A DNA stretch of 56,646 nt from Halobacteriales archaeon QS_4_66_20. GTDB taxonomy: Archaea; Halobacteriota; Halobacteria; Halobacteriales; Haloarculaceae. The translations under genes and the position numbers were made by a program. The stretch lies in NCBI GenBank assembly GCA_003021015.1, contig PXRK01000028.1, positions 39,104-95,749 on the forward strand, given 5' to 3'. How positions within the stretch are numbered: the first letter of the stretch is position 1; each line of letters opens with the position of its first letter. The notes under the pieces were generated by a model that was not told the origin of the DNA, did no database searches, and saw only the letters and a list, made by a program, of their open reading frames with translations. This document shows positions 1 to 56,646 of the stretch, piece after piece.

Positions 1-3000
1 TCGGACCAGACCCGCCAGTCCGGCGCGTCCATCGCGGCCAGCGTCGAGAGGTTGATGTGCCCCAGGTTGCAGGCCTCATATTCTTCCAACGGTTGCTCAC
101 CACAGTTATGTGTAACTATTCCGTCACTTATGAGAGAGTGTGTGTCGGGTTCTGTCAGGTCGTACACCTCCTCGTTCCCGTCGAAATCGACGGATTCTAC
201 GGTAGCGGTGAACGTCTCGGACTGTGGCCCCCGGACGTACGAGCTGATTATTTCATCCAGCTGTTCATTCTTGTCCTCTCGAAGGAATCCGATTTCGTCC
301 CGGAATCGGATCATGTTCTCCTTCGAAACAACGAGGTCGTGGAATCCCTTCGTTTCGTACTCCTTTTTTCCACCAGTACCATCTGGAAGTTCCTTCGTCG
401 TGGCGGGTTTGCGGTCTTCGTAAATCTTGCTGGCGATGCCGAAGTTGAGCAGGAGTTGCTGGGCTTCTCTCAGCAGATCGAGGCTAGCGTTTGCGAGACG
501 AATGGTACGTCCACGGTTCTTGTTTCCTTGGACGCTCCCGTCAGCAGTGAACAGTGCCTGCAGGAAGCCGCGAGCCATCCCTTCGCTGCCGCGCATGACG
601 GCGTCCGGCACCTGGTGTTTCTCCTCGACGAGTCCGGCACCTTCGGCACACTCATAGAGGCGGGCCGAGCGGATGCGCTGTTCGACTGCCTGGGTGCCGC
701 GGTAGTCGTCTCCGCGGCTGATTTCGTTGACACTGATCTCGTAATCGGCGTTTCCGGTCGGCTCCCGGACGATTTCGTTCACATCGTCGGCGAACTGCTC
801 GGAGATTTCGGCGTCTTCGTCGTAGAAGTTCAGAACCGCCCGTTCTTCGCCGTGTTTGAGATGTCCGTCCCCGACCATCCAGCCCAGAACCCGTCCTTCC
901 TCGGCGCTCCCGTGCTGTCCGAACTCGCCTTTTCGGTTCTGGATATGAACTGTGTCACCGCTGTCGAGGTTCCCCGCTTCAACCCAGCCGTCGTCGGTCA
1001 TCACGCGGTGGTCGGCCGTCAGGCGGAGTTCGTATCCTTCCTCGGTCGTCAGCCGGTAGACGTCCTTCGTTCCGGTCTTGTAGACGCTGCTCGCCTCCTT
1101 CAGGCGCTCCTCGCTCAGACGGCCGTCGACGACCACGTCGCGCGCGACGCCCCGTTCGTACAGCTCCTCGGCAGGAACGAGACCGTCTTCGGTGCTGATG
1201 AGCGTATCTCCCGTCAAGCAGGGGTTCGTCGCGAGGATGCGGTGGTCGGGGTGTTCCTCGACGTCGAAGGAGTGTTGCTTGTTCACCCGTTCGAGGAAGA
1301 TGACGCCGGGTTCGCCGTTCTCGTGGGCGCCCTCGACGATCCGGTCCCAGACCTCCTGGGCGGGCACTGACAGTACCTCGCCCTCCTCGACGTACTCGCC
1401 GAGGCCGAACATCTCGTACAGTTCGACGGTCTCGGCGGTGGCGACATGCGGTTCGCCCGTCCGCGGGTTCGTGAACGCGTACTCCTCGTCGTTTTTGACC
1501 GCGTCCATGAAGCGGTCGGTGATCCCTACGGAGATGTTGAAGTTCGAGAGGTGGCCCTCGACGGCGTTGCGCAGGTGCTCGGGCACCCGCCCCTCGTCGT
1601 CGATCAGGTCGCGGGCCTCCTCCAGCGCGTCCTTGAAGGAGTTGTGCGTGAAGTCGTCCGGGTCGTTCAGGCGGAGGCTGTGCGCGAGCGAGACGTCCTT
1701 GTTCTTGGCGTGGATGAACTGGATCACGTCCGGGTGCGAGACACGCATGACACCCATCTGCGCGCCCCGGCGCGCGCCGCCCTGGGCGATCGTCTCACAG
1801 TTATGGACGACGAGGTCTTCGGCGATGTAGGTGTGCGTGTCGGTGACTTCTGCGTTGTGAACGGGTCCCTTGTAGGGAACTCTATCGATGGAGTCGATAG
1901 CGACGATCTCGTGGCCGTTCGCCTGTTTCGTCCGGTCAACCGCCCGGAAATCCTCGGGTACGTCGTCGAAGAGCCGTTTGAGTGGTGTGTCGAGCGCAGT
2001 ACTGACACTCACGCTCACCCAGTACGTCGGCCGCCGGTTTTCGGGGGTTCTGCTGTGCCGCGAGAACTGGACGCCACAGCGCAGTCCGACCTGGAACACC
2101 CAGTCGATGATCTCCTCGGAGGTCAACTGGAGCTGTACCCGCTGGCTGTCCCCACGCGTCTCCATCGTCCCATCGCCGTCGAACAAAGCCTCGACGACGC
2201 GGGCCTGCGTCTCAACAGGCGCGTTCCAGAGGAAGTCGGGTACTACCTTTTCGGCGGCCCCCGTCCCAAACGTTCCCTCGATAAATTGGGCGAAGCTCGC
2301 GCTTTCGGTGTGGACTTTGAGCGTATTACGCTCTTCGACGACCTCGATCCGAGACGGGGCATCGAACGCTTCGAGCGCCTCGGTTATTTCGTTGGCTGAC
2401 TCCCGCTCGTCAGCGTTGAGCGTGAACGTAACCTCGTTCGGGATGCCGCGACGGTAGACGACACACCCCTCCGCGAGATACCAGCCCGCTATTGTGGCAA
2501 GTGCTGATACCGGCACCTCAGGCGCGATCATCCGCGGCTGTGGTCCCTTGTCCGCGCCGTAGTACTGACGGTTGATCGTCACGCCGCCGTCAGTGAACAC
2601 GAGCGGCCCCGATGCCAGTTCCGAAAGCAAGACCGTCTCCTCAATCGAAAGGCCGTTATCGTCGGCCGCGTGACCGAGAACGAGTACGTCGTCTTCGGAA
2701 AGGTCACGTGCGTCGACCCACTCAAACCCGTCTTCTCGAACGACTTTGAACGGATGCTCGCCGGTGGCGCGGATCGACTCGTTCAGTCGTTCCGGCACGA
2801 TTTCGACGAGTTCCTCGTCGACGTATCGTTCCATTGTCTCGGTGACCGGCTGTTCGTCACCGTTCTCATCGATGACCAGGTCGCCGCTCTCCAGTGATTC
2901 GATGGGACGTTGTCCGTCCGGAGTCAGTACTTTTGTCCCCGGAGGGAAACACAACTGATCGTACGTCCGCATAAACGTGATCGGTCCGCTGGCGATACCA

Positions 3001-3668
3001 CCAGTGGATCCGACAGCGTCTCCGTACGGGCGTAACTGCCAGAAGGCATACCCGCACCCGCCTCCCGACTGGAACACTTCTGCGGCATTCTTTGCTGTTT
3101 CATGAATGTCTGTTATATCGTCGTCGGGCGACATAACGAAACACGCAGACAACTGCTGCAGTTCGTCGCCCGCATTCATAATTGTAGGAGAATTCGGGAT
3201 GAAAGAAAGTTGCTCCATCGCCTCCTGGAACTCCGCCGCAGTCGTCTCGACGTGGTCGCGGATCTCCGGCGGCAGTTCCGGAACAACCGTGTCGTAAGCG
3301 AACTTGTTGACGTTGTACTTCGAGAGCGTCGTTTCGGCGTCGTCCTCGACGCCCACGCCCGCGCCGAACACTTCCGCTGTGAGTTCGTCGCGACGCGGAT
3401 GGTCGGGCTTGACCTGGTCGGGCGTGACCGTGACCTCGACATCGCGCTTGCCGGCCTCGAACACCGCCTCGGCCAGCGCGACGTTTCTGGCGACGCGCTC
3501 GAAGAGATCCTCCTGCTGTTCGATCAGGTCACCGTTCGCGTCCTTGCGCAAATATCGAGCCGGGAGAATGTTGTGATACGCGTTTCCGGTCAGCCGCTCC
3601 TCGATGGTCTCCCCCTCTGTCCGCTTGATCGGGAGCGTCAGCTCGCCGGCCGCAAGCTCCTTGCTCAT
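1..3668 (-). CDS. nrdJ: Adenosylcobalamin-dependent (class II) ribonucleoside-diphosphate reductase with two inteins, 3' end outside window
   Basis: Reduces ribonucleotides to deoxyribonucleotides in the cytoplasm using coenzyme B12. The frame is open from ATG 3668 to the left border (about 1222 codons in the window). The start follows a purine-rich GAGGTGAGG about 5 nt upstream, and the protein begins MSKELAAGELTLPIKRTEGE. Extein hallmarks are FIPNSPTIMNAG, the acceptor-Cys strand LSACFVMSP, CETIAQGGARRGAQMGVMR and CGEQPLEEYEACNLGHINLS. These match class II enzymes rather than class Ia. The chain is interrupted after residue 239 and after residue 816 by inteins. Removing them leaves about 466 extein residues here, so roughly the second half of the mature enzyme lies to the left of the window. 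No small subunit or NrdR-like gene is visible nearby. Confidence 0.95.
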   Translation of the reverse strand, partial: MSKELAAGELTLPIKRTEGETIEERLTGNAYHNILPARYLRKDANGDLIEQQEDLFERVARNVALAEAVFEAGKRDVEVTVTPDQVKPDHPRRDELTAEVFGAGVGVEDDAETTLSKYNVNKFAYDTVVPELPPEIRDHVETTAAEFQEAMEQLSFIPNSPTIMNAGDELQQLSACFVMSPDDDITDIHETAKNAAEVFQSGGGCGYAFWQLRPYGDAVGSTGGIASGPITFMRTYDQLCFPPGTKVLTPDGQRPIESLESGDLVIDENGDEQPVTETMERYVDEELVEIVPERLNESIRATGEHPFKVVREDGFEWVDARDLSEDDVLVLGHAADDNGLSIEETVLLSELASGPLVFTDGGVTINRQYYGADKGPQPRMIAPEVPVSALATIAGWYLAEGCVVYRRGIPNEVTFTLNADERESANEITEALEAFDAPSRIEVVEERNTLKVHTESASFAQFIEGTFGTGAAEKVVPDFLWNAPVETQARVVEALFDGDGTMETRGDSQRVQLQLTSEEIIDWVFQVGLRCGVQFSRHSRTPENRRPTYWVSVSVSTALDTPLKRLFDDVPEDFRAVDRTKQANGHEIVAIDSIDRVPYKGPVHNAEVTDTHTYIAEDLVVHNCETIAQGGARRGAQMGVMRVSHPDVIQFIHAKNKDVSLAHSLRLNDPDDFTHNSFKDALEEARDLIDDEGRVPEHLRNAVEGHLSNFNISVGITDRFMDAVKNDEEYAFTNPRTGEPHVATAETVELYEMFGLGEYVEEGEVLSVPAQEVWDRIVEGAHENGEPGVIFLERVNKQHSFDVEEHPDHRILATNPCLTGDTLISTEDGLVPAEELYERGVARDVVVDGRLSEERLKEASSVYKTGTKDVYRLTTEEGYELRLTADHRVMTDDGWVEAGNLDSGDTVHIQNRKGEFGQHGSAEEGRVLGWMVGDGHLKHGEERAVLNFYDEDAEISEQFADDVNEIVREPTGNADYEISVNEISRGDDYRGTQAVEQRIRSARLYECAEGAGLVEEKHQVPDAVMRGSEGMARGFLQALFTADGSVQGNKNRGRTIRLANASLDLLREAQQLLLNFGIASKIYEDRKPATTKELPDGTGGKKEYETKGFHDLVVSKENMIRFRDEIGFLREDKNEQLDEIISSYVRGPQSETFTATVESVDFDGNEEVYDLTEPDTHSLISDGIVTHNCGEQPLEEYEACNLGHINLSTLAAMDAPDWRVWS
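105..1220 (-). mobile_element. Intein 2 of nrdJ (372 aa) with LAGLIDADG homing endonuclease motifs
   Basis: In-frame insertion at residues 817-1188. It begins CLTGDTLISTEDG directly after extein LATNP. It has a block-B type TADHRVMT and ends PDTHSLISDGIVTHN before Cys+1 of CGEQPLEEYEACNLG. Endonuclease motifs are LGWMVGDGH (around 865-890) and FLQALFTADGSV (around 530-560). It differs clearly in sequence from intein 1, so it is not a recent copy of it. All residues needed for splicing (Cys1, block-B Thr and His, terminal His-Asn, Cys+1) are present. Confidence 0.93.
1800..2951 (-). mobile_element. Intein 1 of nrdJ (384 aa) with LAGLIDADG homing endonuclease motifs
   Basis: In-frame insertion covering residues 240-623 of the precursor. 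It starts with Cys (CFPPGTKVLTPDG, block A), has a block-B type TGEHPF, and ends in a block-F/G type stretch closing with VVHN. It is followed by Cys+1 of the conserved extein motif CETIAQGG. Two endonuclease motifs are seen: IAGWYLAEG (around 2480-2500) and VEALFDGDGT (around 2164-2190), the second with the typical acidic residue. The element therefore looks able both to splice and to home. The junctions follow from the extein reading RTYDQL/CETIAQGG, continuous in other class II reductases. Confidence 0.93.
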
Positions 3669-4025
3669 ACGTCCTCACCTCGCGTCGCTATTCCCCTGTC
3701 GACGTGCCGCGATTGTCGCTGTTCCATTCCTGTCATCTGTGTCGAACATCCTGTTCTGCCTGGCGCCAAATAACCCTTTGGTATCCGGATTTCGGTACCG
3801 CATTATAGTTGTCACTTTTCTGTTTACTTCGCCGCGAGACACCAGGCTCGCGGGCTGATTCGTGCCGGGATTAACAGAGGGGTCCATCCATCTTAATGGT
3901 AGGCAGACCGGAGTGAAAGTAAAATCTGTTCCCGGAATTCGGGTGACTGATCGAGGTTCGCAGTGGAAATTATGGGGGGTTTCGGGTGGAGATTTTCCGG
4001 CCATAGCTTTATCGCACCCGAATCC
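3669..4025. promoter_or_regulatory. Divergent intergenic region nrdJ / small membrane protein
   Basis: 357 nt without a supported gene. It must hold the nrdJ promoter (minus strand) and that of the small membrane protein (plus strand). On the plus strand a TATA-like CTTTATC at about 4008-4014 lies some 15-20 nt before ATG 4026 and about 25-30 nt before ATG 4038. No clear nrdJ TATA element or repeated operator could be singled out. Confidence 0.4.
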
Positions 4026-4250
4026 ATGTCTCAGCACATGGAGGGGACAGATGTACTCGTGCAGGTGGGGCCGTTCGCGTCCCCGCCGGCGCTCCTCGTC
4101 GGGCTCGTCCTGCTGCTGGTGGTGGTGCTGGTCGCCCGCATCCTGCTGGCGCTGGCCTGGCGGCTGGTACTGATCGCGGTCGTGGTCGTGTTCCTGCTGT
4201 GGCTGCTCGCCGGGCTCGGCCTCGAGGTGTTCGTCGTCACTGCCCCGTGA
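4026..4250 (+). CDS. Small two-helix membrane protein of unknown function
   Basis: 74 aa when started at ATG 4026; an in-frame ATG at 4038 is an equally possible start given the TATA-like box near 4008-4014. After a short polar N-terminus it has two strongly hydrophobic stretches (residues about 20-43 and 45-64) separated by a single Arg, and almost no other charge, so it should sit in the cytoplasmic membrane as a hairpin. It stands alone between divergent nrdJ and a MITE. I recognise no domain and assign no function. The reading frame also extends upstream to an ATG at 3963, but the promoter position argues against that start. Confidence 0.6.
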   Translation: MSQHMEGTDVLVQVGPFASPPALLVGLVLLLVVVLVARILLALAWRLVLIAVVVVFLLWLLAGLGLEVFVVTAP

Positions 4251-4266
4251 TCACCGGGCCGTTCTG

Positions 4267-4376
4267 ATACTGGTGGCTGTAATTCTTTTACTCACCAGTC
4301 TCTGCTCTCTGCGGAGACAAACCCGTTCCGCCTGGATTCTCAATTCGAGTTTTCACGTACTTACAGCCACCAGTAT
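4267..4376. mobile_element. MITE family 1, copy A (110 bp)
   Basis: Non-coding element bounded by perfect 16-bp terminal inverted repeats, ATACTGGTGGCTGTAA at 4267-4282 and TTACAGCCACCAGTAT at 4361-4376. Its reverse complement matches copy B at 25360-25530 nearly throughout, but lacks about 61 bp of the interior. It overlaps the last codons of the broken trpG. I see no convincing target-site duplication and no transposase gene for this family in the window. Confidence 0.85.
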
Positions 4377-4959
4377 GAGGAAGTTGCGGATCACGTCGTG
4401 GCCCACGGCCGTCAGCACCGACTCGGGGTGGAACTGCACGCACTCGATCGGGTAGTTCCGGTGACGGATCCCCATGACCAGTTCCGACTCCTCCGTTTCA
4501 GTGGTCGCAGTCACCTCGAAGCAGTCAGGTACCTCGGTGGCGACCAGCGAGTGGTAGCGCCCACCCTGGAACCCCTGTTCGAGGCCGTCGAACACGCCCT
4601 CGCCGTCGTGGTCGATCGGGAACGCCTTCCCGTGGATCGGTTCGGGCGCCCGGGCCGAGACACACGCCCAGCGTCGGTACGTCGGGGCCGAGATCCGTGA
4701 GAACGTCCGCACTCACGCCCACGTCCCGTTCGTGTTTCGGGTGGCCGGGGCCGGGCGAGATGACGACGGCGTCGGGGTCGGCCGCTTCGATCTCCGCGAG
4801 CGATGCGGTGTTGCGAAACACCTCGGTCTCGGCGTGCTCGCTGACGTACTCGACCAGGTTGTACGTGAACGAGTCGTAGTTGTCGACGAACACTACCTGG
4901 GTGTCGGCGAGCGCGTCGGAACTGGCCTCCTCGGCCGTGGCGTCGCGGTACGCGCTCAT
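4353..4959 (-). pseudogene. trpG: Anthranilate synthase glutaminase subunit, broken by an internal deletion and a 3' MITE
   Basis: TrpG would release ammonia from glutamine for TrpE. Translation from ATG 4959 (ATGA overlap with trpE) gives a normal N-terminal half: VVFVDNYDSFTYNLVEY, VVISPGPGHP and LGVCLG with the nucleophile Cys. Directly after LGVCLG the reading shifts. The expected continuation RAPEPIHGKAF...GRYHSLVATEVPDCFEV...VQFHPESVLTAVG is found in another frame, down to 4353. The junction near 4655-4662 lacks about 38 nt that would encode the usual HQ...GG loop. The C-terminus after VIRNFL reads into the MITE (ILVAVST, then stop). The catalytic Cys and the His-Glu of FHPES are thus in different frames, and the GH-Q part of the oxyanion region is gone. 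It should be inactive. Confidence 0.9.
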
Positions 4960-6623
4960 CTGCCCACCCCCGAGGAGTCCGATACTGCGGTGCCGTCGGC
5001 CGACTGGTCGGCCTCCAGCGGCCGCTCGCCCTCCCCGTCCGCCACCTCGATCCGTTCGAGTGCGGCGAGCACGCCGTCCATCTTCTTTTCGGTCTCCTCG
5101 AACTCCGCCGCGGGGTCGCTGTCCGCGACGATGCCCGCTCCGGCCTGGACCGTGATCCGCTGGGCGGCGTCGACATCGGTCGGCCCCGCCCTGTCGCCGA
5201 GGCGCTCGACGGTCGCCGTCCGGATGATGATCGCGAAGTCGGTGTCGCCCTGCCAGGAGACGTAGCCGAGGCCGCCGCCGTAGGGGCCCCGCGGCGCCGG
5301 TTCGAGCGCGTCGATGAGCTCCATGGCGCGGATCTTCGGCGCCCCCGAGAGCGTCCCGGCCGGGAACGCCGCCCGCACGGCGTCGAACGCGTCCTGATCG
5401 TCGGCCAGCGCCCCGATGACAGTCGACTCGATGTGCTGGACGTGAGAGTACTTCAGCACGTTCATGAACTCCTCGACGGTGACGCTACCGGGGTCTGCGA
5501 CCCGCCGGACGTCGTTCCGCGCGAGGTCGACCAGCATCGTGTGCTCGGCGCGCTCCTTGCCGTCGGCGAGCATCTCGCCGGCGAGACGGCGGTCCTCGAC
5601 GGGGCTGTTGCCGCGCGGACAGGTGCCGGCGATGGGGTTCGAGACGACCGTCCCGTCGACGACTGACACCAGTGTCTCGGGGCTCGCGCCGACGATCGTC
5701 AGGTCGTCGTGAGCCAGCAGGTACATGTACGGCGACGGGTTGATCTCCCGGAGCGCCTCGTAGAGGCCGAGTGTGTCGACCTCGCCATACAGTTCGCGCT
5801 TGCGTGAGATGACGCCCTGGTAGATCTCGCCGTCGAACACCGCCTCGCGGGCCCGCTCGACGGCCTCCTCGTACTCGCCCCGGTCGCCGGCACCCTCGTG
5901 CTCCCGTTGGAATCCGCCGGTCTCGATGGCGTCGGCCCCGGCCAGCAGCTCGGAAACCCGTTCGGCCTCCGCGCGGAGGTCGTCATAGATGGCGCCCGGG
6001 TCGTCATCTTCCCGGACGACCGGGGTGAACACGAGCGAGAGCGCGTCCTCGCTGTGGTCGAACACGAGCGTCTTCGTCGTGAGCAGGAACTCCGCGTCGG
6101 GATACCGCGAGTCGGGCCGCTCGACGCCGACCTCCTCCAGCCAGAGGTCGTACACCGCCTCGTACGCGAGGAACCCGACGAGTCCGCCGTCGAGCATCTG
6201 GCGGCGCCTGTCGGGGAACCCCCGGAGCGTCACGTCGGGCAGCGCGCTCCGGAGGCGGTCGACGGTGTCGCCCCCGGAGACGGAGAGCAGCCCCTCGTAC
6301 CGGTCGTTCAGTACCTCCACCTCGGTGTGATCCGGCTCGACGGTGACGACCGCTTCGGGCTCGTACCCGACGAACGAGAAGCGGGCGTGACGGTCCGTGC
6401 CCGACGCCGCGAACGCGCCGTCCGGATCCGAGGAGGCGACCTTCTCGGCGCTTTCGAGGAGGTACGCGTAGTCGCCGCCCGGCGACCCGCCCGTGCGGCC
6501 AGTGAGCGCCGCGTACGCCTCCAGTGGCTCGACGCCGGCGTCGATGTCGACCGCCGTCCTGACGACGGCCGGCCGATCGTCAGCCATCGCCACGAACTCC
6601 GCCCTGCTGGTGTCGGCGGTCAC
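4956..6623 (-). CDS. trpE: Anthranilate synthase component I
   Basis: 555 aa, the chorismate-binding subunit that makes anthranilate, first committed step of tryptophan synthesis. The C-terminal chorismate domain is intact: PIAGTCPRGNSPVEDRRLAGE, HTMLVDLARND, KYSHVQHIESTVIG, FPAGTLSGAPKIRAMELID and a GGLGYVSW strand. The tail after about residue 530 is acidic and variable. The start overlaps trpF by 4 nt (ATGA) and the stop overlaps the trpG start likewise, indicating translational coupling in trpD-trpF-trpE-trpG. Because trpG is broken here, TrpE would have to use free ammonia or a glutaminase subunit encoded elsewhere. Confidence 0.96.
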   Translation of the reverse strand: MTADTSRAEFVAMADDRPAVVRTAVDIDAGVEPLEAYAALTGRTGGSPGGDYAYLLESAEKVASSDPDGAFAASGTDRHARFSFVGYEPEAVVTVEPDHTEVEVLNDRYEGLLSVSGGDTVDRLRSALPDVTLRGFPDRRRQMLDGGLVGFLAYEAVYDLWLEEVGVERPDSRYPDAEFLLTTKTLVFDHSEDALSLVFTPVVREDDDPGAIYDDLRAEAERVSELLAGADAIETGGFQREHEGAGDRGEYEEAVERAREAVFDGEIYQGVISRKRELYGEVDTLGLYEALREINPSPYMYLLAHDDLTIVGASPETLVSVVDGTVVSNPIAGTCPRGNSPVEDRRLAGEMLADGKERAEHTMLVDLARNDVRRVADPGSVTVEEFMNVLKYSHVQHIESTVIGALADDQDAFDAVRAAFPAGTLSGAPKIRAMELIDALEPAPRGPYGGGLGYVSWQGDTDFAIIIRTATVERLGDRAGPTDVDAAQRITVQAGAGIVADSDPAAEFEETEKKMDGVLAALERIEVADGEGERPLEADQSADGTAVSDSSGVGR

Positions 6624-7312
6624 GGCGACTCCTCCGGTGTCCGTGCGGCCGCGACGAACCGTTCCACGGCCTCGTGGTCCTTGACGCCGCCCTGGCGTTC
6701 GACGCCGCTCGCGACGTCGACCCCGAACGGCCTGACGCTCTCGACGGCGTCCCCGACGTTCGCGGGGGTGAGGCCACCGGCCAGGATCACCGGAACGTCG
6801 AGGGTCTGCCGGTGACGTCGCGTGCGATCCCAGTCGTGTGTCTCGCCCGTCCCCCCGCCACCCTGGTCGCCGGTCGAGTCGACGAGCAGGGCGTCGGCGA
6901 CTGTCGCGTACGCCGCGACGTCGTCTTCCTCGGCGTCGACTCCCACCAGGAGGGGGGCCTCGATCCGCTCCCGGACCGCACCGGCGTCTTCGGGGTCGAG
7001 GCTCCCGTGAAGCTGGAGCGCGTCGGCACCGACGCGTCGCTGCAGTGCCACGGCCTCGGGGACGCTCCCGGGCATCGTGACCAGCACGCCCGTCACGAGC
7101 GGTGGGACCCCGGCGACGAGCTCTGTGGCGCGCTCCGGCGCGAGTTCGCGCGGCGTCTCCACCGGCACGTCCACGATAACCCCGACGGCGTCCGCCCCGG
7201 CCCGGACCGCGGCGTCGCGATCCTCGGCTGACGTGATGCCGCAGATCTTCACTCGCGCGGCTCCGTTCGTCAACGACTGTTCGCCACCGCTGGTGTGTGT
7301 GGTTCCTGTCAT
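6620..7312 (-). CDS. trpF: Phosphoribosylanthranilate isomerase
   Basis: About 230 aa from ATG 7312; the frame is open further upstream to a GTG overlapping trpD, but the family start lies close to VKICGIT, so the ATG is preferred. It is an (beta/alpha)8 barrel enzyme of tryptophan synthesis. Visible motifs are RVKICGITSAEDRDAAVRAG, the phosphate/catalytic region DALQLHGS, VILAGGLTPANVGDAV and FGVDVASGVERQGGVKD. The N-terminal Cys and the Asp of GVDVASG are conserved. Third enzyme of the pathway, second gene of the operon. Confidence 0.94.
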   Translation of the reverse strand: MTGTTHTSGGEQSLTNGAARVKICGITSAEDRDAAVRAGADAVGVIVDVPVETPRELAPERATELVAGVPPLVTGVLVTMPGSVPEAVALQRRVGADALQLHGSLDPEDAGAVRERIEAPLLVGVDAEEDDVAAYATVADALLVDSTGDQGGGGTGETHDWDRTRRHRQTLDVPVILAGGLTPANVGDAVESVRPFGVDVASGVERQGGVKDHEAVERFVAAARTPEESP

Positions 7313-7382
7313 TGTATCACGAACCCGGACGCTCGACGCCCCCAAACCACAGCAGTAATCGAAAGACGCACGGCCGGCGCGG

Positions 7383-8405
7383 TCAATCACTGGCCGTCGC
7401 GCCGAGCCGACCGACGGCGCGCAGTTCCTCCATCTTCGCGGCCGCGTCGCCGCTGTCGATCGTCCGGCGCGCCTGCTCGACGCCGTCCTCGATCGACGAC
7501 GCCTCGCCGGCGACGTAGATCGCAGCGCCTGCGTTCGCCAGAATGATGTCGCGTTTCGCGCCGTTCACCTCGCCGGTGACGATCCCCTCCAGGTCGGCCG
7601 CGTTCTCCCTGGGCTGGCCGCCGGCGATCGACGACACCTTGTGACGGCCGACGCCGAGCGACTCGGGGGTCAGCGTGTACTCCTCGACGTCGTCCCCGTC
7701 GACCTCGGCCACCGTCGTCTCGCCGTGGACGGCGATCTCGTCGAGTCCGGAGCCGTGGACCACCAGCGCGCGCTCGGCGTCCATCCGGGCGAGGGTACGG
7801 GCGAGTACCGGCACCAGGTCCTCGTCGTAGACGCCGACGACCAGTCGCTCGGCGCCTGCCGGGTTCGTCAGCGGGCCGAGGACGTTGAAGATCGTCCGCA
7901 TGCCCAGCTCCTGACGGGGGCCGATGACCGCCTTCATCGCCGGATGGAACACCGGCGCCAGCATGAAGCCGATCCCGCCCTCCTCGACCATGCGCTCGAC
8001 GGCCGGCGGTTCGGCCTCGACGGGGACCCCGATCTCCTTCAGCACGTCTGCACTCCCCGACGAGGAGGACACGGAGTAGTTCCCGTGCTTGGCGACGGGC
8101 ACACCGGCACCGGCGACGACGAGGGCGCTGGTCGTCGAGACGTTGATCGTGTCGTAGTCGTCACCGCCCGTCCCGACGACGTCGACGAGGGTATTTCGGG
8201 CCGGGTCAATCGTGCGCGCCGCCGCGTGCATCCCCTCCGCGAACCCGGCAATCTCGGCCTCTGTCTCCCCCTTCGCGCGCAGCCCAGTCAGCAACGCGCC
8301 GATCTGTGCCTCCGTCGCGTCTTCGAAGATCTGTCGTGAAACCTCCCGCGCCTCGGCCTGTGTCAGGTCCTCGCCCGCGGACACACGTTCGATGTATTCC
8401 TGCAT
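7383..8405 (-). CDS. trpD: Anthranilate phosphoribosyltransferase
   Basis: 340 aa, transfers phosphoribosyl from PRPP to anthranilate. Motifs: VVGTGGDDYDTINVSTTSAL (PRPP binding), AKHGNYSVSSSSGSADVLKEIG, FMLAPVFHPAMKAV and RTIFNVLGPLTNPA. First gene of the trp operon. The 70-nt gap to trpF would carry any leader for that gene. The start codon follows a leader with conspicuous repeats that may be the operator of the operon. Confidence 0.96.
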   Translation of the reverse strand: MQEYIERVSAGEDLTQAEAREVSRQIFEDATEAQIGALLTGLRAKGETEAEIAGFAEGMHAAARTIDPARNTLVDVVGTGGDDYDTINVSTTSALVVAGAGVPVAKHGNYSVSSSSGSADVLKEIGVPVEAEPPAVERMVEEGGIGFMLAPVFHPAMKAVIGPRQELGMRTIFNVLGPLTNPAGAERLVVGVYDEDLVPVLARTLARMDAERALVVHGSGLDEIAVHGETTVAEVDGDDVEEYTLTPESLGVGRHKVSSIAGGQPRENAADLEGIVTGEVNGAKRDIILANAGAAIYVAGEASSIEDGVEQARRTIDSGDAAAKMEELRAVGRLGATASD

Positions 8406-8422
8406 ATGAAGTCACCAATGTT

Positions 8423-8466
8423 TGTTTTCGTTGTACGATGTATGTTTTCGTACATTGACTTAAGCG
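8423..8466 (-). promoter_or_regulatory. Promoter and repeated operator-like element of the trp operon
   Basis: Read towards trpD there is a TATA-like CTTAAG near 8459-8464, followed by the imperfect palindrome ATGTACGAAAACATACAT (8438-8455) and a second GTAC..CGAAAAC half (about 8423-8435). The repeats fall where transcription should start (about 25 nt after the TATA). A dimeric regulator bound there would block the promoter. The rest of the 204-nt gap up to the monooxygenase gene shows nothing else I can name. Confidence 0.5.
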
Positions 8467-8609
8467 TATCGGCTCGGACCGACTCGACGGGAAAGCGGCG
8501 ATGCAGCCAGCGACGGGTGCGGTGGCCCGCTGGTGAACGATCCAGCCGGGTAAAAAGTCACGCACGACCGTATCACGTCCGGCAGTATCAGGACAGGTAG
8601 CGACGACCA

Positions 8610-10757
8610 TCAGAGCGAGTTCACGTCCACGTCCGGCGGATACCAGGCACAGAGGTCGGCGGAGGCCCGCCCGACCTGGGAGTTGAGGTCGTCGGTCGTC
8701 GTCACGTAGTTCGTCGACATCGTCGGGACGTCGATCTCGTTTCGGACCTGCTCGCTGTAGCGTTCCAGCACCTCGGCGTCGAACTTCGGCCGGTCGTTCG
8801 GCGTAGTCTGGCCGGCGACGACCGAGAGCAGGTCACAGCCGTGTTCGGCGAGCTGGCTGCCAGTCGCGAAAGCGTCACTCAGGTTGAACCCGTCCGGGCG
8901 CCAGTCGGTCGCGTTGAGCTTCACCGAGACCGGCTTGTCGTCGGGCCAGACCGCCCTGACGGCGTCGAACACCTCGAGGGGGTAGGTGAGTCGGGCCTCC
9001 TGGGAGCCACCGTACTGGTCCTCGCGCTCGTTGGTCAGCGGCGAGAGGAAGCTCCCGAGCAGGTACCCGTGAGCCATGTTCAACTGCAGGTGGTCGAACC
9101 CTGCGTCGTCGGCACGCTCGGCGGCGTCGACGAACGCCTCGCGGATCCGCGCCATGTCGTTTTCGTCCATCGGCGTCGGCGTCTGACTCCGGCTCGTGTA
9201 CGGGTTCGGGGAGGGCGCAAACAGCTCCCAGCCGTCGTCGAGCGGGCGGTCGAGCCCCCGTTCGCGCGGCTGTGTCGCGCCCCGGCGGCCGGCGTGGAAC
9301 AGTTCGACGCCGAGCGCCGAGTCGCTCCCGGCGTCGGCGACCGACTCCGCCCAGTACTCCCCGTGCTCGGCCGTGAAGATGCCCGGGGTGCCGGGGTGGA
9401 GACGGCCGTGTTCCGAGACGGCCAGCGGCTCCGTCAGGACCAGTCCGGCGCCCTCGCCGGCGAGGTCGACGAGCCGTTGGCGCTGTTCGGTCGCGGGGTG
9501 TCCGGTCGACCCCGCGGTGCTCGGCCCGGGTGCGAACACTGCCCGGTTTTCGAGCCGGAGCCCCCGGAGCGAGAACGGCTGGAACATCGGCGGCCGGGCG
9601 ATTGCCCGCCGTTCGTCGTCGGTCGCGTACCCGGCGAACCACCTGTCGAACCCGTCGGCGTACTCGGCGTCGCGGAGCTTGAGCTCGTCGTACGTGATGC
9701 GGCCGCTCCTGGTCAGCAGGTTGAACGCGAACCGCTCGGGGTCGAGGTCGGTGAACCGCTCGGTGTTCTCGAAGTAGTTCCGGCTCGTCCTGGCCGCGTC
9801 CTGGATGCGGTTGACCGGCTCCCGTCGCTCCTTCTCGTACCAGTTGAGGACACTCTCCAGGTTCTCCGGCCCTTTCTCGACGAACGACTCCTGGAGGGCG
9901 ATTGCGTCCTCCATCGCCATCTTCGTCCCCGACCCGACCGAGAAGTGGGCGGTGTGTGCCGCGTCGCCGAGCAGACAGACGTTCCCGTGAGACCAGGTCC
10001 GGCAGTTCACGACCGGGAAGTTCCGCCACTGGTAGAGCTTCGATTCGAGGTCGTAGTCGCCGAGGTGGTCGGCGAACAGGTCCTCGAAGTACGCCTGCCC
10101 CGCCTGTTCGTCCATCTCGTCGAGGCCGGCGTTCTCGTAGGTCTCCTCGGTGCACTCGACGATGAACGTGCTCTTCTCGCCGGGGTAGGCGTGGACCCGC
10201 CAGAGGCCGTCCTCGTTCTCCCGGAAAATGAACGTGAACACGTCGAACGGTTTCTCGGTGCCGAACCAGGCGAACTTGGCCTCCCCCATCCGCACTCGGG
10301 GTTTGAACTGCTCCTCGTAGGCCTCGCGGGTGACGCTTTTGAGCCCGTCAGCCCCGATGAGCAGGTCCGCCTCCGCGGCGTAGCTTTCGGGGTCCTCGAC
10401 GGTGTGCTCCCAGTGCATCCCCACGCCGAGTTCGTCGCATCGCTCGCGCAGAATGTCTTTGAGTGTGGCCCGCATCATCCCGGCGAACGCGTGGCCGCCA
10501 CACCGGATGTACTCCCCGCCGAAGTGGATGTCGATCGGGTCCCACTTCGTGAACGCGTCCGTGATCCGCTCGTGGGTCGCGTCGTCGGCCTCCCGGAGCC
10601 TGCTGAGGGTGCTGTCCGAGAAGACGATCCCCCAGCCGTACGTGTTGTCTGCGGGGTCGCGCTCGTAGACGTCGATCTCCCAGTCCGGATACGTCTTCGC
10701 GAGGAGGGCGCTCGCGTAGAGACCCCCCGGCCCACCCCCGATGACGTTTACCTTCAT
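8610..10757 (-). CDS. Two-domain flavin monooxygenase / old-yellow-enzyme fusion, 2-aminobenzoyl-CoA or salicylyl-CoA monooxygenase type
   Basis: 715 aa. Residues 1 to about 390 are a class-A FAD monooxygenase: N-terminal VNVIGGGPGGLYAS, GADGLKS near the middle and the late FAD motif CLLGDAAHTAHFSVGSGTKMAMEDA. Residues about 395-715 are an old-yellow-enzyme TIM barrel: FQPFSLRGLRLENRAVFAPG, VELFHAGRRGA, LNMAHGYLLGSFLSPLTNER and QYGGSQEARLTYPLEVFDAV. This order is characteristic of 2-aminobenzoyl-CoA monooxygenase/reductase and the related salicylyl-CoA 5-hydroxylase, which hydroxylate, and in the former case also reduce, an aromatic CoA ester. No CoA ligase is visible in the window, so the true substrate is open. 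ATGA overlap with the LLM oxidoreductase upstream. Confidence 0.85.
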   Translation of the reverse strand: MKVNVIGGGPGGLYASALLAKTYPDWEIDVYERDPADNTYGWGIVFSDSTLSRLREADDATHERITDAFTKWDPIDIHFGGEYIRCGGHAFAGMMRATLKDILRERCDELGVGMHWEHTVEDPESYAAEADLLIGADGLKSVTREAYEEQFKPRVRMGEAKFAWFGTEKPFDVFTFIFRENEDGLWRVHAYPGEKSTFIVECTEETYENAGLDEMDEQAGQAYFEDLFADHLGDYDLESKLYQWRNFPVVNCRTWSHGNVCLLGDAAHTAHFSVGSGTKMAMEDAIALQESFVEKGPENLESVLNWYEKERREPVNRIQDAARTSRNYFENTERFTDLDPERFAFNLLTRSGRITYDELKLRDAEYADGFDRWFAGYATDDERRAIARPPMFQPFSLRGLRLENRAVFAPGPSTAGSTGHPATEQRQRLVDLAGEGAGLVLTEPLAVSEHGRLHPGTPGIFTAEHGEYWAESVADAGSDSALGVELFHAGRRGATQPRERGLDRPLDDGWELFAPSPNPYTSRSQTPTPMDENDMARIREAFVDAAERADDAGFDHLQLNMAHGYLLGSFLSPLTNEREDQYGGSQEARLTYPLEVFDAVRAVWPDDKPVSVKLNATDWRPDGFNLSDAFATGSQLAEHGCDLLSVVAGQTTPNDRPKFDAEVLERYSEQVRNEIDVPTMSTNYVTTTDDLNSQVGRASADLCAWYPPDVDVNSL

Positions 10758-11608
10758 AGTTCGCTCTCGACGACGCGCTCGAGTCGCTCGTACTGTTCGA
10801 TCCCGCCAACCGCCGGGAACATGATGAGTTCGTCACAGCCCCGTTCCTCGTAGCCGCGGATGAACTGGACGACCTCCTGTGGGGTCGTCAACAGCCCGTC
10901 GGCGATCCGCTCGGCGAACGGTCCAGTGAAGGAGTAGTAATCAAGGAGGTACTCCTCGCCTGCCTCAGCGACGCTCTCGTCGCCGAGCGCGTAGTACCCG
11001 TGGCCCCACAGGTCGGGATTCCCGGGCCGGCCGGCCTCGCTCCAGGCTGCGGTGGCACTGTCAGCACAGTCGCCAAAGCGCCGTGGCGGGCCGCCGGCGC
11101 CGATCCAGCCGTCCCCGAACCGGACGACGCGCTTGTAGGCGGGATCGCTCTCGCCCCCGATCAACAGCTGCGGGCCTCGTTCCTGAACCGGGTCCGGACC
11201 GATCTCGTCGCCCTCCCAGTGCTGGATGAGCGCCTCCAGCTGGCCGGTGAACCGCCGCCCGCGACTGCGGTAGTCGGTCCCCGCAGCCTCGTAGTCCTCC
11301 TGTCGTGCGCCGAGGGCGACGCCGAGCGTCAACCGACCGTCCGAGAGCACGTCGAGCGTCGCAGCTTTCTTCGCCAACATCGCCGTGCTCCGCAGTGGGC
11401 CGGCAATGATCGACGTGGCGAGTCGGATCTCCTCGGTGGCCCCTGCACACACGCTCAGCGTCGACATCGGGTCCAGACTCTGATAGACAAGGCGGTCGAA
11501 CACCCCGATGCTGGTGAACGGTCCATCGTCGGCGCGACGAGCATAGTCGAGAACGAGATCTCGGTCGGTTCCTTCCAGCGTATTTGGGAGGCCAATACCC
11601 ACCTGCAT
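10754..11608 (-). CDS. LLM-class, probably F420-dependent, flavin oxidoreductase
   Basis: 284 aa from ATG 11608; the open frame continues 28 codons upstream but the family starts at MQVGIGLPN. It is a luciferase-like (beta/alpha)8 protein: ARRADDGPFTSIGVFDRL, RLATSIIAGPLRS, KKAATLDVLSDGRLTLGVALG, PQLLIGGESDPAYKR and VRFGDGWIGAGG. These are features of F420-dependent hydride transferases (methylene-H4MPT reductase / LLM group). It overlaps the monooxygenase gene by 4 nt, so the two should be made together; it may act on the same aromatic intermediate. The exact reaction is not predictable. Confidence 0.85.
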   Translation of the reverse strand: MQVGIGLPNTLEGTDRDLVLDYARRADDGPFTSIGVFDRLVYQSLDPMSTLSVCAGATEEIRLATSIIAGPLRSTAMLAKKAATLDVLSDGRLTLGVALGARQEDYEAAGTDYRSRGRRFTGQLEALIQHWEGDEIGPDPVQERGPQLLIGGESDPAYKRVVRFGDGWIGAGGPPRRFGDCADSATAAWSEAGRPGNPDLWGHGYYALGDESVAEAGEEYLLDYYSFTGPFAERIADGLLTTPQEVVQFIRGYEERGCDELIMFPAVGGIEQYERLERVVESEL

Positions 11609-11688
11609 GATGTAGCCCGATAGCAACTGTCTCCATAAATTAGTTGGGATGTGGTAACACGGCTGGAGCGATCCGAGGCCGAGTCGGA

Positions 11689-12828
11689 TCACTGCGGTGT
11701 TGCGACATCGTCGATAGCGTCGACGGCAGCGTCGATCTCCTCGTCGAGCGTAAAAAAATGGGGCGCTATCCTGATGCCGCCGCTCCGATAGCTGACGTTG
11801 AACCCACGCGAGTGAAGGCGGTCCTTGACCTGTTCGGCGTTCTCCACCTGGACGTTGACGACGCCGCCCCTGTGCTCGCTCTCCCTGGGCGTCATGACGG
11901 AGAACCCGCAGTCTGTCGCCCGCTCCATCGTCCGGGCCGTCCGTTCGACGACTCTCTCCCGAACGGCATCGACGCCGAACTCCTGGATCGTTTTCATCCC
12001 CGCGTTTGCCGTATAGGCGTTCGACACCGGCGGTGTTCCAAGTTCGAACCGCCGTGTGCCCTGTGCGAACCCGGGATCCTGGATGTCGAACCCGAACGTG
12101 TTCTCGACACCGAACCAGCCCCTGCTCGCCGGTTCGAGTCCGTTTGCCAGGTCCCCATCCACGTAGAGGAACGCAATGCCCGGGCCGCCGAGCAGGAATT
12201 TCAGTGTGCCGGTCGTGAGCATGTCGATGCCCTGTTTCTTCACGTCGATCGGAACGATGCCCGCGGACTGATAGGCGTCGAGAAACAGGTAGCCACCCCG
12301 GTCGTGAACGGCGTCTGCGACGGCCCGGGCGTCGATCAACCCGCCGGTGAACGAGGAGGCGTGTGCCGTACAGACGAACTGTGTGTCCTCGCTCATCTGC
12401 TCGACGTACGCGTCGACTGGGACGTAGTTTTTTTCACCCGGGTCGGCGAAGCGAAGCTCCACGCCACGCTTCCGGTGGGCGTGCCAGAACTGTGGAACCG
12501 TCGGGAAGTCGAGCAGCGACGTGACGACCTCGTTTCTGTCCTCGAACTCGAACGCGCTTGCGACCTGTGAAACTGCGGAGGTGGCACTGGAGACAACAGC
12601 TATCTCCTCCGGGTCCGCGTTGATGAGAGACGCGAAGGTATGCCTCGCCTCCTCTACTTCGTCGAGCCACTCGTCCCACGGGCGTGCTTTTTCCAGCCAG
12701 GCACGCTGATACGCCTGGAGAGCATCGATGCCACTCCGCGGAACGGGACCGACCGAACAGCTCCGCAAGTGCGTCCAGCCCTCGTCCGCGATGGCCGGGA
12801 ACCTGTCCCGCCACGATTCGAGAGACAT
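11689..12828 (-). CDS. Class-V PLP-dependent enzyme (kynureninase / cysteine desulfurase-like), paralog 1
   Basis: 379 aa from ATG 12828, chosen because a TATA-like box lies 27-34 nt upstream. Fold type I, aminotransferase class V. The cofactor Lys is K210 in TTGTLKFLLGGPG, and D184 in FLDAYQSAG contacts the pyridine ring. TLKFLLGGPG resembles kynureninases and isopenicillin-epimerase-like members more than desulfurases, and no desulfurase active-site Cys loop is visible. A close paralog lies at 19597-20766. Followed by the LLM/monooxygenase pair 80 nt downstream on the same strand and divergent from a Liv-type importer. A C-C or C-N lyase/transaminase role in the same pathway is inferred; kynureninase activity itself is not established. 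Confidence 0.8.
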   Translation of the reverse strand: MSLESWRDRFPAIADEGWTHLRSCSVGPVPRSGIDALQAYQRAWLEKARPWDEWLDEVEEARHTFASLINADPEEIAVVSSATSAVSQVASAFEFEDRNEVVTSLLDFPTVPQFWHAHRKRGVELRFADPGEKNYVPVDAYVEQMSEDTQFVCTAHASSFTGGLIDARAVADAVHDRGGYLFLDAYQSAGIVPIDVKKQGIDMLTTGTLKFLLGGPGIAFLYVDGDLANGLEPASRGWFGVENTFGFDIQDPGFAQGTRRFELGTPPVSNAYTANAGMKTIQEFGVDAVRERVVERTARTMERATDCGFSVMTPRESEHRGGVVNVQVENAEQVKDRLHSRGFNVSYRSGGIRIAPHFFTLDEEIDAAVDAIDDVATPQ

Positions 12829-12965
12829 TGTGGCACCCGTTGACTGGCCACGTACATAAAATGCGAAGGTTAGACGAACCGCTCGTTCTGCAAACCTCGT
12901 GGTGAGCAGAGGGGCTGGCCCGACACAATCTTTACTGGAGAGCGGATTCTGTGTTGTGGTACCGC
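12829..12965. promoter_or_regulatory. Divergent promoters of the class-V enzyme and first livHMG operon
   Basis: In 137 nt there is a minus-strand TATA-like box (CATAAAAT on the plus strand, 12855-12862) about 30 nt before ATG 12828, and a plus-strand TCTTTACT (12929-12936) about 30 nt before ATG 12966. Both spacings fit leaderless or very short-leader mRNAs, and the close face-to-back arrangement suggests common control of import and metabolism. Confidence 0.5.
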
Positions 12966-14072
12966 ATGAGCGTCCTTCGGACCTCCAATCGCGTTCGGGG
13001 GTTCCTCTCTCGTCGATCAACAGTCCTCGCTCTACTGGGAGCCGCAATACTACTGTTGGACCTCACACGGCGTGTGGTGAGCGGCGATATTGCGGGATCG
13101 TCACTCGCCTTGTTCCTCTGGGATGGAGTCGTCATCGGTCTCGTCGTCGGTCTCGCTGGTATCGGCCTCTCGATGACCTACAACATCCTCTCGTTTGCCA
13201 ACTTCGCCCACGGTGATTACCTCACCGCTGGCGCGTTCAGTGGGTGGGTCGCAGCCTTCCTGGTTGCAGGGGCCGGCCGGTTCGACGTCGGCGACCTGTT
13301 CCTCCTCGGCGGCCGGGGCGGCGCGGTCGACTCACAGACAGTCGGCGTGAGCGTGACGGCGACACCTGTCGCTGTGGTCGTCGGGATGCTTGTCGCGGCC
13401 GGTGTGACTGCCGTTCTCGCTCTCGTCGTCGACAGAGCCGTCTACCGCCCCATCCGCGACCGCAGTGGCATATCGTTGCTGATCGCCAGCATCGGAGTCG
13501 CATTCATCCTGCGATACGTGATCGCCTTCGTCTTTGAAACCGAGCGGTTGGGCGTGACCAGCGGTGCCAAAGTGCCCTCGACGGTCGTCCCCCTCCTCGA
13601 CGTCCGGATCACCGCTCACGAGGCGACGCTCGTGGTTATTGCCACGGGCCTCATGTTCGGGTTTCACGTGTTCCTGCAGCGCACGAAACTCGGAGCCGCC
13701 ATGCGGGCGATGTCGGACAACAAACAGCTTGCCCGGATAACCGGCATTCCCGTCGAACGGATCGTCCGACTGACCTGGGTGATCGGCGGTAGTTTCACCG
13801 GGATCGCCGGGTTCCTCGTCGTTCTTGAATCCGGATCGATCTCGTTCAACTTCGGCTGGCTCCTGCTCCTGTTGATATTTGCGGCAGTCATCCTGGGTGG
13901 CATCGGCTCGATCTATGGTGCGATTCTCGGCGGACTTACTATCGGGGTCATCAGCCGCCTGTCACTGGTCTGGTTACCGCCGTCTATCATGAACGCAACC
14001 GCTTTTGCCGTGATGATCCTGGTCCTCATCGTCAGACCACGGGGACTGTTCAGCGGGGGGACGTCGGTATGA
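12966..14072 (+). CDS. livH: Branched-chain amino acid type ABC transporter permease (LivH type), set 1
   Basis: 368 aa, polytopic membrane protein. Start at ATG 12966 rather than 12951, placed about 30 nt after a TATA box. Family signatures are LAGIGLSMTYNILSFANFAHGD near residue 60 and the EAA-like loop RTKLGAAMRAMSDNKQLARITGI near residue 250, which contacts the ATPase, followed by AAVILGGIGSIYGAILGG. First gene of livH-livM-livG; ATGA-type overlap with livM. Such importers take up amino acids, amides, urea or aromatic acids, so the name does not fix the substrate. Confidence 0.93.
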   Translation: MSVLRTSNRVRGFLSRRSTVLALLGAAILLLDLTRRVVSGDIAGSSLALFLWDGVVIGLVVGLAGIGLSMTYNILSFANFAHGDYLTAGAFSGWVAAFLVAGAGRFDVGDLFLLGGRGGAVDSQTVGVSVTATPVAVVVGMLVAAGVTAVLALVVDRAVYRPIRDRSGISLLIASIGVAFILRYVIAFVFETERLGVTSGAKVPSTVVPLLDVRITAHEATLVVIATGLMFGFHVFLQRTKLGAAMRAMSDNKQLARITGIPVERIVRLTWVIGGSFTGIAGFLVVLESGSISFNFGWLLLLLIFAAVILGGIGSIYGAILGGLTIGVISRLSLVWLPPSIMNATAFAVMILVLIVRPRGLFSGGTSV

Positions 14073-15397
14073 CGCTCGCCGACCGTACACGGACCATCTT
14101 CAGCCGGGACTGGACGACCGATCTGCCCGGCGGCGACGCCACCCTCGTGGTGCTCGTCATGCTGGCGCTGTACACCTGGGTCGGACTATTCGGCATCATC
14201 CTCGGCTTGGACGTCAGCGGACTCCTCAACAGCCTGCAGACGATTACGTTCTACGCTGCAGTGTACGCGATCCTCGCGCTCGCACTCAACCTACAGTGGG
14301 GGTACGCCGGGCTGTTCAACGTCGGAGTTGTGGGCTTCATGGCTGTCGGAGTCTACACGATGGCCATTCTCTCCCGACCGGTCGCCCCCATCTCCGGACC
14401 GCCGGGCTTCGGTCTTCCCCTGCCGATCGGGCTGATCGGGGGGGTACTCGCTGCCGCTGTCATCGGACTGGTCGCAGCGATTCCCGCGCTCAGGGTCGAC
14501 GACGATTACTTCGCGATAATCACCCTCGGCCTGGCCGAAATCATCCGAATCGTTATTTCCTCGCCAGCGGCCGACGAGTTCAGGGTGGGAAGTATCCGGA
14601 CCGGCACCGGCGGCGCGAACGGCCTCAGCCTGCCCCAGAATCCGATTCACTCGATCTACTACACTGATCCGGCTTCGCCTGCCGCCGGGACGACACCGGT
14701 CGGTGACGCCGTCTTCTCGATTTTCGAGGCCGTGCACGTCGATCCAGCAGTCGTCGTCAAGATCACCTACGCTGGCGTCCTTGTCGGATTCGTCGTCCTG
14801 TATTTCGTGTTTCTCTCGCGTGTCGGTAACTCGCCGTACGGAAGGGTGCTCAAAGCCATTCGCGAGGACGAACTCGTGGCGAACTCGCTGGGCAAGAACA
14901 CGGACCGATTCAAGGTCGAGACCTTCATCGTCGGCTGTGCACTGATGGGTCTCGGCGGCATCCTCTGGCAGGGGAGCCAGGGGTTCACCAGTCCCGGGAA
15001 CTATCTCCCCCAGCAGACGTTTTACATCTTCATCGCGTTGATTATCGGCGGTGCAGGCTCGAACACGGGGAGTATCATCGGCGGCGCGCTGTTCGCCGGA
15101 CTCCTCTTCGAAGGCCCGCGACTGATCAGCCGCCTCGTCGATCAGTTCCTGACGTTCCGATCCAGTCCGAACAACTTCGTCGACGCAGTCGTGCCACTCT
15201 TGTCACTCGACATCGGTCCGTTCATCGTGTACGCACTCGACAGTATCGCCTACCTCCGGTTCATTCTCGTGGGGAGCATCCTGATCTATTTCATCCACAA
15301 CCGCCCGCAGGGACTGCTCGGTCACCGCAAGGAAATCGCGGCGAGTATCGACCTGCTAGACCGGTCGGCAGAGACGGAGGGAGCCGACGATGAGTGA
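14069..15397 (+). CDS. livM: Branched-chain amino acid type ABC transporter permease (LivM type), set 1
   Basis: 442 aa, polytopic. LivM signatures: LALNLQWGYAGLFNVGVVGFMAVGVY, ALRVDDDYFAIITLGLAEIIR, the coupling loop SPYGRVLKAIREDELVANSLGKN, and IIGGAGSNTGSIIGGALF. A region after residue about 190 is longer than in bacterial LivM. Ends RPQGLLGHRKE with a short acidic tail. Overlaps livH by 4 nt and livG by 8 nt. Confidence 0.93.
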   Translation: MTLADRTRTIFSRDWTTDLPGGDATLVVLVMLALYTWVGLFGIILGLDVSGLLNSLQTITFYAAVYAILALALNLQWGYAGLFNVGVVGFMAVGVYTMAILSRPVAPISGPPGFGLPLPIGLIGGVLAAAVIGLVAAIPALRVDDDYFAIITLGLAEIIRIVISSPAADEFRVGSIRTGTGGANGLSLPQNPIHSIYYTDPASPAAGTTPVGDAVFSIFEAVHVDPAVVVKITYAGVLVGFVVLYFVFLSRVGNSPYGRVLKAIREDELVANSLGKNTDRFKVETFIVGCALMGLGGILWQGSQGFTSPGNYLPQQTFYIFIALIIGGAGSNTGSIIGGALFAGLLFEGPRLISRLVDQFLTFRSSPNNFVDAVVPLLSLDIGPFIVYALDSIAYLRFILVGSILIYFIHNRPQGLLGHRKEIAASIDLLDRSAETEGADDE

Positions 15398-16229
15398 GCA
15401 CAACGGGACGACCACGGCCGATCCCTCACCGAAGTCGAACGACAACAGCCAGTTATCCGAAACATCGTTACTGGAGGTCGACAGCCTGCAGAAGTCGTTC
15501 GGGGGCATCAGGGCCGTCGACGACGTGAGTTTCGAAATCCGCTCGGGATCGATCGTGGGATTAATCGGGCCGAACGGGGCGGGCAAGTCGACGACGTTCG
15601 ACCTCATTACTGGCGTCGCCAGCCCCGACGCAGGCTCGGTGTACTTCCAGGGGCGCAACATCACCGGTCGCCAGCCGTACCGGAACGTCAACCAGGGGCT
15701 GGTCCGGACGTTCCAGTTGTCACGGGAACTGGATGAGATGACAGTCATCGAGAACCTCATCCTCGCGCCCCAGGACCAGACTGGCGAGTACTTCTGGCAG
15801 CCGGTACTGCCGGGTACACGGAAGCGCGTGAGGTCCGAAGAACGGGACCTCCGCGAACGCGTCTGGGAGACCCTGGAATTCTTCGAGTTAGACCACCTCG
15901 CCGACGAATACGCTAGAAACCTCTCGGGCGGCCAACGGAAACTGCTCGAACTTGCGCGCGCGCTGCTGACCGACCCGGACATTCTACTGCTGGACGAACC
16001 GCTCGTCGGCGTGAATCCGACGCTCGAACGGAAACTTCTCGGCAGGATTCACGACCTCAACGATCGGGGCTACACGTTTCTTCTCATCGAACACGACGTC
16101 GACGTCATCATGGAGAACTGCGAACGTGTCATCGTCATGAACCAGGGACAGATCCTCGCGGACGGGAGTCCCGCCGAGGTCAGCGACGACCAGCGCGTTC
16201 TCGAAGCGTACCTCGGGGAGACGGTCTGA
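15390..16229 (+). CDS. livG: Branched-chain amino acid type ABC transporter ATPase (LivG type), set 1
   Basis: 279 aa with a 25-residue polar leader before the ATPase fold. Walker A GLIGPNGAGKSTTFDL, ABC signature LSGGQRKLLELARALL, Walker B ILLLDEPLVGVNP and switch His in LLIEHDVDVIM. It carries the LivG-type insertion DQTGEYFWQPVLPG. No livF partner is present in this set; the only livF of the window is at 30250. The gene ends 6 nt from the convergent solute-binding protein gene. Confidence 0.93.
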   Translation: MSEHNGTTTADPSPKSNDNSQLSETSLLEVDSLQKSFGGIRAVDDVSFEIRSGSIVGLIGPNGAGKSTTFDLITGVASPDAGSVYFQGRNITGRQPYRNVNQGLVRTFQLSRELDEMTVIENLILAPQDQTGEYFWQPVLPGTRKRVRSEERDLRERVWETLEFFELDHLADEYARNLSGGQRKLLELARALLTDPDILLLDEPLVGVNPTLERKLLGRIHDLNDRGYTFLLIEHDVDVIMENCERVIVMNQGQILADGSPAEVSDDQRVLEAYLGETV

Positions 16230-16235
16230 CCGTCT

Positions 16236-17474
16236 CTACTTCTCGAACTCGATCTGGTCGACGTTCTCGACCGCTCCGTCCGCTGTGTACTGGTAGACGG
16301 CGTAGTTGACCGAGCTCATGTCCCCGTTCTCGTCGAAAACGACGTTACTGGACGCGCCCTGGTACTGGATCTCCTCTCTCTCCGCCGCCATCTCGACGCC
16401 GTCGACCAGCGACTCGGGCGTTATCTCCTCGCCACCGGGATTGGCGACAGGGCGCATCTGGTCTCTGACTGCTGGACCCTCGTTCTCCCCCGCGGCGGCG
16501 TTCGCCAGGACCAGCACGGCCGTCGCGTCGTAAACGTACGAGAAAAACGGCGGTGTGTCCTCGCCGTACTCGTCCTGGTAGAGATTCGCAACGAACTCCT
16601 GTCCAGTACCGGCCGCCACCGAGGAGACGCCCATCACGTTCGTCATCTCCTGTCCGACTGATCCCGGAAGCTCCGGGTCGCGGAGGCTGTCCGGCCCGAG
16701 AATCGGCGTGTCGCGACTGTGGTTCGAGTAGAAATTCCGCAACAACGTTGTCGCCGAAGCCGGGAACGCGACGACGAACAGCGCGTCCGGGTCGTCCGCC
16801 ATCACCTGTTCTAACTGTGACGAGTAGGACTGCTGTTCGGTCTGGATGGCGATCGATTCGAGGATCTCACCACCGCCGTCTTCGAACTCCTCGACGAACG
16901 TCTCTTCGAGCGCTTGCCCGTAGGCATCGTTGATGTATATCACCGACACCGTCGAGGCGTCAGCCTCGGTCCTGGCGAGATCGGCGAGCGCGCGGCCCTG
17001 GAACGCGTCACTGGAGATCGTTCGGAACACGAAATCGTCGTCCTGCAGCGTCGTAATCGCCGGCGACGTGCTCCCCGGGGAACAGCAGACGACCTGCCGG
17101 GGGCGGTAAACCTGCTCTGTTACCTGGATCGTATTCTCCGAGGAAAGGGGACCGTTGACACACGGATACCCCGCGTCTACGAGTGCTTCGGCCCCCGCGA
17201 TCGCCGCTTGGGGGTCCGTCTGGGAGTCCTCTACCTGAATGTCGACCTCGAAGTCGGTATCCGCATCGTCGAACTGCGTCCGCGGGAGAAGTCCGACGTC
17301 CCGGAGTGGAACGCCAACTGAGGAGAGGTCGCCCGTCTCGGCCGCCAGCATCCCGACCTGGATTGTCCGATTCGTACTGCCCCCGTCACCGCCTCCGACG
17401 CATCCTGCCACGCTTGCGACTCCGATTGTCCCCAGTGCTCTTAGCATGTCACGCCGTTTTCTCAGTCCTGACAT
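16236..17474 (-). CDS. Substrate-binding lipoprotein of a Liv-type importer, set 1
   Basis: 412 aa from ATG 17474 (leaderless: TATA 17499-17507). Twin-arginine lipoprotein signal with RR at 7-8 and lipobox VAGC, Cys 25. After the Cys comes a short Gly/Asp/Ser spacer, then a periplasmic-binding type I fold: VGMLAAETGDLSSVG, AEALVDAGYPCVNGPLSSENTI, VVCCSPGSTSPAITTL, FVFRTISSDAFQGRALADLA, VIYINDAYGQALEETF. It faces the livHMG operon tail to tail and is the obvious receptor for it. Hydroxyl and aromatic contacts of the ligand pocket cannot be read off reliably. Confidence 0.9.
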   Translation of the reverse strand: MSGLRKRRDMLRALGTIGVASVAGCVGGGDGGSTNRTIQVGMLAAETGDLSSVGVPLRDVGLLPRTQFDDADTDFEVDIQVEDSQTDPQAAIAGAEALVDAGYPCVNGPLSSENTIQVTEQVYRPRQVVCCSPGSTSPAITTLQDDDFVFRTISSDAFQGRALADLARTEADASTVSVIYINDAYGQALEETFVEEFEDGGGEILESIAIQTEQQSYSSQLEQVMADDPDALFVVAFPASATTLLRNFYSNHSRDTPILGPDSLRDPELPGSVGQEMTNVMGVSSVAAGTGQEFVANLYQDEYGEDTPPFFSYVYDATAVLVLANAAAGENEGPAVRDQMRPVANPGGEEITPESLVDGVEMAAEREEIQYQGASSNVVFDENGDMSSVNYAVYQYTADGAVENVDQIEFEK

Positions 17475-17494
17475 GGTTAGTGATAACATACCGC

Positions 17495-17510
17495 CACCAT
17501 AAAAAATCCT
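17495..17510 (-). promoter_or_regulatory. TATA element of substrate-binding protein 1
   Basis: ATAAAAAAT on the plus strand (17499-17507), read as ATTTTTTAT towards the gene, about 27 nt before the first base of ATG 17474. This predicts a leaderless transcript and decides between the two in-frame ATGs at 17489 and 17474. The gap 17475-17732 otherwise shows no gene. Confidence 0.55.
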
Positions 17511-17732
17511 ATCAAATTTGTGAGTTACAAGTGGACACAGGATGTATCCGACATCAATGAAGGATGCTAAGCCGGATTTTCGACAAAAGGTTCGATCGGT
17601 GAGTGAGACGGTATCGTAAATCTGCCAGAAATAGAGGGGCAGTCAGACGGGTCGCCAGACGTGATTCTACAGTACGGTGACCTGGACGCACCGGCCCTCT
17701 CGAAGGTCACAGTCGTCCCACACGCAGTCAGT

Positions 17733-18131
17733 TCACCCTTCCTCAGTGTCGACGACAGCCTCCGCTTCGATCTCCAGCAGAAGGTCCTCTTCCGGCAGAC
17801 TGTCGACTCCGATCATCGTCGATGCCGGCTTATCGCCTGAGAACGCCTCACGGTGTGCGCGGCCGATCCCCTGCCAGATGTCGAACTCCTCGACGAAGAC
17901 GCGAGTTATCAGCACGTCGTCCATCGACGCCCCGACTGCGTCCAGCGATCCTTCGATGCGTTCGAGGACGAACTTCGCCTGTTCGTACGGATCGCCGGGG
18001 GCGACAACTTCCCCCTCATCGACGGCAGCGGTTCCCGCAATGCGGATCGTCTCGCCAACTCTGACAGCCCTGTTGAACCCGAACTCCTCCTCGTACTTGG
18101 TCCCCGTCGAGTACGTTTGACGTCGTGTCAT
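17733..18131 (-). CDS. ridA: RidA/YjgF family imine deaminase, copy 1
   Basis: 132 aa. RidA proteins hydrolyse reactive enamines/imines released by PLP enzymes and FAD amine oxidases to ketones plus ammonia; relatives include 2-aminomuconate deaminase. Visible features are VRVGETIRIAGTAAVD, AKFVLERIEGSLDAVGASMDDVLITRVFV and PASTMIGVDSL with an acidic LLLEIEAEAVV strand. The usual catalytic Arg position (R in 'CKVTVFL..R.P..RS' of classical RidA) is replaced by STMIGV, so this belongs to a divergent subgroup. Encoded after the FAD oxidase on the same strand, matching an oxidase/imine-deaminase pair. Confidence 0.85.
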   Translation of the reverse strand: MTRRQTYSTGTKYEEEFGFNRAVRVGETIRIAGTAAVDEGEVVAPGDPYEQAKFVLERIEGSLDAVGASMDDVLITRVFVEEFDIWQGIGRAHREAFSGDKPASTMIGVDSLPEEDLLLEIEAEAVVDTEEG

Positions 18132-18366
18132 AGCGGAACCTCACCGAGCCTACACTTGAGTCTACTGGTGTTGCAAGTCGTTGGATGCCTGTCCCAGCAC
18201 ATCGATACTGGAGGGATGACGTCCTGCCACCGCTGGTTCCCGACCGCTCTCTTCCGGCGGGCTGCTCGGGGCCAGATGCTTCGTCGTAGCCGTACTGGAT
18301 CGTTTTTTTGCGCAAAATATGGTCGTAGACAGACTGCGGGACCGCTAGCTGATGGCTGTCCTCGGA

Positions 18367-19521
18367 TCAGATGAAACTGCGTTCAGTACTGGACCCGTCG
18401 TCGGAGAACCGGCGGGCAGAGAAGGAGGTGACGTCGAGGAGTTTCGGCTCCCCGTTGACGATGATCTCGGAGACGACCTTCCCTGTGGCTGGAGCGTGCA
18501 TGAACCCGTGACCGGAGAAGCCGACCGCAGTGACGTAGCCGGGAACGGGTTCGTCGATGATGGGATTGCTGTCCGGTGTCTGTGCGTACACCCCTGAAAT
18601 CGACCGTTGCACCCGAGTATCCTCGTCGAAGTAATCCGCAAGTTCAGCCAGCGATTCGAGAACGGCGAGGGTCCAGTCCCTCGACGCCCCCTCGGTGTAG
18701 CCGTCCGGGTCGACAGTCGGCATCGTCTCCTGTGGGCCGCTGGCTATCATCACGGTATCGTCCTCGGGGTAGAAGACAGCGCCGGTGTCGAGGTCCATCG
18801 TGAGCGGCAGGTCCGGCGGGAACGACCCACTGGGGCGGACGAGCAGTTGATGACGCAATCGCGGTTCGACCGGGAGTTCACCGTCGACTAGTGCGTCGAG
18901 TTCGCTCGCCCAAGCCCCCGCGGCGTTCACGACATAGTCACAGTCAACCGTCGAGTCGGCGGTTTCGATCGCCGTTACTGGGCCACCACTGCTCCGTCCG
19001 TCGCGCCGAACACCGGTTACCGCCACTCCGAGTTCGAACTCGACGCCGGCAGCTCTCGCGGCGTCGACGTACCCCCGCAGGGCAAGGTTGGGGTCGACGA
19101 AGCGGTCTTCAGGGGAGAAGGAGGCGCTGACGTACGGCCCCGGATCGAGACCGGGACAGTGCTCCGTCGCTTCCCCGGCGCTCAAAAACTCGTTTGGAAA
19201 CCCGTATTCGCTCTGCATCGCCACGTCGCGTTCGAGCTGGGTCGCCGTGTCCGGGTCTCTCGCGAGAAACAGATACCCCGTGATCCGCTCCCGGATCTCC
19301 ACGTCAAACTCCTCTTCGAACGTGTTCCAGGCGTCCATACTGGCACGCGACAGGGCGACGTTGGCCGGCAGCGAAAACTGCGATCGGATCCCGCCGCCAG
19401 CGCCGGTACTGCCCGCCCCGACGTGGGACTTCTCGTAGACTGTCACCTCGACGCCCCGTTGAGCGAGTTCGTACGCGGTCGCTGCACCAACGATGCCGGA
19501 CCCAACGACCACGACGTGCAT
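18367..19521 (-). CDS. FAD-dependent amine/amino acid oxidoreductase (DAO, sarcosine oxidase-like)
   Basis: 384 aa. N-terminal Rossmann motif VVVVGSGIVGAATAYELAQRG (G7, G9, G12) followed by EKSHVGAGSTGAGGGIRSQF, the family's covalent-flavin/isoalloxazine region. Later motifs are VVNAAGAWASEL and GVYAQTPDSNPIID with GYVTAVGFSGHGFMHAPATG near the C-terminus. Members oxidise secondary amines or D-amino acids to imines. It lies between a class-V PLP enzyme (75 nt upstream) and RidA (downstream), all minus strand. The product imine would be the RidA substrate. Electron acceptor (oxygen or a carrier) is unknown. Confidence 0.87.
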   Translation of the reverse strand: MHVVVVGSGIVGAATAYELAQRGVEVTVYEKSHVGAGSTGAGGGIRSQFSLPANVALSRASMDAWNTFEEEFDVEIRERITGYLFLARDPDTATQLERDVAMQSEYGFPNEFLSAGEATEHCPGLDPGPYVSASFSPEDRFVDPNLALRGYVDAARAAGVEFELGVAVTGVRRDGRSSGGPVTAIETADSTVDCDYVVNAAGAWASELDALVDGELPVEPRLRHQLLVRPSGSFPPDLPLTMDLDTGAVFYPEDDTVMIASGPQETMPTVDPDGYTEGASRDWTLAVLESLAELADYFDEDTRVQRSISGVYAQTPDSNPIIDEPVPGYVTAVGFSGHGFMHAPATGKVVSEIIVNGEPKLLDVTSFSARRFSDDGSSTERSFI

Positions 19522-19596
19522 GTTCGCTGATGACTAGCCACAGCAGTTAACGCTTTGGGCGGTGGCTTCCGGACACGTATCCGGCAGGACGGCCGC

Positions 19597-20766
19597 TCAA
19601 CGCGACGGAACGTCCACAGTTGCGGGCGTCGCGATCTCGTCGAGCGTCTCGACGGCCTGCTCGATTTCGTCGGCTGTGTTGTAGAAGTGCGGCGAGAGGC
19701 GGATGCCGCCAGCGCGCTCGCTCACGTTGAACCCGCGGTCGAGCAGTGTTTGCTCTACCGTCTCGGCATCCTCGACCTGTACGTTGACGACGCCGCCTCG
19801 TTCGTCCGCATCGTGCGGCGTCAGGACGTCGAATCCCCGTTTCTCGACCCCCGCAATCAGGTTGTTCGTGTGTTCGACGATTCGCTCCCTGGCGTTTTCG
19901 ACGCCGAAATCCAGCACGAACTCCATCCCGGCCGCAGCCATGTACGTGGTCGGGGCCGCGGGGGTCCCCATCTCGAACCGCCGTGCACCGGCAGCGTGCT
20001 GGTTGGAGTCGATGTCGAAATCGAACAGGTCCTCCACGCCGAACCAGCCGAGATTCGCCGGCTCGAGTTCGTCGACCACGTCATCGTCCACGTAGAGATA
20101 GGCAGTTCCCGGGCCGCCCATCAGGAACTTGAGGGTGCCCGAGACGAGCATGTCGACGTCCTGCGCTTCGACGTCGATCGGGACGACGCCTGTCGATTGG
20201 TAGGCGTCCAGAAAAAAGTAACCGCCACGGTCGTGTACGGCGTCGGCAACCCCCTCGACGTCCATCAATCCGCCAGTAAACGGATAGGCGTGAGCGCTAC
20301 AGACGAGCAAAGTATCGTCGCTCATCTGTTCCTCGTAGACGTCCGTGGGAACGGTCAGACCGTCCGGAGACTCGGCGAGTCGCACGTCGACACCGCGTTT
20401 CCGCTGGCCGTGCCAGAAATACGGCACCGTCGGGAACTCGAGGTCCGTTGTGACGACTTCGTCGCGGTCCTCGTAGTCGAACGCGCTGGCGACCTGGGCG
20501 AACGCCTGGGACGCACAGGAGAGGATCGCGATTTCGTCCTCGTCCGCATTGATGAGGTCCGCAAACAGCCGTTTCGAGTGCTCGACTCTCTCGAGCCACT
20601 GGTCCCACGGGTTGCCCAACTCGATCCAGAGACGCTCACACTCCCGGCGGGCGTCGAGCGCGGGCTGTGGAATCGGTCCGGTCGAGCAGTTGTTCAGATG
20701 TATCCGGTGTTCATCCGCGACTGCCGGGATCTGATCGCGGAACGTCCGGACTCTCTCGCTCGTCAT
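19597..20766 (-). CDS. Class-V PLP-dependent enzyme (kynureninase / cysteine desulfurase-like), paralog 2
   Basis: 389 aa, collinear with the gene at 11689-12828 over its full length. Cofactor Lys K213 in VSGTLKFLMGGPG and ring-binding D187 in FFLDAYQSTG. The two paralogs share LINADEDEIA/LINADPEEIA, EQMSDDT/EQMSEDT, FTGGL-D and RGGVVNVQVE. The Ser/Cys-rich N-terminal loop NNCSTGPIPQPAL binds the phosphate side in this family. First gene of a run with the DAO oxidase, RidA and binding protein 1. The two paralogs probably serve related substrates or steps. Confidence 0.8.
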   Translation of the reverse strand: MTSERVRTFRDQIPAVADEHRIHLNNCSTGPIPQPALDARRECERLWIELGNPWDQWLERVEHSKRLFADLINADEDEIAILSCASQAFAQVASAFDYEDRDEVVTTDLEFPTVPYFWHGQRKRGVDVRLAESPDGLTVPTDVYEEQMSDDTLLVCSAHAYPFTGGLMDVEGVADAVHDRGGYFFLDAYQSTGVVPIDVEAQDVDMLVSGTLKFLMGGPGTAYLYVDDDVVDELEPANLGWFGVEDLFDFDIDSNQHAAGARRFEMGTPAAPTTYMAAAGMEFVLDFGVENARERIVEHTNNLIAGVEKRGFDVLTPHDADERGGVVNVQVEDAETVEQTLLDRGFNVSERAGGIRLSPHFYNTADEIEQAVETLDEIATPATVDVPSR

Positions 20767-20954
20767 CGCAATCCCGCTCCCGACCGCCCAGTCGTGTCTC
20801 TCCCGGATGTCCGCACTGCCAGAACGGGATGCTCCAACCCGTTGATAGCGTTACGAGAAACAGCGGAACGCTCACCCGTTACCCGACCGAGCATCCGTTC
20901 GGGACTGTTCCGAGTCATGTGGGACAGTGGTCTCAAATTCTCTTAAAACCGGCG

Positions 20955-21209
20955 ATGCGACGAGTCCCGTCGACGACCACGACGAACGAAACAGAGTTCG
21001 TCGAACACGCTCCCGCGGGCGTGTCCGTCCACGCCGCCCGCGTCGAGGGCGGCCCCTGTACCGTCGAGACGCTGGAACGGATGGCTACCGACGTCGAGCG
21101 GAGCGCAACACTGCTCGCTGACCAGCAACCAGGCGACGCTGTGGCGGGCCCCCGAGGTTGCGGGGGTGGAGGTACCGATATCTCGCTCGGGAAACTGTTC
21201 GAATATTGA
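20955..21209 (+). pseudogene. Truncated maleate isomerase / Asp-Glu-hydantoin racemase family fragment
   Basis: 84-codon frame from ATG 20955. VPSTTTTNETEFVEHAPAGVSVHAARVEGGP...ETLERMATDVERSATLLA matches the N-terminus of maleate isomerases / arylmalonate decarboxylase-like racemases (V-P-S-x-T-T...E-F...G-V-S-V-H-A-A-R). After about residue 58 the similarity stops and a Gly-rich unrelated tail leads to a stop. Both catalytic Cys regions of the family (around residues 75-80 and 190) are absent. It lies next to hyuAB, where an intact racemase or isomerase would be expected, and 80 nt before a MITE. A remnant is the best reading. Confidence 0.6.
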
Positions 21210-21291
21210 TGGCTCTCGGGATCTGTTGGAGTATTGGCGAGGTTCGGACCGCCACTGCCGTACGGAAACCGAAGTCGGTGAGCGGGGCGCC

Positions 21292-21410
21292 ACTCATAGT
21301 GATTGTTGTGATTATTTTCGGAGTCGCATCGTATTCTTTGGAGTTTCACGGGCTGACACCGGAGTCTGATGGGTCGACGGCGGTAAAGACTCACAACAAT
21401 CACTATCAGT
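21292..21410. mobile_element. MITE family 2, copy 1 (119 bp)
   Basis: Terminal inverted repeats ACTCATAGTGATTGTTGTGA (left) and TCACAACAATCACTATCAGT (right), one mismatch. The interior is in the opposite orientation to copies 2-4 and is closest to copy 3. The right end provides the last two bases of the final Asp codon and the TGA stop of hyuA. Nothing coding inside. It also separates convergent racemase remnant and hyuA. Confidence 0.88.
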
Positions 21411-23439
21411 CCAGCAACAGATTCCCGTACTCTGTAACTGTCGCCGTCACGTCCGGTGGGACCATGGTGGTCGAACTCGCCTCCTCGACGATCGCCGGCC
21501 CTTCTATCGTCGTCCCGGCGGCCAGGAGGCCACGCTCGTAGACGTTCGTCGTGACGCCGCCCGTCTCCGGGAAGTGAACGTCGCGCTGACCCCGGTGTGC
21601 GGTCCCCCCCTCGACGGTGATGGACGGGTCGTGTTTCGGCGACTGCACAGTGCCGGAGGCGCGGAGAATGACGATCTCGATGGGTTCGCTCGTTCGCGCG
21701 TGACCGTACATTCGACGGTGTTTGTCGTGGAATGCCTGCTCCGTCTCCGCGAGCAGGTCCTCGTCGATCCGGTCCGTCGTCTCTCCAGGCACGGGCACCG
21801 TGAGTTCGTAAGACTGCCCCTGGTAGCGCATATCGATAACGCGCTGAACGGACACCTTCTCCGTCTCGAATGCCTGGTTGGTGAACCGCTGGTAGACCTC
21901 CCCGACCAGCTCGTCGAACTGCTCGTTGAGCACGTCGAAGTCGAGGTCGGGCTTGCGATAGGAGTGGGACTCGTCGACGCGGACGTCGGCAACGAGCAGT
22001 CCGCTCGCCGAGAACACGCCGGGATTGTTCGGGACCAGCACGCCCTCCATGTCGAGCGCCTCTGCGACGGGGACAGCGTGGAGCGGACCGGCCCCGCCGA
22101 ACGCGACGAGGACGTACGTGCCGGGGTCCTCCCCACGTTCGACGGTGACCCGTCGAATCTGGCGGGTGAGGCTGGCGTTCGAGACGTCCACCACGCTCTG
22201 TGCCGCCTCTTCGACAGATTGCCCCAGCGGTTCGGCAATCTGCTCCCGGAATAGCTGTCGCGTCCGGTCGACTATCAGGTCGATGTCGCCACCGAGGAAG
22301 TTGTCCGGGTTGATACGGCCCAGGAGGAGGTTGGCGTCGGTCAGGGTTGCCCGCTCACCGCCCCCGTCGTAACAGATCGGCCCGGGGTCGGCACCGGCGC
22401 TCTCCGGGCCCACGCGGAGTGCGTCGCCCTCGTCGACCCACGCGATGCTCCCGCCGCCCGCACCGACCGTGTTGAGATCTATCATCGGCGTTTTGATAGG
22501 GAGGTGGTTGATCTCCCCCTCAGTGGTCCTGATGATTTCGCCGTCCCGAACGATGCTGACGTCCGTGCTGGTACCGCCCATGTCCATGCCGATAGCGTTC
22601 GCAGAGCCCTCCCGCTCACTGGTGTACTGCGTCGCCACGGCGCCGGCGGCCGGTCCCGACAACACCGTCCGGATCGCGCTCTCGACCGCCTGGTCGGCCC
22701 GGAGCAACCCCCCGCCGATGTGCATGATGTTCAGCGCGGTATCGAGTCCCAGGTCGGCGAGGTCGGATTCGAGGTTCTCGACGTAGTCACGGATTTTCAC
22801 CTTGACTGCCTCGTTGAGGACCGTCGTGATGGTTCGTTCGTACTCGCGTATCTCGGGGTAGACGTCCGACGAGAGGGTGTAGGCAGTCCTGTCCCCGTGC
22901 TCCTCGATGAGCGCACCGACCCGTTGCTCGTGGTCGGCGTTGAGATACGAGTACAACAGCGAGACGACGATCGATTCGACGTCCTCGGCGAGGAGGTCGG
23001 TGATGGCATCGGTCGCCGCCGCCTCGTCGAGGGGGTCGACCTCCTCGCCGAGATGGTCCAGCCGACCGGGAACTTCCTTCCGGAGATACCGCGGGACGAC
23101 AGTCGGAGGCTTGTCGGTGAACAGGTTGTACAGTTCCGGACGCGTCTGGTCACCGATTTCGAGGACGTCCCGGAGCCCCTCGTTGGTGACGAGGCCGATT
23201 TTCGGGAGTTCGCCCTCGAGAACGGCGTTGGTCCCCACCGTCGTCCCGTGACTGAGAAACGACACGTCCCCGACGTCGACGGATTCGTCGAGTACTTTCT
23301 CGATGCCGTCGACGACCCCCTGCTCGAACGCTTCCGGCGTCGACGGCGTTTTCGTCGTGTACACGCGGTCGCCGGTTTCGTCGTACAGCACGATGTCGGT
23401 AAACGTTCCCCCGATGTCGACGCCCAGTCGGACGCTCAC
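21406..23439 (-). CDS. hyuA: Hydantoinase/oxoprolinase family, ATP-dependent subunit A
   Basis: 677 aa, ASKHA-type ATPase subunit. Motifs: GVDIGGTFTDIVLYDE (phosphate 1), FLSHGTTVGTNAVLEG, GMDMGGTSTDVSIVRDG (phosphate 2), IDLNTVGAGGGSIAW, PGPICYDGGGERATLTDANL and VAFGGAGPLHAVPVAEAL. In the family, HyuA/HyuB pairs hydrolyse hydantoins or 5-oxoproline, while close relatives carboxylate acetone or acetophenone, so the substrate cannot be fixed. ATGA overlap with hyuB. The stop codon is formed by the MITE end; the family's C-terminal extension after TEYGNLLL is short but probably dispensable. Confidence 0.93.
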   Translation of the reverse strand: MSVRLGVDIGGTFTDIVLYDETGDRVYTTKTPSTPEAFEQGVVDGIEKVLDESVDVGDVSFLSHGTTVGTNAVLEGELPKIGLVTNEGLRDVLEIGDQTRPELYNLFTDKPPTVVPRYLRKEVPGRLDHLGEEVDPLDEAAATDAITDLLAEDVESIVVSLLYSYLNADHEQRVGALIEEHGDRTAYTLSSDVYPEIREYERTITTVLNEAVKVKIRDYVENLESDLADLGLDTALNIMHIGGGLLRADQAVESAIRTVLSGPAAGAVATQYTSEREGSANAIGMDMGGTSTDVSIVRDGEIIRTTEGEINHLPIKTPMIDLNTVGAGGGSIAWVDEGDALRVGPESAGADPGPICYDGGGERATLTDANLLLGRINPDNFLGGDIDLIVDRTRQLFREQIAEPLGQSVEEAAQSVVDVSNASLTRQIRRVTVERGEDPGTYVLVAFGGAGPLHAVPVAEALDMEGVLVPNNPGVFSASGLLVADVRVDESHSYRKPDLDFDVLNEQFDELVGEVYQRFTNQAFETEKVSVQRVIDMRYQGQSYELTVPVPGETTDRIDEDLLAETEQAFHDKHRRMYGHARTSEPIEIVILRASGTVQSPKHDPSITVEGGTAHRGQRDVHFPETGGVTTNVYERGLLAAGTTIEGPAIVEEASSTTMVPPDVTATVTEYGNLLLD

Positions 23440-25265
23440 GCTCGGTCGCCCCCCTCACTGTCGACGTTGTCCACGGCGTCCGTGTCGGTCGAACTGGCAG
23501 TTCCCCCGTCGGCCGCCACACCGTCGTTCTCCGACGGAGTTGCCTCCCGGAGTTCTCGCCGTCGCCGTTCGGTCGCCTCGTTGTCGATATCGCGCTCCAC
23601 ACGGTCGACGACGACGCCATAGACGTCCCGTGCTTCCTCCTCGGAAACCTTCCCGTTCACGACGTCCCGTAACACGAGTTCCGCATCGCGGTCCAGCGGG
23701 TCCCCGTATCCCCCGCCGCCTGGCGTCTGAATGCTGGCGACCTGGCCCGGAGCGAGTCGATTCGTGGACTTTGAGCCGACCTCCCGCTCGTCGTCAGTGT
23801 CCGGGTCGATGACGTACCTGGCCGGGTCGGCGTCCTCGCCACCGAACAGCCCCCACGGAGCGTACTTCGACCGGTCAGAGAGGACCGTGAACGACGCCTC
23901 GTGGTCGTAAAACTCCATGTCCCGGCGGATACCCAAGCCGCCCCGATAGCGGCCTGCACCTGCCGAGTCCTGCCGGAGCGCGTACGTGCGAACGTACATC
24001 GGGATCTCCCCTTCGACCTCCTCGATCGGGCTGTTGGCCGTGTTCTGGAGGTGGGGCTGAACGGCGTCCATCCCGTCCTTCGTCGGCCGGGCCCCGTACC
24101 CCCCGGCGAACGTTTCGTAGTAGACGTACTCCTCGCCGTCTCGCGGGTCCGTTCCCCCGTAAGCCACGTTGACGACCGTCCCCTTCGTCGCCGCGATGAC
24201 GCGGTCGGGGATCGCCTCCGCGAGACTCTTGATGACCATGTCCGGCACCCGTTGCGTGATCTCGCCGGTGGCCGCGATAGGGGCGTTCTCGTCGGGGTTG
24301 ACCATCGTCCCCTCCGGCGTCACGAGTTCGAAGGGTCGGTAGAACCCCTCGTTCTGGGGGAGGTCCTCCTCGAACAGACTGCGAATAGCCATCATCACCG
24401 CCGCGAACACCGTCGAGGGGTTGGAGTTGAGCGGCCCCCTGTTCTGGGAGGCGGTCCCGGTGAAATCGAACGTGATCTCGTCGTCCTCGATGACGACCGC
24501 GAGCTTGACCACCACTGGCTCGTCGTCGATGCCGTCCCCGTCGAGATAGTCCTCGGCGGTGTATCGGCCGTCCGGCAACCGTCGAATCTCGGCGCGAACA
24601 CGTTTCTCCGTGTACGAGAGCAGTTCGTCCACGTGTTCGGCCAGTCCCTCCCGATCGTACGACTCGAACAGAGTACGGTACCGGCGGGCTCCGATCCGGT
24701 TCGACCCGAGCTGGGCCTGGTAATCGCCGATCCGCATCTCGGCCCCTCTCACGTTTCGCGTGAGGATTCTGAGCATCTCCTCGTCGTACTCCCAGTCGGT
24801 AACGGCCTTCACACCCGGGATTATCAGCCCCTCCCCGTAGAGGCTCGTACTGTCGGCCGGGATGCCGCCCGGCGTCTCTCCGCCGATGTCGACGTGGTGG
24901 GCGTCGTTCCCGACGAACCCGATGACCTCGCCGTCGTGGAACACTGGCGATATGAGCATAATGTCCGGCAGGTGGACGGCGCCACCTTGTGACGGGTCGT
25001 TCAGGAGGAACCCGTCACCCGGCTGTAAACCGTCCGTTCGTTCTTCCATTATCGCCGGCGTCGCATACAGGAGGGCGGCGACCTGCGATGGCGCTGCCGT
25101 GAACTGGGCGATGTGTCGGCAATCGGCGTCGAACAGGGCACAGGAGTAGTCCCGTCGAATCTTGATATTCGTGGAATAGGAGGTTCGCTCGAGGGTAACA
25201 CCCATCTCCTCGACAATTCCCTGGAGTTCGTGACGGAATATCTCGAGTTCGTCACCTGATACCAT
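23436..25265 (-). CDS. hyuB: Hydantoinase/oxoprolinase family, subunit B
   Basis: 609 aa. Signature regions: EEMGVTLERTSYSTNIKIRRDYSCALFD, PGDGFLLNDPSQGGAVHLPDI, FVGNDAHHVDIGGETPGG, ADSTSLYGEGLIIPG, and the Gly-rich C-terminal QTPGGGGYGDPLDRD. These are the metal/substrate-binding stretches of HyuB-type hydrolases and of the acetone/acetophenone carboxylase alpha subunit. The last 40 residues are an acidic, Ser/Thr/Asp-rich halophilic tail. First gene of hyuB-hyuA, probably co-transcribed originally with the cupin, from which it is now separated by a MITE (95 nt before the start). Confidence 0.93.
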   Translation of the reverse strand: MVSGDELEIFRHELQGIVEEMGVTLERTSYSTNIKIRRDYSCALFDADCRHIAQFTAAPSQVAALLYATPAIMEERTDGLQPGDGFLLNDPSQGGAVHLPDIMLISPVFHDGEVIGFVGNDAHHVDIGGETPGGIPADSTSLYGEGLIIPGVKAVTDWEYDEEMLRILTRNVRGAEMRIGDYQAQLGSNRIGARRYRTLFESYDREGLAEHVDELLSYTEKRVRAEIRRLPDGRYTAEDYLDGDGIDDEPVVVKLAVVIEDDEITFDFTGTASQNRGPLNSNPSTVFAAVMMAIRSLFEEDLPQNEGFYRPFELVTPEGTMVNPDENAPIAATGEITQRVPDMVIKSLAEAIPDRVIAATKGTVVNVAYGGTDPRDGEEYVYYETFAGGYGARPTKDGMDAVQPHLQNTANSPIEEVEGEIPMYVRTYALRQDSAGAGRYRGGLGIRRDMEFYDHEASFTVLSDRSKYAPWGLFGGEDADPARYVIDPDTDDEREVGSKSTNRLAPGQVASIQTPGGGGYGDPLDRDAELVLRDVVNGKVSEEEARDVYGVVVDRVERDIDNEATERRRRELREATPSENDGVAADGGTASSTDTDAVDNVDSEGGDRA

Positions 25266-25359
25266 AGTACCGGTTCACACTACCTCCTGTTAACAGTACC
25301 GCAAGTCCCGGACTACGGCGGTCCGGACGAGCAGATTCGGGGGCCTGTCAGGACTGCTC

Positions 25360-25530
25360 ATACTGGTGGCTGTACGTACGTGAACACTCGAATTGAGAAT
25401 CCAGGCGGAACGGGTCTGTCTCCGCAGATAGACAGCCAGACGTGATTCAGGTACGCCATGCCGTCCCAACTCCCGTTGGTCGGGCCATGTAGTAGAGACT
25501 GGTGAGTAAACGAATTACAGCCACCAGTAT
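25360..25530. mobile_element. MITE family 1, copy B (171 bp)
   Basis: Starts ATACTGGTGGCTGT at 25360 and ends TTACAGCCACCAGTAT at 25530. Copy A (4267-4376) equals this element minus about 61 bp of the middle, so B is the parental, longer form. The interior has no credible frame. The right end forms the stop codon of the cupin gene (TTC TGA TAC...). Located between the cupin and hyuB, so it interrupts a possible operon. Confidence 0.87.
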
Positions 25531-26075
25531 CAGAACGCGTCGACCGCATCGTGCTGTCGTTCGTGGACGATCCCGCGAATCGTATCCACCTCCAGTCCGG
25601 GGTTCACCCGACCGTGCTGGTCGGCGGCCCCTACCATCTCCTGCACCTGTGGGACTACGACCTGCCGGTAAATCACGTACAGTTTGAGCGTCTCGTCACC
25701 GACCGCTTTCACTTTGTTGTGAGCGCCGGGCGGGAGATAGATCATCTCCTCGGGCCCCGCCTCCGTCGTGTGGATCTCGCCCTCCTCATCCTCGTAGGAG
25801 ATCTCGACTCGCCCCTGAACAGGCATGTTGATCTGGTACATGTGGGGGGTGTGTGTGTGCCAGTTTAGAACGCCCCCGGACTCGGACTCCATGTACGAGA
25901 CGTTGAAGTCGTTCGATCGGAACAGGTGAGCCGTGAAGTCCGGTGGCGACTCGTCCTCGTCACCGATATCGTCGGCATCCTCAGCGTCCTCGTACAGGTC
26001 GATCCCTTCGACGTCGTCCACCCGGATTTTGAACCCATCCTGGGGGAGAAACTCCGTGAAGTCGGGTAGCTCCAT
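25530..26075 (-). CDS. Cupin-domain protein, probable metal-binding
   Basis: 181 aa. Single conserved beta-barrel: cupin motif 1 WHTHTPHMYQINMPVQG and motif 2 MIYLPPGAHNKVKAV. Two motif-1 His and the motif-2 His are present, but the usual Glu is Gln (YQINM), so metal would be bound by fewer ligands. Leaderless start at ATG 26075 with TATA TCTTTATATC 27 nt upstream. Upstream of hyuBA on the same strand. It may be an isomerase, dioxygenase or regulatory cupin of the pathway; not assignable. Stop codon comes from the MITE end. Confidence 0.8.
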   Translation of the reverse strand: MELPDFTEFLPQDGFKIRVDDVEGIDLYEDAEDADDIGDEDESPPDFTAHLFRSNDFNVSYMESESGGVLNWHTHTPHMYQINMPVQGRVEISYEDEEGEIHTTEAGPEEMIYLPPGAHNKVKAVGDETLKLYVIYRQVVVPQVQEMVGAADQHGRVNPGLEVDTIRGIVHERQHDAVDAF

Positions 26076-26097
26076 GCGTCAGCAATCTCCGGGTTAC

Positions 26098-26108
26098 TCT
26101 TTATATCT
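26098..26108 (-). promoter_or_regulatory. TATA element of the cupin gene
   Basis: TCTTTATATCT on the plus strand, AGATATAAAGA towards the gene, centred about 27 nt before ATG 26075. Among the clearest archaeal TATA boxes in the window. Confidence 0.6.
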
Positions 26109-26185
26109 AGGGGCCCGCGACGGTTTCCTCCGTATCTCCGCGGGATGGCAACTATCCGCGCAGTTCCGGCAGTTCGACGGGACGA

Positions 26186-26650
26186 TCATCTGTCGGTGCC
26201 GACACCTTCCAGAATCTCCGCGGCGTGCTGCTCCGGCGAGACGTCCTCGTAGGTCGCCTCTATCACCCCGTCTTCGTCGATGACGTACGTGCTCCGGAGT
26301 GCAATCTCGTACCTCTGTCCGTCGATCTCCGGGGTCCCGAACGTTTCGTAACGGCGGGCAACCTCGCCGTCCTCGTCGCTCAACAGCGGGAAGGGAAGCC
26401 CTTGCTGCTCTCTGAAGGACGCTATTTCCTCGACTGGGTCGGTCGAGACGCCGACGACCTGCACGTCCGCTTCCTGGAAGGCGTCCCAGTTGTCCCGGAA
26501 ACTACACGCCTCGCTCGTGCAGCCATCCGTTCCAGCCTTGGGATAGAAGTAGAGAACGACCGTGTCACCGCGGAAGTCGGAGAGTCGTACCGGTTCACCG
26601 TCGTGATCTGGAAGTTCGAATTCCGGCGCTTGCTCGCCTGGTTCGAGCAT
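26186..26650 (-). CDS. bcp: Peroxiredoxin, Bcp/PrxQ type
   Basis: 154 aa thioredoxin-fold peroxidase reducing hydrogen peroxide and organic peroxides. Peroxidatic Cys44 and resolving Cys49 in GTDGCTSEACSFRD, typical of the atypical 2-Cys PrxQ/Bcp group. Conserved FYPKAGTDGC, VVGVSTDPVEE, FPLLSDEDGEVARRYETFG and RSTYVIDEDGVI are all there. It stands alone between the cupin and livH2 (divergent). It could detoxify peroxide from the flavin oxidases of the region, but it is a common housekeeping gene. Confidence 0.95.
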   Translation of the reverse strand: MLEPGEQAPEFELPDHDGEPVRLSDFRGDTVVLYFYPKAGTDGCTSEACSFRDNWDAFQEADVQVVGVSTDPVEEIASFREQQGLPFPLLSDEDGEVARRYETFGTPEIDGQRYEIALRSTYVIDEDGVIEATYEDVSPEQHAAEILEGVGTDR

Positions 26651-26806
26651 GCGAGAGTGATCAGGTGCCAGCAGTATGTACGTTTGGATATTATACGCGC
26701 ACCACGATCGATCACGTCACCTGCTCCTGAGAATGGGGACTCTGGCGGCCGAAATACACGCTGTTTCAAATTACTGAATCTCGATGACTGCTGTTGGTCC
26801 GACCAA

Positions 26807-26815
26807 GGTTTTATT
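26807..26815 (+). promoter_or_regulatory. TATA element of livH set 2
   Basis: GGTTTTATTA at 26806-26815 lies about 27 nt upstream of ATG 26840 and supports that codon, rather than far-upstream in-frame ATGs, as the start. Leaderless mRNA predicted. Confidence 0.55.
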
Positions 26816-26839
26816 ATCTCCTTGAGACTGTCTTTGTTC

Positions 26840-28048
26840 ATGCCCCCGAACGGCAGTTATCTCCCTCAGGGGAATCCTCAATACGTAGTTCGCAACTACT
26901 ACCTCGAACTGATATTTCTTGGAATTCTACTGCTGCTGCTCGTGGATCTACTGAATTCGGTCCGAACGGGCGCCCTTCCGCTCACTCGTCTGCTGACGTT
27001 TGTCTGGGACGGGATAATAATCGGGCTGGCACTCGGATTAGCCGGAGTCGGACTCTCGATGACCTACAGCATTCTCGGGTTCGCGAACGTCTCGCACGGC
27101 GATGCGATGACTGCGGGTGCATTTCTGGGATGGAGTTCGGTTTTCCTGCTCGTCGGTTACGGTGACGAAGCGTTCGGGCAGCTGCTCCTCCTCGGCGTCG
27201 GCGGCGACCTCTTCGCGAGCGACCTGGGGATTTCACTCTTCAAACGGCCGTGGGCAGTTCTGTTCGGCATCGTCGCGACGGGTGCTCTCACAGCGGGGCT
27301 CTCCCTCCTGATCGACCGCCTCGTGTTCAAGCCGCTCCGGGACGTGGGGAGTCTGATGGTTCTCGTCGCCAGCGTGGGCGTCGCGTTCATCCTCCGGTAC
27401 CTCGTCGTCTTCTTCTACAAACCGACCCAGCGCTCGGTCGCCGTCGCACCCGAGCGGGCAGCGATCGGGCTGTTCGACGGGGTGCCCGTGATCGCAGCGA
27501 GTCGGGAGGAACTCGTGGCTGGCGAGAGCATCCTAGAGTTCCCGGTCGGGGTCGGGAGGAAGACGCAATCCTACCTGCAGGTAACTTCCCACGAGGTCCT
27601 CCTGATCGTGACCACAATCCTGCTCATGGTGGGGTTACATCTCCTGTTGCAGCGCACGAAACTCGGCAAATCGATGCGGGCGATGGCAGACAACGAAGAA
27701 CTCGCCAGGGCGCGAGGGATCCCGACGGAGCGGGTCATCAACTGGACGTGGATTATCGGCGGGAGTTGTACCGGAATCGCTGGCTTTCTGGTCGTTCTGG
27801 AACGGGGAACGATGAGCTTCCAGTTCGGATGGTTGCTGCTGTTGCTGATATTTGCGGCCGTGATTCTCGGCGGCATCGGCTCGATATACGGAGCCATCGT
27901 GGGCGGTATCGTGATCGGATTGACGACGACCCTCTCGCTCGTGTGGCTCCCGGAAGCGACGCTTGCACGCCCAGTGGCGTTCGTGATCATGATCCTGGTG
28001 TTGCTCGTTCGGCCACAAGGTCTGTTCAGGGGGCGGGTGGTCGGATGA
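26840..28048 (+). CDS. livH: Branched-chain amino acid type ABC transporter permease (LivH type), set 2
   Basis: 402 aa from ATG 26840 (frame open further upstream but without promoter). Highly similar in layout to set 1: LAGVGLSMTYSILGFANVSHGDAMTAGAF, the coupling loop RTKLGKSMRAMADNEELARARGIP, and FQFGWLLLLLIFAAVILGGIGSIYGAI. A 40-residue periplasmic-loop insertion after GLFDGVPVIAASREELVAGE distinguishes it from set 1. Starts a complete livH-M-G-F operon with 4-8 nt overlaps throughout. Substrate unknown. Confidence 0.93.
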   Translation: MPPNGSYLPQGNPQYVVRNYYLELIFLGILLLLLVDLLNSVRTGALPLTRLLTFVWDGIIIGLALGLAGVGLSMTYSILGFANVSHGDAMTAGAFLGWSSVFLLVGYGDEAFGQLLLLGVGGDLFASDLGISLFKRPWAVLFGIVATGALTAGLSLLIDRLVFKPLRDVGSLMVLVASVGVAFILRYLVVFFYKPTQRSVAVAPERAAIGLFDGVPVIAASREELVAGESILEFPVGVGRKTQSYLQVTSHEVLLIVTTILLMVGLHLLLQRTKLGKSMRAMADNEELARARGIPTERVINWTWIIGGSCTGIAGFLVVLERGTMSFQFGWLLLLLIFAAVILGGIGSIYGAIVGGIVIGLTTTLSLVWLPEATLARPVAFVIMILVLLVRPQGLFRGRVVG

Positions 28049-29442
28049 GTCGCGCTGGAAACGTGGTAGAGTCGGTGCGAGCACGGCTAGCAGACAGCGA
28101 CTACAGCGACCGGTCGCTCATCGTCGGGACGATGCTCGCGATCTACGTCCTGTACCTCCTCGTCGGTTTCTCGCTGGGATTCGACGTCAACGGTCAGGTG
28201 AACGCGCTCCAGCGGATAACGTTTCTCACAGCCGTGTTTGCCATGGCTGGGCTGGCACTCAACCTCCACTGGGGCTACACGGGCCTGTTCAACGTCGGGA
28301 TCGCCGGGTTCATGGCAGTCGGTGTCTACGCCATGGGGATGGCGACAGCTCCCCAGAACCCCGAAACGACGACCGCCGTACCGGGGCTGGGACTTCCGAT
28401 ACCGGTCGGCATCCTCATCGGAATCCTCGCTGCTGCGCTCGCAGGACTGATCGTCGCACTGCCGGCGCTTCGACTGCGGGCTGACTACCTCGCCATCGTC
28501 ACCCTCGGGTTGTCGGAAATCGTTCGACTCTCGTTCTCGTCGAACACGCTCGGGGAGTTCACTATCGCAGGAACCACGATGGGCACTGGCGGCAACAGCG
28601 GTATCAATCTGGTCGGCGATCCGTCGAAAATCGTCAGGCAATTCTACGAAACAGGGTTCGGTATCGGACCGCTCTCGGACCTCTCGGGAGCGATCCTCGA
28701 CTCCTTCGCGTCAGTGGGAATCGAACAGATTGTCGTCATCAATCTGAGTTACACGGTCGTTGTCGTCGGCATACTGGGGTTCGTGTACGTTCTCGTCCAG
28801 CGCCTCGGGAACTCGCCGTTCGGCCGGTCGCTCAAAGCCATCAAGGAGGACGAGGAAACGACGCAGTCGCTCGGGAAGAACACGCAGTTACTGAAGGCGA
28901 AATCGTTCGTCATCGGCTGTGGACTCCTCGGACTCGCGGCCATCCTCTGGCAGGGATCCAGGGGCCTGACGACACCGGACACCTACATGATCGAACTCAC
29001 CGTCTTCATCTGGGTCGTCGTCATCATCGGGGGCGCTGGCTCGAACACCGGGACGGTTCTCGGTGCTGCCCTGTTCGTCAGTATCCTGGACGAGGGGCCA
29101 CGGTTCTTTCGCGACATCGTGAACGCCACGTTCGACATCCCGCGGGCACCGACGAGTATCGTGGAGGCAGTCGGTTCCATCGGCGAGGGTGACCTGATGC
29201 CGCTGTTGGCGTACGTGTTCGGCGAACTTGCCGCCCTCCAGTTCGTCCTGCTCGGTGTCGTGCTGATACTGATCATCAAGCGACGGCCGGAAGGGCTGAT
29301 GGGCCACAGAAAAGAGCCAGCGTCGACGCTCGACATCAGTCGACCCGCGACGGAACGCGGGGACGGGGCCCCGGGCCCACCAGCCGGGAGTTCGGACCCG
29401 GAGGCCGGCACGGGGGAAAAGGAGGACGCAACCGATGAGTGA
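28045..29442 (+). CDS. livM: Branched-chain amino acid type ABC transporter permease (LivM type), set 2
   Basis: 465 aa from ATG 28045 (ATGA overlap with livH). Signatures: LALNLHWGYTGLFNVGIAGFMAVGVYAMGM, ALRLRADYLAIVTLGLSEIVR, the coupling loop SPFGRSLKAIKEDEETTQSLGKN, and IIGGAGSNTGTVLGAALF. Long acidic Pro/Gly tail after GLMGHRKEPASTLD is typical of haloarchaea and not part of the membrane domain. Confidence 0.93.
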   Translation: MSRAGNVVESVRARLADSDYSDRSLIVGTMLAIYVLYLLVGFSLGFDVNGQVNALQRITFLTAVFAMAGLALNLHWGYTGLFNVGIAGFMAVGVYAMGMATAPQNPETTTAVPGLGLPIPVGILIGILAAALAGLIVALPALRLRADYLAIVTLGLSEIVRLSFSSNTLGEFTIAGTTMGTGGNSGINLVGDPSKIVRQFYETGFGIGPLSDLSGAILDSFASVGIEQIVVINLSYTVVVVGILGFVYVLVQRLGNSPFGRSLKAIKEDEETTQSLGKNTQLLKAKSFVIGCGLLGLAAILWQGSRGLTTPDTYMIELTVFIWVVVIIGGAGSNTGTVLGAALFVSILDEGPRFFRDIVNATFDIPRAPTSIVEAVGSIGEGDLMPLLAYVFGELAALQFVLLGVVLILIIKRRPEGLMGHRKEPASTLDISRPATERGDGAPGPPAGSSDPEAGTGEKEDATDE

Positions 29443-30253
29443 AACGGAAACCGCACCGACCGAGCAGGAGGAAACAGCGCCGGAACCGATACTCAGTGTC
29501 ACGGATCTCAGAAAGGAGTTCAGCGGGATCACCGCCGTCGACAGCGTCACCTTCGACATCGAACCGAGCGGGATGACGGGACTGATCGGTCCCAACGGTG
29601 CGGGCAAATCGACGACGTTCAACTGCATCACGAACCTCGTCAGTCCCGACGGAGGCACTGTGGTGTTCGACGGCGAGGACGTCACGGGGATGCCGACGTA
29701 TCGAATCGCACGCAAGGGACTGATCCGAACGTTCCAGATTGCACGCGAACTCCGGGAGATGACGGTGCTGGAGAACATGATGCTCACCGCCAACGAACAG
29801 AACGAATCGCCGTTCCACGCCGTCTCGCCCGGGCTACGCGACAACGTACGGCGACAGGAGGAACGGCTCCTCGAAACTGCGTGGGAACTGCTGGAGTTTT
29901 TCGACATCGATCACCTGGCGTACAGCTATGCGGGGACGCTCTCCGGGGGTCAGCGCAAACTCCTCGAACTCGCACGCGCACTGATGGCTGACCCGGAGAT
30001 GCTCATGCTCGACGAACCGTTCGCCGGTGTCAACCCGACGCTCGAAGAGCGATTGCTCGACAGGCTCCACGCCCTCACCCAGGAGGGGTACACGTTTCTC
30101 GTCGTGGAACATGACATTAAACTGATAATGTCGAACTGCGAACGGGTCCTCGTCATGCACCAGGGGGAGCTGCTGGCGGACGGGCCACCCGAGTTCGTGC
30201 GGGAAGACGAACGTGTTATCGAGGCATATCTCGGCGGAGAGGTGTCGGGATGA
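29435..30253 (+). CDS. livG: Branched-chain amino acid type ABC transporter ATPase (LivG type), set 2
   Basis: 272 aa. Walker A GLIGPNGAGKSTTFNC, signature LSGGQRKLLELARALM, Walker B MLMLDEPFAGVNP, switch His in LVVEHDIKLIM. The N-terminal Glu/Thr-rich leader resembles the one in set 1 LivG, supporting duplication of the module. 8-nt overlap with livM and ATGA overlap with livF. Confidence 0.94.
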   Translation: MSETETAPTEQEETAPEPILSVTDLRKEFSGITAVDSVTFDIEPSGMTGLIGPNGAGKSTTFNCITNLVSPDGGTVVFDGEDVTGMPTYRIARKGLIRTFQIARELREMTVLENMMLTANEQNESPFHAVSPGLRDNVRRQEERLLETAWELLEFFDIDHLAYSYAGTLSGGQRKLLELARALMADPEMLMLDEPFAGVNPTLEERLLDRLHALTQEGYTFLVVEHDIKLIMSNCERVLVMHQGELLADGPPEFVREDERVIEAYLGGEVSG

Positions 30254-30954
30254 CGCTTCTCGACGTCTCGGACCTCGACGCGGGCTACGGCGACCTCCAG
30301 ATACTGGAGTCGGTGGATATCGAGGTTTCCGGGAGGGAATACGTCACTATCGTCGGTCCCAACGGGGCGGGAAAGTCGACAGTCATGCGGGCAATCTGTA
30401 GCATTGCGACGATTATGGACGGCGAGATCCTGTTCGACGGGACGGACATCACCCGGATGAACCAGGCGGAAATCATCCACCATGGCCTCTCGTACGTCCC
30501 CCAGTCTGGAAACGTGTTTACGACGATGACGGTCCGGGAGAACCTCGAAATGGGCGGGTACGTTCTGGATGCGATTCCACCGGAACGGTTCCAGGCAGTG
30601 TACGAGCGCTTCCCGATACTGGAGGAGCGCGCCGACCAGAAGGTGGGGACGATGAGCGGGGGTCAACAGCAGATGGTCGCGATGGGACAGGCGCTGATGC
30701 TGAACCCGGAGATGCTCCTGCTCGACGAACCATCCGCCGGACTCGCCCCGTCACTGGTCGACGACATGTTCGACAAGATCGACGAGATCAACGAGGATGG
30801 GACTGCCATTCTGATGGTCGAACAGAATGCGAAGGAGGCGTTGCGCCGTTGTGACCGGGGATACGTCCTCGCACAGGGGCAAAATTACCACGAGGGGCCG
30901 GGGGACGAACTACTAGCTGACGAACAAGTTCGCAGGGACTTCCTCGGCGGATAG
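30250..30954 (+). CDS. livF: Branched-chain amino acid type ABC transporter ATPase (LivF type)
   Basis: 234 aa. Walker A IVGPNGAGKSTVMRA, signature MSGGQQQMVAMGQALM, Walker B MLLLDEPSAGLAP, switch residue in LMVEQNAKEAL (Gln before Asn as usual for LivF). The only livF in the window, although three permease sets are present. It may serve more than one of them. Ends 16 nt from the convergent binding protein gene 2. Confidence 0.94.
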   Translation: MTLLDVSDLDAGYGDLQILESVDIEVSGREYVTIVGPNGAGKSTVMRAICSIATIMDGEILFDGTDITRMNQAEIIHHGLSYVPQSGNVFTTMTVRENLEMGGYVLDAIPPERFQAVYERFPILEERADQKVGTMSGGQQQMVAMGQALMLNPEMLLLDEPSAGLAPSLVDDMFDKIDEINEDGTAILMVEQNAKEALRRCDRGYVLAQGQNYHEGPGDELLADEQVRRDFLGG

Positions 30955-30970
30955 AACAGATCTGTCTTAC

Positions 30971-32374
<1,404 letters not shown>

Positions 32375-32377
32375 TAG

Positions 32378-32386
32378 TCTTTAATC
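32378..32386 (-). promoter_or_regulatory. TATA element of substrate-binding protein 2
   Basis: TCTTTAATC on the plus strand, GATTAAAGA towards the gene, about 28 nt before ATG 32353. The rest of 32387-32557 is AT-rich (for example ATATATTTTAGG and AACTATATG near 32450-32480) with no gene; these could be further promoter elements, but I cannot assign them. Confidence 0.5.
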
Positions 32387-32557
32387 TTAGGGGGTAATTC
32401 CCCGTCTCTTTCGTTTCCTTGAGTATTGCGAGGGCTGTAGTCAAATCAATATATTTTAGGATCGAATATTAACTATATGTAAGTAAAGTATCACATTTAT
32501 CGACCCGGAAACGTCGAGAGCCCGTTCGACCCGTACTCCCGAGTGGTGCTCCGCTCC

Positions 32558-32672
32558 ACTCATAGTGATTGCTGTGACTCTTTACCGCCGAGTGTTCGTC
32601 AGACTTCACGTCCAGACCGTGACACTGCCGTAATTGCGATGCGGTGCCGAAAACAATCACAGCACTATCAGT
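32558..32672. mobile_element. MITE family 2, copy 2 (115 bp)
   Basis: Ends ACTCATAGTGATTGCTGTGA and a shortened right end (CACAGCACTATCAGT). The most diverged of the full-length copies inside, so probably older. The right end forms the last Asp codon and TGA stop of the hydratase-aldolase gene. Lies upstream of the binding protein 2 promoter region. Confidence 0.85.
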
Positions 32673-33648
32673 CCCGCAACGACTCCGCGAGTTCACGCCA
32701 GCGGCGGCCGGATTCCCGCCCGCCCTCGAGGTAGGCTTCCGGGGTTTCCGGGTCGGGCGGCCTGACCGGGCCGGCGCGTATGAAGCCAGCCTCGTTCATC
32801 CTGGCCTTGACGATGGCTGGGGTATGCCGGCCGAATATCTGCATGTTCCCCTGGGGGAAGAACGTCTCGAACGTGTACGCCATTTCCTTCGACAGTTCGA
32901 CCGCACGGTTCCAGTCTCCCGCCTCCAGCGCGCCCATCATCGCGAGCGTCGGTTCGGGGCCGCAGGAGACGCTCGACGACCAGCAGACTGGCTCCACGTC
33001 CGGGCGCCACGTCATCGCTGCAGGAAGATACGCGTCCATCTGCAGCACCCTGCAGTGCCCGTCAGCCTCCCGGACCTGCCGCATCGTCTCCCAGTACTCC
33101 GGCCCCAGTGAGACGTACTTCACGCCGACGAAGTTCTCGATCGGGACGAGGCGGTCCCAGGAGGTGATCGGGCGCTTGAACGCGCCGGGATTGTCGTAGG
33201 CGACGATCCCGAGCTCCGGGACTGCATCGGCAACTTGCTGGTAGAAGGTCACCGTCGCGTCCGGGGAGAGTTCACACCACATCGGCCTCCCCAGCAGGAG
33301 GCCGTCACAGCCGACGTCCCGGGCGAACCGTGCCCGCTGTATCGTCGTCCGGGTGTTCAACGTCGTGGGTCCGGCGAGGACGTCCATCTCCGTCGCCGTC
33401 TCCGCAGCGGTTCTCGTCACGGTTCGCCACTCGTCGGGCGTGAGCGCGAACGCCTCCCCGGAAGTTCCCGTCAACATCAGTGCGTTCACCCCCGCATCTT
33501 CGAGCGCCGCGACGACGCGCTCGGTCTCCTCGACGTCGACCGTGTTCTGGGCGTTCGGGTCGTTTGCATCCGGCGTTGCTGGGGTGGGCATGATGGCAAA
33601 GACGCCGGTGACATCGTCGACAGTCAGTCGAAGACGCATGGCTCCCAT
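32668..33648 (-). CDS. DapA-superfamily aldolase, hydratase-aldolase (NahE/PhdG) type
   Basis: 326 aa class-I aldolase barrel. Schiff-base Lys K174 in FVGVKYVSLGP and catalytic Tyr Y148 in VAYDNPGAFKRPI. LMLTGTSGEAFALTPDEW is the pyruvate-binding region. The YDNPGAFK and RPMW (FYQQVADAVPELGI) stretches resemble trans-o-hydroxybenzylidenepyruvate hydratase-aldolases of aromatic degradation better than dihydrodipicolinate synthase. Such enzymes cut pyruvate off a side chain. Fits an aromatic or amino-aromatic pathway. 44 nt downstream of the class-I aminotransferase gene. C-terminal end set by the MITE. Confidence 0.82.
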   Translation of the reverse strand: MGAMRLRLTVDDVTGVFAIMPTPATPDANDPNAQNTVDVEETERVVAALEDAGVNALMLTGTSGEAFALTPDEWRTVTRTAAETATEMDVLAGPTTLNTRTTIQRARFARDVGCDGLLLGRPMWCELSPDATVTFYQQVADAVPELGIVAYDNPGAFKRPITSWDRLVPIENFVGVKYVSLGPEYWETMRQVREADGHCRVLQMDAYLPAAMTWRPDVEPVCWSSSVSCGPEPTLAMMGALEAGDWNRAVELSKEMAYTFETFFPQGNMQIFGRHTPAIVKARMNEAGFIRAGPVRPPDPETPEAYLEGGRESGRRWRELAESLRD

Positions 33649-33692
33649 TCCGTCGGACAGATACTAAGTGTTTCCCGGGATGTGGGGCCGAG

Positions 33693-34865
33693 CTATCGCA
33701 ACTCCGTCTCGATCGCCCGTTCGATGCGATCCAGCCCCGTTCCGAGCCGGTCGATGTCGATGGCGTAGCTGAGACGCAGGAACCCCTCACCGCCGGCCCC
33801 GAACGCAGTCCCTGGGGTCGTCGACACGCCGTACTCCTCCAGGAGATGGAGTGCGAGGTCCATCACCGGCCGTTCGAACGCCGTGACGTCCAGAAACAGG
33901 TAGAACGCTCCCTCGGGTCGAACACACTCTACCTCGGGCCACTCCCGTATGCGCTCGAGGGCGTACTCACGACGTTCCTCGTAGGTATCGACCATCTCCG
34001 AAAACGGGTCCGAGGGCCCGTCGAGTGCGGCGAGCCCAGCCGCTTGCGAGACGCTCGACGGACAGAGCGTCGTCGCCTGCCTGAGCACCTGGGCGGCCTC
34101 GATGACCTCGGTAGAACCGGCGAGCCACCCGAGTCGCCAGCCCGTCATCGCGTAGCTCTTCGAGAAGGAGTTGACCGACAGGACCCACTCCGGGTCGTCG
34201 GCGATGGCGGCGACGCTCCTGCGAGTTCCCTCGTAGGTGAGTTTCTCGTACACTTCGTCGGCGACCACGTACGCGTCGTGATCGGCGGCGACGCGGGCCA
34301 GTTCCCGGACGTCCGACTCGTCGTAAACCCGACCTGTCGGGTTCGTCGGCCGGCACAGTATCACGGCGGCCGTGTCCCCGGTGACGTGGTCGGCGACCAG
34401 TTCGTGGTCGAGGTCGAAGCCGGTCGCCGCCGGCAACGGCACCTGGACCGGTTCGGCACCGGTTAACTCCACCTGGGCCGTGTAGTTCGCGAACCCCGGC
34501 GTCAGAACGACTACCTCGTCCCCGGGACCCGCGACCGAGAGTAATCCGACGGTGAGCGCCTCGATAGCGCCGACAGTGACCAGAACGTCGTCTGCCTCGA
34601 CGGGCACGCCGTTCTCCCTGGCTATCCGTTCCGCGATCGCTTCGCGGAGGCGCTGGACCCCGTAGGTGGAGGTGTAGTGGGTGTCCCCGTTCCGCGCTGC
34701 TTCAGCGGCACCGTCGACGACGTGGGCGGGTGTGTCGAAATCCGGCTCACCGATCTCCAGACGGACGAGGTCCCCGTCGTAGGCCTGCGCTCGTTCGAAC
34801 ATGATGCGGATCTCGGAGCCTTCGGCGCCCTCGGTCCGCGCTGCGAGCCGGGTCTCCCGTGACAT
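33693..34865 (-). CDS. Class-I/II PLP aminotransferase
   Basis: 390 aa, fold type I. PLP Lys K236 in VNSFSKSYAMTGWRLGWLAG, LCRPTNPTGRVYDESDV, VADEVYEKLTYEG, and the C-terminal RLSYAIDIDRLGTG with the Arg binding the substrate carboxylate. Resembles archaeal aspartate/aromatic aminotransferases (AspC-type subgroup I gamma). Between RidA 2 (upstream, 115 nt) and the hydratase-aldolase (downstream), minus strand, suggesting an amino-to-oxo acid step just before aldol cleavage. Amino acid specificity cannot be told. Confidence 0.9.
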   Translation of the reverse strand: MSRETRLAARTEGAEGSEIRIMFERAQAYDGDLVRLEIGEPDFDTPAHVVDGAAEAARNGDTHYTSTYGVQRLREAIAERIARENGVPVEADDVLVTVGAIEALTVGLLSVAGPGDEVVVLTPGFANYTAQVELTGAEPVQVPLPAATGFDLDHELVADHVTGDTAAVILCRPTNPTGRVYDESDVRELARVAADHDAYVVADEVYEKLTYEGTRRSVAAIADDPEWVLSVNSFSKSYAMTGWRLGWLAGSTEVIEAAQVLRQATTLCPSSVSQAAGLAALDGPSDPFSEMVDTYEERREYALERIREWPEVECVRPEGAFYLFLDVTAFERPVMDLALHLLEEYGVSTTPGTAFGAGGEGFLRLSYAIDIDRLGTGLDRIERAIETELR

Positions 34866-34980
34866 GGTTCCAGATACCGCTGGTCGTCAATAAAACCTCG
34901 AGCCGATCTCCCGGGAGCCTCGGTTCGCGATCGCACGCTATCACCCGGACGTTCGGTCCACCTGGCAGGCCCACACCAGG

Positions 34981-35454
34981 TCACTCGCGGCGCGCGTGCT
35001 CCAGTTCCCACTCCCCGTTCGGCACGACAGCGTCCGCGTCCACTTCCAGGCGCATCCCCTCCAGTCCGACGTCGTCCGATTCGATCATGGTACTCGCGGG
35101 GTCGTGGCCCTCCGGGAGAAACGACTCCCGGACGCGGCAGACGCCGAGGTACTCCTCCTCGGAGAGTGCTTCGGATATCAGTTTCATCCGAACCACGTCG
35201 CGCATGTCCCCGTCGACCAGTGCCAGCATCTCCTCAATCGTCGCCAGTATCGTCCGTAGCTGTTCGACGGCCTCGCCGGGGGCAACCACAGAACCGTCAG
35301 CGTCGATCGCCGCTGTCCCGGAGATGAACACCCGTCGATACTCGGGAAAGTCCACCGCGACTGCCTCGGAGTGAGGGAGTTGCTCTACCCCTTCCACGCC
35401 ATCGAACAGGTCGAGACCCGCTCCGACATCGGGTCCGAGTATCGTCTTTCGCAT
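34981..35454 (-). CDS. ridA: RidA/YjgF family protein, copy 2
   Basis: 157 aa from ATG 35454 (an in-frame ATG at 35478 is possible). Longer than copy 1, with an N-terminal extension. Recognisable stretches: RRVFISGTAAIDADGSVVAPG, QLRTILATIEEMLALVDGDMRDVVRMKLI, VRESFLPEGHDPASTMIES and LEVDADAVVP. Like copy 1 it has PASTMI in place of the RidA PARS/Arg motif, so both belong to the same divergent group. First gene of a possible RidA-aminotransferase-aldolase run. Confidence 0.85.
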   Translation of the reverse strand: MRKTILGPDVGAGLDLFDGVEGVEQLPHSEAVAVDFPEYRRVFISGTAAIDADGSVVAPGEAVEQLRTILATIEEMLALVDGDMRDVVRMKLISEALSEEEYLGVCRVRESFLPEGHDPASTMIESDDVGLEGMRLEVDADAVVPNGEWELEHARRE

Positions 35455-35539
35455 ACACCTGTTTGACCACGACGCCACTTTACAGTACCTGCCGCTGGAG
35501 AGAGTCCTGCCCAGCCCGATCCCGGAGTTCCCGATCGGG

Positions 35540-35654
35540 ATTCATAGTGATTGTTGTGAGTCGTTACCGCTGTCGACCCATCAGACTCCGGTGTCAGCCC
35601 GTGAAACTCCCGAGAATGCGATGCGACTCCGAAAATAATCACAACACTAAAATG
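35540..35654. mobile_element. MITE family 2, copy 3 (about 115 bp, right end decayed)
   Basis: Starts ATTCATAGTGATTGTTGTGA. The interior is almost identical to the reverse complement of copy 1. The right repeat is altered (TCACAACACTAAAATGAG), so the exact end is uncertain. It lies in the 236-nt divergent gap between RidA 2 and the E1 alpha gene and may carry or separate their promoters. Confidence 0.8.
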
Positions 35655-35690
35655 AGCCGTGTCCGTTAGTAGGGGAGACTGGGTGAAACT

Positions 35691-36860
35691 GTGAGCCACG
35701 GTATCGAACAACCCGTCCCGCTCGGCGAGGGAAACAGTTCCATTGCGGCGTGTACGATCAGTCAGCCCGACGAAACCCCGCCACGGTACCAGCTCGTCAA
35801 CGAGGACGGCGAGTACGATCCGGACAGCCTTCCCGACCTGGACGACGAGGAGCTGCTCGACCTGTTCGAGTGGATGCTGCTCCAGGAGATCGTCGACGAA
35901 CGAATGGTGACGCTCCAGCGCCGCGGCGAGATGGGAACGTACGCCTCGGGCCGGGGGCAGGAAGCGAGCATCGTCGGCAGTTCCTACGCCCTCCGGGAAG
36001 AGGACTGGCTGTTTCCCTACGGGCGTGAAGCGGCGGCGATGCTGATCCAGGGGATGCCGCTCCGGGACCTCATGCTGTACTGGCGCGGCGTCGAGGACGC
36101 GAACATGCAGAAAGCCCACCGGGTATTCCCACCAGCGATCGCGATCGGCACCCACATCCCGGTCGGCGTCGGGTACGCCTGGGGGCTGGGGCTGGGGGAA
36201 GAGGACGCCATCGCGGCGCTGTTTCATGGCGATGGTCACCCCAGCACGGGCGAGTTCCAGTCGGGCGCCAACTTCGCTGGCGTCATGAACGCGCCGGCCC
36301 TGTTCTACTGTCAGAACAACGGGTACTCGATCTCGGTGCCGTTCGACGAGGGACAGACGGCTGCACAGACGGTCGCACAGAAAGGGATGGCGTGGGGGAT
36401 CGACGGGATCCGGGTGGACGGCAACGACGTCCTCGCGGTGTACGACGCCGTCTCGCAGGCGCGCGAGCACGTCGCGGACGGCAACCCGACGATCGTCGAG
36501 TCCGTCACGTACCGGCTGGAGGCCCACACGACCAACGACGACCCGTCCCGCTACCGCGAGGCCGACGAGGTCGACTGGTGGGAGGAGCGCGAGCCGATCA
36601 GCCGGTTCAGGACCGTACTCGAGTCCGAGGGAATCCTGGCGGACGGCGACGAGGACGCGATGCGCCAGGAGCTCAACCAGCAGTTCGACGAGGCCAAGGA
36701 GGCAGCAGACGGGTACGAGAGCCGCGGGATCGAGGAGCTGTTCACCTACGTCTACGACGAACTGCCGCCGGAACTCGAACGGCAGCTCGGTGAGTTCGAA
36801 CGGTTCCTGGAGGGGCATCCCGAGGCGCACGACTACATCGATCACAGGCCGAAGGGGTGA
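35691..36860 (+). CDS. 2-Oxoacid dehydrogenase E1 component, alpha subunit
   Basis: 389 aa from GTG 35691, preceded by GGTGA 7 nt upstream. Thiamine-diphosphate enzyme; TPP/metal motif GDG (180-182) to NN (209-210) with GHPSTGEFQSGANFAGVMNAPALF between. Also GTYASGRGQEA, LFPYGREAAAML and ESVTYRLEAHTTNDDP with the conserved His and the YR.R-type phosphorylation-loop region. Decarboxylates a 2-oxoacid and passes the acyl group to lipoyl-E2. No E2 or E3 follows, so it must share partners or act otherwise. Substrate (pyruvate, branched-chain or other oxoacid) not determinable. Confidence 0.92.
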   Translation: MSHGIEQPVPLGEGNSSIAACTISQPDETPPRYQLVNEDGEYDPDSLPDLDDEELLDLFEWMLLQEIVDERMVTLQRRGEMGTYASGRGQEASIVGSSYALREEDWLFPYGREAAAMLIQGMPLRDLMLYWRGVEDANMQKAHRVFPPAIAIGTHIPVGVGYAWGLGLGEEDAIAALFHGDGHPSTGEFQSGANFAGVMNAPALFYCQNNGYSISVPFDEGQTAAQTVAQKGMAWGIDGIRVDGNDVLAVYDAVSQAREHVADGNPTIVESVTYRLEAHTTNDDPSRYREADEVDWWEEREPISRFRTVLESEGILADGDEDAMRQELNQQFDEAKEAADGYESRGIEELFTYVYDELPPELERQLGEFERFLEGHPEAHDYIDHRPKG

Positions 36861-36867
36861 ACCGGAC

Positions 36868-37866
36868 GTGACAGACGCGAACCGAACACTGGTCGAAGCG
36901 GTCAACGATGGGTTACACACGGCGATGGCCGCCGATGAGCGCGTCATCGTCTACGGCGAGGACGTCGGGGATAACGGCGGCGTCTTCCGAGCGACCGACG
37001 GCCTCATCGAGGCGTTCGGGGACGAGCGGGTCGTCGACACGCCGATCGCGGAGATATCGATCGTCGGCAGCGCCGTCGGGCTCTCGATGGCCGGCTTCAG
37101 GCCGGTCGCCGAGATCCAGTTTTCGGGGTTTATCCCGCCGGTGTTCAACCAGCTCGTGTCGATGGCGAGCCGGATCCGCTGGCGGACCCGCGGCGAGCAC
37201 AACGCCCCGATGGTCGTTCGCGCGCCGTACGGCGGCGGCGTCCGCGCGCTCGAACACCACTCGGAGAGCCTCGAGTCCGCCTACGCCCACGTCCCCGGGC
37301 TCCAGGTCGTCATTCCCGGCACCCCCTACGACACCAAGGGGCTGCTCCAGAGCGCGATCGACGATCCGGACCCCGTGTTGTTTCTGGAGCCGAAGCTCCA
37401 CTATCGGGCCGGCCGCCAGGAGGTGCCGGACGGGCAGTACAGCGTCCCGCTCGGCGATGCGGCGGTCCGCCGGAAGGGGACGGACGTCACCGTCATCAGC
37501 TGGGGGTCGATGATGCCCCCCACGATGGAGGCGGTCGACTCGCTCGAGGACCGTCGGGACGTCGACGTCGAGGTGATCGACGTCAGAACGCTGTCGCCGC
37601 TGGACCGCGAGACCATCGTCGAGTCGATCAAGAAGACGGGGAAAGCGACAGTCGTCCACGAGGGGCCGAAAAGCGGCGGGTTCGCGGCGGAACTCGTGGC
37701 GACGCTCAACGAACGGGCGCTCATGTACCTGGAGGCGCCGATCCACCGCGTCACGGGGTTCGACGTGCCGATCCCGATGCTCGGGATGGAGGACTACTAC
37801 CTGCCGAACCCGCCCCGGATCGCGGCCGGCATCGAGCGGACTCTCGCCGGCGAGGGCGGAGTCTGA
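36868..37866 (+). CDS. 2-Oxoacid dehydrogenase E1 component, beta subunit
   Basis: 332 aa from GTG 36868, 7 nt after the alpha subunit stop. Motifs: VYGEDVGDNGGVFRATDGL, RVVDTPIAEISIVGSAVGLSMAG, RAPYGGGVRALEHHSES, VIDVRTLSPLDRETI and HEGPKSGGFAAELV. Forms the alpha2beta2 E1 heterotetramer with the preceding gene. The active-site His pair in EHHSES is kept. Ends before the convergent livM of set 3, where 56 nt hold no gene. Confidence 0.93.
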   Translation: MTDANRTLVEAVNDGLHTAMAADERVIVYGEDVGDNGGVFRATDGLIEAFGDERVVDTPIAEISIVGSAVGLSMAGFRPVAEIQFSGFIPPVFNQLVSMASRIRWRTRGEHNAPMVVRAPYGGGVRALEHHSESLESAYAHVPGLQVVIPGTPYDTKGLLQSAIDDPDPVLFLEPKLHYRAGRQEVPDGQYSVPLGDAAVRRKGTDVTVISWGSMMPPTMEAVDSLEDRRDVDVEVIDVRTLSPLDRETIVESIKKTGKATVVHEGPKSGGFAAELVATLNERALMYLEAPIHRVTGFDVPIPMLGMEDYYLPNPPRIAAGIERTLAGEGGV

Positions 37867-37922
37867 GGACACAGTTCGTCGGCAGGGGGCGTCGTTCGAT
37901 CACCCCACCGAAGTACGGCCGA

Positions 37923-38939
37923 TTACCCGAACCAGTCACGTGCTCGTCCCGGGAGAGCCGTCAGGTCGTACCGGTCGGCGAGCGCTTCGAGTCGCGGGAC
38001 GACCCCGTCGCTGAAGTAGAGGAACAGGCCGATGAGGAGGAGCCCGAACGCGGCAGTCTCCCAGTCCCCGAAGACGCCGATCTGCTCGTTGATGACGATC
38101 ACCAGCCCCGCACCGACCAGGGGGCCGAGCATCGTCCGCATGCCCCCGAGGACCAGAACGATGAGGACCGTCACGTCGACGCTCTGGAACGCGAAGTTGG
38201 TCGGCGTGACCCGCCCCTGCGCAGTGGCGTACAGCGGGCCGACGAGACCGATCAGGACCGCCGCGGTGAACCCGGCGATCATCTTGTACCGCATGACGTC
38301 GATGCCGACCGACTCCGCGGCGACCCTGTCCTGCCGGATGGCGTCGAACGCGAGGCCGTACCGCGTCCGGATCATGCGGCTGTAGAGGACGAACGTCCCC
38401 GCCAGGAGGAGCAACAACAGGTAGTAGTTCACGATCCGTGACGGGAACCCGAGCGCCGCCTCGACGGGGGGAAGGTCGAGACCGGGGAACCTGAGGCCCG
38501 TGGTCCCGCCGGTGACGTCCCGGGCACCCTCGAAGAACTCCTCGGCCGCCAACTGGAGACTCAGTGTGAGAATCGCGATAACGATGATCGACATCTCGAG
38601 CCGTGCCGCGAGATAACTGACGAACACGCCGACGAGTCCCGCGACCAGCGCCCCCACAGGGAACAGGGCCCAGACAGTCACGCCGGTGGCGTCCACGAGA
38701 TAAACCGTGGTGTACGTCGAAATGCCGGTCAGTGCGCCGACGAACAGGAACAGCTGATCCGTGTGTGCGAACACGATGTTGAGCGCCATCCCCAGCAGCG
38801 CGAACGCGAGAAACAGCTCCAGGAGGCGCGCCCGGTACGTGCCGCCGGTTTGCATGACGTACAGCGGAAGCACCGAGAGAAGAGCGAGCGTCGCCACGGC
38901 CTTCGTCCTGTCGGCGGCCGAGCCGAACAGTCGCGTCAT
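37923..38939 (-). CDS. livM: Branched-chain amino acid type ABC transporter permease (LivM type), set 3
   Basis: 338 aa from ATG 38939, ATGA overlap with livH upstream. Shorter than the two other LivM proteins and closer to the usual bacterial length. LALNIVFAHTDQLFLFVGALTG in place of the canonical GYAGLFNVG stretch marks a diverged subgroup. The coupling loop TRYGLAFDAIRQDRVAAESVGIDV and the ATAQGRVTPTNFAFQSVDV strand, then LGGMRTMLGPLVGAGLV, are recognisable. No ATPase and no binding protein adjoin this pair. Confidence 0.88.
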   Translation of the reverse strand: MTRLFGSAADRTKAVATLALLSVLPLYVMQTGGTYRARLLELFLAFALLGMALNIVFAHTDQLFLFVGALTGISTYTTVYLVDATGVTVWALFPVGALVAGLVGVFVSYLAARLEMSIIVIAILTLSLQLAAEEFFEGARDVTGGTTGLRFPGLDLPPVEAALGFPSRIVNYYLLLLLLAGTFVLYSRMIRTRYGLAFDAIRQDRVAAESVGIDVMRYKMIAGFTAAVLIGLVGPLYATAQGRVTPTNFAFQSVDVTVLIVLVLGGMRTMLGPLVGAGLVIVINEQIGVFGDWETAAFGLLLIGLFLYFSDGVVPRLEALADRYDLTALPGRARDWFG

Positions 38940-39793
38940 GCGATCTCCTCCGGCCTGACGAGCAACGCGAGGACGGCGACGCCGAACAGGATGATGTTCG
39001 CAATGTACGCGCCGATGAAGAAGTTGGCGTAGGTGATTACGAGCCCGAGTAACAGGCCTGCCCCGACGGTGCCCTGTATGTTCCGGACCCCGCCGACGAT
39101 GGAGACGATGATCGCAAAGACTGTCAGCTCGAAGGCCGCGTCGGGCCGCAGATTCGTGTGAAACCCCTGGAGAATCCCCGCGACCCCGGCGAGGACGACG
39201 CTGACGACGAAGATGAGCGTTCGGATCCGCCGGGCGTCGATGCCACAGAGCGTCGCACCGGTCTCGTCCTGGAACACCGTCCGCGTCGCTTTCCCCAGGT
39301 AGGTCCGCTGCAGAAACAGAAATAGCAACGCGAGCAGCACCGACGCGACGGCGATGATGACGACGGTCGACCCTCTGATGCGGAGGCCGGCGACGGTGAG
39401 CGCCGGCACCCCGTGTGACACCGAGAACCCCTCGGCGTACTCGACGAACATCACGCCCTCGAAAAACAGCATCAGGCCGAGCGTGACGAAGATGCCGAGC
39501 AGGATCCGGTCTTCCCCCTCCTGTCGGTAGACCAGCGAGAGCAGCGTCCGGTCCACTGCCACCCCGACGGCCGCGACCACCGCCACGCCACCCACGGCGG
39601 CGACGGCGACGTTCGGCGAGACGGCCAGAAACTCGGAGGTCGCGATCAGCGCGATCAGCGCGAAGGCACCGATCGCGATGTTCAGGACGTTTCCGAGGCC
39701 GAACACGAGCGTGATCCCGGAGCCGAGCAGCGCGAACAGCAGCCCACGAGCAATCGCGTCGACGAATACCTCCACCAGCGTCGTGCTCGCCAT
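38936..39793 (-). CDS. livH: Branched-chain amino acid type ABC transporter permease (LivH type), set 3
   Basis: 285 aa. Signatures: LLGSGITLVFGLGNVLNIAIGAF, the coupling loop RTYLGKATRTVFQDETGATLCGID, and IVGGVRNIQGTVGAGLLLG. Compact bacterial-type length, unlike sets 1 and 2, so it entered the region separately. TATA-like AGTATAAAGT at about 39821-39830 is some 30 nt before ATG 39793, implying a leaderless livH-livM transcript. Confidence 0.9.
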   Translation of the reverse strand: MASTTLVEVFVDAIARGLLFALLGSGITLVFGLGNVLNIAIGAFALIALIATSEFLAVSPNVAVAAVGGVAVVAAVGVAVDRTLLSLVYRQEGEDRILLGIFVTLGLMLFFEGVMFVEYAEGFSVSHGVPALTVAGLRIRGSTVVIIAVASVLLALLFLFLQRTYLGKATRTVFQDETGATLCGIDARRIRTLIFVVSVVLAGVAGILQGFHTNLRPDAAFELTVFAIIVSIVGGVRNIQGTVGAGLLLGLVITYANFFIGAYIANIILFGVAVLALLVRPEEIA

Positions 39794-40026
39794 GAGATAG
39801 TTCGCACCTCTGCACGTACCACTTTATACTTTTCCCGGGCGACGCGGGGTGGGGCGGTACCGATCCAGCCTGATACACACCCGGACGTGATTTGCCTCAG
39901 TCATCTCGACACAGATCGGGACTTTCAGGGTCGATACTCGTGGATATCGTGCCCTGATATCTAACAGAGTCACGTCTGGCTGTATAACCACGACTCTTAT
40001 GCAGCGGCCTCCAATAGGGGTCAGAC
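39794..40026. promoter_or_regulatory. Divergent promoter region livH3 / pheA
   Basis: 233 nt. Minus strand: TATA AGTATAAAGT near 39821-39830 for livH set 3. Plus strand: TCTTATG at 39995-40001, about 28 nt before ATG 40027 of pheA, with a second weak CTGTATAACC at 39980. This is also the border between the accessory region and core genes. No tRNA gene or integrase marks it. Confidence 0.45.
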
Positions 40027-40839
40027 ATGCAGACACTCACGCTGGGGCCGGCCGGGACCTACTCCCACCGGGCGGCGAGCGCGGTCGCGGATCCGGAGTC
40101 GATCGAGTTCTCGGAGTCGGTGTCGGCCATCGTCGAGGCGGTGGCGGGCGGCGACGCCGACCGGGGGGTCGTCCCCGTCGAGAACAGCATCGAGGGGTCG
40201 GTCACGGAGGCGCTGGACGCCTTCGCCGAGTACGAGGTGGCGGTGCTCCGGGAGGTCGTGACGCCGATCCGCCACGCGCTGCTCGCCCAGGACGAATCGT
40301 TCGGGACGGTCGCCAGCCACGCGCAGGCGCTGGCGCAATGTCGCTCGTACCTGGACGATCATTACCCCGACGCCGACCTGGAGGCGGTCGCGAGCACCGC
40401 CCGCGGCGTCGAGCGGGCGCGCGAGGAGCCGAGCGTGGCCGCGATCGGTCATCCCGCCAACGCCGACGACGTGCTGACGGCCCTGGCCGAGGACATCCAG
40501 GACCGCACCTCGAACGCGACCCGCTTTCTCGTCGTCGGGCCGATCGAGGAACGCTCCGACGCCGGCGGCAAGACCTCGATCATCGTCTACCCGAACCGGG
40601 ACTACCCGGGGCTGTTGCTGGAACTGCTCAAACCGTTCGCCGAGCAGGACATCAACCTCACGCGCGTCGAGTCCCGCCCCAGCGGCGAGCGCCTCGGCGA
40701 CTACGTGTTCCACGTCGACGTCGCGGCGGGCCTCTACGAGGACCGGTCCGTGGCTGCACTCGACACGGTCGAGGAGATCGCACGCAAGGGCTGGGTCCGG
40801 CGGCTCGGCTCCTACGATACCGAGACGGTCGTCGAATAA
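40027..40839 (+). CDS. pheA: Prephenate dehydratase
   Basis: 270 aa. Converts prephenate to phenylpyruvate in phenylalanine synthesis. Catalytic domain residues 1 to about 180: LGPAGTYSHRAA, VPVENSIEGSVTEALD, VASHAQALAQCRSYL and the TSNATRFLVVG stretch with the essential Thr-Arg-Phe. ACT regulatory domain after about residue 185: KTSIIVYPNRDYPGLLLELLKPFAEQDINLTRVESRPS, with the GALA/ESRP type phenylalanine-binding motif. Monocistronic, ends 51 nt before a MITE. Confidence 0.95.
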   Translation: MQTLTLGPAGTYSHRAASAVADPESIEFSESVSAIVEAVAGGDADRGVVPVENSIEGSVTEALDAFAEYEVAVLREVVTPIRHALLAQDESFGTVASHAQALAQCRSYLDDHYPDADLEAVASTARGVERAREEPSVAAIGHPANADDVLTALAEDIQDRTSNATRFLVVGPIEERSDAGGKTSIIVYPNRDYPGLLLELLKPFAEQDINLTRVESRPSGERLGDYVFHVDVAAGLYEDRSVAALDTVEEIARKGWVRRLGSYDTETVVE

Positions 40840-40890
40840 TGTCGGCTCTCCGGTGCCGGGACCGGCGGTGACGCCGGTCCAGCACGCCCC

Positions 40891-41009
40891 ACTCATAGTG
40901 ATTGTTGTGACTCTTTACCACCGGGCATTCGTTAGACGCCAGTTTCGGGCCGTGAAACCGCCGTTAGTGTGATGTAGCGCCGAAAATAATCGCAACAATC
41001 ACTATCAGT
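40891..41009. mobile_element. MITE family 2, copy 4 (119 bp)
   Basis: Starts ACTCATAGTGATTGTTGTGA and ends CGCAACAATCACTATCAGT. Same orientation as copies 2 and 3. The right end supplies the last Asp codon and TGA stop of the histidine kinase gene. It fills the gap between convergent pheA and the kinase, where a terminator would be expected. Confidence 0.88.
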
Positions 41010-42726
41010 CGGTTTCGACCGACTTGGGGGCCAACCGGCGGGCCGGGTCGGCCGCGGGCTCCGACGGCGGCTCCTCGGACCCGCGGAACGTGAGCGTGAC
41101 GACGGTGCCGCGGGGCTCGCGGTCCGCAAAGGAAACTTTCCCGCCCATCGCCGAGACGAACCAGTACACCAGCCAGAGCCCGAGGCTGCTCCCGTGTTCG
41201 AGCTGCGTCTCGTGGCCGTCCCGCAGGATCTCCTGTTCCGCTGGCGGGATTCCTGGCCCGTTGTCGGCGACCGACAGCCGGACCGCCCCGTCTTCGACCT
41301 CGACAGCGACCGCGGCGCGCGGGCTCTCGCTGTCGTTGTGCTGTAGGGCGTTCTCGACAACGTTCCTGACGGCCGTCTCGAGGGCATTGTCGTCACTCGC
41401 CAGGACGAACGCGCGCTCGGGTGCGTCCAGGCTGACCTCGGCCTCGGGGAACTCCCCGCGGTACGTTTCGACGATCGACTCGACGACCGACACCAGGTCA
41501 CAGGAGACGAGCGCGGCGTCGTCAAAGCGCATCGACGCCTGGATGTGCCGGGCCTTCTCGCTGACGTCCTGAAGGCGTTCGCCGGCCTCGAGGATCCGCT
41601 CGACGGACGTGGTCCGGTCGATGTCGGCCGTGGCGAGCTGGTCGGCCTCGCCGAGGATGATCGTGAGTTCGTTGCGGAGGTTGTGCCGGAGGATGCGGTT
41701 GGTGACGCTCAGGCGCTGCTCGTGATCTTTGAGTTCGGTCACCTCCCGCATGACGACGGCGTGGCCGATGACCGCCTCGCGATGGTCCGACAGCGGCGAG
41801 TACCGGACGTTGTAGAACCGCCGGATGTCTTCCATCGTCGTCACGACAGTGCCGTCGAGCTCCTCGACTGGCGCGTCGAACACCCCGTCGGCCGGCATGC
41901 CGATGTCGAGGTCGGCGTCGAGGATGCGTCTAGCATGGTCGTTGGCCTCGACGAGCCGTTTCTCGCCATCGAACACGAGCATGCCGTCGCCGAACGCGTC
42001 GGGGACGTTCCGGTAGGCGGCCGGCGAGAGGTCCAGCAGGTCGTAGCGGAACAGCGCCAGCGCGAACAACACCCCCGAGAGTGCGAGCGTCGAGGAGGTG
42101 GGATCGACCGGCGGCGCGATGTCCAACTCGAGCACAACCGGGATGTTCGCGAGGGCCGGAATGAATCCGGCCACGAACATCAGCACCGCCTGTTTCCGGT
42201 AGATCCGGTCCGAGTTGATCGCCACTGCCCCGAGGATGATGAACGATATCGCGAGCAGGGAGTAGCCGTACGCGAAAGTGATCCAGTACCACGGACCGGC
42301 CTCGGAGACGTACACCGACGCGTTGCCGACCTGCTCGACCGTCGCCGACCGCCAGTACAGGTGGTGAGCGTCGTTGGTCCACACTGTGACCGCAGTCCCG
42401 AACGGGACCGCCAGGAGCAGGGCGTACACCCACCGGTGCAGGTACCGGCCGTATCCGGCGTACTTCATCGCCACCACCAGGTACGCGACCGGAGCGATCG
42501 GTGCGGAGACCGACAGAATACGGATGAAAACGGACACCTGGTCGATGTCAGTGAACCCGAAACTGATCGCGTGTGGGATCGACCAGCCGGCTGACGCGAT
42601 CATCATCACGGCCAGCGGCCAGGCCATCGGATCCGGTCGCTCCCGGAGGGCGGCGACTGCAACCGCCAGCGAGACTGCTCCGCTGACGAAGACGACGACG
42701 GACAGCGGCGTTAACGTCCAGCCCAT
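41005..42726 (-). CDS. Membrane-bound sensor histidine kinase (N-terminal seven-helix module, PAS, kinase)
   Basis: 573 aa. Residues 1 to about 225 contain about seven hydrophobic helices of the 7TM histidine-kinase N-terminal type (WTLTPLSVVVFV, AWPLAVMMIASAGW, LSVSAPIAPVAYLVVA and so on). A PAS-like domain follows at about 240-335 (FGDGMLVFDGEKRLVEAND). The kinase core has H348 in RILRHNLRNEL (haloarchaeal H-box), N-box NVVENALQHN, VADNGPGIPP and GSSLGLWLVYWFV. No response regulator gene is adjacent, as is common in haloarchaea. The C-terminal 25 residues are low complexity and end at the MITE. Signal unknown. Confidence 0.92.
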   Translation of the reverse strand: MGWTLTPLSVVVFVSGAVSLAVAVAALRERPDPMAWPLAVMMIASAGWSIPHAISFGFTDIDQVSVFIRILSVSAPIAPVAYLVVAMKYAGYGRYLHRWVYALLLAVPFGTAVTVWTNDAHHLYWRSATVEQVGNASVYVSEAGPWYWITFAYGYSLLAISFIILGAVAINSDRIYRKQAVLMFVAGFIPALANIPVVLELDIAPPVDPTSSTLALSGVLFALALFRYDLLDLSPAAYRNVPDAFGDGMLVFDGEKRLVEANDHARRILDADLDIGMPADGVFDAPVEELDGTVVTTMEDIRRFYNVRYSPLSDHREAVIGHAVVMREVTELKDHEQRLSVTNRILRHNLRNELTIILGEADQLATADIDRTTSVERILEAGERLQDVSEKARHIQASMRFDDAALVSCDLVSVVESIVETYRGEFPEAEVSLDAPERAFVLASDDNALETAVRNVVENALQHNDSESPRAAVAVEVEDGAVRLSVADNGPGIPPAEQEILRDGHETQLEHGSSLGLWLVYWFVSAMGGKVSFADREPRGTVVTLTFRGSEEPPSEPAADPARRLAPKSVETD

Positions 42727-42938
42727 TCTTTCCCTGGTCCGCTACGCAGGAGGGATAACACCCCGGGCGTAGTAAAGTTGTGGCCGAAACGGCCTAGACG
42801 ACCGTTCTGCCTGATCGGCTCTGCCGCCCGAGAGCCCGGGAAACCCCCCACAAGCCGCTTATAAAGAAAATGCATGTGAGTGTGTAACAGACACCGTATC
42901 GGGGTGCGCTGGCCGGTTGGACTGTTCGCAACCAGTAG

Positions 42939-42948
42939 TTTTATATAG
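42939..42948 (+). promoter_or_regulatory. TATA element of the thermosome gene
   Basis: TTTTATATAG at 42939-42948 is about 30 nt before ATG 42974, a strong archaeal box as expected for a heat-inducible cct gene. A second AT box, TTATAAAG near 42859-42866, lies 110 nt upstream of the start. Confidence 0.6.
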
Positions 42949-42973
42949 AATCACAATCAATCTACGTTTGACT

Positions 42974-44665
42974 ATGGCTCAGCAGATGGGTAACCAGCCC
43001 CTCATCGTCCTTTCGGAGGAAAGTCAGCGTACGTCCGGGAAAGACGCCCAGTCAATGAACATCACGGCCGGCACGGCCGTGGCCGAGTCCGTACGGACCA
43101 CACTCGGTCCGAAAGGGATGGACAAGATGCTCGTCGACTCGACGGGCAGCGTCGTCGTCACGAACGACGGCGTCACCATTCTCGACGAGATGGACATCGA
43201 GCACCCGGCGGCCAACATGGTCGTCGAGGTCGCCCAGACCCAGGAGGACGAAGTGGGCGACGGTACCACGACGGCCGTCGTGATCGCCGGCGAACTCCTC
43301 TCGAAGGCCGAGGACCTGCTGGACCAGGACATCCACGCCTCGATCCTGGCCCAGGGGTACCGCCAGGCCGCCGAGGAGGCCAAGCAGATCGTCGAGGACA
43401 TCTCGATCGAGGTCGACGCCGAGGACGGCGAAACCCTCGAGAGCGTCGCCTCCACGGCGATGACCGGCAAGGGCGCCGAGGGCTCGAAAGACTGGCTCGC
43501 GGAGCTGGTCGTCCGGGCCATCCAGGCGGTCGCCGACGAGGACGGCGTCGACACCGACAACGTCCAGGTCGAGACGGTCGTCGGCGGCTCCATCGACGAG
43601 TCCGACCTCGTCGAGGGCGTCATCGTGGACAAATCGCGCGTCCACGAGAACATGCCCAAGTTCCAGGAAGACGCCGACATCGCGCTGCTCGACACCGCAA
43701 TCGAGGTCCCCGAGACGGAGATCGACACCGAAGTGAACGTCTCGGACCCGGACCAGCTCCAGGAGTTCCTCGACCAGGAGGAAAAGCAGATCCGCGAGAT
43801 GGTCGACGCCATCGTCGACTCCGGTGCTGACGTCGTCTTCTGCCAGAAGGGCATCGACGACATGGCCCAGCACTACCTCGCCCAGGAGGGCGTCCTGGCG
43901 GTCCGCCGCGCCAAGAAGTCCGACATCGGCGCGCTCGCGCGCTCGACGGGCGGTCGCGTCGTCTCGAACGTCGTCGACCTGGCGGCCGACGATCTGGGCT
44001 TCGCCGGCTCCGTCACCGAGAAGGAGCTCGCCGGCGACGAGAAGATTTTCGTCGAGGACGTCGAGGACGCCAAGGCGGTCACGCTGATCCTCCGCGGCGG
44101 CACCGAGCACGTCGTCGACGAGGTCGAGCGCGCCATCGATGACGCGCTGGGCGTCGTCGCCGCGACGCTCGACGAGGGCAAGGTCGTCGCCGGCGGCGGC
44201 TCGCCGGAGACCGAGCTCTCCCTGCAGCTGCGCGATTTCGCCGACAGCGTCGGCGGCCGCGAGCAGCTCGCCATCGAGGCCTTTGCGGACGCCATCGACG
44301 TGATCCCGCGCACGCTCGCCGAGAACGCCGGGCTCGACCCCATCGACTCGCTGGTCGAGCTCCGCAGCGAGCACGACGCCGGCAACACGACCTACGGCCT
44401 CAACGCTTACACCGGCGAAGTCGCCGACATGAGCGAGGAAGCGGTCGAACCGCTGGGCGTCAAGACCCAGGCCATCGAGTCCGCCACCGAGGCGGCCGTC
44501 ATGCTGCTGCGCATCGACGACGTGATTGCTGCTGGCGACCTCAAGGGCGGCGGCAGCGACGACGACGAGGACGAGGGCGGCCCCGGCGGTCCCGGCGGCC
44601 CCGGCGGTATGGGCGGCGGCATGGGCGGCATGGGCGGTATGGGTGGCATGGGCGGCGCAATGTGA
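42974..44665 (+). CDS. cct: Thermosome (group II chaperonin) subunit
   Basis: 563 aa from ATG 42974. ATP-dependent folding chaperone forming a double ring in the cytoplasm. Equatorial ATP site: [33 protein letters not shown] and [16 protein letters not shown]; apical region around [23 protein letters not shown]; and [17 protein letters not shown] near the C-terminal equatorial half. Ends in Gly-Pro then Gly-Met repeats typical of thermosomes. Upstream frame extension to 42917 is rejected because of the promoter position. Confidence 0.97.
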
Positions 44666-44747
44666 ACGGGGTCGAAGACCTCGTCAAATCGAGCGGCCTC
44701 GCCGCGGGACAAGGCCGGCCCGAGCCGACCTACTCACCCACTGACGC

Positions 44748-45179
44748 TCAGCGGTTGCGGAGCACTGCGAGCGCGTCGCTGGCGGCCGGCGTCGTCTCGT
44801 AGCCGCGCTCGCCAGCGACGGTCGTCTCGGCGAGCAGCCCCGCCGCCCGGAGCTCCGCGAGCAGCCCGTGGAGGTCGCTCTCGCAGAGATCGTACGCCGA
44901 CAGCAGCGTCCGGACCGCGAGCGGCCCGTCGGCGTCGAGTTCGAGCAACAGCCCCAGCGCGCACTCGTCGGGGACGGCGACCAGCAGTGTCCGCACGTCG
45001 GGCGGGAGCTGGCGCGCGGCGGTCCGCAGCGGCGATTCGTCGACCGGTTCGAGCGACGCCGTCGGCAGGTACTGCGTTTCCCCCGTGGCGGGGTCGCGCA
45101 CCAGGCTCGACTCCGCGGACCCCTTGAGCAACAGGAAGCGGTCGCCGTCCTCGTCCTCGACGGTCCGGCGTGTCGTCAC
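44748..45179 (-). CDS. Haloarchaeal protein with C-terminal helix-turn-helix-like domain, unknown function
   Basis: 143 aa. N-terminal third (about 1-50) is a small beta-rich segment (RFLLLKGSAESSLVRDPATGETQYLPTASLE) seen in other haloarchaeal proteins of this length. The rest looks like a winged helix: LLLELDADGPLAVRTLLSAYDLCESDLHGLLAELRAAGLLAETTVAGERGYETTPAASDAL. ATGA overlap with the gene upstream suggests joint translation. Possibly a transcription regulator; I do not recognise a characterised homolog. Confidence 0.75.
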   Translation of the reverse strand: MTTRRTVEDEDGDRFLLLKGSAESSLVRDPATGETQYLPTASLEPVDESPLRTAARQLPPDVRTLLVAVPDECALGLLLELDADGPLAVRTLLSAYDLCESDLHGLLAELRAAGLLAETTVAGERGYETTPAASDALAVLRNR

Positions 45180-45631
45180 GGCGTCTCGGCCTCCGGGTCC
45201 CTGTTGTCGGCCACCGGATCGGCAGTTGTTTCGGGATTCTCGTCAGCGTCGTCCGCCGCCCCCTCGCGCTCTCCGTCGATGTCGTGGTCGAACTCGCCAG
45301 CGTCGATCCTGGTTTTGAGCCGGTAGATACGGTAGCAGGCGTAGCCGAGCGCGGCGGCGCCGGGGACGAGCAGGCGGGCGGCCAGCGAGTAGTCACCCCA
45401 GAACAGCGCGACGAGGCTGCCGATCGTACAGACGATAATCGCGATCTTCAGCAGGCCGACGATCTTCCAGAAGCGAGCGCGCAGCTCCGGATCGACCTGG
45501 TTGTAGTTGTCGGCCGGCGTCGACACCTCCGGGGACGGCACCTCCGGGGACGGCACCTCCCGGTCGGGCGTCTCCGGGGAGACGTCCTGGGGGGTCGGAT
45601 CCGGGGGGTCGCTGGCGGACGGATCGGTCAC
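45176..45631 (-). CDS. Membrane protein with acidic Pro-rich N-terminus, unknown function
   Basis: 151 aa. Residues 1-45 are Pro/Glu/Ser rich, including two tandem SPEVP repeats (tandem GGCACCTCCGGGGAC-type repeat around 45530-45560). Two membrane helices follow (about 57-78 and 82-100), then a polar acidic tail. First gene of a pair with the helix-turn-helix protein. Function unknown. Confidence 0.75.
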   Translation of the reverse strand: MTDPSASDPPDPTPQDVSPETPDREVPSPEVPSPEVSTPADNYNQVDPELRARFWKIVGLLKIAIIVCTIGSLVALFWGDYSLAARLLVPGAAALGYACYRIYRLKTRIDAGEFDHDIDGEREGAADDADENPETTADPVADNRDPEAETP

Positions 45632-45746
45632 ACAGCCCCGTAGGGGCGTCAGCGCAAAATTGGTTCGGATCTCTCGCGGCCGCGACGGGCGAAGCTGGGC
45701 TGTCCCGCTGCCGCGTCGCTTTGCTGCCAGATCGGTGCCCCCGTCT

Positions 45747-45935
45747 TCACCGCATCTCGTCGAGTTCCGTCCCGTCGCTCGCCTGGATCCACGCGAGCGG
45801 GTTCTCCGTGTCGTAGAGAACGATGCCCTCTTCGTCCTCGTAGGCCCCTGTCGCGTCGAGGGCGCCCTCCTCCTCCGGCGACCGCGTTGCTTTCACGCGC
45901 GTTTCGTCGGCCGACCGCTCCCTCCGGTCACCCAT
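45747..45935 (-). CDS. Small acidic haloarchaeal protein, unknown function
   Basis: 62 aa from ATG 45935 (MGDRRERSADETRVKATRS). Highly charged with a conserved-looking core YEDEEGIVLYDTENPLAWIQ and end SDGTELDEMR. Such short proteins are common in haloarchaea. No transmembrane segment, no Cys. The frame is open 17 codons further upstream. Function unknown. Confidence 0.65.
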   Translation of the reverse strand: MGDRRERSADETRVKATRSPEEEGALDATGAYEDEEGIVLYDTENPLAWIQASDGTELDEMR

Positions 45936-46043
45936 ACTGTGTGGTGTGATGGCACACCCCGATATATGCTTTCCGGCTCCGGTCACACTGACCTCCCGGC
46001 TGGCGCCGGAAGCGTTGTCGCGACAACATGTCCACGAAAACCA

Positions 46044-46802
46044 CTACAGACGCTCACACACCGGATCGAGGTGCGCGATGCCGACGACTGCGACCACGTC
46101 TCCCTCCTGCTGGAGGTCCGAGAGGCGGCTCGCCATGTGCTGATCGCGGGTCCGGTCGCGGACGCGGGCGGTCGTAGGCTGTTCGAACGTCTCAGCGATG
46201 GTCCGGGCGCGCTCCACCTGCGCGCGCTCGTCGCGGGCCTGCGCCATCGGCGGGTCCGTCCACGCACAGTCGTGCGCTGCCGGGTCGCTGACGTCGAAGC
46301 GGACTCCGATTGTCCTCGCGACAGCAGCGGCGAGGCGACAGCCGACGGCGCGTTTCGTGACGCCCGCGAGGCTGCTGAGGACCGAGCGTGCGGTCGACAG
46401 CGACACGTCCTCGCCGAGGAGGTTCCGGACCAGGCGGGCGACGAAGCCCGGATCGGGGCCGTCGATGCCGACCACGCGATCGGTCGCGGCCGCCTGGATC
46501 GCCGCGCTCATCTCGCCGCCGAAGCGCGGCGGCGTCCGCCAGTCGTCGGCGTCGAAGTCGTACAGCGGGACGGCGACCGGCGGCAGCTCTAGCGCGAGTA
46601 CGGCCGGGTCGACCTCGTCGAGCACGGCCCGGATCCGGTGCTTGCTCGCCGGGTGGTTGTGGACGACGCCGACGAGCGTCACGTCACCCGCGTCGGTTGC
46701 GTCGTCAGCTACCCCGTCGCTGGCGTCGTCGCTGCTGTCGTCACTCCCGAGTCGACGCACGTACTCGCCCGTGAGTCGCGGGTCGGCTGCGCCCCTATCC
46801 AT
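46044..46802 (-). CDS. TraB-family-like protein
   Basis: 252 aa. After a 40-residue Asp/Ser-rich leader comes VTLVGVVHNHPASKHRIRAVLDEVDPAVLALELPPVAVPLYDF, the conserved His/Glu start of TraB/PrgY-like proteins. Later come DRVVGIDGPDPGFVARLVRN, RARTIAETFEQPTTARVRDRTRDQHMA and GDVVAVVGIAHLDPVCERL (second His motif). The paired H/E residues suggest a metal-dependent hydrolase-like fold; the reaction is not known. No membrane segment visible. Confidence 0.72.
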   Translation of the reverse strand: MDRGAADPRLTGEYVRRLGSDDSSDDASDGVADDATDAGDVTLVGVVHNHPASKHRIRAVLDEVDPAVLALELPPVAVPLYDFDADDWRTPPRFGGEMSAAIQAAATDRVVGIDGPDPGFVARLVRNLLGEDVSLSTARSVLSSLAGVTKRAVGCRLAAAVARTIGVRFDVSDPAAHDCAWTDPPMAQARDERAQVERARTIAETFEQPTTARVRDRTRDQHMASRLSDLQQEGDVVAVVGIAHLDPVCERL

Positions 46803-47095
46803 CGTGGTAATCCCTGCTTTCGTGGACCGGCTCCGGCTGCGGGTTGCCTCGCCGCAGTAGCAGCGTCGTTGTCACTCCACAGCGGAGTGGGTAGTATAGG
46901 CTTTACGGGAGCGAAACGCGGGACTGTTCGTGGGTTCCTGGATCGCCGGATCAGCTGTAGCGGCCCCGAGAACGGGATTGCGGGCGGAAAGGGCTCGTTA
47001 CGACCGCGGCGCGTGGGAGTAGAAACAACCAACTGGCCAGTATCGCGCAGGAACTGTTCCGACAGCCATAAGGCGTGGCTAGCGAAGGGGCAACT

Positions 47096-48463
47096 ATGCG
47101 TCGTCGGCGATTTCTCGCGCTTGCTGGCGCAGCCGGCTCGACTGCCCTGGCCGGCTGTACCATCGAGGCGGCATCGGAGAGTGAACGGGGACAGGGCCCG
47201 ACGATCACGCTGGAACCGGTCGTCGAGGGAGTGACGTTTCCGACCGGGCTGGCGTTCCTGCCAAACGGCGACCACCTCGTCGCCGACCGGTTCGGGGTGG
47301 TAATGCGACACACAGGCGACGGCCTGATCGAGCGACCATTCCTGGACCTGCGCGATCGGATCGATCTGGACCCCGAAGGGGAAAAAGGACTACTCGGGAT
47401 GGCGCTCCACCCCGAGTTCGCCGACAACCGCAGATTCTACGTCCGCTACAGCGCGCCGCGCCGCGAATGGATGGACGAGCGCCGCTCGCATACGGCGGTG
47501 CTCTCGGAGTTCGAGGTGACAGCGGACCTGACAGGCGTCGTGCCCGACTCCGAACGGATCGTGCTGGAGATCCCCGAACCCGGTGCCCAGCACAACGCCG
47601 GCGACCTCGCGTTCGGCCCGGACGGCTACCTCTACGCGTCGCTGGGCGACGGCCAGCGCAGCGACCTCGACGAGAAGGCGACGGGGGAGGACACGTTCTG
47701 GTGGTACGAGCAGGGGACGGCGGCACAGAACACCGAAGACAACCTGCTCGGAGGGATCCTCCGCATCGACCCCGACGACCCCAGCGGGAATCGGGAGTAC
47801 GGCATCCCCTCGGACAACCCGCTAGTTGGCGAGCGCGGCCGCGAGGAGTACTACGCCTGGGGGCTGCGCAACCCCTTTCGGATTTCCTTCGACGGCGAGG
47901 ACCTGTACGTCGGCGACGTCGGCGAGCACACCCGCGAGAGCGTTTACCTCGTCGAAGCCGGCGACAACTGCGGCTGGCCGGTTCTCGAGGGCTCGTCGTG
48001 CTCGCCGCCGGCGCCGCTGGGGCAGTCGCTGGCGGACAACCCGCTGAACGTGTTCAACCCCAGGACCTGGCAGACCCAGGTCAACCGGATCTCGCCGTAC
48101 AAGGTGTGCCCGACGCCGGACGGCGGCTCGCGGGACTTCCGGGCCCCGATCGTCGAGTACCTGCGGCCCGGCTCCCGGGCCGTCACCGGCGGGTTCGTCT
48201 ACCGCGGCGACCGGATCCCCGAACTGCAGGGGCAGTACGTGTTCGGGGACTTCATCCCGCCGGCGCCGCTGTTCGCCGCCGGGCGCCCGGGCGACGGGAG
48301 CCGTCCCTGGCCGCTGCAGGAGCTGGTCGTCGACGACACCGACAGCGGGCGGGTCAACGAGCTACTGATCTCCTTCGCCCGAGACTCCGATGGCGAGGTG
48401 TACCTGCTCACCGCCCAGGGCGGCGAGGGGACCGGGAAGGTCAGGCGTCTGGCTCCGGCGTAG
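47096..48463 (+). CDS. Tat-exported PQQ-dependent sugar (glucose/sorbosone-type) dehydrogenase
   Basis: 455 aa from ATG 47096. Tat lipoprotein signal: MRRRRFLALAGAAGSTALAGC with lipid Cys21. Six-bladed beta-propeller: VEGVTFPTGLAFLPNGDHLVADRFG, EKGLLGMALHPEF, QHNAGDLAFGPDGYLYASLGDG, NLLGGILRIDPDDPSG, YYAWGLRNPFRISFD, GDVGEHTRE and NCGWPVLEG. These include the catalytic His and the Arg-Asn that bind PQQ in the soluble aldose dehydrogenase family. Oxidises a sugar outside the membrane and passes electrons to quinone. Several Cys (CGW, SSC, VCPTPD) may form disulfides. Overlaps the next gene tail to tail by 23 nt. Confidence 0.92.
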   Translation: MRRRRFLALAGAAGSTALAGCTIEAASESERGQGPTITLEPVVEGVTFPTGLAFLPNGDHLVADRFGVVMRHTGDGLIERPFLDLRDRIDLDPEGEKGLLGMALHPEFADNRRFYVRYSAPRREWMDERRSHTAVLSEFEVTADLTGVVPDSERIVLEIPEPGAQHNAGDLAFGPDGYLYASLGDGQRSDLDEKATGEDTFWWYEQGTAAQNTEDNLLGGILRIDPDDPSGNREYGIPSDNPLVGERGREEYYAWGLRNPFRISFDGEDLYVGDVGEHTRESVYLVEAGDNCGWPVLEGSSCSPPAPLGQSLADNPLNVFNPRTWQTQVNRISPYKVCPTPDGGSRDFRAPIVEYLRPGSRAVTGGFVYRGDRIPELQGQYVFGDFIPPAPLFAAGRPGDGSRPWPLQELVVDDTDSGRVNELLISFARDSDGEVYLLTAQGGEGTGKVRRLAPA

Positions 48464-48911
48464 CGCCGGGCCCGTCGATCCGGGGGCCGAGTAGCGCCGT
48501 CCACGCGAGCATCCCGCCGGCACAGAGCGCCGTCCAGCCGCTGATCGCCGCGAGGGTGTACAGCGGCGCCCGGAACGGCGTCGCTATCGGCCCGCCGAAC
48601 GCGCCCAGCGCCAGGATCAGCACGACGATAGGGGCGACGCCCGCCGCGACGGCCGGGCCGAGCCCGAACCCCTGCCGGCGGCCCAGGTACAGCCCGGCAG
48701 CGAACGGCGGCACCAGAAACATGATCGCGAGCGCGAGGTAGCTCATCAGCGTGCTCCCGCGGATGAACTCCTCCCGGAGCAGGATCGCGACACCGACGAC
48801 CGTGAACCCGATCGCCATCGCCACGACCGCCGCGACCGCCGGCACGAGAACCCGTTCAACGACGTCTGATTCCCCGACCGTCGACCACAGGTCCTGAACG
48901 CGCTGGCTCAT
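48441..48911 (-). CDS. Four-helix membrane protein, unknown function
   Basis: 156 aa. Four hydrophobic stretches at about 22-45, 55-74, 84-105 and 113-135, with short polar loops and a Pro/Gly-rich tail. No recognised domain. Its 3' end overlaps the sugar dehydrogenase gene for 23 nt on the opposite strand, so neither tail leaves room for a separate terminator. Confidence 0.75.
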   Translation of the reverse strand: MSQRVQDLWSTVGESDVVERVLVPAVAAVVAMAIGFTVVGVAILLREEFIRGSTLMSYLALAIMFLVPPFAAGLYLGRRQGFGLGPAVAAGVAPIVVLILALGAFGGPIATPFRAPLYTLAAISGWTALCAGGMLAWTALLGPRIDGPGATPEPDA

Positions 48912-49152
48912 CCAGTTGCTGTCCTTACGAGTGGCGGCGCTTTACTCTGACGCCTTCGACTCGCCGGACGATCCCGGCCGGCGTCGCCCCGAGACTGGCC
49001 CTCGCGCGTACGCACCCGAACGTGCTCGAACGTACGTGACAGTGCCGTTCACACCTGATTGTCAGATGTATTCTTTACGAATGTGTAGAAATGTATCTGG
49101 TATGTACCTTGATTTCTTATGAGCCTGTTACATTCGATCAGATACATAAGTA

Positions 49153-49160
49153 TTACATAA
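49153..49160 (+). promoter_or_regulatory. Promoter of the serine protease gene
   Basis: The 270-nt gap 48912-49181 becomes AT-rich after 49060. TTACATAA at 49153-49160 is 22-29 nt before ATG 49182. No gene in the gap. Confidence 0.45.
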
Positions 49161-49181
49161 CCAGGGTGGTCAGACCATGTC

Positions 49182-51371
49182 ATGGTACAGGGTAACAGCG
49201 GTAAGGCGGAGTCGCACGGGGCAGGCAACGCAGGAATCAGCCGGCGCAGCGTGCTCAGGGCGACGGCTGGCGCCGTCGTAGCGGGCGGTCTCGTTGGTGT
49301 CGGTGCGGCGGAGGAGCCCGAGGAGTACAACGTCGGGATCAAGACCGGCGCGAAAGGGCAGGGGACAGCGGCCGCCAAGCGGGCAGCCGACAACGTCCGC
49401 AAGACGATCGACTTCGGCGACATCGGCAGGACCGTCGTCGGGGAGTTCTCCGCGCAGGCGCGGGAAGCCCTGGAGAAAAACCCCAACATCGAGTTCGTCG
49501 AGCCCAACGGCACGGCATACAAGCTCGGCGAGAAACTCCCGGTCGGCATCGACCGGGTGGATGCCGACGTGCTCCACTCCGAAGGGACAACCGGCAGCGG
49601 GGCGACGATCGCCATCCTCGACACGGGCGTCGACGACGACCATCCGGACCTGGCCGACAACGTCGATCCGTCGCTGGGCGCGGCGTTCGGCTCCTCGTGT
49701 GGCTCCGAATCGGGCGGCTGCCGGTTCGGCCGCGAGGGGTACAACGGCAACGACTGTAACTACGAGTGGTCCGACGACGACGACCACGGGTCGCACGTCG
49801 CCGGCAGCGCCGACGCCGTCCGTGGCAACAACGAAGGGGTCGAGGGCGGCGTCTCGACCGAGGCGACGATCATGCCGGTAAAGGTGCTCAGCGGCTGTGG
49901 CTCGGGTTCCTACTCCGACATCGCCGATGGGATCAGGTACGCCACCGACAACGGCGCGGACGTCATCAACATGTCGCTCGGGGGGGACTCGGGCGACTCG
50001 ACGCTGCAGAACGCCTGCCAGTACGCCTACGACAACGGCGTCGTTCTGGTGGCCTCGGCCGGCAACGACGGCCCCTGTTCGGACTGCGTGGGTTATCCCG
50101 CAGCGTACAGCACGGTGATGGCAGTCTCGGCAATCGATCCGCGGGACGACACGCTGGCGGACTTCTCCTCGACCGGCCCCGAGGTGGAGATCACCGCGCC
50201 GGGCGTCGACACGCTGTCGACGATCCCGCCGGAGAGCGACGACGGCTCGACGTACGCCGACGGCTACGAGGAGTTCTCGGGGACATCGATGTCCTCGCCG
50301 CACGTCGCCGGTGGTGCCGGCCAAGTCGTGGCGTCTGACGATACCCTGAGCAACGCCGACGTCCGCCAGCGGCTGAAAGACACCGCCGAGGATCTCGGGC
50401 TGGCATCGAACGAACAGGGCGCCGGCCTGCTCGACGCCGAAGCCGCGGTCGGCAGCGGTGGCGACGCCGCGCCCTCCGTCTCGTGGGTCAATCCCGCCGA
50501 CGGCGATACCGTGAGCGGGACGATCACGATCCAGATCAGCGCCTCCGATAGCGAGGACAGCGACGACTCGCTGGACGTCACGTACAACGTCGACGGCGGC
50601 TCCTCGCGGTCGACGAGCTACAACTCGACGTCGGGCTACTACGAGGATTCGCTGGACACGACCCAGTTCTCCGACGGCGACCACACCTTCGAGGCCAACG
50701 CGACCGACTCGGCGGGCAACACGAGCACGTCGAGCATCACCGTGACGACGGACAACACCGAGAGCGCGCCTGTCGTGGACTCGCTCTCGGCCAGCGAGGT
50801 CGAGACTTCGGACGGCGACGCCGAGTTCGATGTCAGCTGGGACGTCAGCGATTCGGACGGCGACCTCTCGTCGGTGGACCTCACGCTGACCGACGACACT
50901 GCCGGCGAGACCGAGGACACCGCCTCCATCAGCGTCTCGGGCTCCAGCGCCAGCGGCACCACCCGCCTGGTCGCCGCCAGCGACGACGGTTCCGGCAATT
51001 CCTACACCGTCGACGCGACCGTCACCGACTCAGCCGGCAACACAGGCTCGGGATCGACGACTGTCAGTGAGACCGAGGACACCAACAGCGCGCCGAGCGC
51101 GAGCATCGACGGCCTGAACAACCGCTCGAACCCGCGCTGGGACCGCTACGAAGTCGACTGGAGTGCCAGCGATGTGGACGGCAACCTCGACACCGTCGTC
51201 GTCGAGATAGTCGACTCCTCGGGCAACACGCTCGACTCGGTCACTAACAACGTCTCCGGTTCCTCGGCCTCCGGCGTCGACGAGGTCCGGTCGAAGAGCA
51301 ACGGGACGGAGATCGTCGTCACCGCGACCGACACCGACGGCGCCAGCGGCTCCGATTCGCGGTCGATCTGA
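49182..51371 (+). CDS. Secreted subtilisin-like serine protease (halolysin type) with Ig-like C-terminal repeats
   Basis: 729 aa. Tat signal peptide with RR at 21-22 followed by ATAGAVVAGGLVGVGAA. Inhibitor-I9-like propeptide at about 48-115 (EYNVGIKTGAKGQGTAAAKRAA...IEFVEPNG). Catalytic domain about 120-450 with Asp147 (ILDTGVDDDHPD), His202 (DDHGSHVAG), oxyanion Asn295 (SAGNDG) and Ser369 (FSGTSMSSPHVAGG). Cys at 173, 180, 192, 239, 279, 299 and 302 could pair. From about 455 to the end there are three Ser/Thr/Asp-rich beta domains of the Ig/cadherin type instead of the usual single halolysin extension. Extracellular after propeptide removal. Confidence 0.95.
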   Translation: MVQGNSGKAESHGAGNAGISRRSVLRATAGAVVAGGLVGVGAAEEPEEYNVGIKTGAKGQGTAAAKRAADNVRKTIDFGDIGRTVVGEFSAQAREALEKNPNIEFVEPNGTAYKLGEKLPVGIDRVDADVLHSEGTTGSGATIAILDTGVDDDHPDLADNVDPSLGAAFGSSCGSESGGCRFGREGYNGNDCNYEWSDDDDHGSHVAGSADAVRGNNEGVEGGVSTEATIMPVKVLSGCGSGSYSDIADGIRYATDNGADVINMSLGGDSGDSTLQNACQYAYDNGVVLVASAGNDGPCSDCVGYPAAYSTVMAVSAIDPRDDTLADFSSTGPEVEITAPGVDTLSTIPPESDDGSTYADGYEEFSGTSMSSPHVAGGAGQVVASDDTLSNADVRQRLKDTAEDLGLASNEQGAGLLDAEAAVGSGGDAAPSVSWVNPADGDTVSGTITIQISASDSEDSDDSLDVTYNVDGGSSRSTSYNSTSGYYEDSLDTTQFSDGDHTFEANATDSAGNTSTSSITVTTDNTESAPVVDSLSASEVETSDGDAEFDVSWDVSDSDGDLSSVDLTLTDDTAGETEDTASISVSGSSASGTTRLVAASDDGSGNSYTVDATVTDSAGNTGSGSTTVSETEDTNSAPSASIDGLNNRSNPRWDRYEVDWSASDVDGNLDTVVVEIVDSSGNTLDSVTNNVSGSSASGVDEVRSKSNGTEIVVTATDTDGASGSDSRSI

Positions 51372-51473
51372 CGGACTGCAAGTCGACGGCGGACGGCCAG
51401 TCTTGCCGGTCCGCGCCCCGTTCCCGGCCCGCAGAGACGTACTTTTTCGGTCCTGGCCCCTGAACGATTAGCT

Positions 51474-51800
51474 ATGAGCCTCGAAGCAACGCTCGACGCC
51501 AGCGTCGACGGCGCCGTCGAGTTCGAGTTCCGTGTGCGCAACACCGGCGACGAGCCGGTCGAACTGCAGTTCCGCAGCGGCAAGGTCGCGGATGTCGCCG
51601 TCCTCGACGACGGCGAGGAGGTCTGGCGCTGGAGCGCCGGCCGGATGTTCACCCAGGCGCTGCAGTCCCGGACGCTGGATCCGGGCGAGTCGGCCAGCTA
51701 CCAGTTCACCTGGGAGGACCCACAGCCGGGGACCTACACCGCCCGAGGGACCCTCGAAGCCGAACAGGACGCCGAGGCGACGACGACGGTGACGGTGTAG
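51474..51800 (+). CDS. BsuPI-type intracellular proteinase inhibitor
   Basis: 108 aa. Whole protein fits the BsuPI beta-sandwich: VDGAVEFEFRVRNTGDEPVELQFRSGKVADVAVLDDGEEVWRWSAGRMFTQALQSRTLDPGESASYQFTWE. That family was named for an inhibitor of intracellular subtilisin in Bacillus. No signal peptide, so it should be cytoplasmic. It begins 102 nt after the protease gene. Keeping premature protease inactive in the cell is inferred. The last codons are tandemly repeated in the DNA that follows. Confidence 0.8.
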   Translation: MSLEATLDASVDGAVEFEFRVRNTGDEPVELQFRSGKVADVAVLDDGEEVWRWSAGRMFTQALQSRTLDPGESASYQFTWEDPQPGTYTARGTLEAEQDAEATTTVTV

Positions 51801-51889
51801 CTCCCGACCGACGACGACGGTGACGGTGTAGGTCTCGACCGACGACGACGGTGACGGTCACGGTGTAGCTCCCGATCGACGACGAGGTG
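51779..51889 (+). repeat. Tandem repeat covering the end of the inhibitor gene
   Basis: Unit of 31 bp beginning GACGACGACGGTGACGGTGT and including the stop codon: 51779-51809, 51810-51840, a 37-bp version with a 6-bp insertion (51841-51877) and a 12-bp remnant. Each copy repeats codons for TTTVTV and the stop, so unit gain or loss would leave the protein unchanged. No palindrome suggests a terminator. Confidence 0.85.
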
Positions 51890-51925
51890 ACAACCATTTT
51901 ATAGCGGCTCGTCGAACAAAGAGGT

Positions 51926-52195
51926 ATGAAAGGACGAATCAAGCGTGCACTGAGTCGGGCGCGGTACGCAGCGATCGGTGCGGCAGTCGGCGGCGCTATC
52001 GGAGGACTGTTCAGCAGGAACGCGGCGAGCACCGGCGCGGCAACCGGAGCACTGATCGGCGCGACGTTCGCGGAGAAGCGCGCCTCGGCCGGCGGCTGGC
52101 TCGATGGGATCACCGGCGGCGACGAGGACGAGGGCTCGCCCGTCGAAGGCGTCGTCGAGAAAGTGAAAGCCCGCCGAAGTACCGAATCGGACTGA
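51926..52195 (+). CDS. Small glycine-zipper protein, unknown function
   Basis: 89 aa. Basic start (MKGRIKRALSRARY), then a Gly/Ala-rich stretch AAIGAAVGGAIGGLFSRNAASTGAATGALIGATF resembling glycine-zipper membrane motifs, then an acidic tail. TATA-like ATTTTATAG at 51896-51904 about 25 nt upstream supports the start at ATG 51926. Could sit in or on the membrane. No homolog recognised. Confidence 0.7.
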   Translation: MKGRIKRALSRARYAAIGAAVGGAIGGLFSRNAASTGAATGALIGATFAEKRASAGGWLDGITGGDEDEGSPVEGVVEKVKARRSTESD

Positions 52196-52260
52196 CCGGC
52201 CGCCGCCCGCGTGAGGGCGGTCCGGCACAACGGGCGTGGGGCCGCCTGCAGCCCGCCAGG

Positions 52261-53091
52261 TCACTCCTCGTCGATCGGGTCGTACGTGTGCTCGCGGGTG
52301 GGGAACTCGCCGGTTTCGACCTCGGTGACGAACTGCTCGACCGCCGAGCTGATCGCGTCGTCGAGGTCGACGTACTCCCGGGCCAGCGACGGCGAGTGCT
52401 CGCTGAGGCCGAGCATGTCGGTGATTACGAGTACCTGGCCGTCGACGTGGCGGCCGGCACCGATCCCGATGGTCGGCACCGGGATCGCCTCGGTGACCCG
52501 GCGGGCTGCTTCCTCGGAGACGGCCTCCAGCACGACTGCGAACGCGCCGGCCTCGACGAGCTGATCGGCGGTGTCGACCAGCGCGTCCGCCGCCGCGGAG
52601 GCGTCGTGGTCGCGGCCCTGGACGAAGGCGCCGCCGATCTGGTTCATCCGCTGGGGCGTGAGCCCGACATGGCCCAGCACCGGCATCCCGAGTTCGGTCA
52701 GCCGGTCGACGATGTCGATTGTCGTCTCGCCGTAGGGTGCGGTTTCGAGCTTCACGGCGTCGGCGCCGGCCTCCTTCATGAACCGGCCGGCGTTCTCGAC
52801 GGACTCGGCCATCGAGGTGCCGTAGGAGAGAAACGGCATGTCCGCGACGACCATCGCCTCGTCGGCGGCCCTGTCGACGGCGGCGGTGTTCGACAGCGCC
52901 TCCTCCAGCGTTAGCGGGATCGTGTCCTCGTAGCCGTGGTGATTGTGCCCGGCCGAGTCCCCGACCAGAATCATGTCGACGCCGCCGTCGTCGACCCGCC
53001 GGGCGATCGGCGCGTCGTAGGCAGTCAGCATCGTCAGCGGAACGCCGTCGTCGTACTTCGCCTGGATATCCTGGATCGACGTTCGGGACAT
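52261..53091 (-). CDS. panB: 3-Methyl-2-oxobutanoate hydroxymethyltransferase
   Basis: 276 aa, first step of pantoate/CoA synthesis, using methylene-tetrahydrofolate or a pterin. Motifs: TMLTAYDAPIARRVDDGGVDMILVGDSAGHNHHGYEDTIPLTLEE, VADMPFLSYG, VKLETA, LGMPVLGHVGLTPQRMNQIGG and ITDMLGLSEHSPSLAREYVDL. Metal-binding Asp residues in VGDS and ADMPF are kept. The His pair in GHNHHG is a local variant of GH. Monocistronic. Confidence 0.95.
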   Translation of the reverse strand: MSRTSIQDIQAKYDDGVPLTMLTAYDAPIARRVDDGGVDMILVGDSAGHNHHGYEDTIPLTLEEALSNTAAVDRAADEAMVVADMPFLSYGTSMAESVENAGRFMKEAGADAVKLETAPYGETTIDIVDRLTELGMPVLGHVGLTPQRMNQIGGAFVQGRDHDASAAADALVDTADQLVEAGAFAVVLEAVSEEAARRVTEAIPVPTIGIGAGRHVDGQVLVITDMLGLSEHSPSLAREYVDLDDAISSAVEQFVTEVETGEFPTREHTYDPIDEE

Positions 53092-53210
53092 ACGGGCCGC
53101 TACTGCGCCGACTCACTTGATTGTTCACCGCACGTGACTCCTGGCGTCGATCGGGTCGTCTCCAATTCTCGAACCACAACCACTACCTTCGCACCCACTG
53201 ACCGACACGT

Positions 53211-54116
53211 ATGCAACTGGGCGTCATCGGACTCGGACAGATGGGGCAGATCGTCGTCGACCGCCTGCTCGCCGTGGGCCACGACGTCGTCGCGTTCGAC
53301 ATCGACGAGGAGGCTGTCGCGTCGGTCGCCGAGGCGGGCGCGACACCCGCAGAATCGATCCCGTCACTCGCCGATGAACTCGGGTCGGAGAAACGCATCT
53401 GGCTGATGGTCCCCGCCGGCGACCCCGTCGACGCCGCGCTGGACGAACTCGACCCCCACCTCACCGACGAGGATGTCGTGATCGATGGCGGCAACTCCCA
53501 TTTCGAGGCGTCGGTCCGCCGAGCGGAGTCGACCTCGGCCGCCTACCTCGACTGTGGCACCAGCGGCGGCCCCGCCGGCGCCGAGCTGGGCTTCTCGCTG
53601 ATGATCGGCGGCCCCGAGTGGGCCTACGAGGCCTGCGAGCCCGCCTTCGACGCCGTCGCGACCGGCCCGACGGGCCACGACCGGATGGGGCCCTCTGGGT
53701 CGGGCCACTACGTCAAGATGGTCCACAACGGTGTCGAGTACGCGCTGATGCAAGCGTACGGCGAGGGGTTCGAACTGCTCCAGGAAGGCCGGTACGACCT
53801 CGACCTCGAAGCGGTCGCCCGGATCTGGAACAACGGCGCAGTCATCCGGTCGTGGCTGCTGGAACTCTGCGAGGAGGCGTTCCGCGAGGAGGGGTCAGAT
53901 CTGGGCGACGTCGCCGACCACGTCGCCGGGGGGTCGACCGGCACTTGGACCGTCCAGGAGGCGCTCGCACAGGAGGTCCCGCTGCCGCTGATCTACGCCG
54001 CCCTCGCCGAGCGGTTCGACAGCCGATCCACCGGCGACGACCCGGGCCGGTTCTCCCGGCGGCTGGCCAACCGCTTGCGGTACGGGTTCGGCCGGCACGA
54101 GGTGCACCGTCACTAG
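53211..54116 (+). CDS. gnd: 6-Phosphogluconate dehydrogenase (decarboxylating), short archaeal type
   Basis: 301 aa. NAD(P) Rossmann motif LGVIGLGQMGQIVVDRLLAVGHDVVAFDID, WLMVPAGDPVDAALDELDPHLTDEDVVIDGGNSHFEAS, CGTSGGPAGAELGFSLMIGG, GSGHYVKMVHNGVEYALMQAYGEGFELL (substrate Lys and Asn) and WNNGAVIRSWLLEL. 6-phosphogluconate + NAD(P)+ to ribulose 5-phosphate, CO2 and reduced cofactor. About 170 residues shorter than the bacterial enzyme, like other archaeal forms. It ends just before an IS200/IS605-type hairpin. Confidence 0.95.
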   Translation: MQLGVIGLGQMGQIVVDRLLAVGHDVVAFDIDEEAVASVAEAGATPAESIPSLADELGSEKRIWLMVPAGDPVDAALDELDPHLTDEDVVIDGGNSHFEASVRRAESTSAAYLDCGTSGGPAGAELGFSLMIGGPEWAYEACEPAFDAVATGPTGHDRMGPSGSGHYVKMVHNGVEYALMQAYGEGFELLQEGRYDLDLEAVARIWNNGAVIRSWLLELCEEAFREEGSDLGDVADHVAGGSTGTWTVQEALAQEVPLPLIYAALAERFDSRSTGDDPGRFSRRLANRLRYGFGRHEVHRH

Positions 54117-54125
54117 CCACCGAAC

Positions 54126-54160
54126 TTGACTTCCTCCCCGCCCTGAAGGGCGAGGCTTCC
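54126..54160. mobile_element. IS200/IS605-type end hairpin (solo remnant)
   Basis: TTGACTTCCTCCCCGCCCTG followed by AAGGGCGAGG closes a hairpin typical of the right ends of IS200/IS605/IS1341 elements in haloarchaea. No TnpA or TnpB frame is adjacent: flanking genes are gnd and prf1. Lies 10 nt after the gnd stop and may now act as its terminator. Confidence 0.55.
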
Positions 54161-54183
54161 GCTGGCTATCCGTCACTCCGCGA

Positions 54184-55431
54184 TCACACGCCGGTCGAGT
54201 ACCGGAGCAGACCGGCGACGCCGCCGAACGCGGTCAGCAGCTGTTCACCCTTCTCGAAGTCAGTCGAGACGAAAATCGTCTCGGTGCCGCGCTGGTTTGC
54301 GATCTCCATGAGATGGTCGATGGCGTCCTCGCGTTCGCCCTCCTCGACGGTTTCGCCGCAACGCGAGCAGGTGTGCCCGCCGGCGGACTCGTCGCTGTCG
54401 AGGAACTCCCGCTCCTCGTGGCCGTTGGGACACTCGTAGGTGACGACCTCCTTCCGGAGGTCCTCGCTGATGAGCAGGCGGTCGACCGACCCCATGACGA
54501 GGTTCTCGCGGGTGGGCTCGAACCCGTAGGTCGCCGTGTCGCCGTCGTGGAGTTCCTCGAAGAACTCCTCCATCACCTGCTTGTCCTGGAGGATCTCGTG
54601 TTCGGCGAGCACCTCGCTGGCCTCGTCGACGAGGTCGGACAGCCCCGACTCGTCGGTGTAGGCGACGTCGAACTTCCCCACCACCAGGTCCTGCAGTTCG
54701 TGGTGAAGGTAGTCGCCGTCGAGGAACTCGTCTTTCGTCGGTGAGGGGCCACCGACGAGGATGCCGTCTATCTCGTGGCGCTGCTCGACGAACAGGTCGT
54801 TGGCCATCCCCGCCACTTCCTGGTAGAAGTTGTCGATCGCCTCCAGGCGCAGGCGGGCGAACCGCTGGGCGGACTGGCCCCCTTTGCGCTGCTTGCCGGG
54901 CACCAGCGAGGTGGCCGATTTTACAGGATCGACGCGCTTGCCGCGCAGCCAGCCGACGTTGGCCTCCCGCCGGTCGAGGACGATCAGGCCAAAGAGGCCC
55001 TTGTCGGTGAGCATCTCCTCTAAGGGCTCGGTGAGAAACTCCGCGTCGCAGTGGTAGCGAAACGACTGGATCGGCTGGGGCGGGTTCTCCAGCACCTCGG
55101 TGATCATCTCCGTGCGGCCGCCGCCCGTGTCGACCGCCCCCGAGAACAGCACCATCCCGTTCTCGGGCGGCTTGGTGTCGTAGTACTTCAGCCGGTCTTT
55201 GATGCTTTTCAGCGCGTCCTGGACGTTCGTCCGCGTCTCCTTTGATTTGATGTTGCTCGCCTCGGAGTGTTCCTGCGTGACGTGGGCGACGACATCGCTG
55301 ATCAGCCGGTCCGGCGGCACGTAGATCGTCACCAGCTGCGTCCCGGAGCCGCGGTACTCCTTGAGCTCCTCGATTACCTTCCGGAACTCGTATTTTTGTC
55401 TGTCGCTGTGCTCCTGCTCGGTCTCGCTCAT
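54184..55431 (-). CDS. prf1: Peptide chain release factor aRF1
   Basis: 415 aa. Recognises stop codons and triggers peptide release. NIKS at 60-63 (SNIKSKET), GGQ at 183-185 (RKGGQSAQRF) with the methylated Gln site, domain 3 after about 270. Zinc-like pair CPNGHEE...CSRCGE near 350-375. Full length for the archaeal/eukaryotic eRF1 type. Divergent from minD with a 152-nt gap. Confidence 0.97.
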   Translation of the reverse strand: MSETEQEHSDRQKYEFRKVIEELKEYRGSGTQLVTIYVPPDRLISDVVAHVTQEHSEASNIKSKETRTNVQDALKSIKDRLKYYDTKPPENGMVLFSGAVDTGGGRTEMITEVLENPPQPIQSFRYHCDAEFLTEPLEEMLTDKGLFGLIVLDRREANVGWLRGKRVDPVKSATSLVPGKQRKGGQSAQRFARLRLEAIDNFYQEVAGMANDLFVEQRHEIDGILVGGPSPTKDEFLDGDYLHHELQDLVVGKFDVAYTDESGLSDLVDEASEVLAEHEILQDKQVMEEFFEELHDGDTATYGFEPTRENLVMGSVDRLLISEDLRKEVVTYECPNGHEEREFLDSDESAGGHTCSRCGETVEEGEREDAIDHLMEIANQRGTETIFVSTDFEKGEQLLTAFGGVAGLLRYSTGV

Positions 55432-55544
55432 TACTCGATATTTGTCGGGAGCCGTGTAAGTACCTGTTGACCTCCGGCAGCCCTGCCGGCGTCCTGCCGT
55501 TCGCTCGCCCAGGGAATCCGGCCCCGATGGCCGAGACGGGTGGG

Positions 55545-55551
55545 TTTATAT
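55545..55551 (+). promoter_or_regulatory. TATA element of minD
   Basis: TTTATAT at 55545-55551, about 33 nt before ATG 55584. Supports the inner ATG over the upstream in-frame one at 55467. Confidence 0.5.
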
Positions 55552-55583
55552 CGGACCCGTGTTTTGTCGTACATATTCGAACG

Positions 55584-56408
55584 ATGTCGGGGTACGTCTG
55601 TACGATCGCGGGCGGGAAGGGCGGTGTCGGCAAGACGACGACAGCGATCAACATCGCCGCCGTCTTCGAGGACGGTGGGTACGACACGGTCGTCGTCGAC
55701 GCCGACCTCGGGATGGCGAACCTGGGGGAGATGCTCGAGGTCGAGTTCGACATCAGTATTCACGATATTCTCGCGGGCAGCTCGACAGTCAGCGCGGCAC
55801 TGACAGACGCGTCCGGCGGAATCACCGTCATCCCCGGCGAGCAGAGCCTGGAAGCGTTCGCCGAGGCCGACCCGGCCAAACTCCGGAAGGTGCTGAAGAC
55901 GCTGCGCAACACCTACGATGTCGTGCTGGTCGACACCGGTGCGGGCCTCAGCCACGAGACGACGGTCCCGCTGGGGCTGGCCGACGGCGTCCTTCTGGTG
56001 ACGACCCCCGACGATGTCGCCGTTAGTGACACCGGAAAGACCGCGGAGCTCGCGGACCGCGTCGATGGCACTGTCATCGGGACGCTGGTGACCCGCGTCA
56101 CGCGCGAAACCGACGTCCAGGCCATCGCCGACACCCTCGACTCCCCGCTGCTCGGCGTCATCCCGGCCGACATCAACGCTGCGGGCAGGGAACCGCTGGT
56201 GATCAACGCCCCGGAGAGCAACGCGGCGGACGCCTACCGCCAGCTGACAGCCTCCCTGCGCCCTGTGTTTTTCGAGGGCGCGTCGGGCGACAGCGTCGAG
56301 CGCGTCTTCGACGAGGAGTGGTTCGTCGAGGAGGAGGAGGCGGACGAGGAGGACGCAGAAAAGGAAGAGGAAGAGGATTCGGGCATGTTCGGCGGCCTGT
56401 TCGGCTGA
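55584..56408 (+). CDS. minD: MinD-like ParA-family ATPase
   Basis: 274 aa. Deviant Walker A KGGVGKTTTAI (12-22), VVDADLGMANLGEMLEV, VLVDTGAGLSHETTV, LVTTPDDVAVSDT. The tail from about 235 is strongly acidic (Glu/Asp runs) and ends in the amphipathic-like MFGGLFG, possibly a membrane or partner anchor instead of the bacterial MinD helix. Archaeal members position motility and chemotaxis structures or act in cell organisation rather than directing FtsZ; the role of this one is open. Confidence 0.93.
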   Translation: MSGYVCTIAGGKGGVGKTTTAINIAAVFEDGGYDTVVVDADLGMANLGEMLEVEFDISIHDILAGSSTVSAALTDASGGITVIPGEQSLEAFAEADPAKLRKVLKTLRNTYDVVLVDTGAGLSHETTVPLGLADGVLLVTTPDDVAVSDTGKTAELADRVDGTVIGTLVTRVTRETDVQAIADTLDSPLLGVIPADINAAGREPLVINAPESNAADAYRQLTASLRPVFFEGASGDSVERVFDEEWFVEEEEADEEDAEKEEEEDSGMFGGLFG

Positions 56409-56548
56409 TTGTGCACGGTCAGCGACAGCGGAAACTCCCAAGAATTTGGAAATATCCACGTACTCACGTTCTGTCCCGTATATACTCGAAACGCGATAGG
56501 CAAATAATCAACCCGTGAAACCGGCGGTACGACGATGCGGGTCGAAAA
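56409..56548. other. Intergenic sequence after minD
   Basis: 140 nt with no supported gene. AT-rich around 56440-56515. I see no further promoter or RNA that I can name. Confidence 0.4.
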
Positions 56549-56646
56549 TTGACATCCTCCTCCGTGTAAACGCGGAGGAATCCTGAGCGTTGGAGATTTC
56601 AGGTTTGTAGTTCCACCAAGCATCCGAACGGTGAGAATCCATAGGG
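56549..56646 (-). mobile_element. IS200/IS605-type right end, possible 3' end of a TnpB gene
   Basis: Hairpin TTGACATCCTCCTCCGTGTA then AACGCGGAGGAA (56549-56580), the same type as at 54126. To its right, the minus strand reads a short open frame to the window border ending at TGA 56599-56601 (C-terminal residues PYGFSPFGCLVELQT). Order and spacing fit the 3' end of an orfB/TnpB gene entering the window, but too little is visible to be sure. Confidence 0.4.

Follow-up and report, generated by a model that had tools for sequence, protein, structure and literature searches.

The stretch between the trp genes and pheA of Halobacteriales archaeon QS_4_66_20 is a mosaic of a resident part and a block that is absent from congeners. 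As much of the same gene set occurs in distant haloarchaea, it is probably a real, though undescribed, nutrient-scavenging system. We see an even chance that it is a mosaic catabolic locus, in which an upper pathway feeds an anthraniloyl-CoA lower pathway. The window, the whole stretch of DNA analysed, comprises 56,646 nt (GCA_003021015.1, contig PXRK01000028.1:39,104–95,749, forward strand), and the island spans positions 8610–39793, with pheA (+) on its right. Its left border, outside the island, is formed by the tryptophan biosynthesis genes trpG, trpE, trpF and trpD (4353–8405, −; Pfam/NCBIfam), which lie in this order along the window (trpDFEG). Pfam and NCBIfam scans found all of the gene families that an initial annotation had named here. 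That annotation had also called the combination undescribed. We found no description of the combined system in the open-access literature searched, but its ACMR-LLM half fits a known kind of pathway.

The resident part consists of ACMR and LLM (8610–11608) together with E1αβ and LivMH3 (35691–39793), and the block between them, KynU1 to RidA2, is insert-like and patchily distributed. TrpD was found in 17 of the 18 genus genomes searched. Two congeners have ACMR-LLM beside trp without the intervening 25–26 kb, and in one of these LivMH3 adjoins LLM. Thus, while co-occurrence in other genomes (below) makes "catabolic island for an amino-substituted compound" a fair description, the island is not the single 31-kb unit initially proposed. 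GC content is 0.60–0.65 from KynU1 to SBP2, compared to 0.65–0.71 for the resident neighbours, and short repeated elements lie between modules. Of the features that would mark the borders of a mobile island, no integrase or transposase was found among the ORFs scanned (short ORFs only in part), and the window holds no tRNA.

ACMR (8610–10757, −) is a fusion of an FAD monooxygenase domain (PF01494, residues 2–320) and an OYE-type FMN reductase domain (PF00724, residues 391–704), the architecture of 2-aminobenzoyl-CoA (anthraniloyl-CoA) monooxygenase/reductase, which its sequence suggests it probably is. Its best NCBIfam model and nearest equivalog is NF006101, bifunctional salicylyl-CoA 5-hydroxylase/oxidoreductase (792 bits, cut-off 1078). 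ACMR occurs in 20 of 391 genomes of the class (E ≤ 1e-100). LLM (10754–11608, −) is a luciferase-like oxidoreductase encoded next to ACMR (PF00296; TIGR03619 at 136.5 bits, below cut-off). It adjoins ACMR in all ten non-window genomes with an ACMR match of at least 58%, and no match to it was found near ACMR in ten of ten genomes where that match was about 41–52%.

The surroundings of ACMR in relatives, where one representative per gene cluster was scanned with Pfam, were of two kinds. In L044, L045 and L047 the ACMR-LLM locus includes a kynureninase (353 bits to TIGR01814 in L044; the other two copies 77% identical to it) and an indoleamine-dioxygenase (IDO)-family protein (PF01231, 263 bits in L045; the L044 and L047 copies assigned by clustering only). 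In G349, G361, G360 and G384 the neighbours are SDR, RidA, ACAD, ECH, MaoC and IclR, joined by a thiolase in G349 and G361; much of this set is also present in G183 and, ~35 kb from ACMR, in G432. Since ACMR-LLM stands beside kynureninase and an IDO-family protein, or beside ACAD, SDR, ECH, RidA and E1, an anthraniloyl-CoA pathway is its most likely context, and we regard the lower part as fairly secure.

The right resident part holds E1α and E1β of a 2-oxoacid dehydrogenase (35691–37866, +; Pfam/NCBIfam; 68–76% identity in G349, G361 and G432) and the permeases LivM3 and LivH3 (37923–39793, −; Pfam), with no LivG, LivF or SBP of their own in the window; in G108 the same permeases (73–78%) lie directly beside LLM. 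Elsewhere in this genome, contig C68 encodes a candidate aryl-CoA ligase of the AMP-binding family (G000:C68:27851–29476), 73% identical to a ligase in the ACMR locus L043, and contig C20 carries RidA-ACAD-MaoC-LivGF-SBP, its ACAD a 65% match beside RidA and MaoC.

This arrangement resembles the aerobic route by which Azoarcus evansii and Arthrobacter sp. Rue61a degrade anthranilate through CoA thioesters, with 2-aminobenzoyl-CoA monooxygenase/reductase. The likeness lies in the fused flavin monooxygenase/reductase, in the candidate CoA ligase of this genome and in the β-oxidation-type genes beside ACMR in relatives. It differs in that the haloarchaeal locus has linked LLM and E1 genes and is joined to the upper block, while ligase and ACAD are on other contigs. 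The locus thus provides testable evidence for a haloarchaeal anthraniloyl-CoA pathway, with a constant LLM partner of which the consulted passages on the bacterial pathway make no mention. With tryptophan degradation (IDO/TDO, kynureninase, anthranilate) the likeness lies in the kynureninase and IDO-family genes beside ACMR-LLM in the three relatives; in profile scans, however, none of the window's island genes passed the kynureninase model or matched IDO.

The window instead encodes two class-V PLP enzymes of another, kynureninase-like family, KynU1 (11689–12828, −; PF00266, PF22580; tree) and KynU2 (19597–20766, −; Pfam/NCBIfam, alignment, tree; mean pLDDT of the predicted model 93.4), which are 56% identical to each other. 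A kynureninase identity was rejected: they scored 68 and 76 bits to TIGR01814 against a cut-off of 246, and both have Gln and Leu in place of His204 and Tyr226 of 1qz9, residues that the three aligned kynureninases of haloarchaea retain. The class-V core is retained, as K213, D187 and R356 of KynU2 correspond to Lys 227, Asp 201 and Arg 375 of 1qz9 and are invariant across 18 aligned sequences (L012 and L013, 23–26% identical, were left out). We take these five 1qz9 residues to have functional roles in kynureninase. By alignment and model scores, then, the KynU proteins, which in archaea accompany HyuAB or DAO-RidA and have distant relatives in bacteria, are a family distinct from kynureninase. 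The pathway or this newly singled-out PLP family would each extend the chemistry known from the cycling of nitrogen and aromatics in salt lakes.

Among the other enzymes of the block, RidA1 (17733–18131, −; PF01042) has 51–70% identity in six other genomes, and RidA2 (34981–35478, −; PF01042, 44 bits) has a 57% match in G432, there between two KynU genes. DAO (18367–19521, −; PF01266) is a DAO-family amine/amino-acid oxidoreductase. The racemase/isomerase remnant noted initially is a real pseudogene of the Amdase (arylmalonate decarboxylase) family at about 20964–21186 (+; family by Pfam), with its middle missing: tblastn with the intact L046:14380–15087 recovered residues 11–65 (37/55 identical, E 2e-22) and about 206–231. 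HyuA (21406–23439, −; PF01968, PF05378, PF19278) and HyuB (23436–25265, −; PF02538, 602 bits), 71–73% and 80–85% identical to those of G183 and G432, form a two-gene unit of α and β subunits with the domains of ATP-dependent hydantoinases/oxoprolinases, and HyuA is predicted to be a subunit of an ATP-dependent cyclic amidohydrolase. As caprolactamase the pair was rejected (518.5 and 305.7 bits, equivalog cut-off 1000). Passages of two papers describe ATP-dependent lactam opening and IaaCE members in this family (PMC5214803, PMC8453981), which includes predicted 2-oxoindoleacetyl-CoA lactamases of indoleacetate metabolism. The cupin (25530–26075, −; Cupin_2 at 25.2 bits, just under the cut-off of 27.2) has 73–78% identity in G361 and G183 and 34–39% in the other seven class genomes with a match. 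In the window and in both of those genomes it adjoins a Bcp/PrxQ-type (AhpC/TSA) peroxiredoxin (26186–26650, −; Pfam/NCBIfam), which was missing from the initial annotation.

The DHDPS-fold protein (32668–33648, −; 75–85% identity in G361 and G183) is a predicted PhdJ-like pyruvate hydratase-aldolase. It scored 240 (PhdJ), 214 and 211 bits against aromatic hydratase-aldolases, the first two over nearly the full length of the PhdJ/NahE-type trans-o-hydroxybenzylidenepyruvate enzymes, compared to at most 52 for DapA-type chains. Its Lys after GV, presumably the Schiff-base residue, and its YDNP/YNxP region align with PhdJ/NahE. Unlike those enzymes, it is encoded not in a naphthalene/phenanthrene operon but beside RidA2 and a class-I aminotransferase, AT1 (33693–34865, −; PF00155; 66–78% in G361 and G183), whose best matches are aspartate/aromatic aminotransferase chains.

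Three Liv-type sets exist, as first annotated, but the combination of H, M, G, F and SBP is confined to set 2: LivH2 (26840–28048, start chosen by eye), LivM2, LivG2 and LivF2 (26840–30954, +; Pfam; 69–78% identity in G183) and SBP2, with a Gly/Asn/Asp linker (30971–32353, −; PF13458; 74% in G183). Set 1 (LivH1, LivM1, LivG1; 12951–16229, +; Pfam), with SBP1 (16236–17489, −; PF13458), has no LivF, and set 3 is two permeases only.

We compared the island with stretches of 12 other haloarchaea picked by ACMR, KynU or DHDPS matches. Of its 26 genes, 23 have a match of at least 55% identity over at least half their length, the exceptions being LivH1, LivM1 and SBP1. Because of how the stretches were picked, the four bait genes are not evidence, and 19 of the 23 matches are non-bait, among which LivG1 shares its place with LivG2. 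Haloarchaea of another family carry most genes of the KynU1-RidA2 block at 57–85% identity, with part of the gene order preserved. In G183 the order RidA1-DAO-KynU2-HyuAB-cupin-Prx-Liv2/SBP2-DHDPS-AT1 is kept with other genes interspersed, Liv2/SBP2 inverted and a HyuAB of another type (the rest 62–85%); much of the gene set is spread there over three loci, with the upper block ~245 kb from ACMR. G361 and G432 have upper and lower genes, including ACMR-LLM-E1, within 60 kb. With this genome excluded, ACMR was present in 4 of 7 KynU genomes and in 15 of the 383 remaining ones (Fisher p 1.3e-4, phylogeny ignored).

What we observed is which genes are present, that they recur, that congeners lack the block, and that relatives of ligase, ACAD, RidA and MaoC occur on other contigs; from this we infer the reactions, the substrate and the link of upper to lower part as follows. 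The block would import an amino- or lactam-bearing compound through its own Liv transporters, HyuAB may open a cyclic amide at the expense of ATP, the KynU-family enzymes may cleave an amino-acid side chain, and DAO with RidA would deaminate. The aminotransferase and hydratase-aldolase could release pyruvate together with an (aromatic) aldehyde. Next, an ortho-amino aromatic acid would enter the lower pathway, where the C68 ligase may activate anthranilate, ACMR-LLM would carry out the dearomatising step, with ACMR hydroxylating and reducing the ring, and RidA, acyl-CoA dehydrogenase and MaoC of C20 would continue with E1-type enzymes. LivMH3 probably teams with LivG, LivF and SBP of C20. Counting against such a two-part pathway are the peptidase-linked KynU2-DAO-RidA1 genes (below), the spacing in G183, the KynU residues and the sub-threshold ACMR score, as well as the lack of any regulator or ALDH seen in the island (in G361 and G183 there is an ALDH close to DHDPS) and the origin of all four other genomes with both parts from one family.

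A more specific version, which we consider unlikely, is a haloarchaeal salvage route dedicated to oxidised tryptophan that converges on anthraniloyl-CoA. Sunlight forms kynurenine- and oxindolylalanine-type residues in proteins. Peptides or free compounds of this type would be imported, HyuAB would open the oxindole lactam, the new class-V PLP family would act as side-chain lyase, variants would pass through DAO/RidA and the aminotransferase/hydratase-aldolase branch, and a two-protein ACMR-LLM, with LLM perhaps using F420, would dearomatise. A possible, though doubtful, alternative is that two unrelated catabolic islands are now neighbours. One would be an anthraniloyl-CoA locus; the other, with KynU2-DAO-RidA1, would handle secondary-amine or N-substituted amino acids derived from peptides, while HyuAB would act on hydantoins or other lactams. 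In L004, L062 and L063, KynU2-DAO-RidA1 is accompanied by oligopeptide-binding proteins of the SBP_bac_5 type and by M24 and M32/M29 peptidases, with no ACMR match in the compared stretches, so that the subclusters can act apart and may serve another substrate. The M24 of L004 is closest to Xaa-Pro dipeptidases, L058 has an S15 X-Pro peptidase, G183 a creatininase-family and G432 an isochorismatase-family gene, and the closest solved chain to DAO is 1y56_B, titled sarcosine oxidase. Against this separation stand the presence of ACMR in over half of the other KynU genomes and the proximity of both parts in G361 and G432; aromatic hydratase-aldolase relatives also fit amino-acid peptides poorly.

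It is improbable that ACMR is a salicylyl-CoA 5-hydroxylase and that salicylate, not anthranilate, is what the lower part breaks down. The name of its top NCBIfam model favours this, but the score is below that model's cut-off, and the kynureninase and IDO-family protein in the locus of some relatives, with RidA in that of others, fit an amino substrate. We disfavour, as very improbable, the reading that transferred genes without a common function came together by chance at a site prone to insertions. The lower GC from KynU1 to SBP2, the repeated elements, the one decayed gene and the absence from congeners are consistent with it, but much of the same set recurs, partly in the same order and at 62–85% identity, in another family. 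The 18 flanking genes (RNR, trpGEFD, pheA and 12 right-flank ORFs) likewise argue against it: none attained 50% in the same stretches, 17 had no match, and pheA reached 49% in G361.

Family scans bore out the initial annotation's gene list between trpDFEG and pheA, with additions and corrections; the window belongs to contig C28 of an assembly of 2.89 Mb (86 contigs, 89% complete). There was no intact gene at 20767-21405, which holds a remnant of an Amdase-family gene; an intact homologue in another haloarchaeal genome, G432, adjoins RidA1 and DAO homologues. The Gly/Asn/Asp-rich linker of SBP2, from the Liv2 transporter set, is encoded by 18-nt repeats (32106-32279). At the left edge, a ribonucleotide reductase large-subunit frame (3-3668, minus strand) runs past the window and carries the intein domains Intein_splicing, Hint_2 and LAGLIDADG_3.

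The island consists of a resident lower part, comprising ACMR (a fused FAD monooxygenase/OYE-like reductase), LLM (a luciferase-like oxidoreductase), E1 and the LivMH3 transporter genes, and an upper block from KynU1 to RidA2 that has no counterpart in the congeners. ACMR occurs in 4/146 family genomes (E <= 1e-60), of which three belong to the genus: this genome and its congeners G104 and G108. In the latter two, as in the window, the ACMR-LLM pair sits immediately next to trpD. LLM is followed in G108 by LivM3 and LivH3 (73-78%) and then a MaoC-cluster gene, and in G104 by two short E1beta pieces. Nucleotide alignment to the congeners stops at 11608/11609 and picks up again at window position 37240 for G104 and 37961 for G108, so that 25.6-26.4 kb of the window is missing from them. 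Apart from the window's own KynU1, a search of the 146 family genomes with KynU2 (E <= 1e-40) gave nothing above 34% identity. GC content is 0.60-0.65 for the genes from KynU1 to SBP2, 0.64 for RidA2, 0.66-0.67 for DHDPS (the hydratase-aldolase) and the aminotransferase, and 0.65-0.71 for trp, ACMR, LLM, E1, LivMH3 and pheA. The block may have been inserted into this lineage or deleted in the congeners; E1beta fragments persist beside LLM in G104. The right flank (40027-44665) looks like genus core, because pheA lies near the 42917-44665 gene in four congener stretches (G099, G097, G101 and G110). A 7TM histidine kinase lies between the two genes in G097 and G101.

The upper block is rare and recurs in distant relatives. 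KynU-family proteins, DHDPS homologues (both at E <= 1e-60) and cupin matches were found in 8, 5 and 10 of 391 class genomes, respectively. Outside this genome, only G183 and G361 held close copies of DHDPS (at least 75%; two others were 48-51%) and of the cupin (at least 73%). In G183 a stretch of about 27 kb reads RidA1-M24-M24-DAO-KynU2-HyuAB-cupin-Prx (peroxiredoxin)-SBP2/LivFGMH2-two other genes-ALDH-DHDPS-another gene-AT1 (the class-I aminotransferase). This is the gene order of the window, except that the Liv2/SBP2 segment is inverted (LivH2 is 69% identical) and the HyuAB type exchanged (30-39%). In G361, the stretch at 199-258.7 kb of contig C3 holds LLM, ACMR, E1ab, AT1, DHDPS, ALDH, KynU2, Prx, cupin, another HyuAB, a ligase and LivMH3; DAO and RidA1 orthologues were not found there. 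A PALP-family protein, TrpB-like by eye, also lies within this cluster (L057:12670-13839). In G432, the stretch at 1736-1795.7 kb of C1 holds ACMR, LLM, Amdase, RidA1, DAO, two KynU, RidA2, HyuAB and E1ab, together with ECH, SDR, RidA, ACAD and MaoC; DHDPS, AT1, cupin and Prx were not found in it.

A chance assembly of genes is disfavoured by this recurrence. Over 12 genomes (G275 included, the congeners and the second, 41-52% ACMR group left out), 23/26 island genes recurred at 55% identity or more, versus 0/18 flanking genes at 50% or more. With this genome excluded, ACMR was present in 4/7 KynU genomes versus 15/383 without KynU (p 1.3e-4), and the LLM-linked ACMR group in 4/7 versus 5/383 (p 4.5e-6); the four genomes with both (G183, G432, G361 and G349) belong to three genera of one family, so these co-occurrences are non-independent events.

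KynU1 and KynU2, the class-V PLP enzymes, are 56% identical and fell into separate sublineages in a tree from which the more distant bacterial relatives L012 and L013 (23-26%) were excluded, as they were from the alignment. With support of 100/99, KynU1 grouped with homologues from G432 (L058a) and G183 (L061), both of which adjoin window-type HyuAB (71-85%). KynU2 grouped with seven loci at a fork that is not strongly supported (89/89), and DAO and RidA1 adjoin in five of these. Haloarchaeal kynureninases were distant from both. Core class-V residues are retained and two kynureninase positions are changed; we take the catalytic roles of these residues to be those usually assigned. Model score and the two residues led us to reject kynureninase as the identity of either protein. 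Fold comparison was not decisive, since the fold fits cysteine desulfurases and kynureninase alike: kynureninase 1qz9 had the highest TMq (0.87) among the 50 rows shown, and ranked 10th by E-value. Bacterial relatives are 30-38% identical; in Bacillus RO2 the gene lies beside M24 homologues, a DAO homologue (27%) and what looks by eye like an oligopeptide transporter.

ACMR was found in 20/391 class genomes (E <= 1e-100); adding G104 and setting this genome aside leaves 20, and DNA around ACMR was fetched from every one of them. They fell into two groups. Where ACMR is at least 58% identical, LLM is adjacent in 10/10 (G104, G108, G349, G361, G384, G360, G187, G183, G432 and G228). Where it is about 41-52% identical (G125, G442, G193, G364, G222, G397, G322, G421, G239 and G261), LLM had no match in the fetched stretches of any of the ten, and an AMP-ligase-cluster gene lies nearby in 10/10 and an SSF-cluster gene in 9/10. 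Neighbours of LLM-linked ACMR in G349, G361, G360 and G384 include IclR, ECH, SDR, RidA, acyl-CoA dehydrogenase and MaoC, with thiolase in G349 and G361. E1ab lies near ACMR in G349, G361 and G432, with E2 and lipoamide dehydrogenase (L040, L046). The genome of the window itself holds a matching ligase, and the end of its contig C20 carries RidA (60%), ACAD (61-65%), MaoC (52%), LivG, LivF and SBP, kinds of gene without a representative in the window.

Gene context and the fused domain layout make anthraniloyl-CoA the best reading of the predicted ACMR substrate. An IDO-family protein (by family scan in L045, by clustering in L044 and L047), a kynureninase, LLM and ACMR share one locus in L044, L045 and L047. 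The L044 kynureninase scores 353 bits to TIGR01814, and the other two are 77% identical to it. This locus is a candidate tryptophan-kynurenine-anthraniloyl-CoA pathway. Tryptophan undergoes photo-oxidation, and LLM proteins are known for F420 use. Part of the Azoarcus pathway is covered by PMC3534580. Judged by titles and abstract openings, none of the open-access papers among the matches listed dealt with an anthraniloyl-CoA pathway in haloarchaea. PMC9007349 names tryptophan degradation via anthraniloyl-CoA monooxygenase/reductase as one of the pathways it left out for lack of knowledge.

The initial annotation had proposed the 31-kb stretch as a candidate catabolic island. Judged by gene neighbourhoods, the upper block may serve another substrate than the lower part, because KynU recurs in other contexts. 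Loci L004, L062 and L063 combine KynU2-DAO-RidA1 with M24 and SBP_bac_5-type homologues, and ACMR was not found in their fetched DNA. In G349 the same arrangement, with an M32 peptidase, occurs at L059, which lies about 77 kb away from the ACMR gene, and in Halorussus litoreus (L005/L064) KynU occurs with an M32 peptidase, other island genes not being found nearby. Ectoine hydrolase and creatinase were rejected for the M24 partner, whose nearest solved chains are Xaa-Pro dipeptidases, and 3-hydroxyanthranilate dioxygenase for the cupin, which had zero NCBIfam matches and weak, mixed PDB matches. An MCM helicase with intein domains (L004:10131-14339) adjoins the KynU2-RidA1-DAO-M24-SBP5 cluster.

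A MITE-like element of 110-125 bp with terminal inverted repeats occurs at 21287-21412, 32552-32664, 35534-35646 and 40885-41009, with related copies at 4258-4379 and 25357-25537. A genome search for it, in which 40 of 226 first-look candidates were scored, listed at least 46 rows. Some 40 of these were long, and the other window copies were not among them. As the genome has many copies, we claim no enrichment inside the island. The elements frequently lie at module borders, and the copies at 21.3 and 25.4 kb flank HyuAB.
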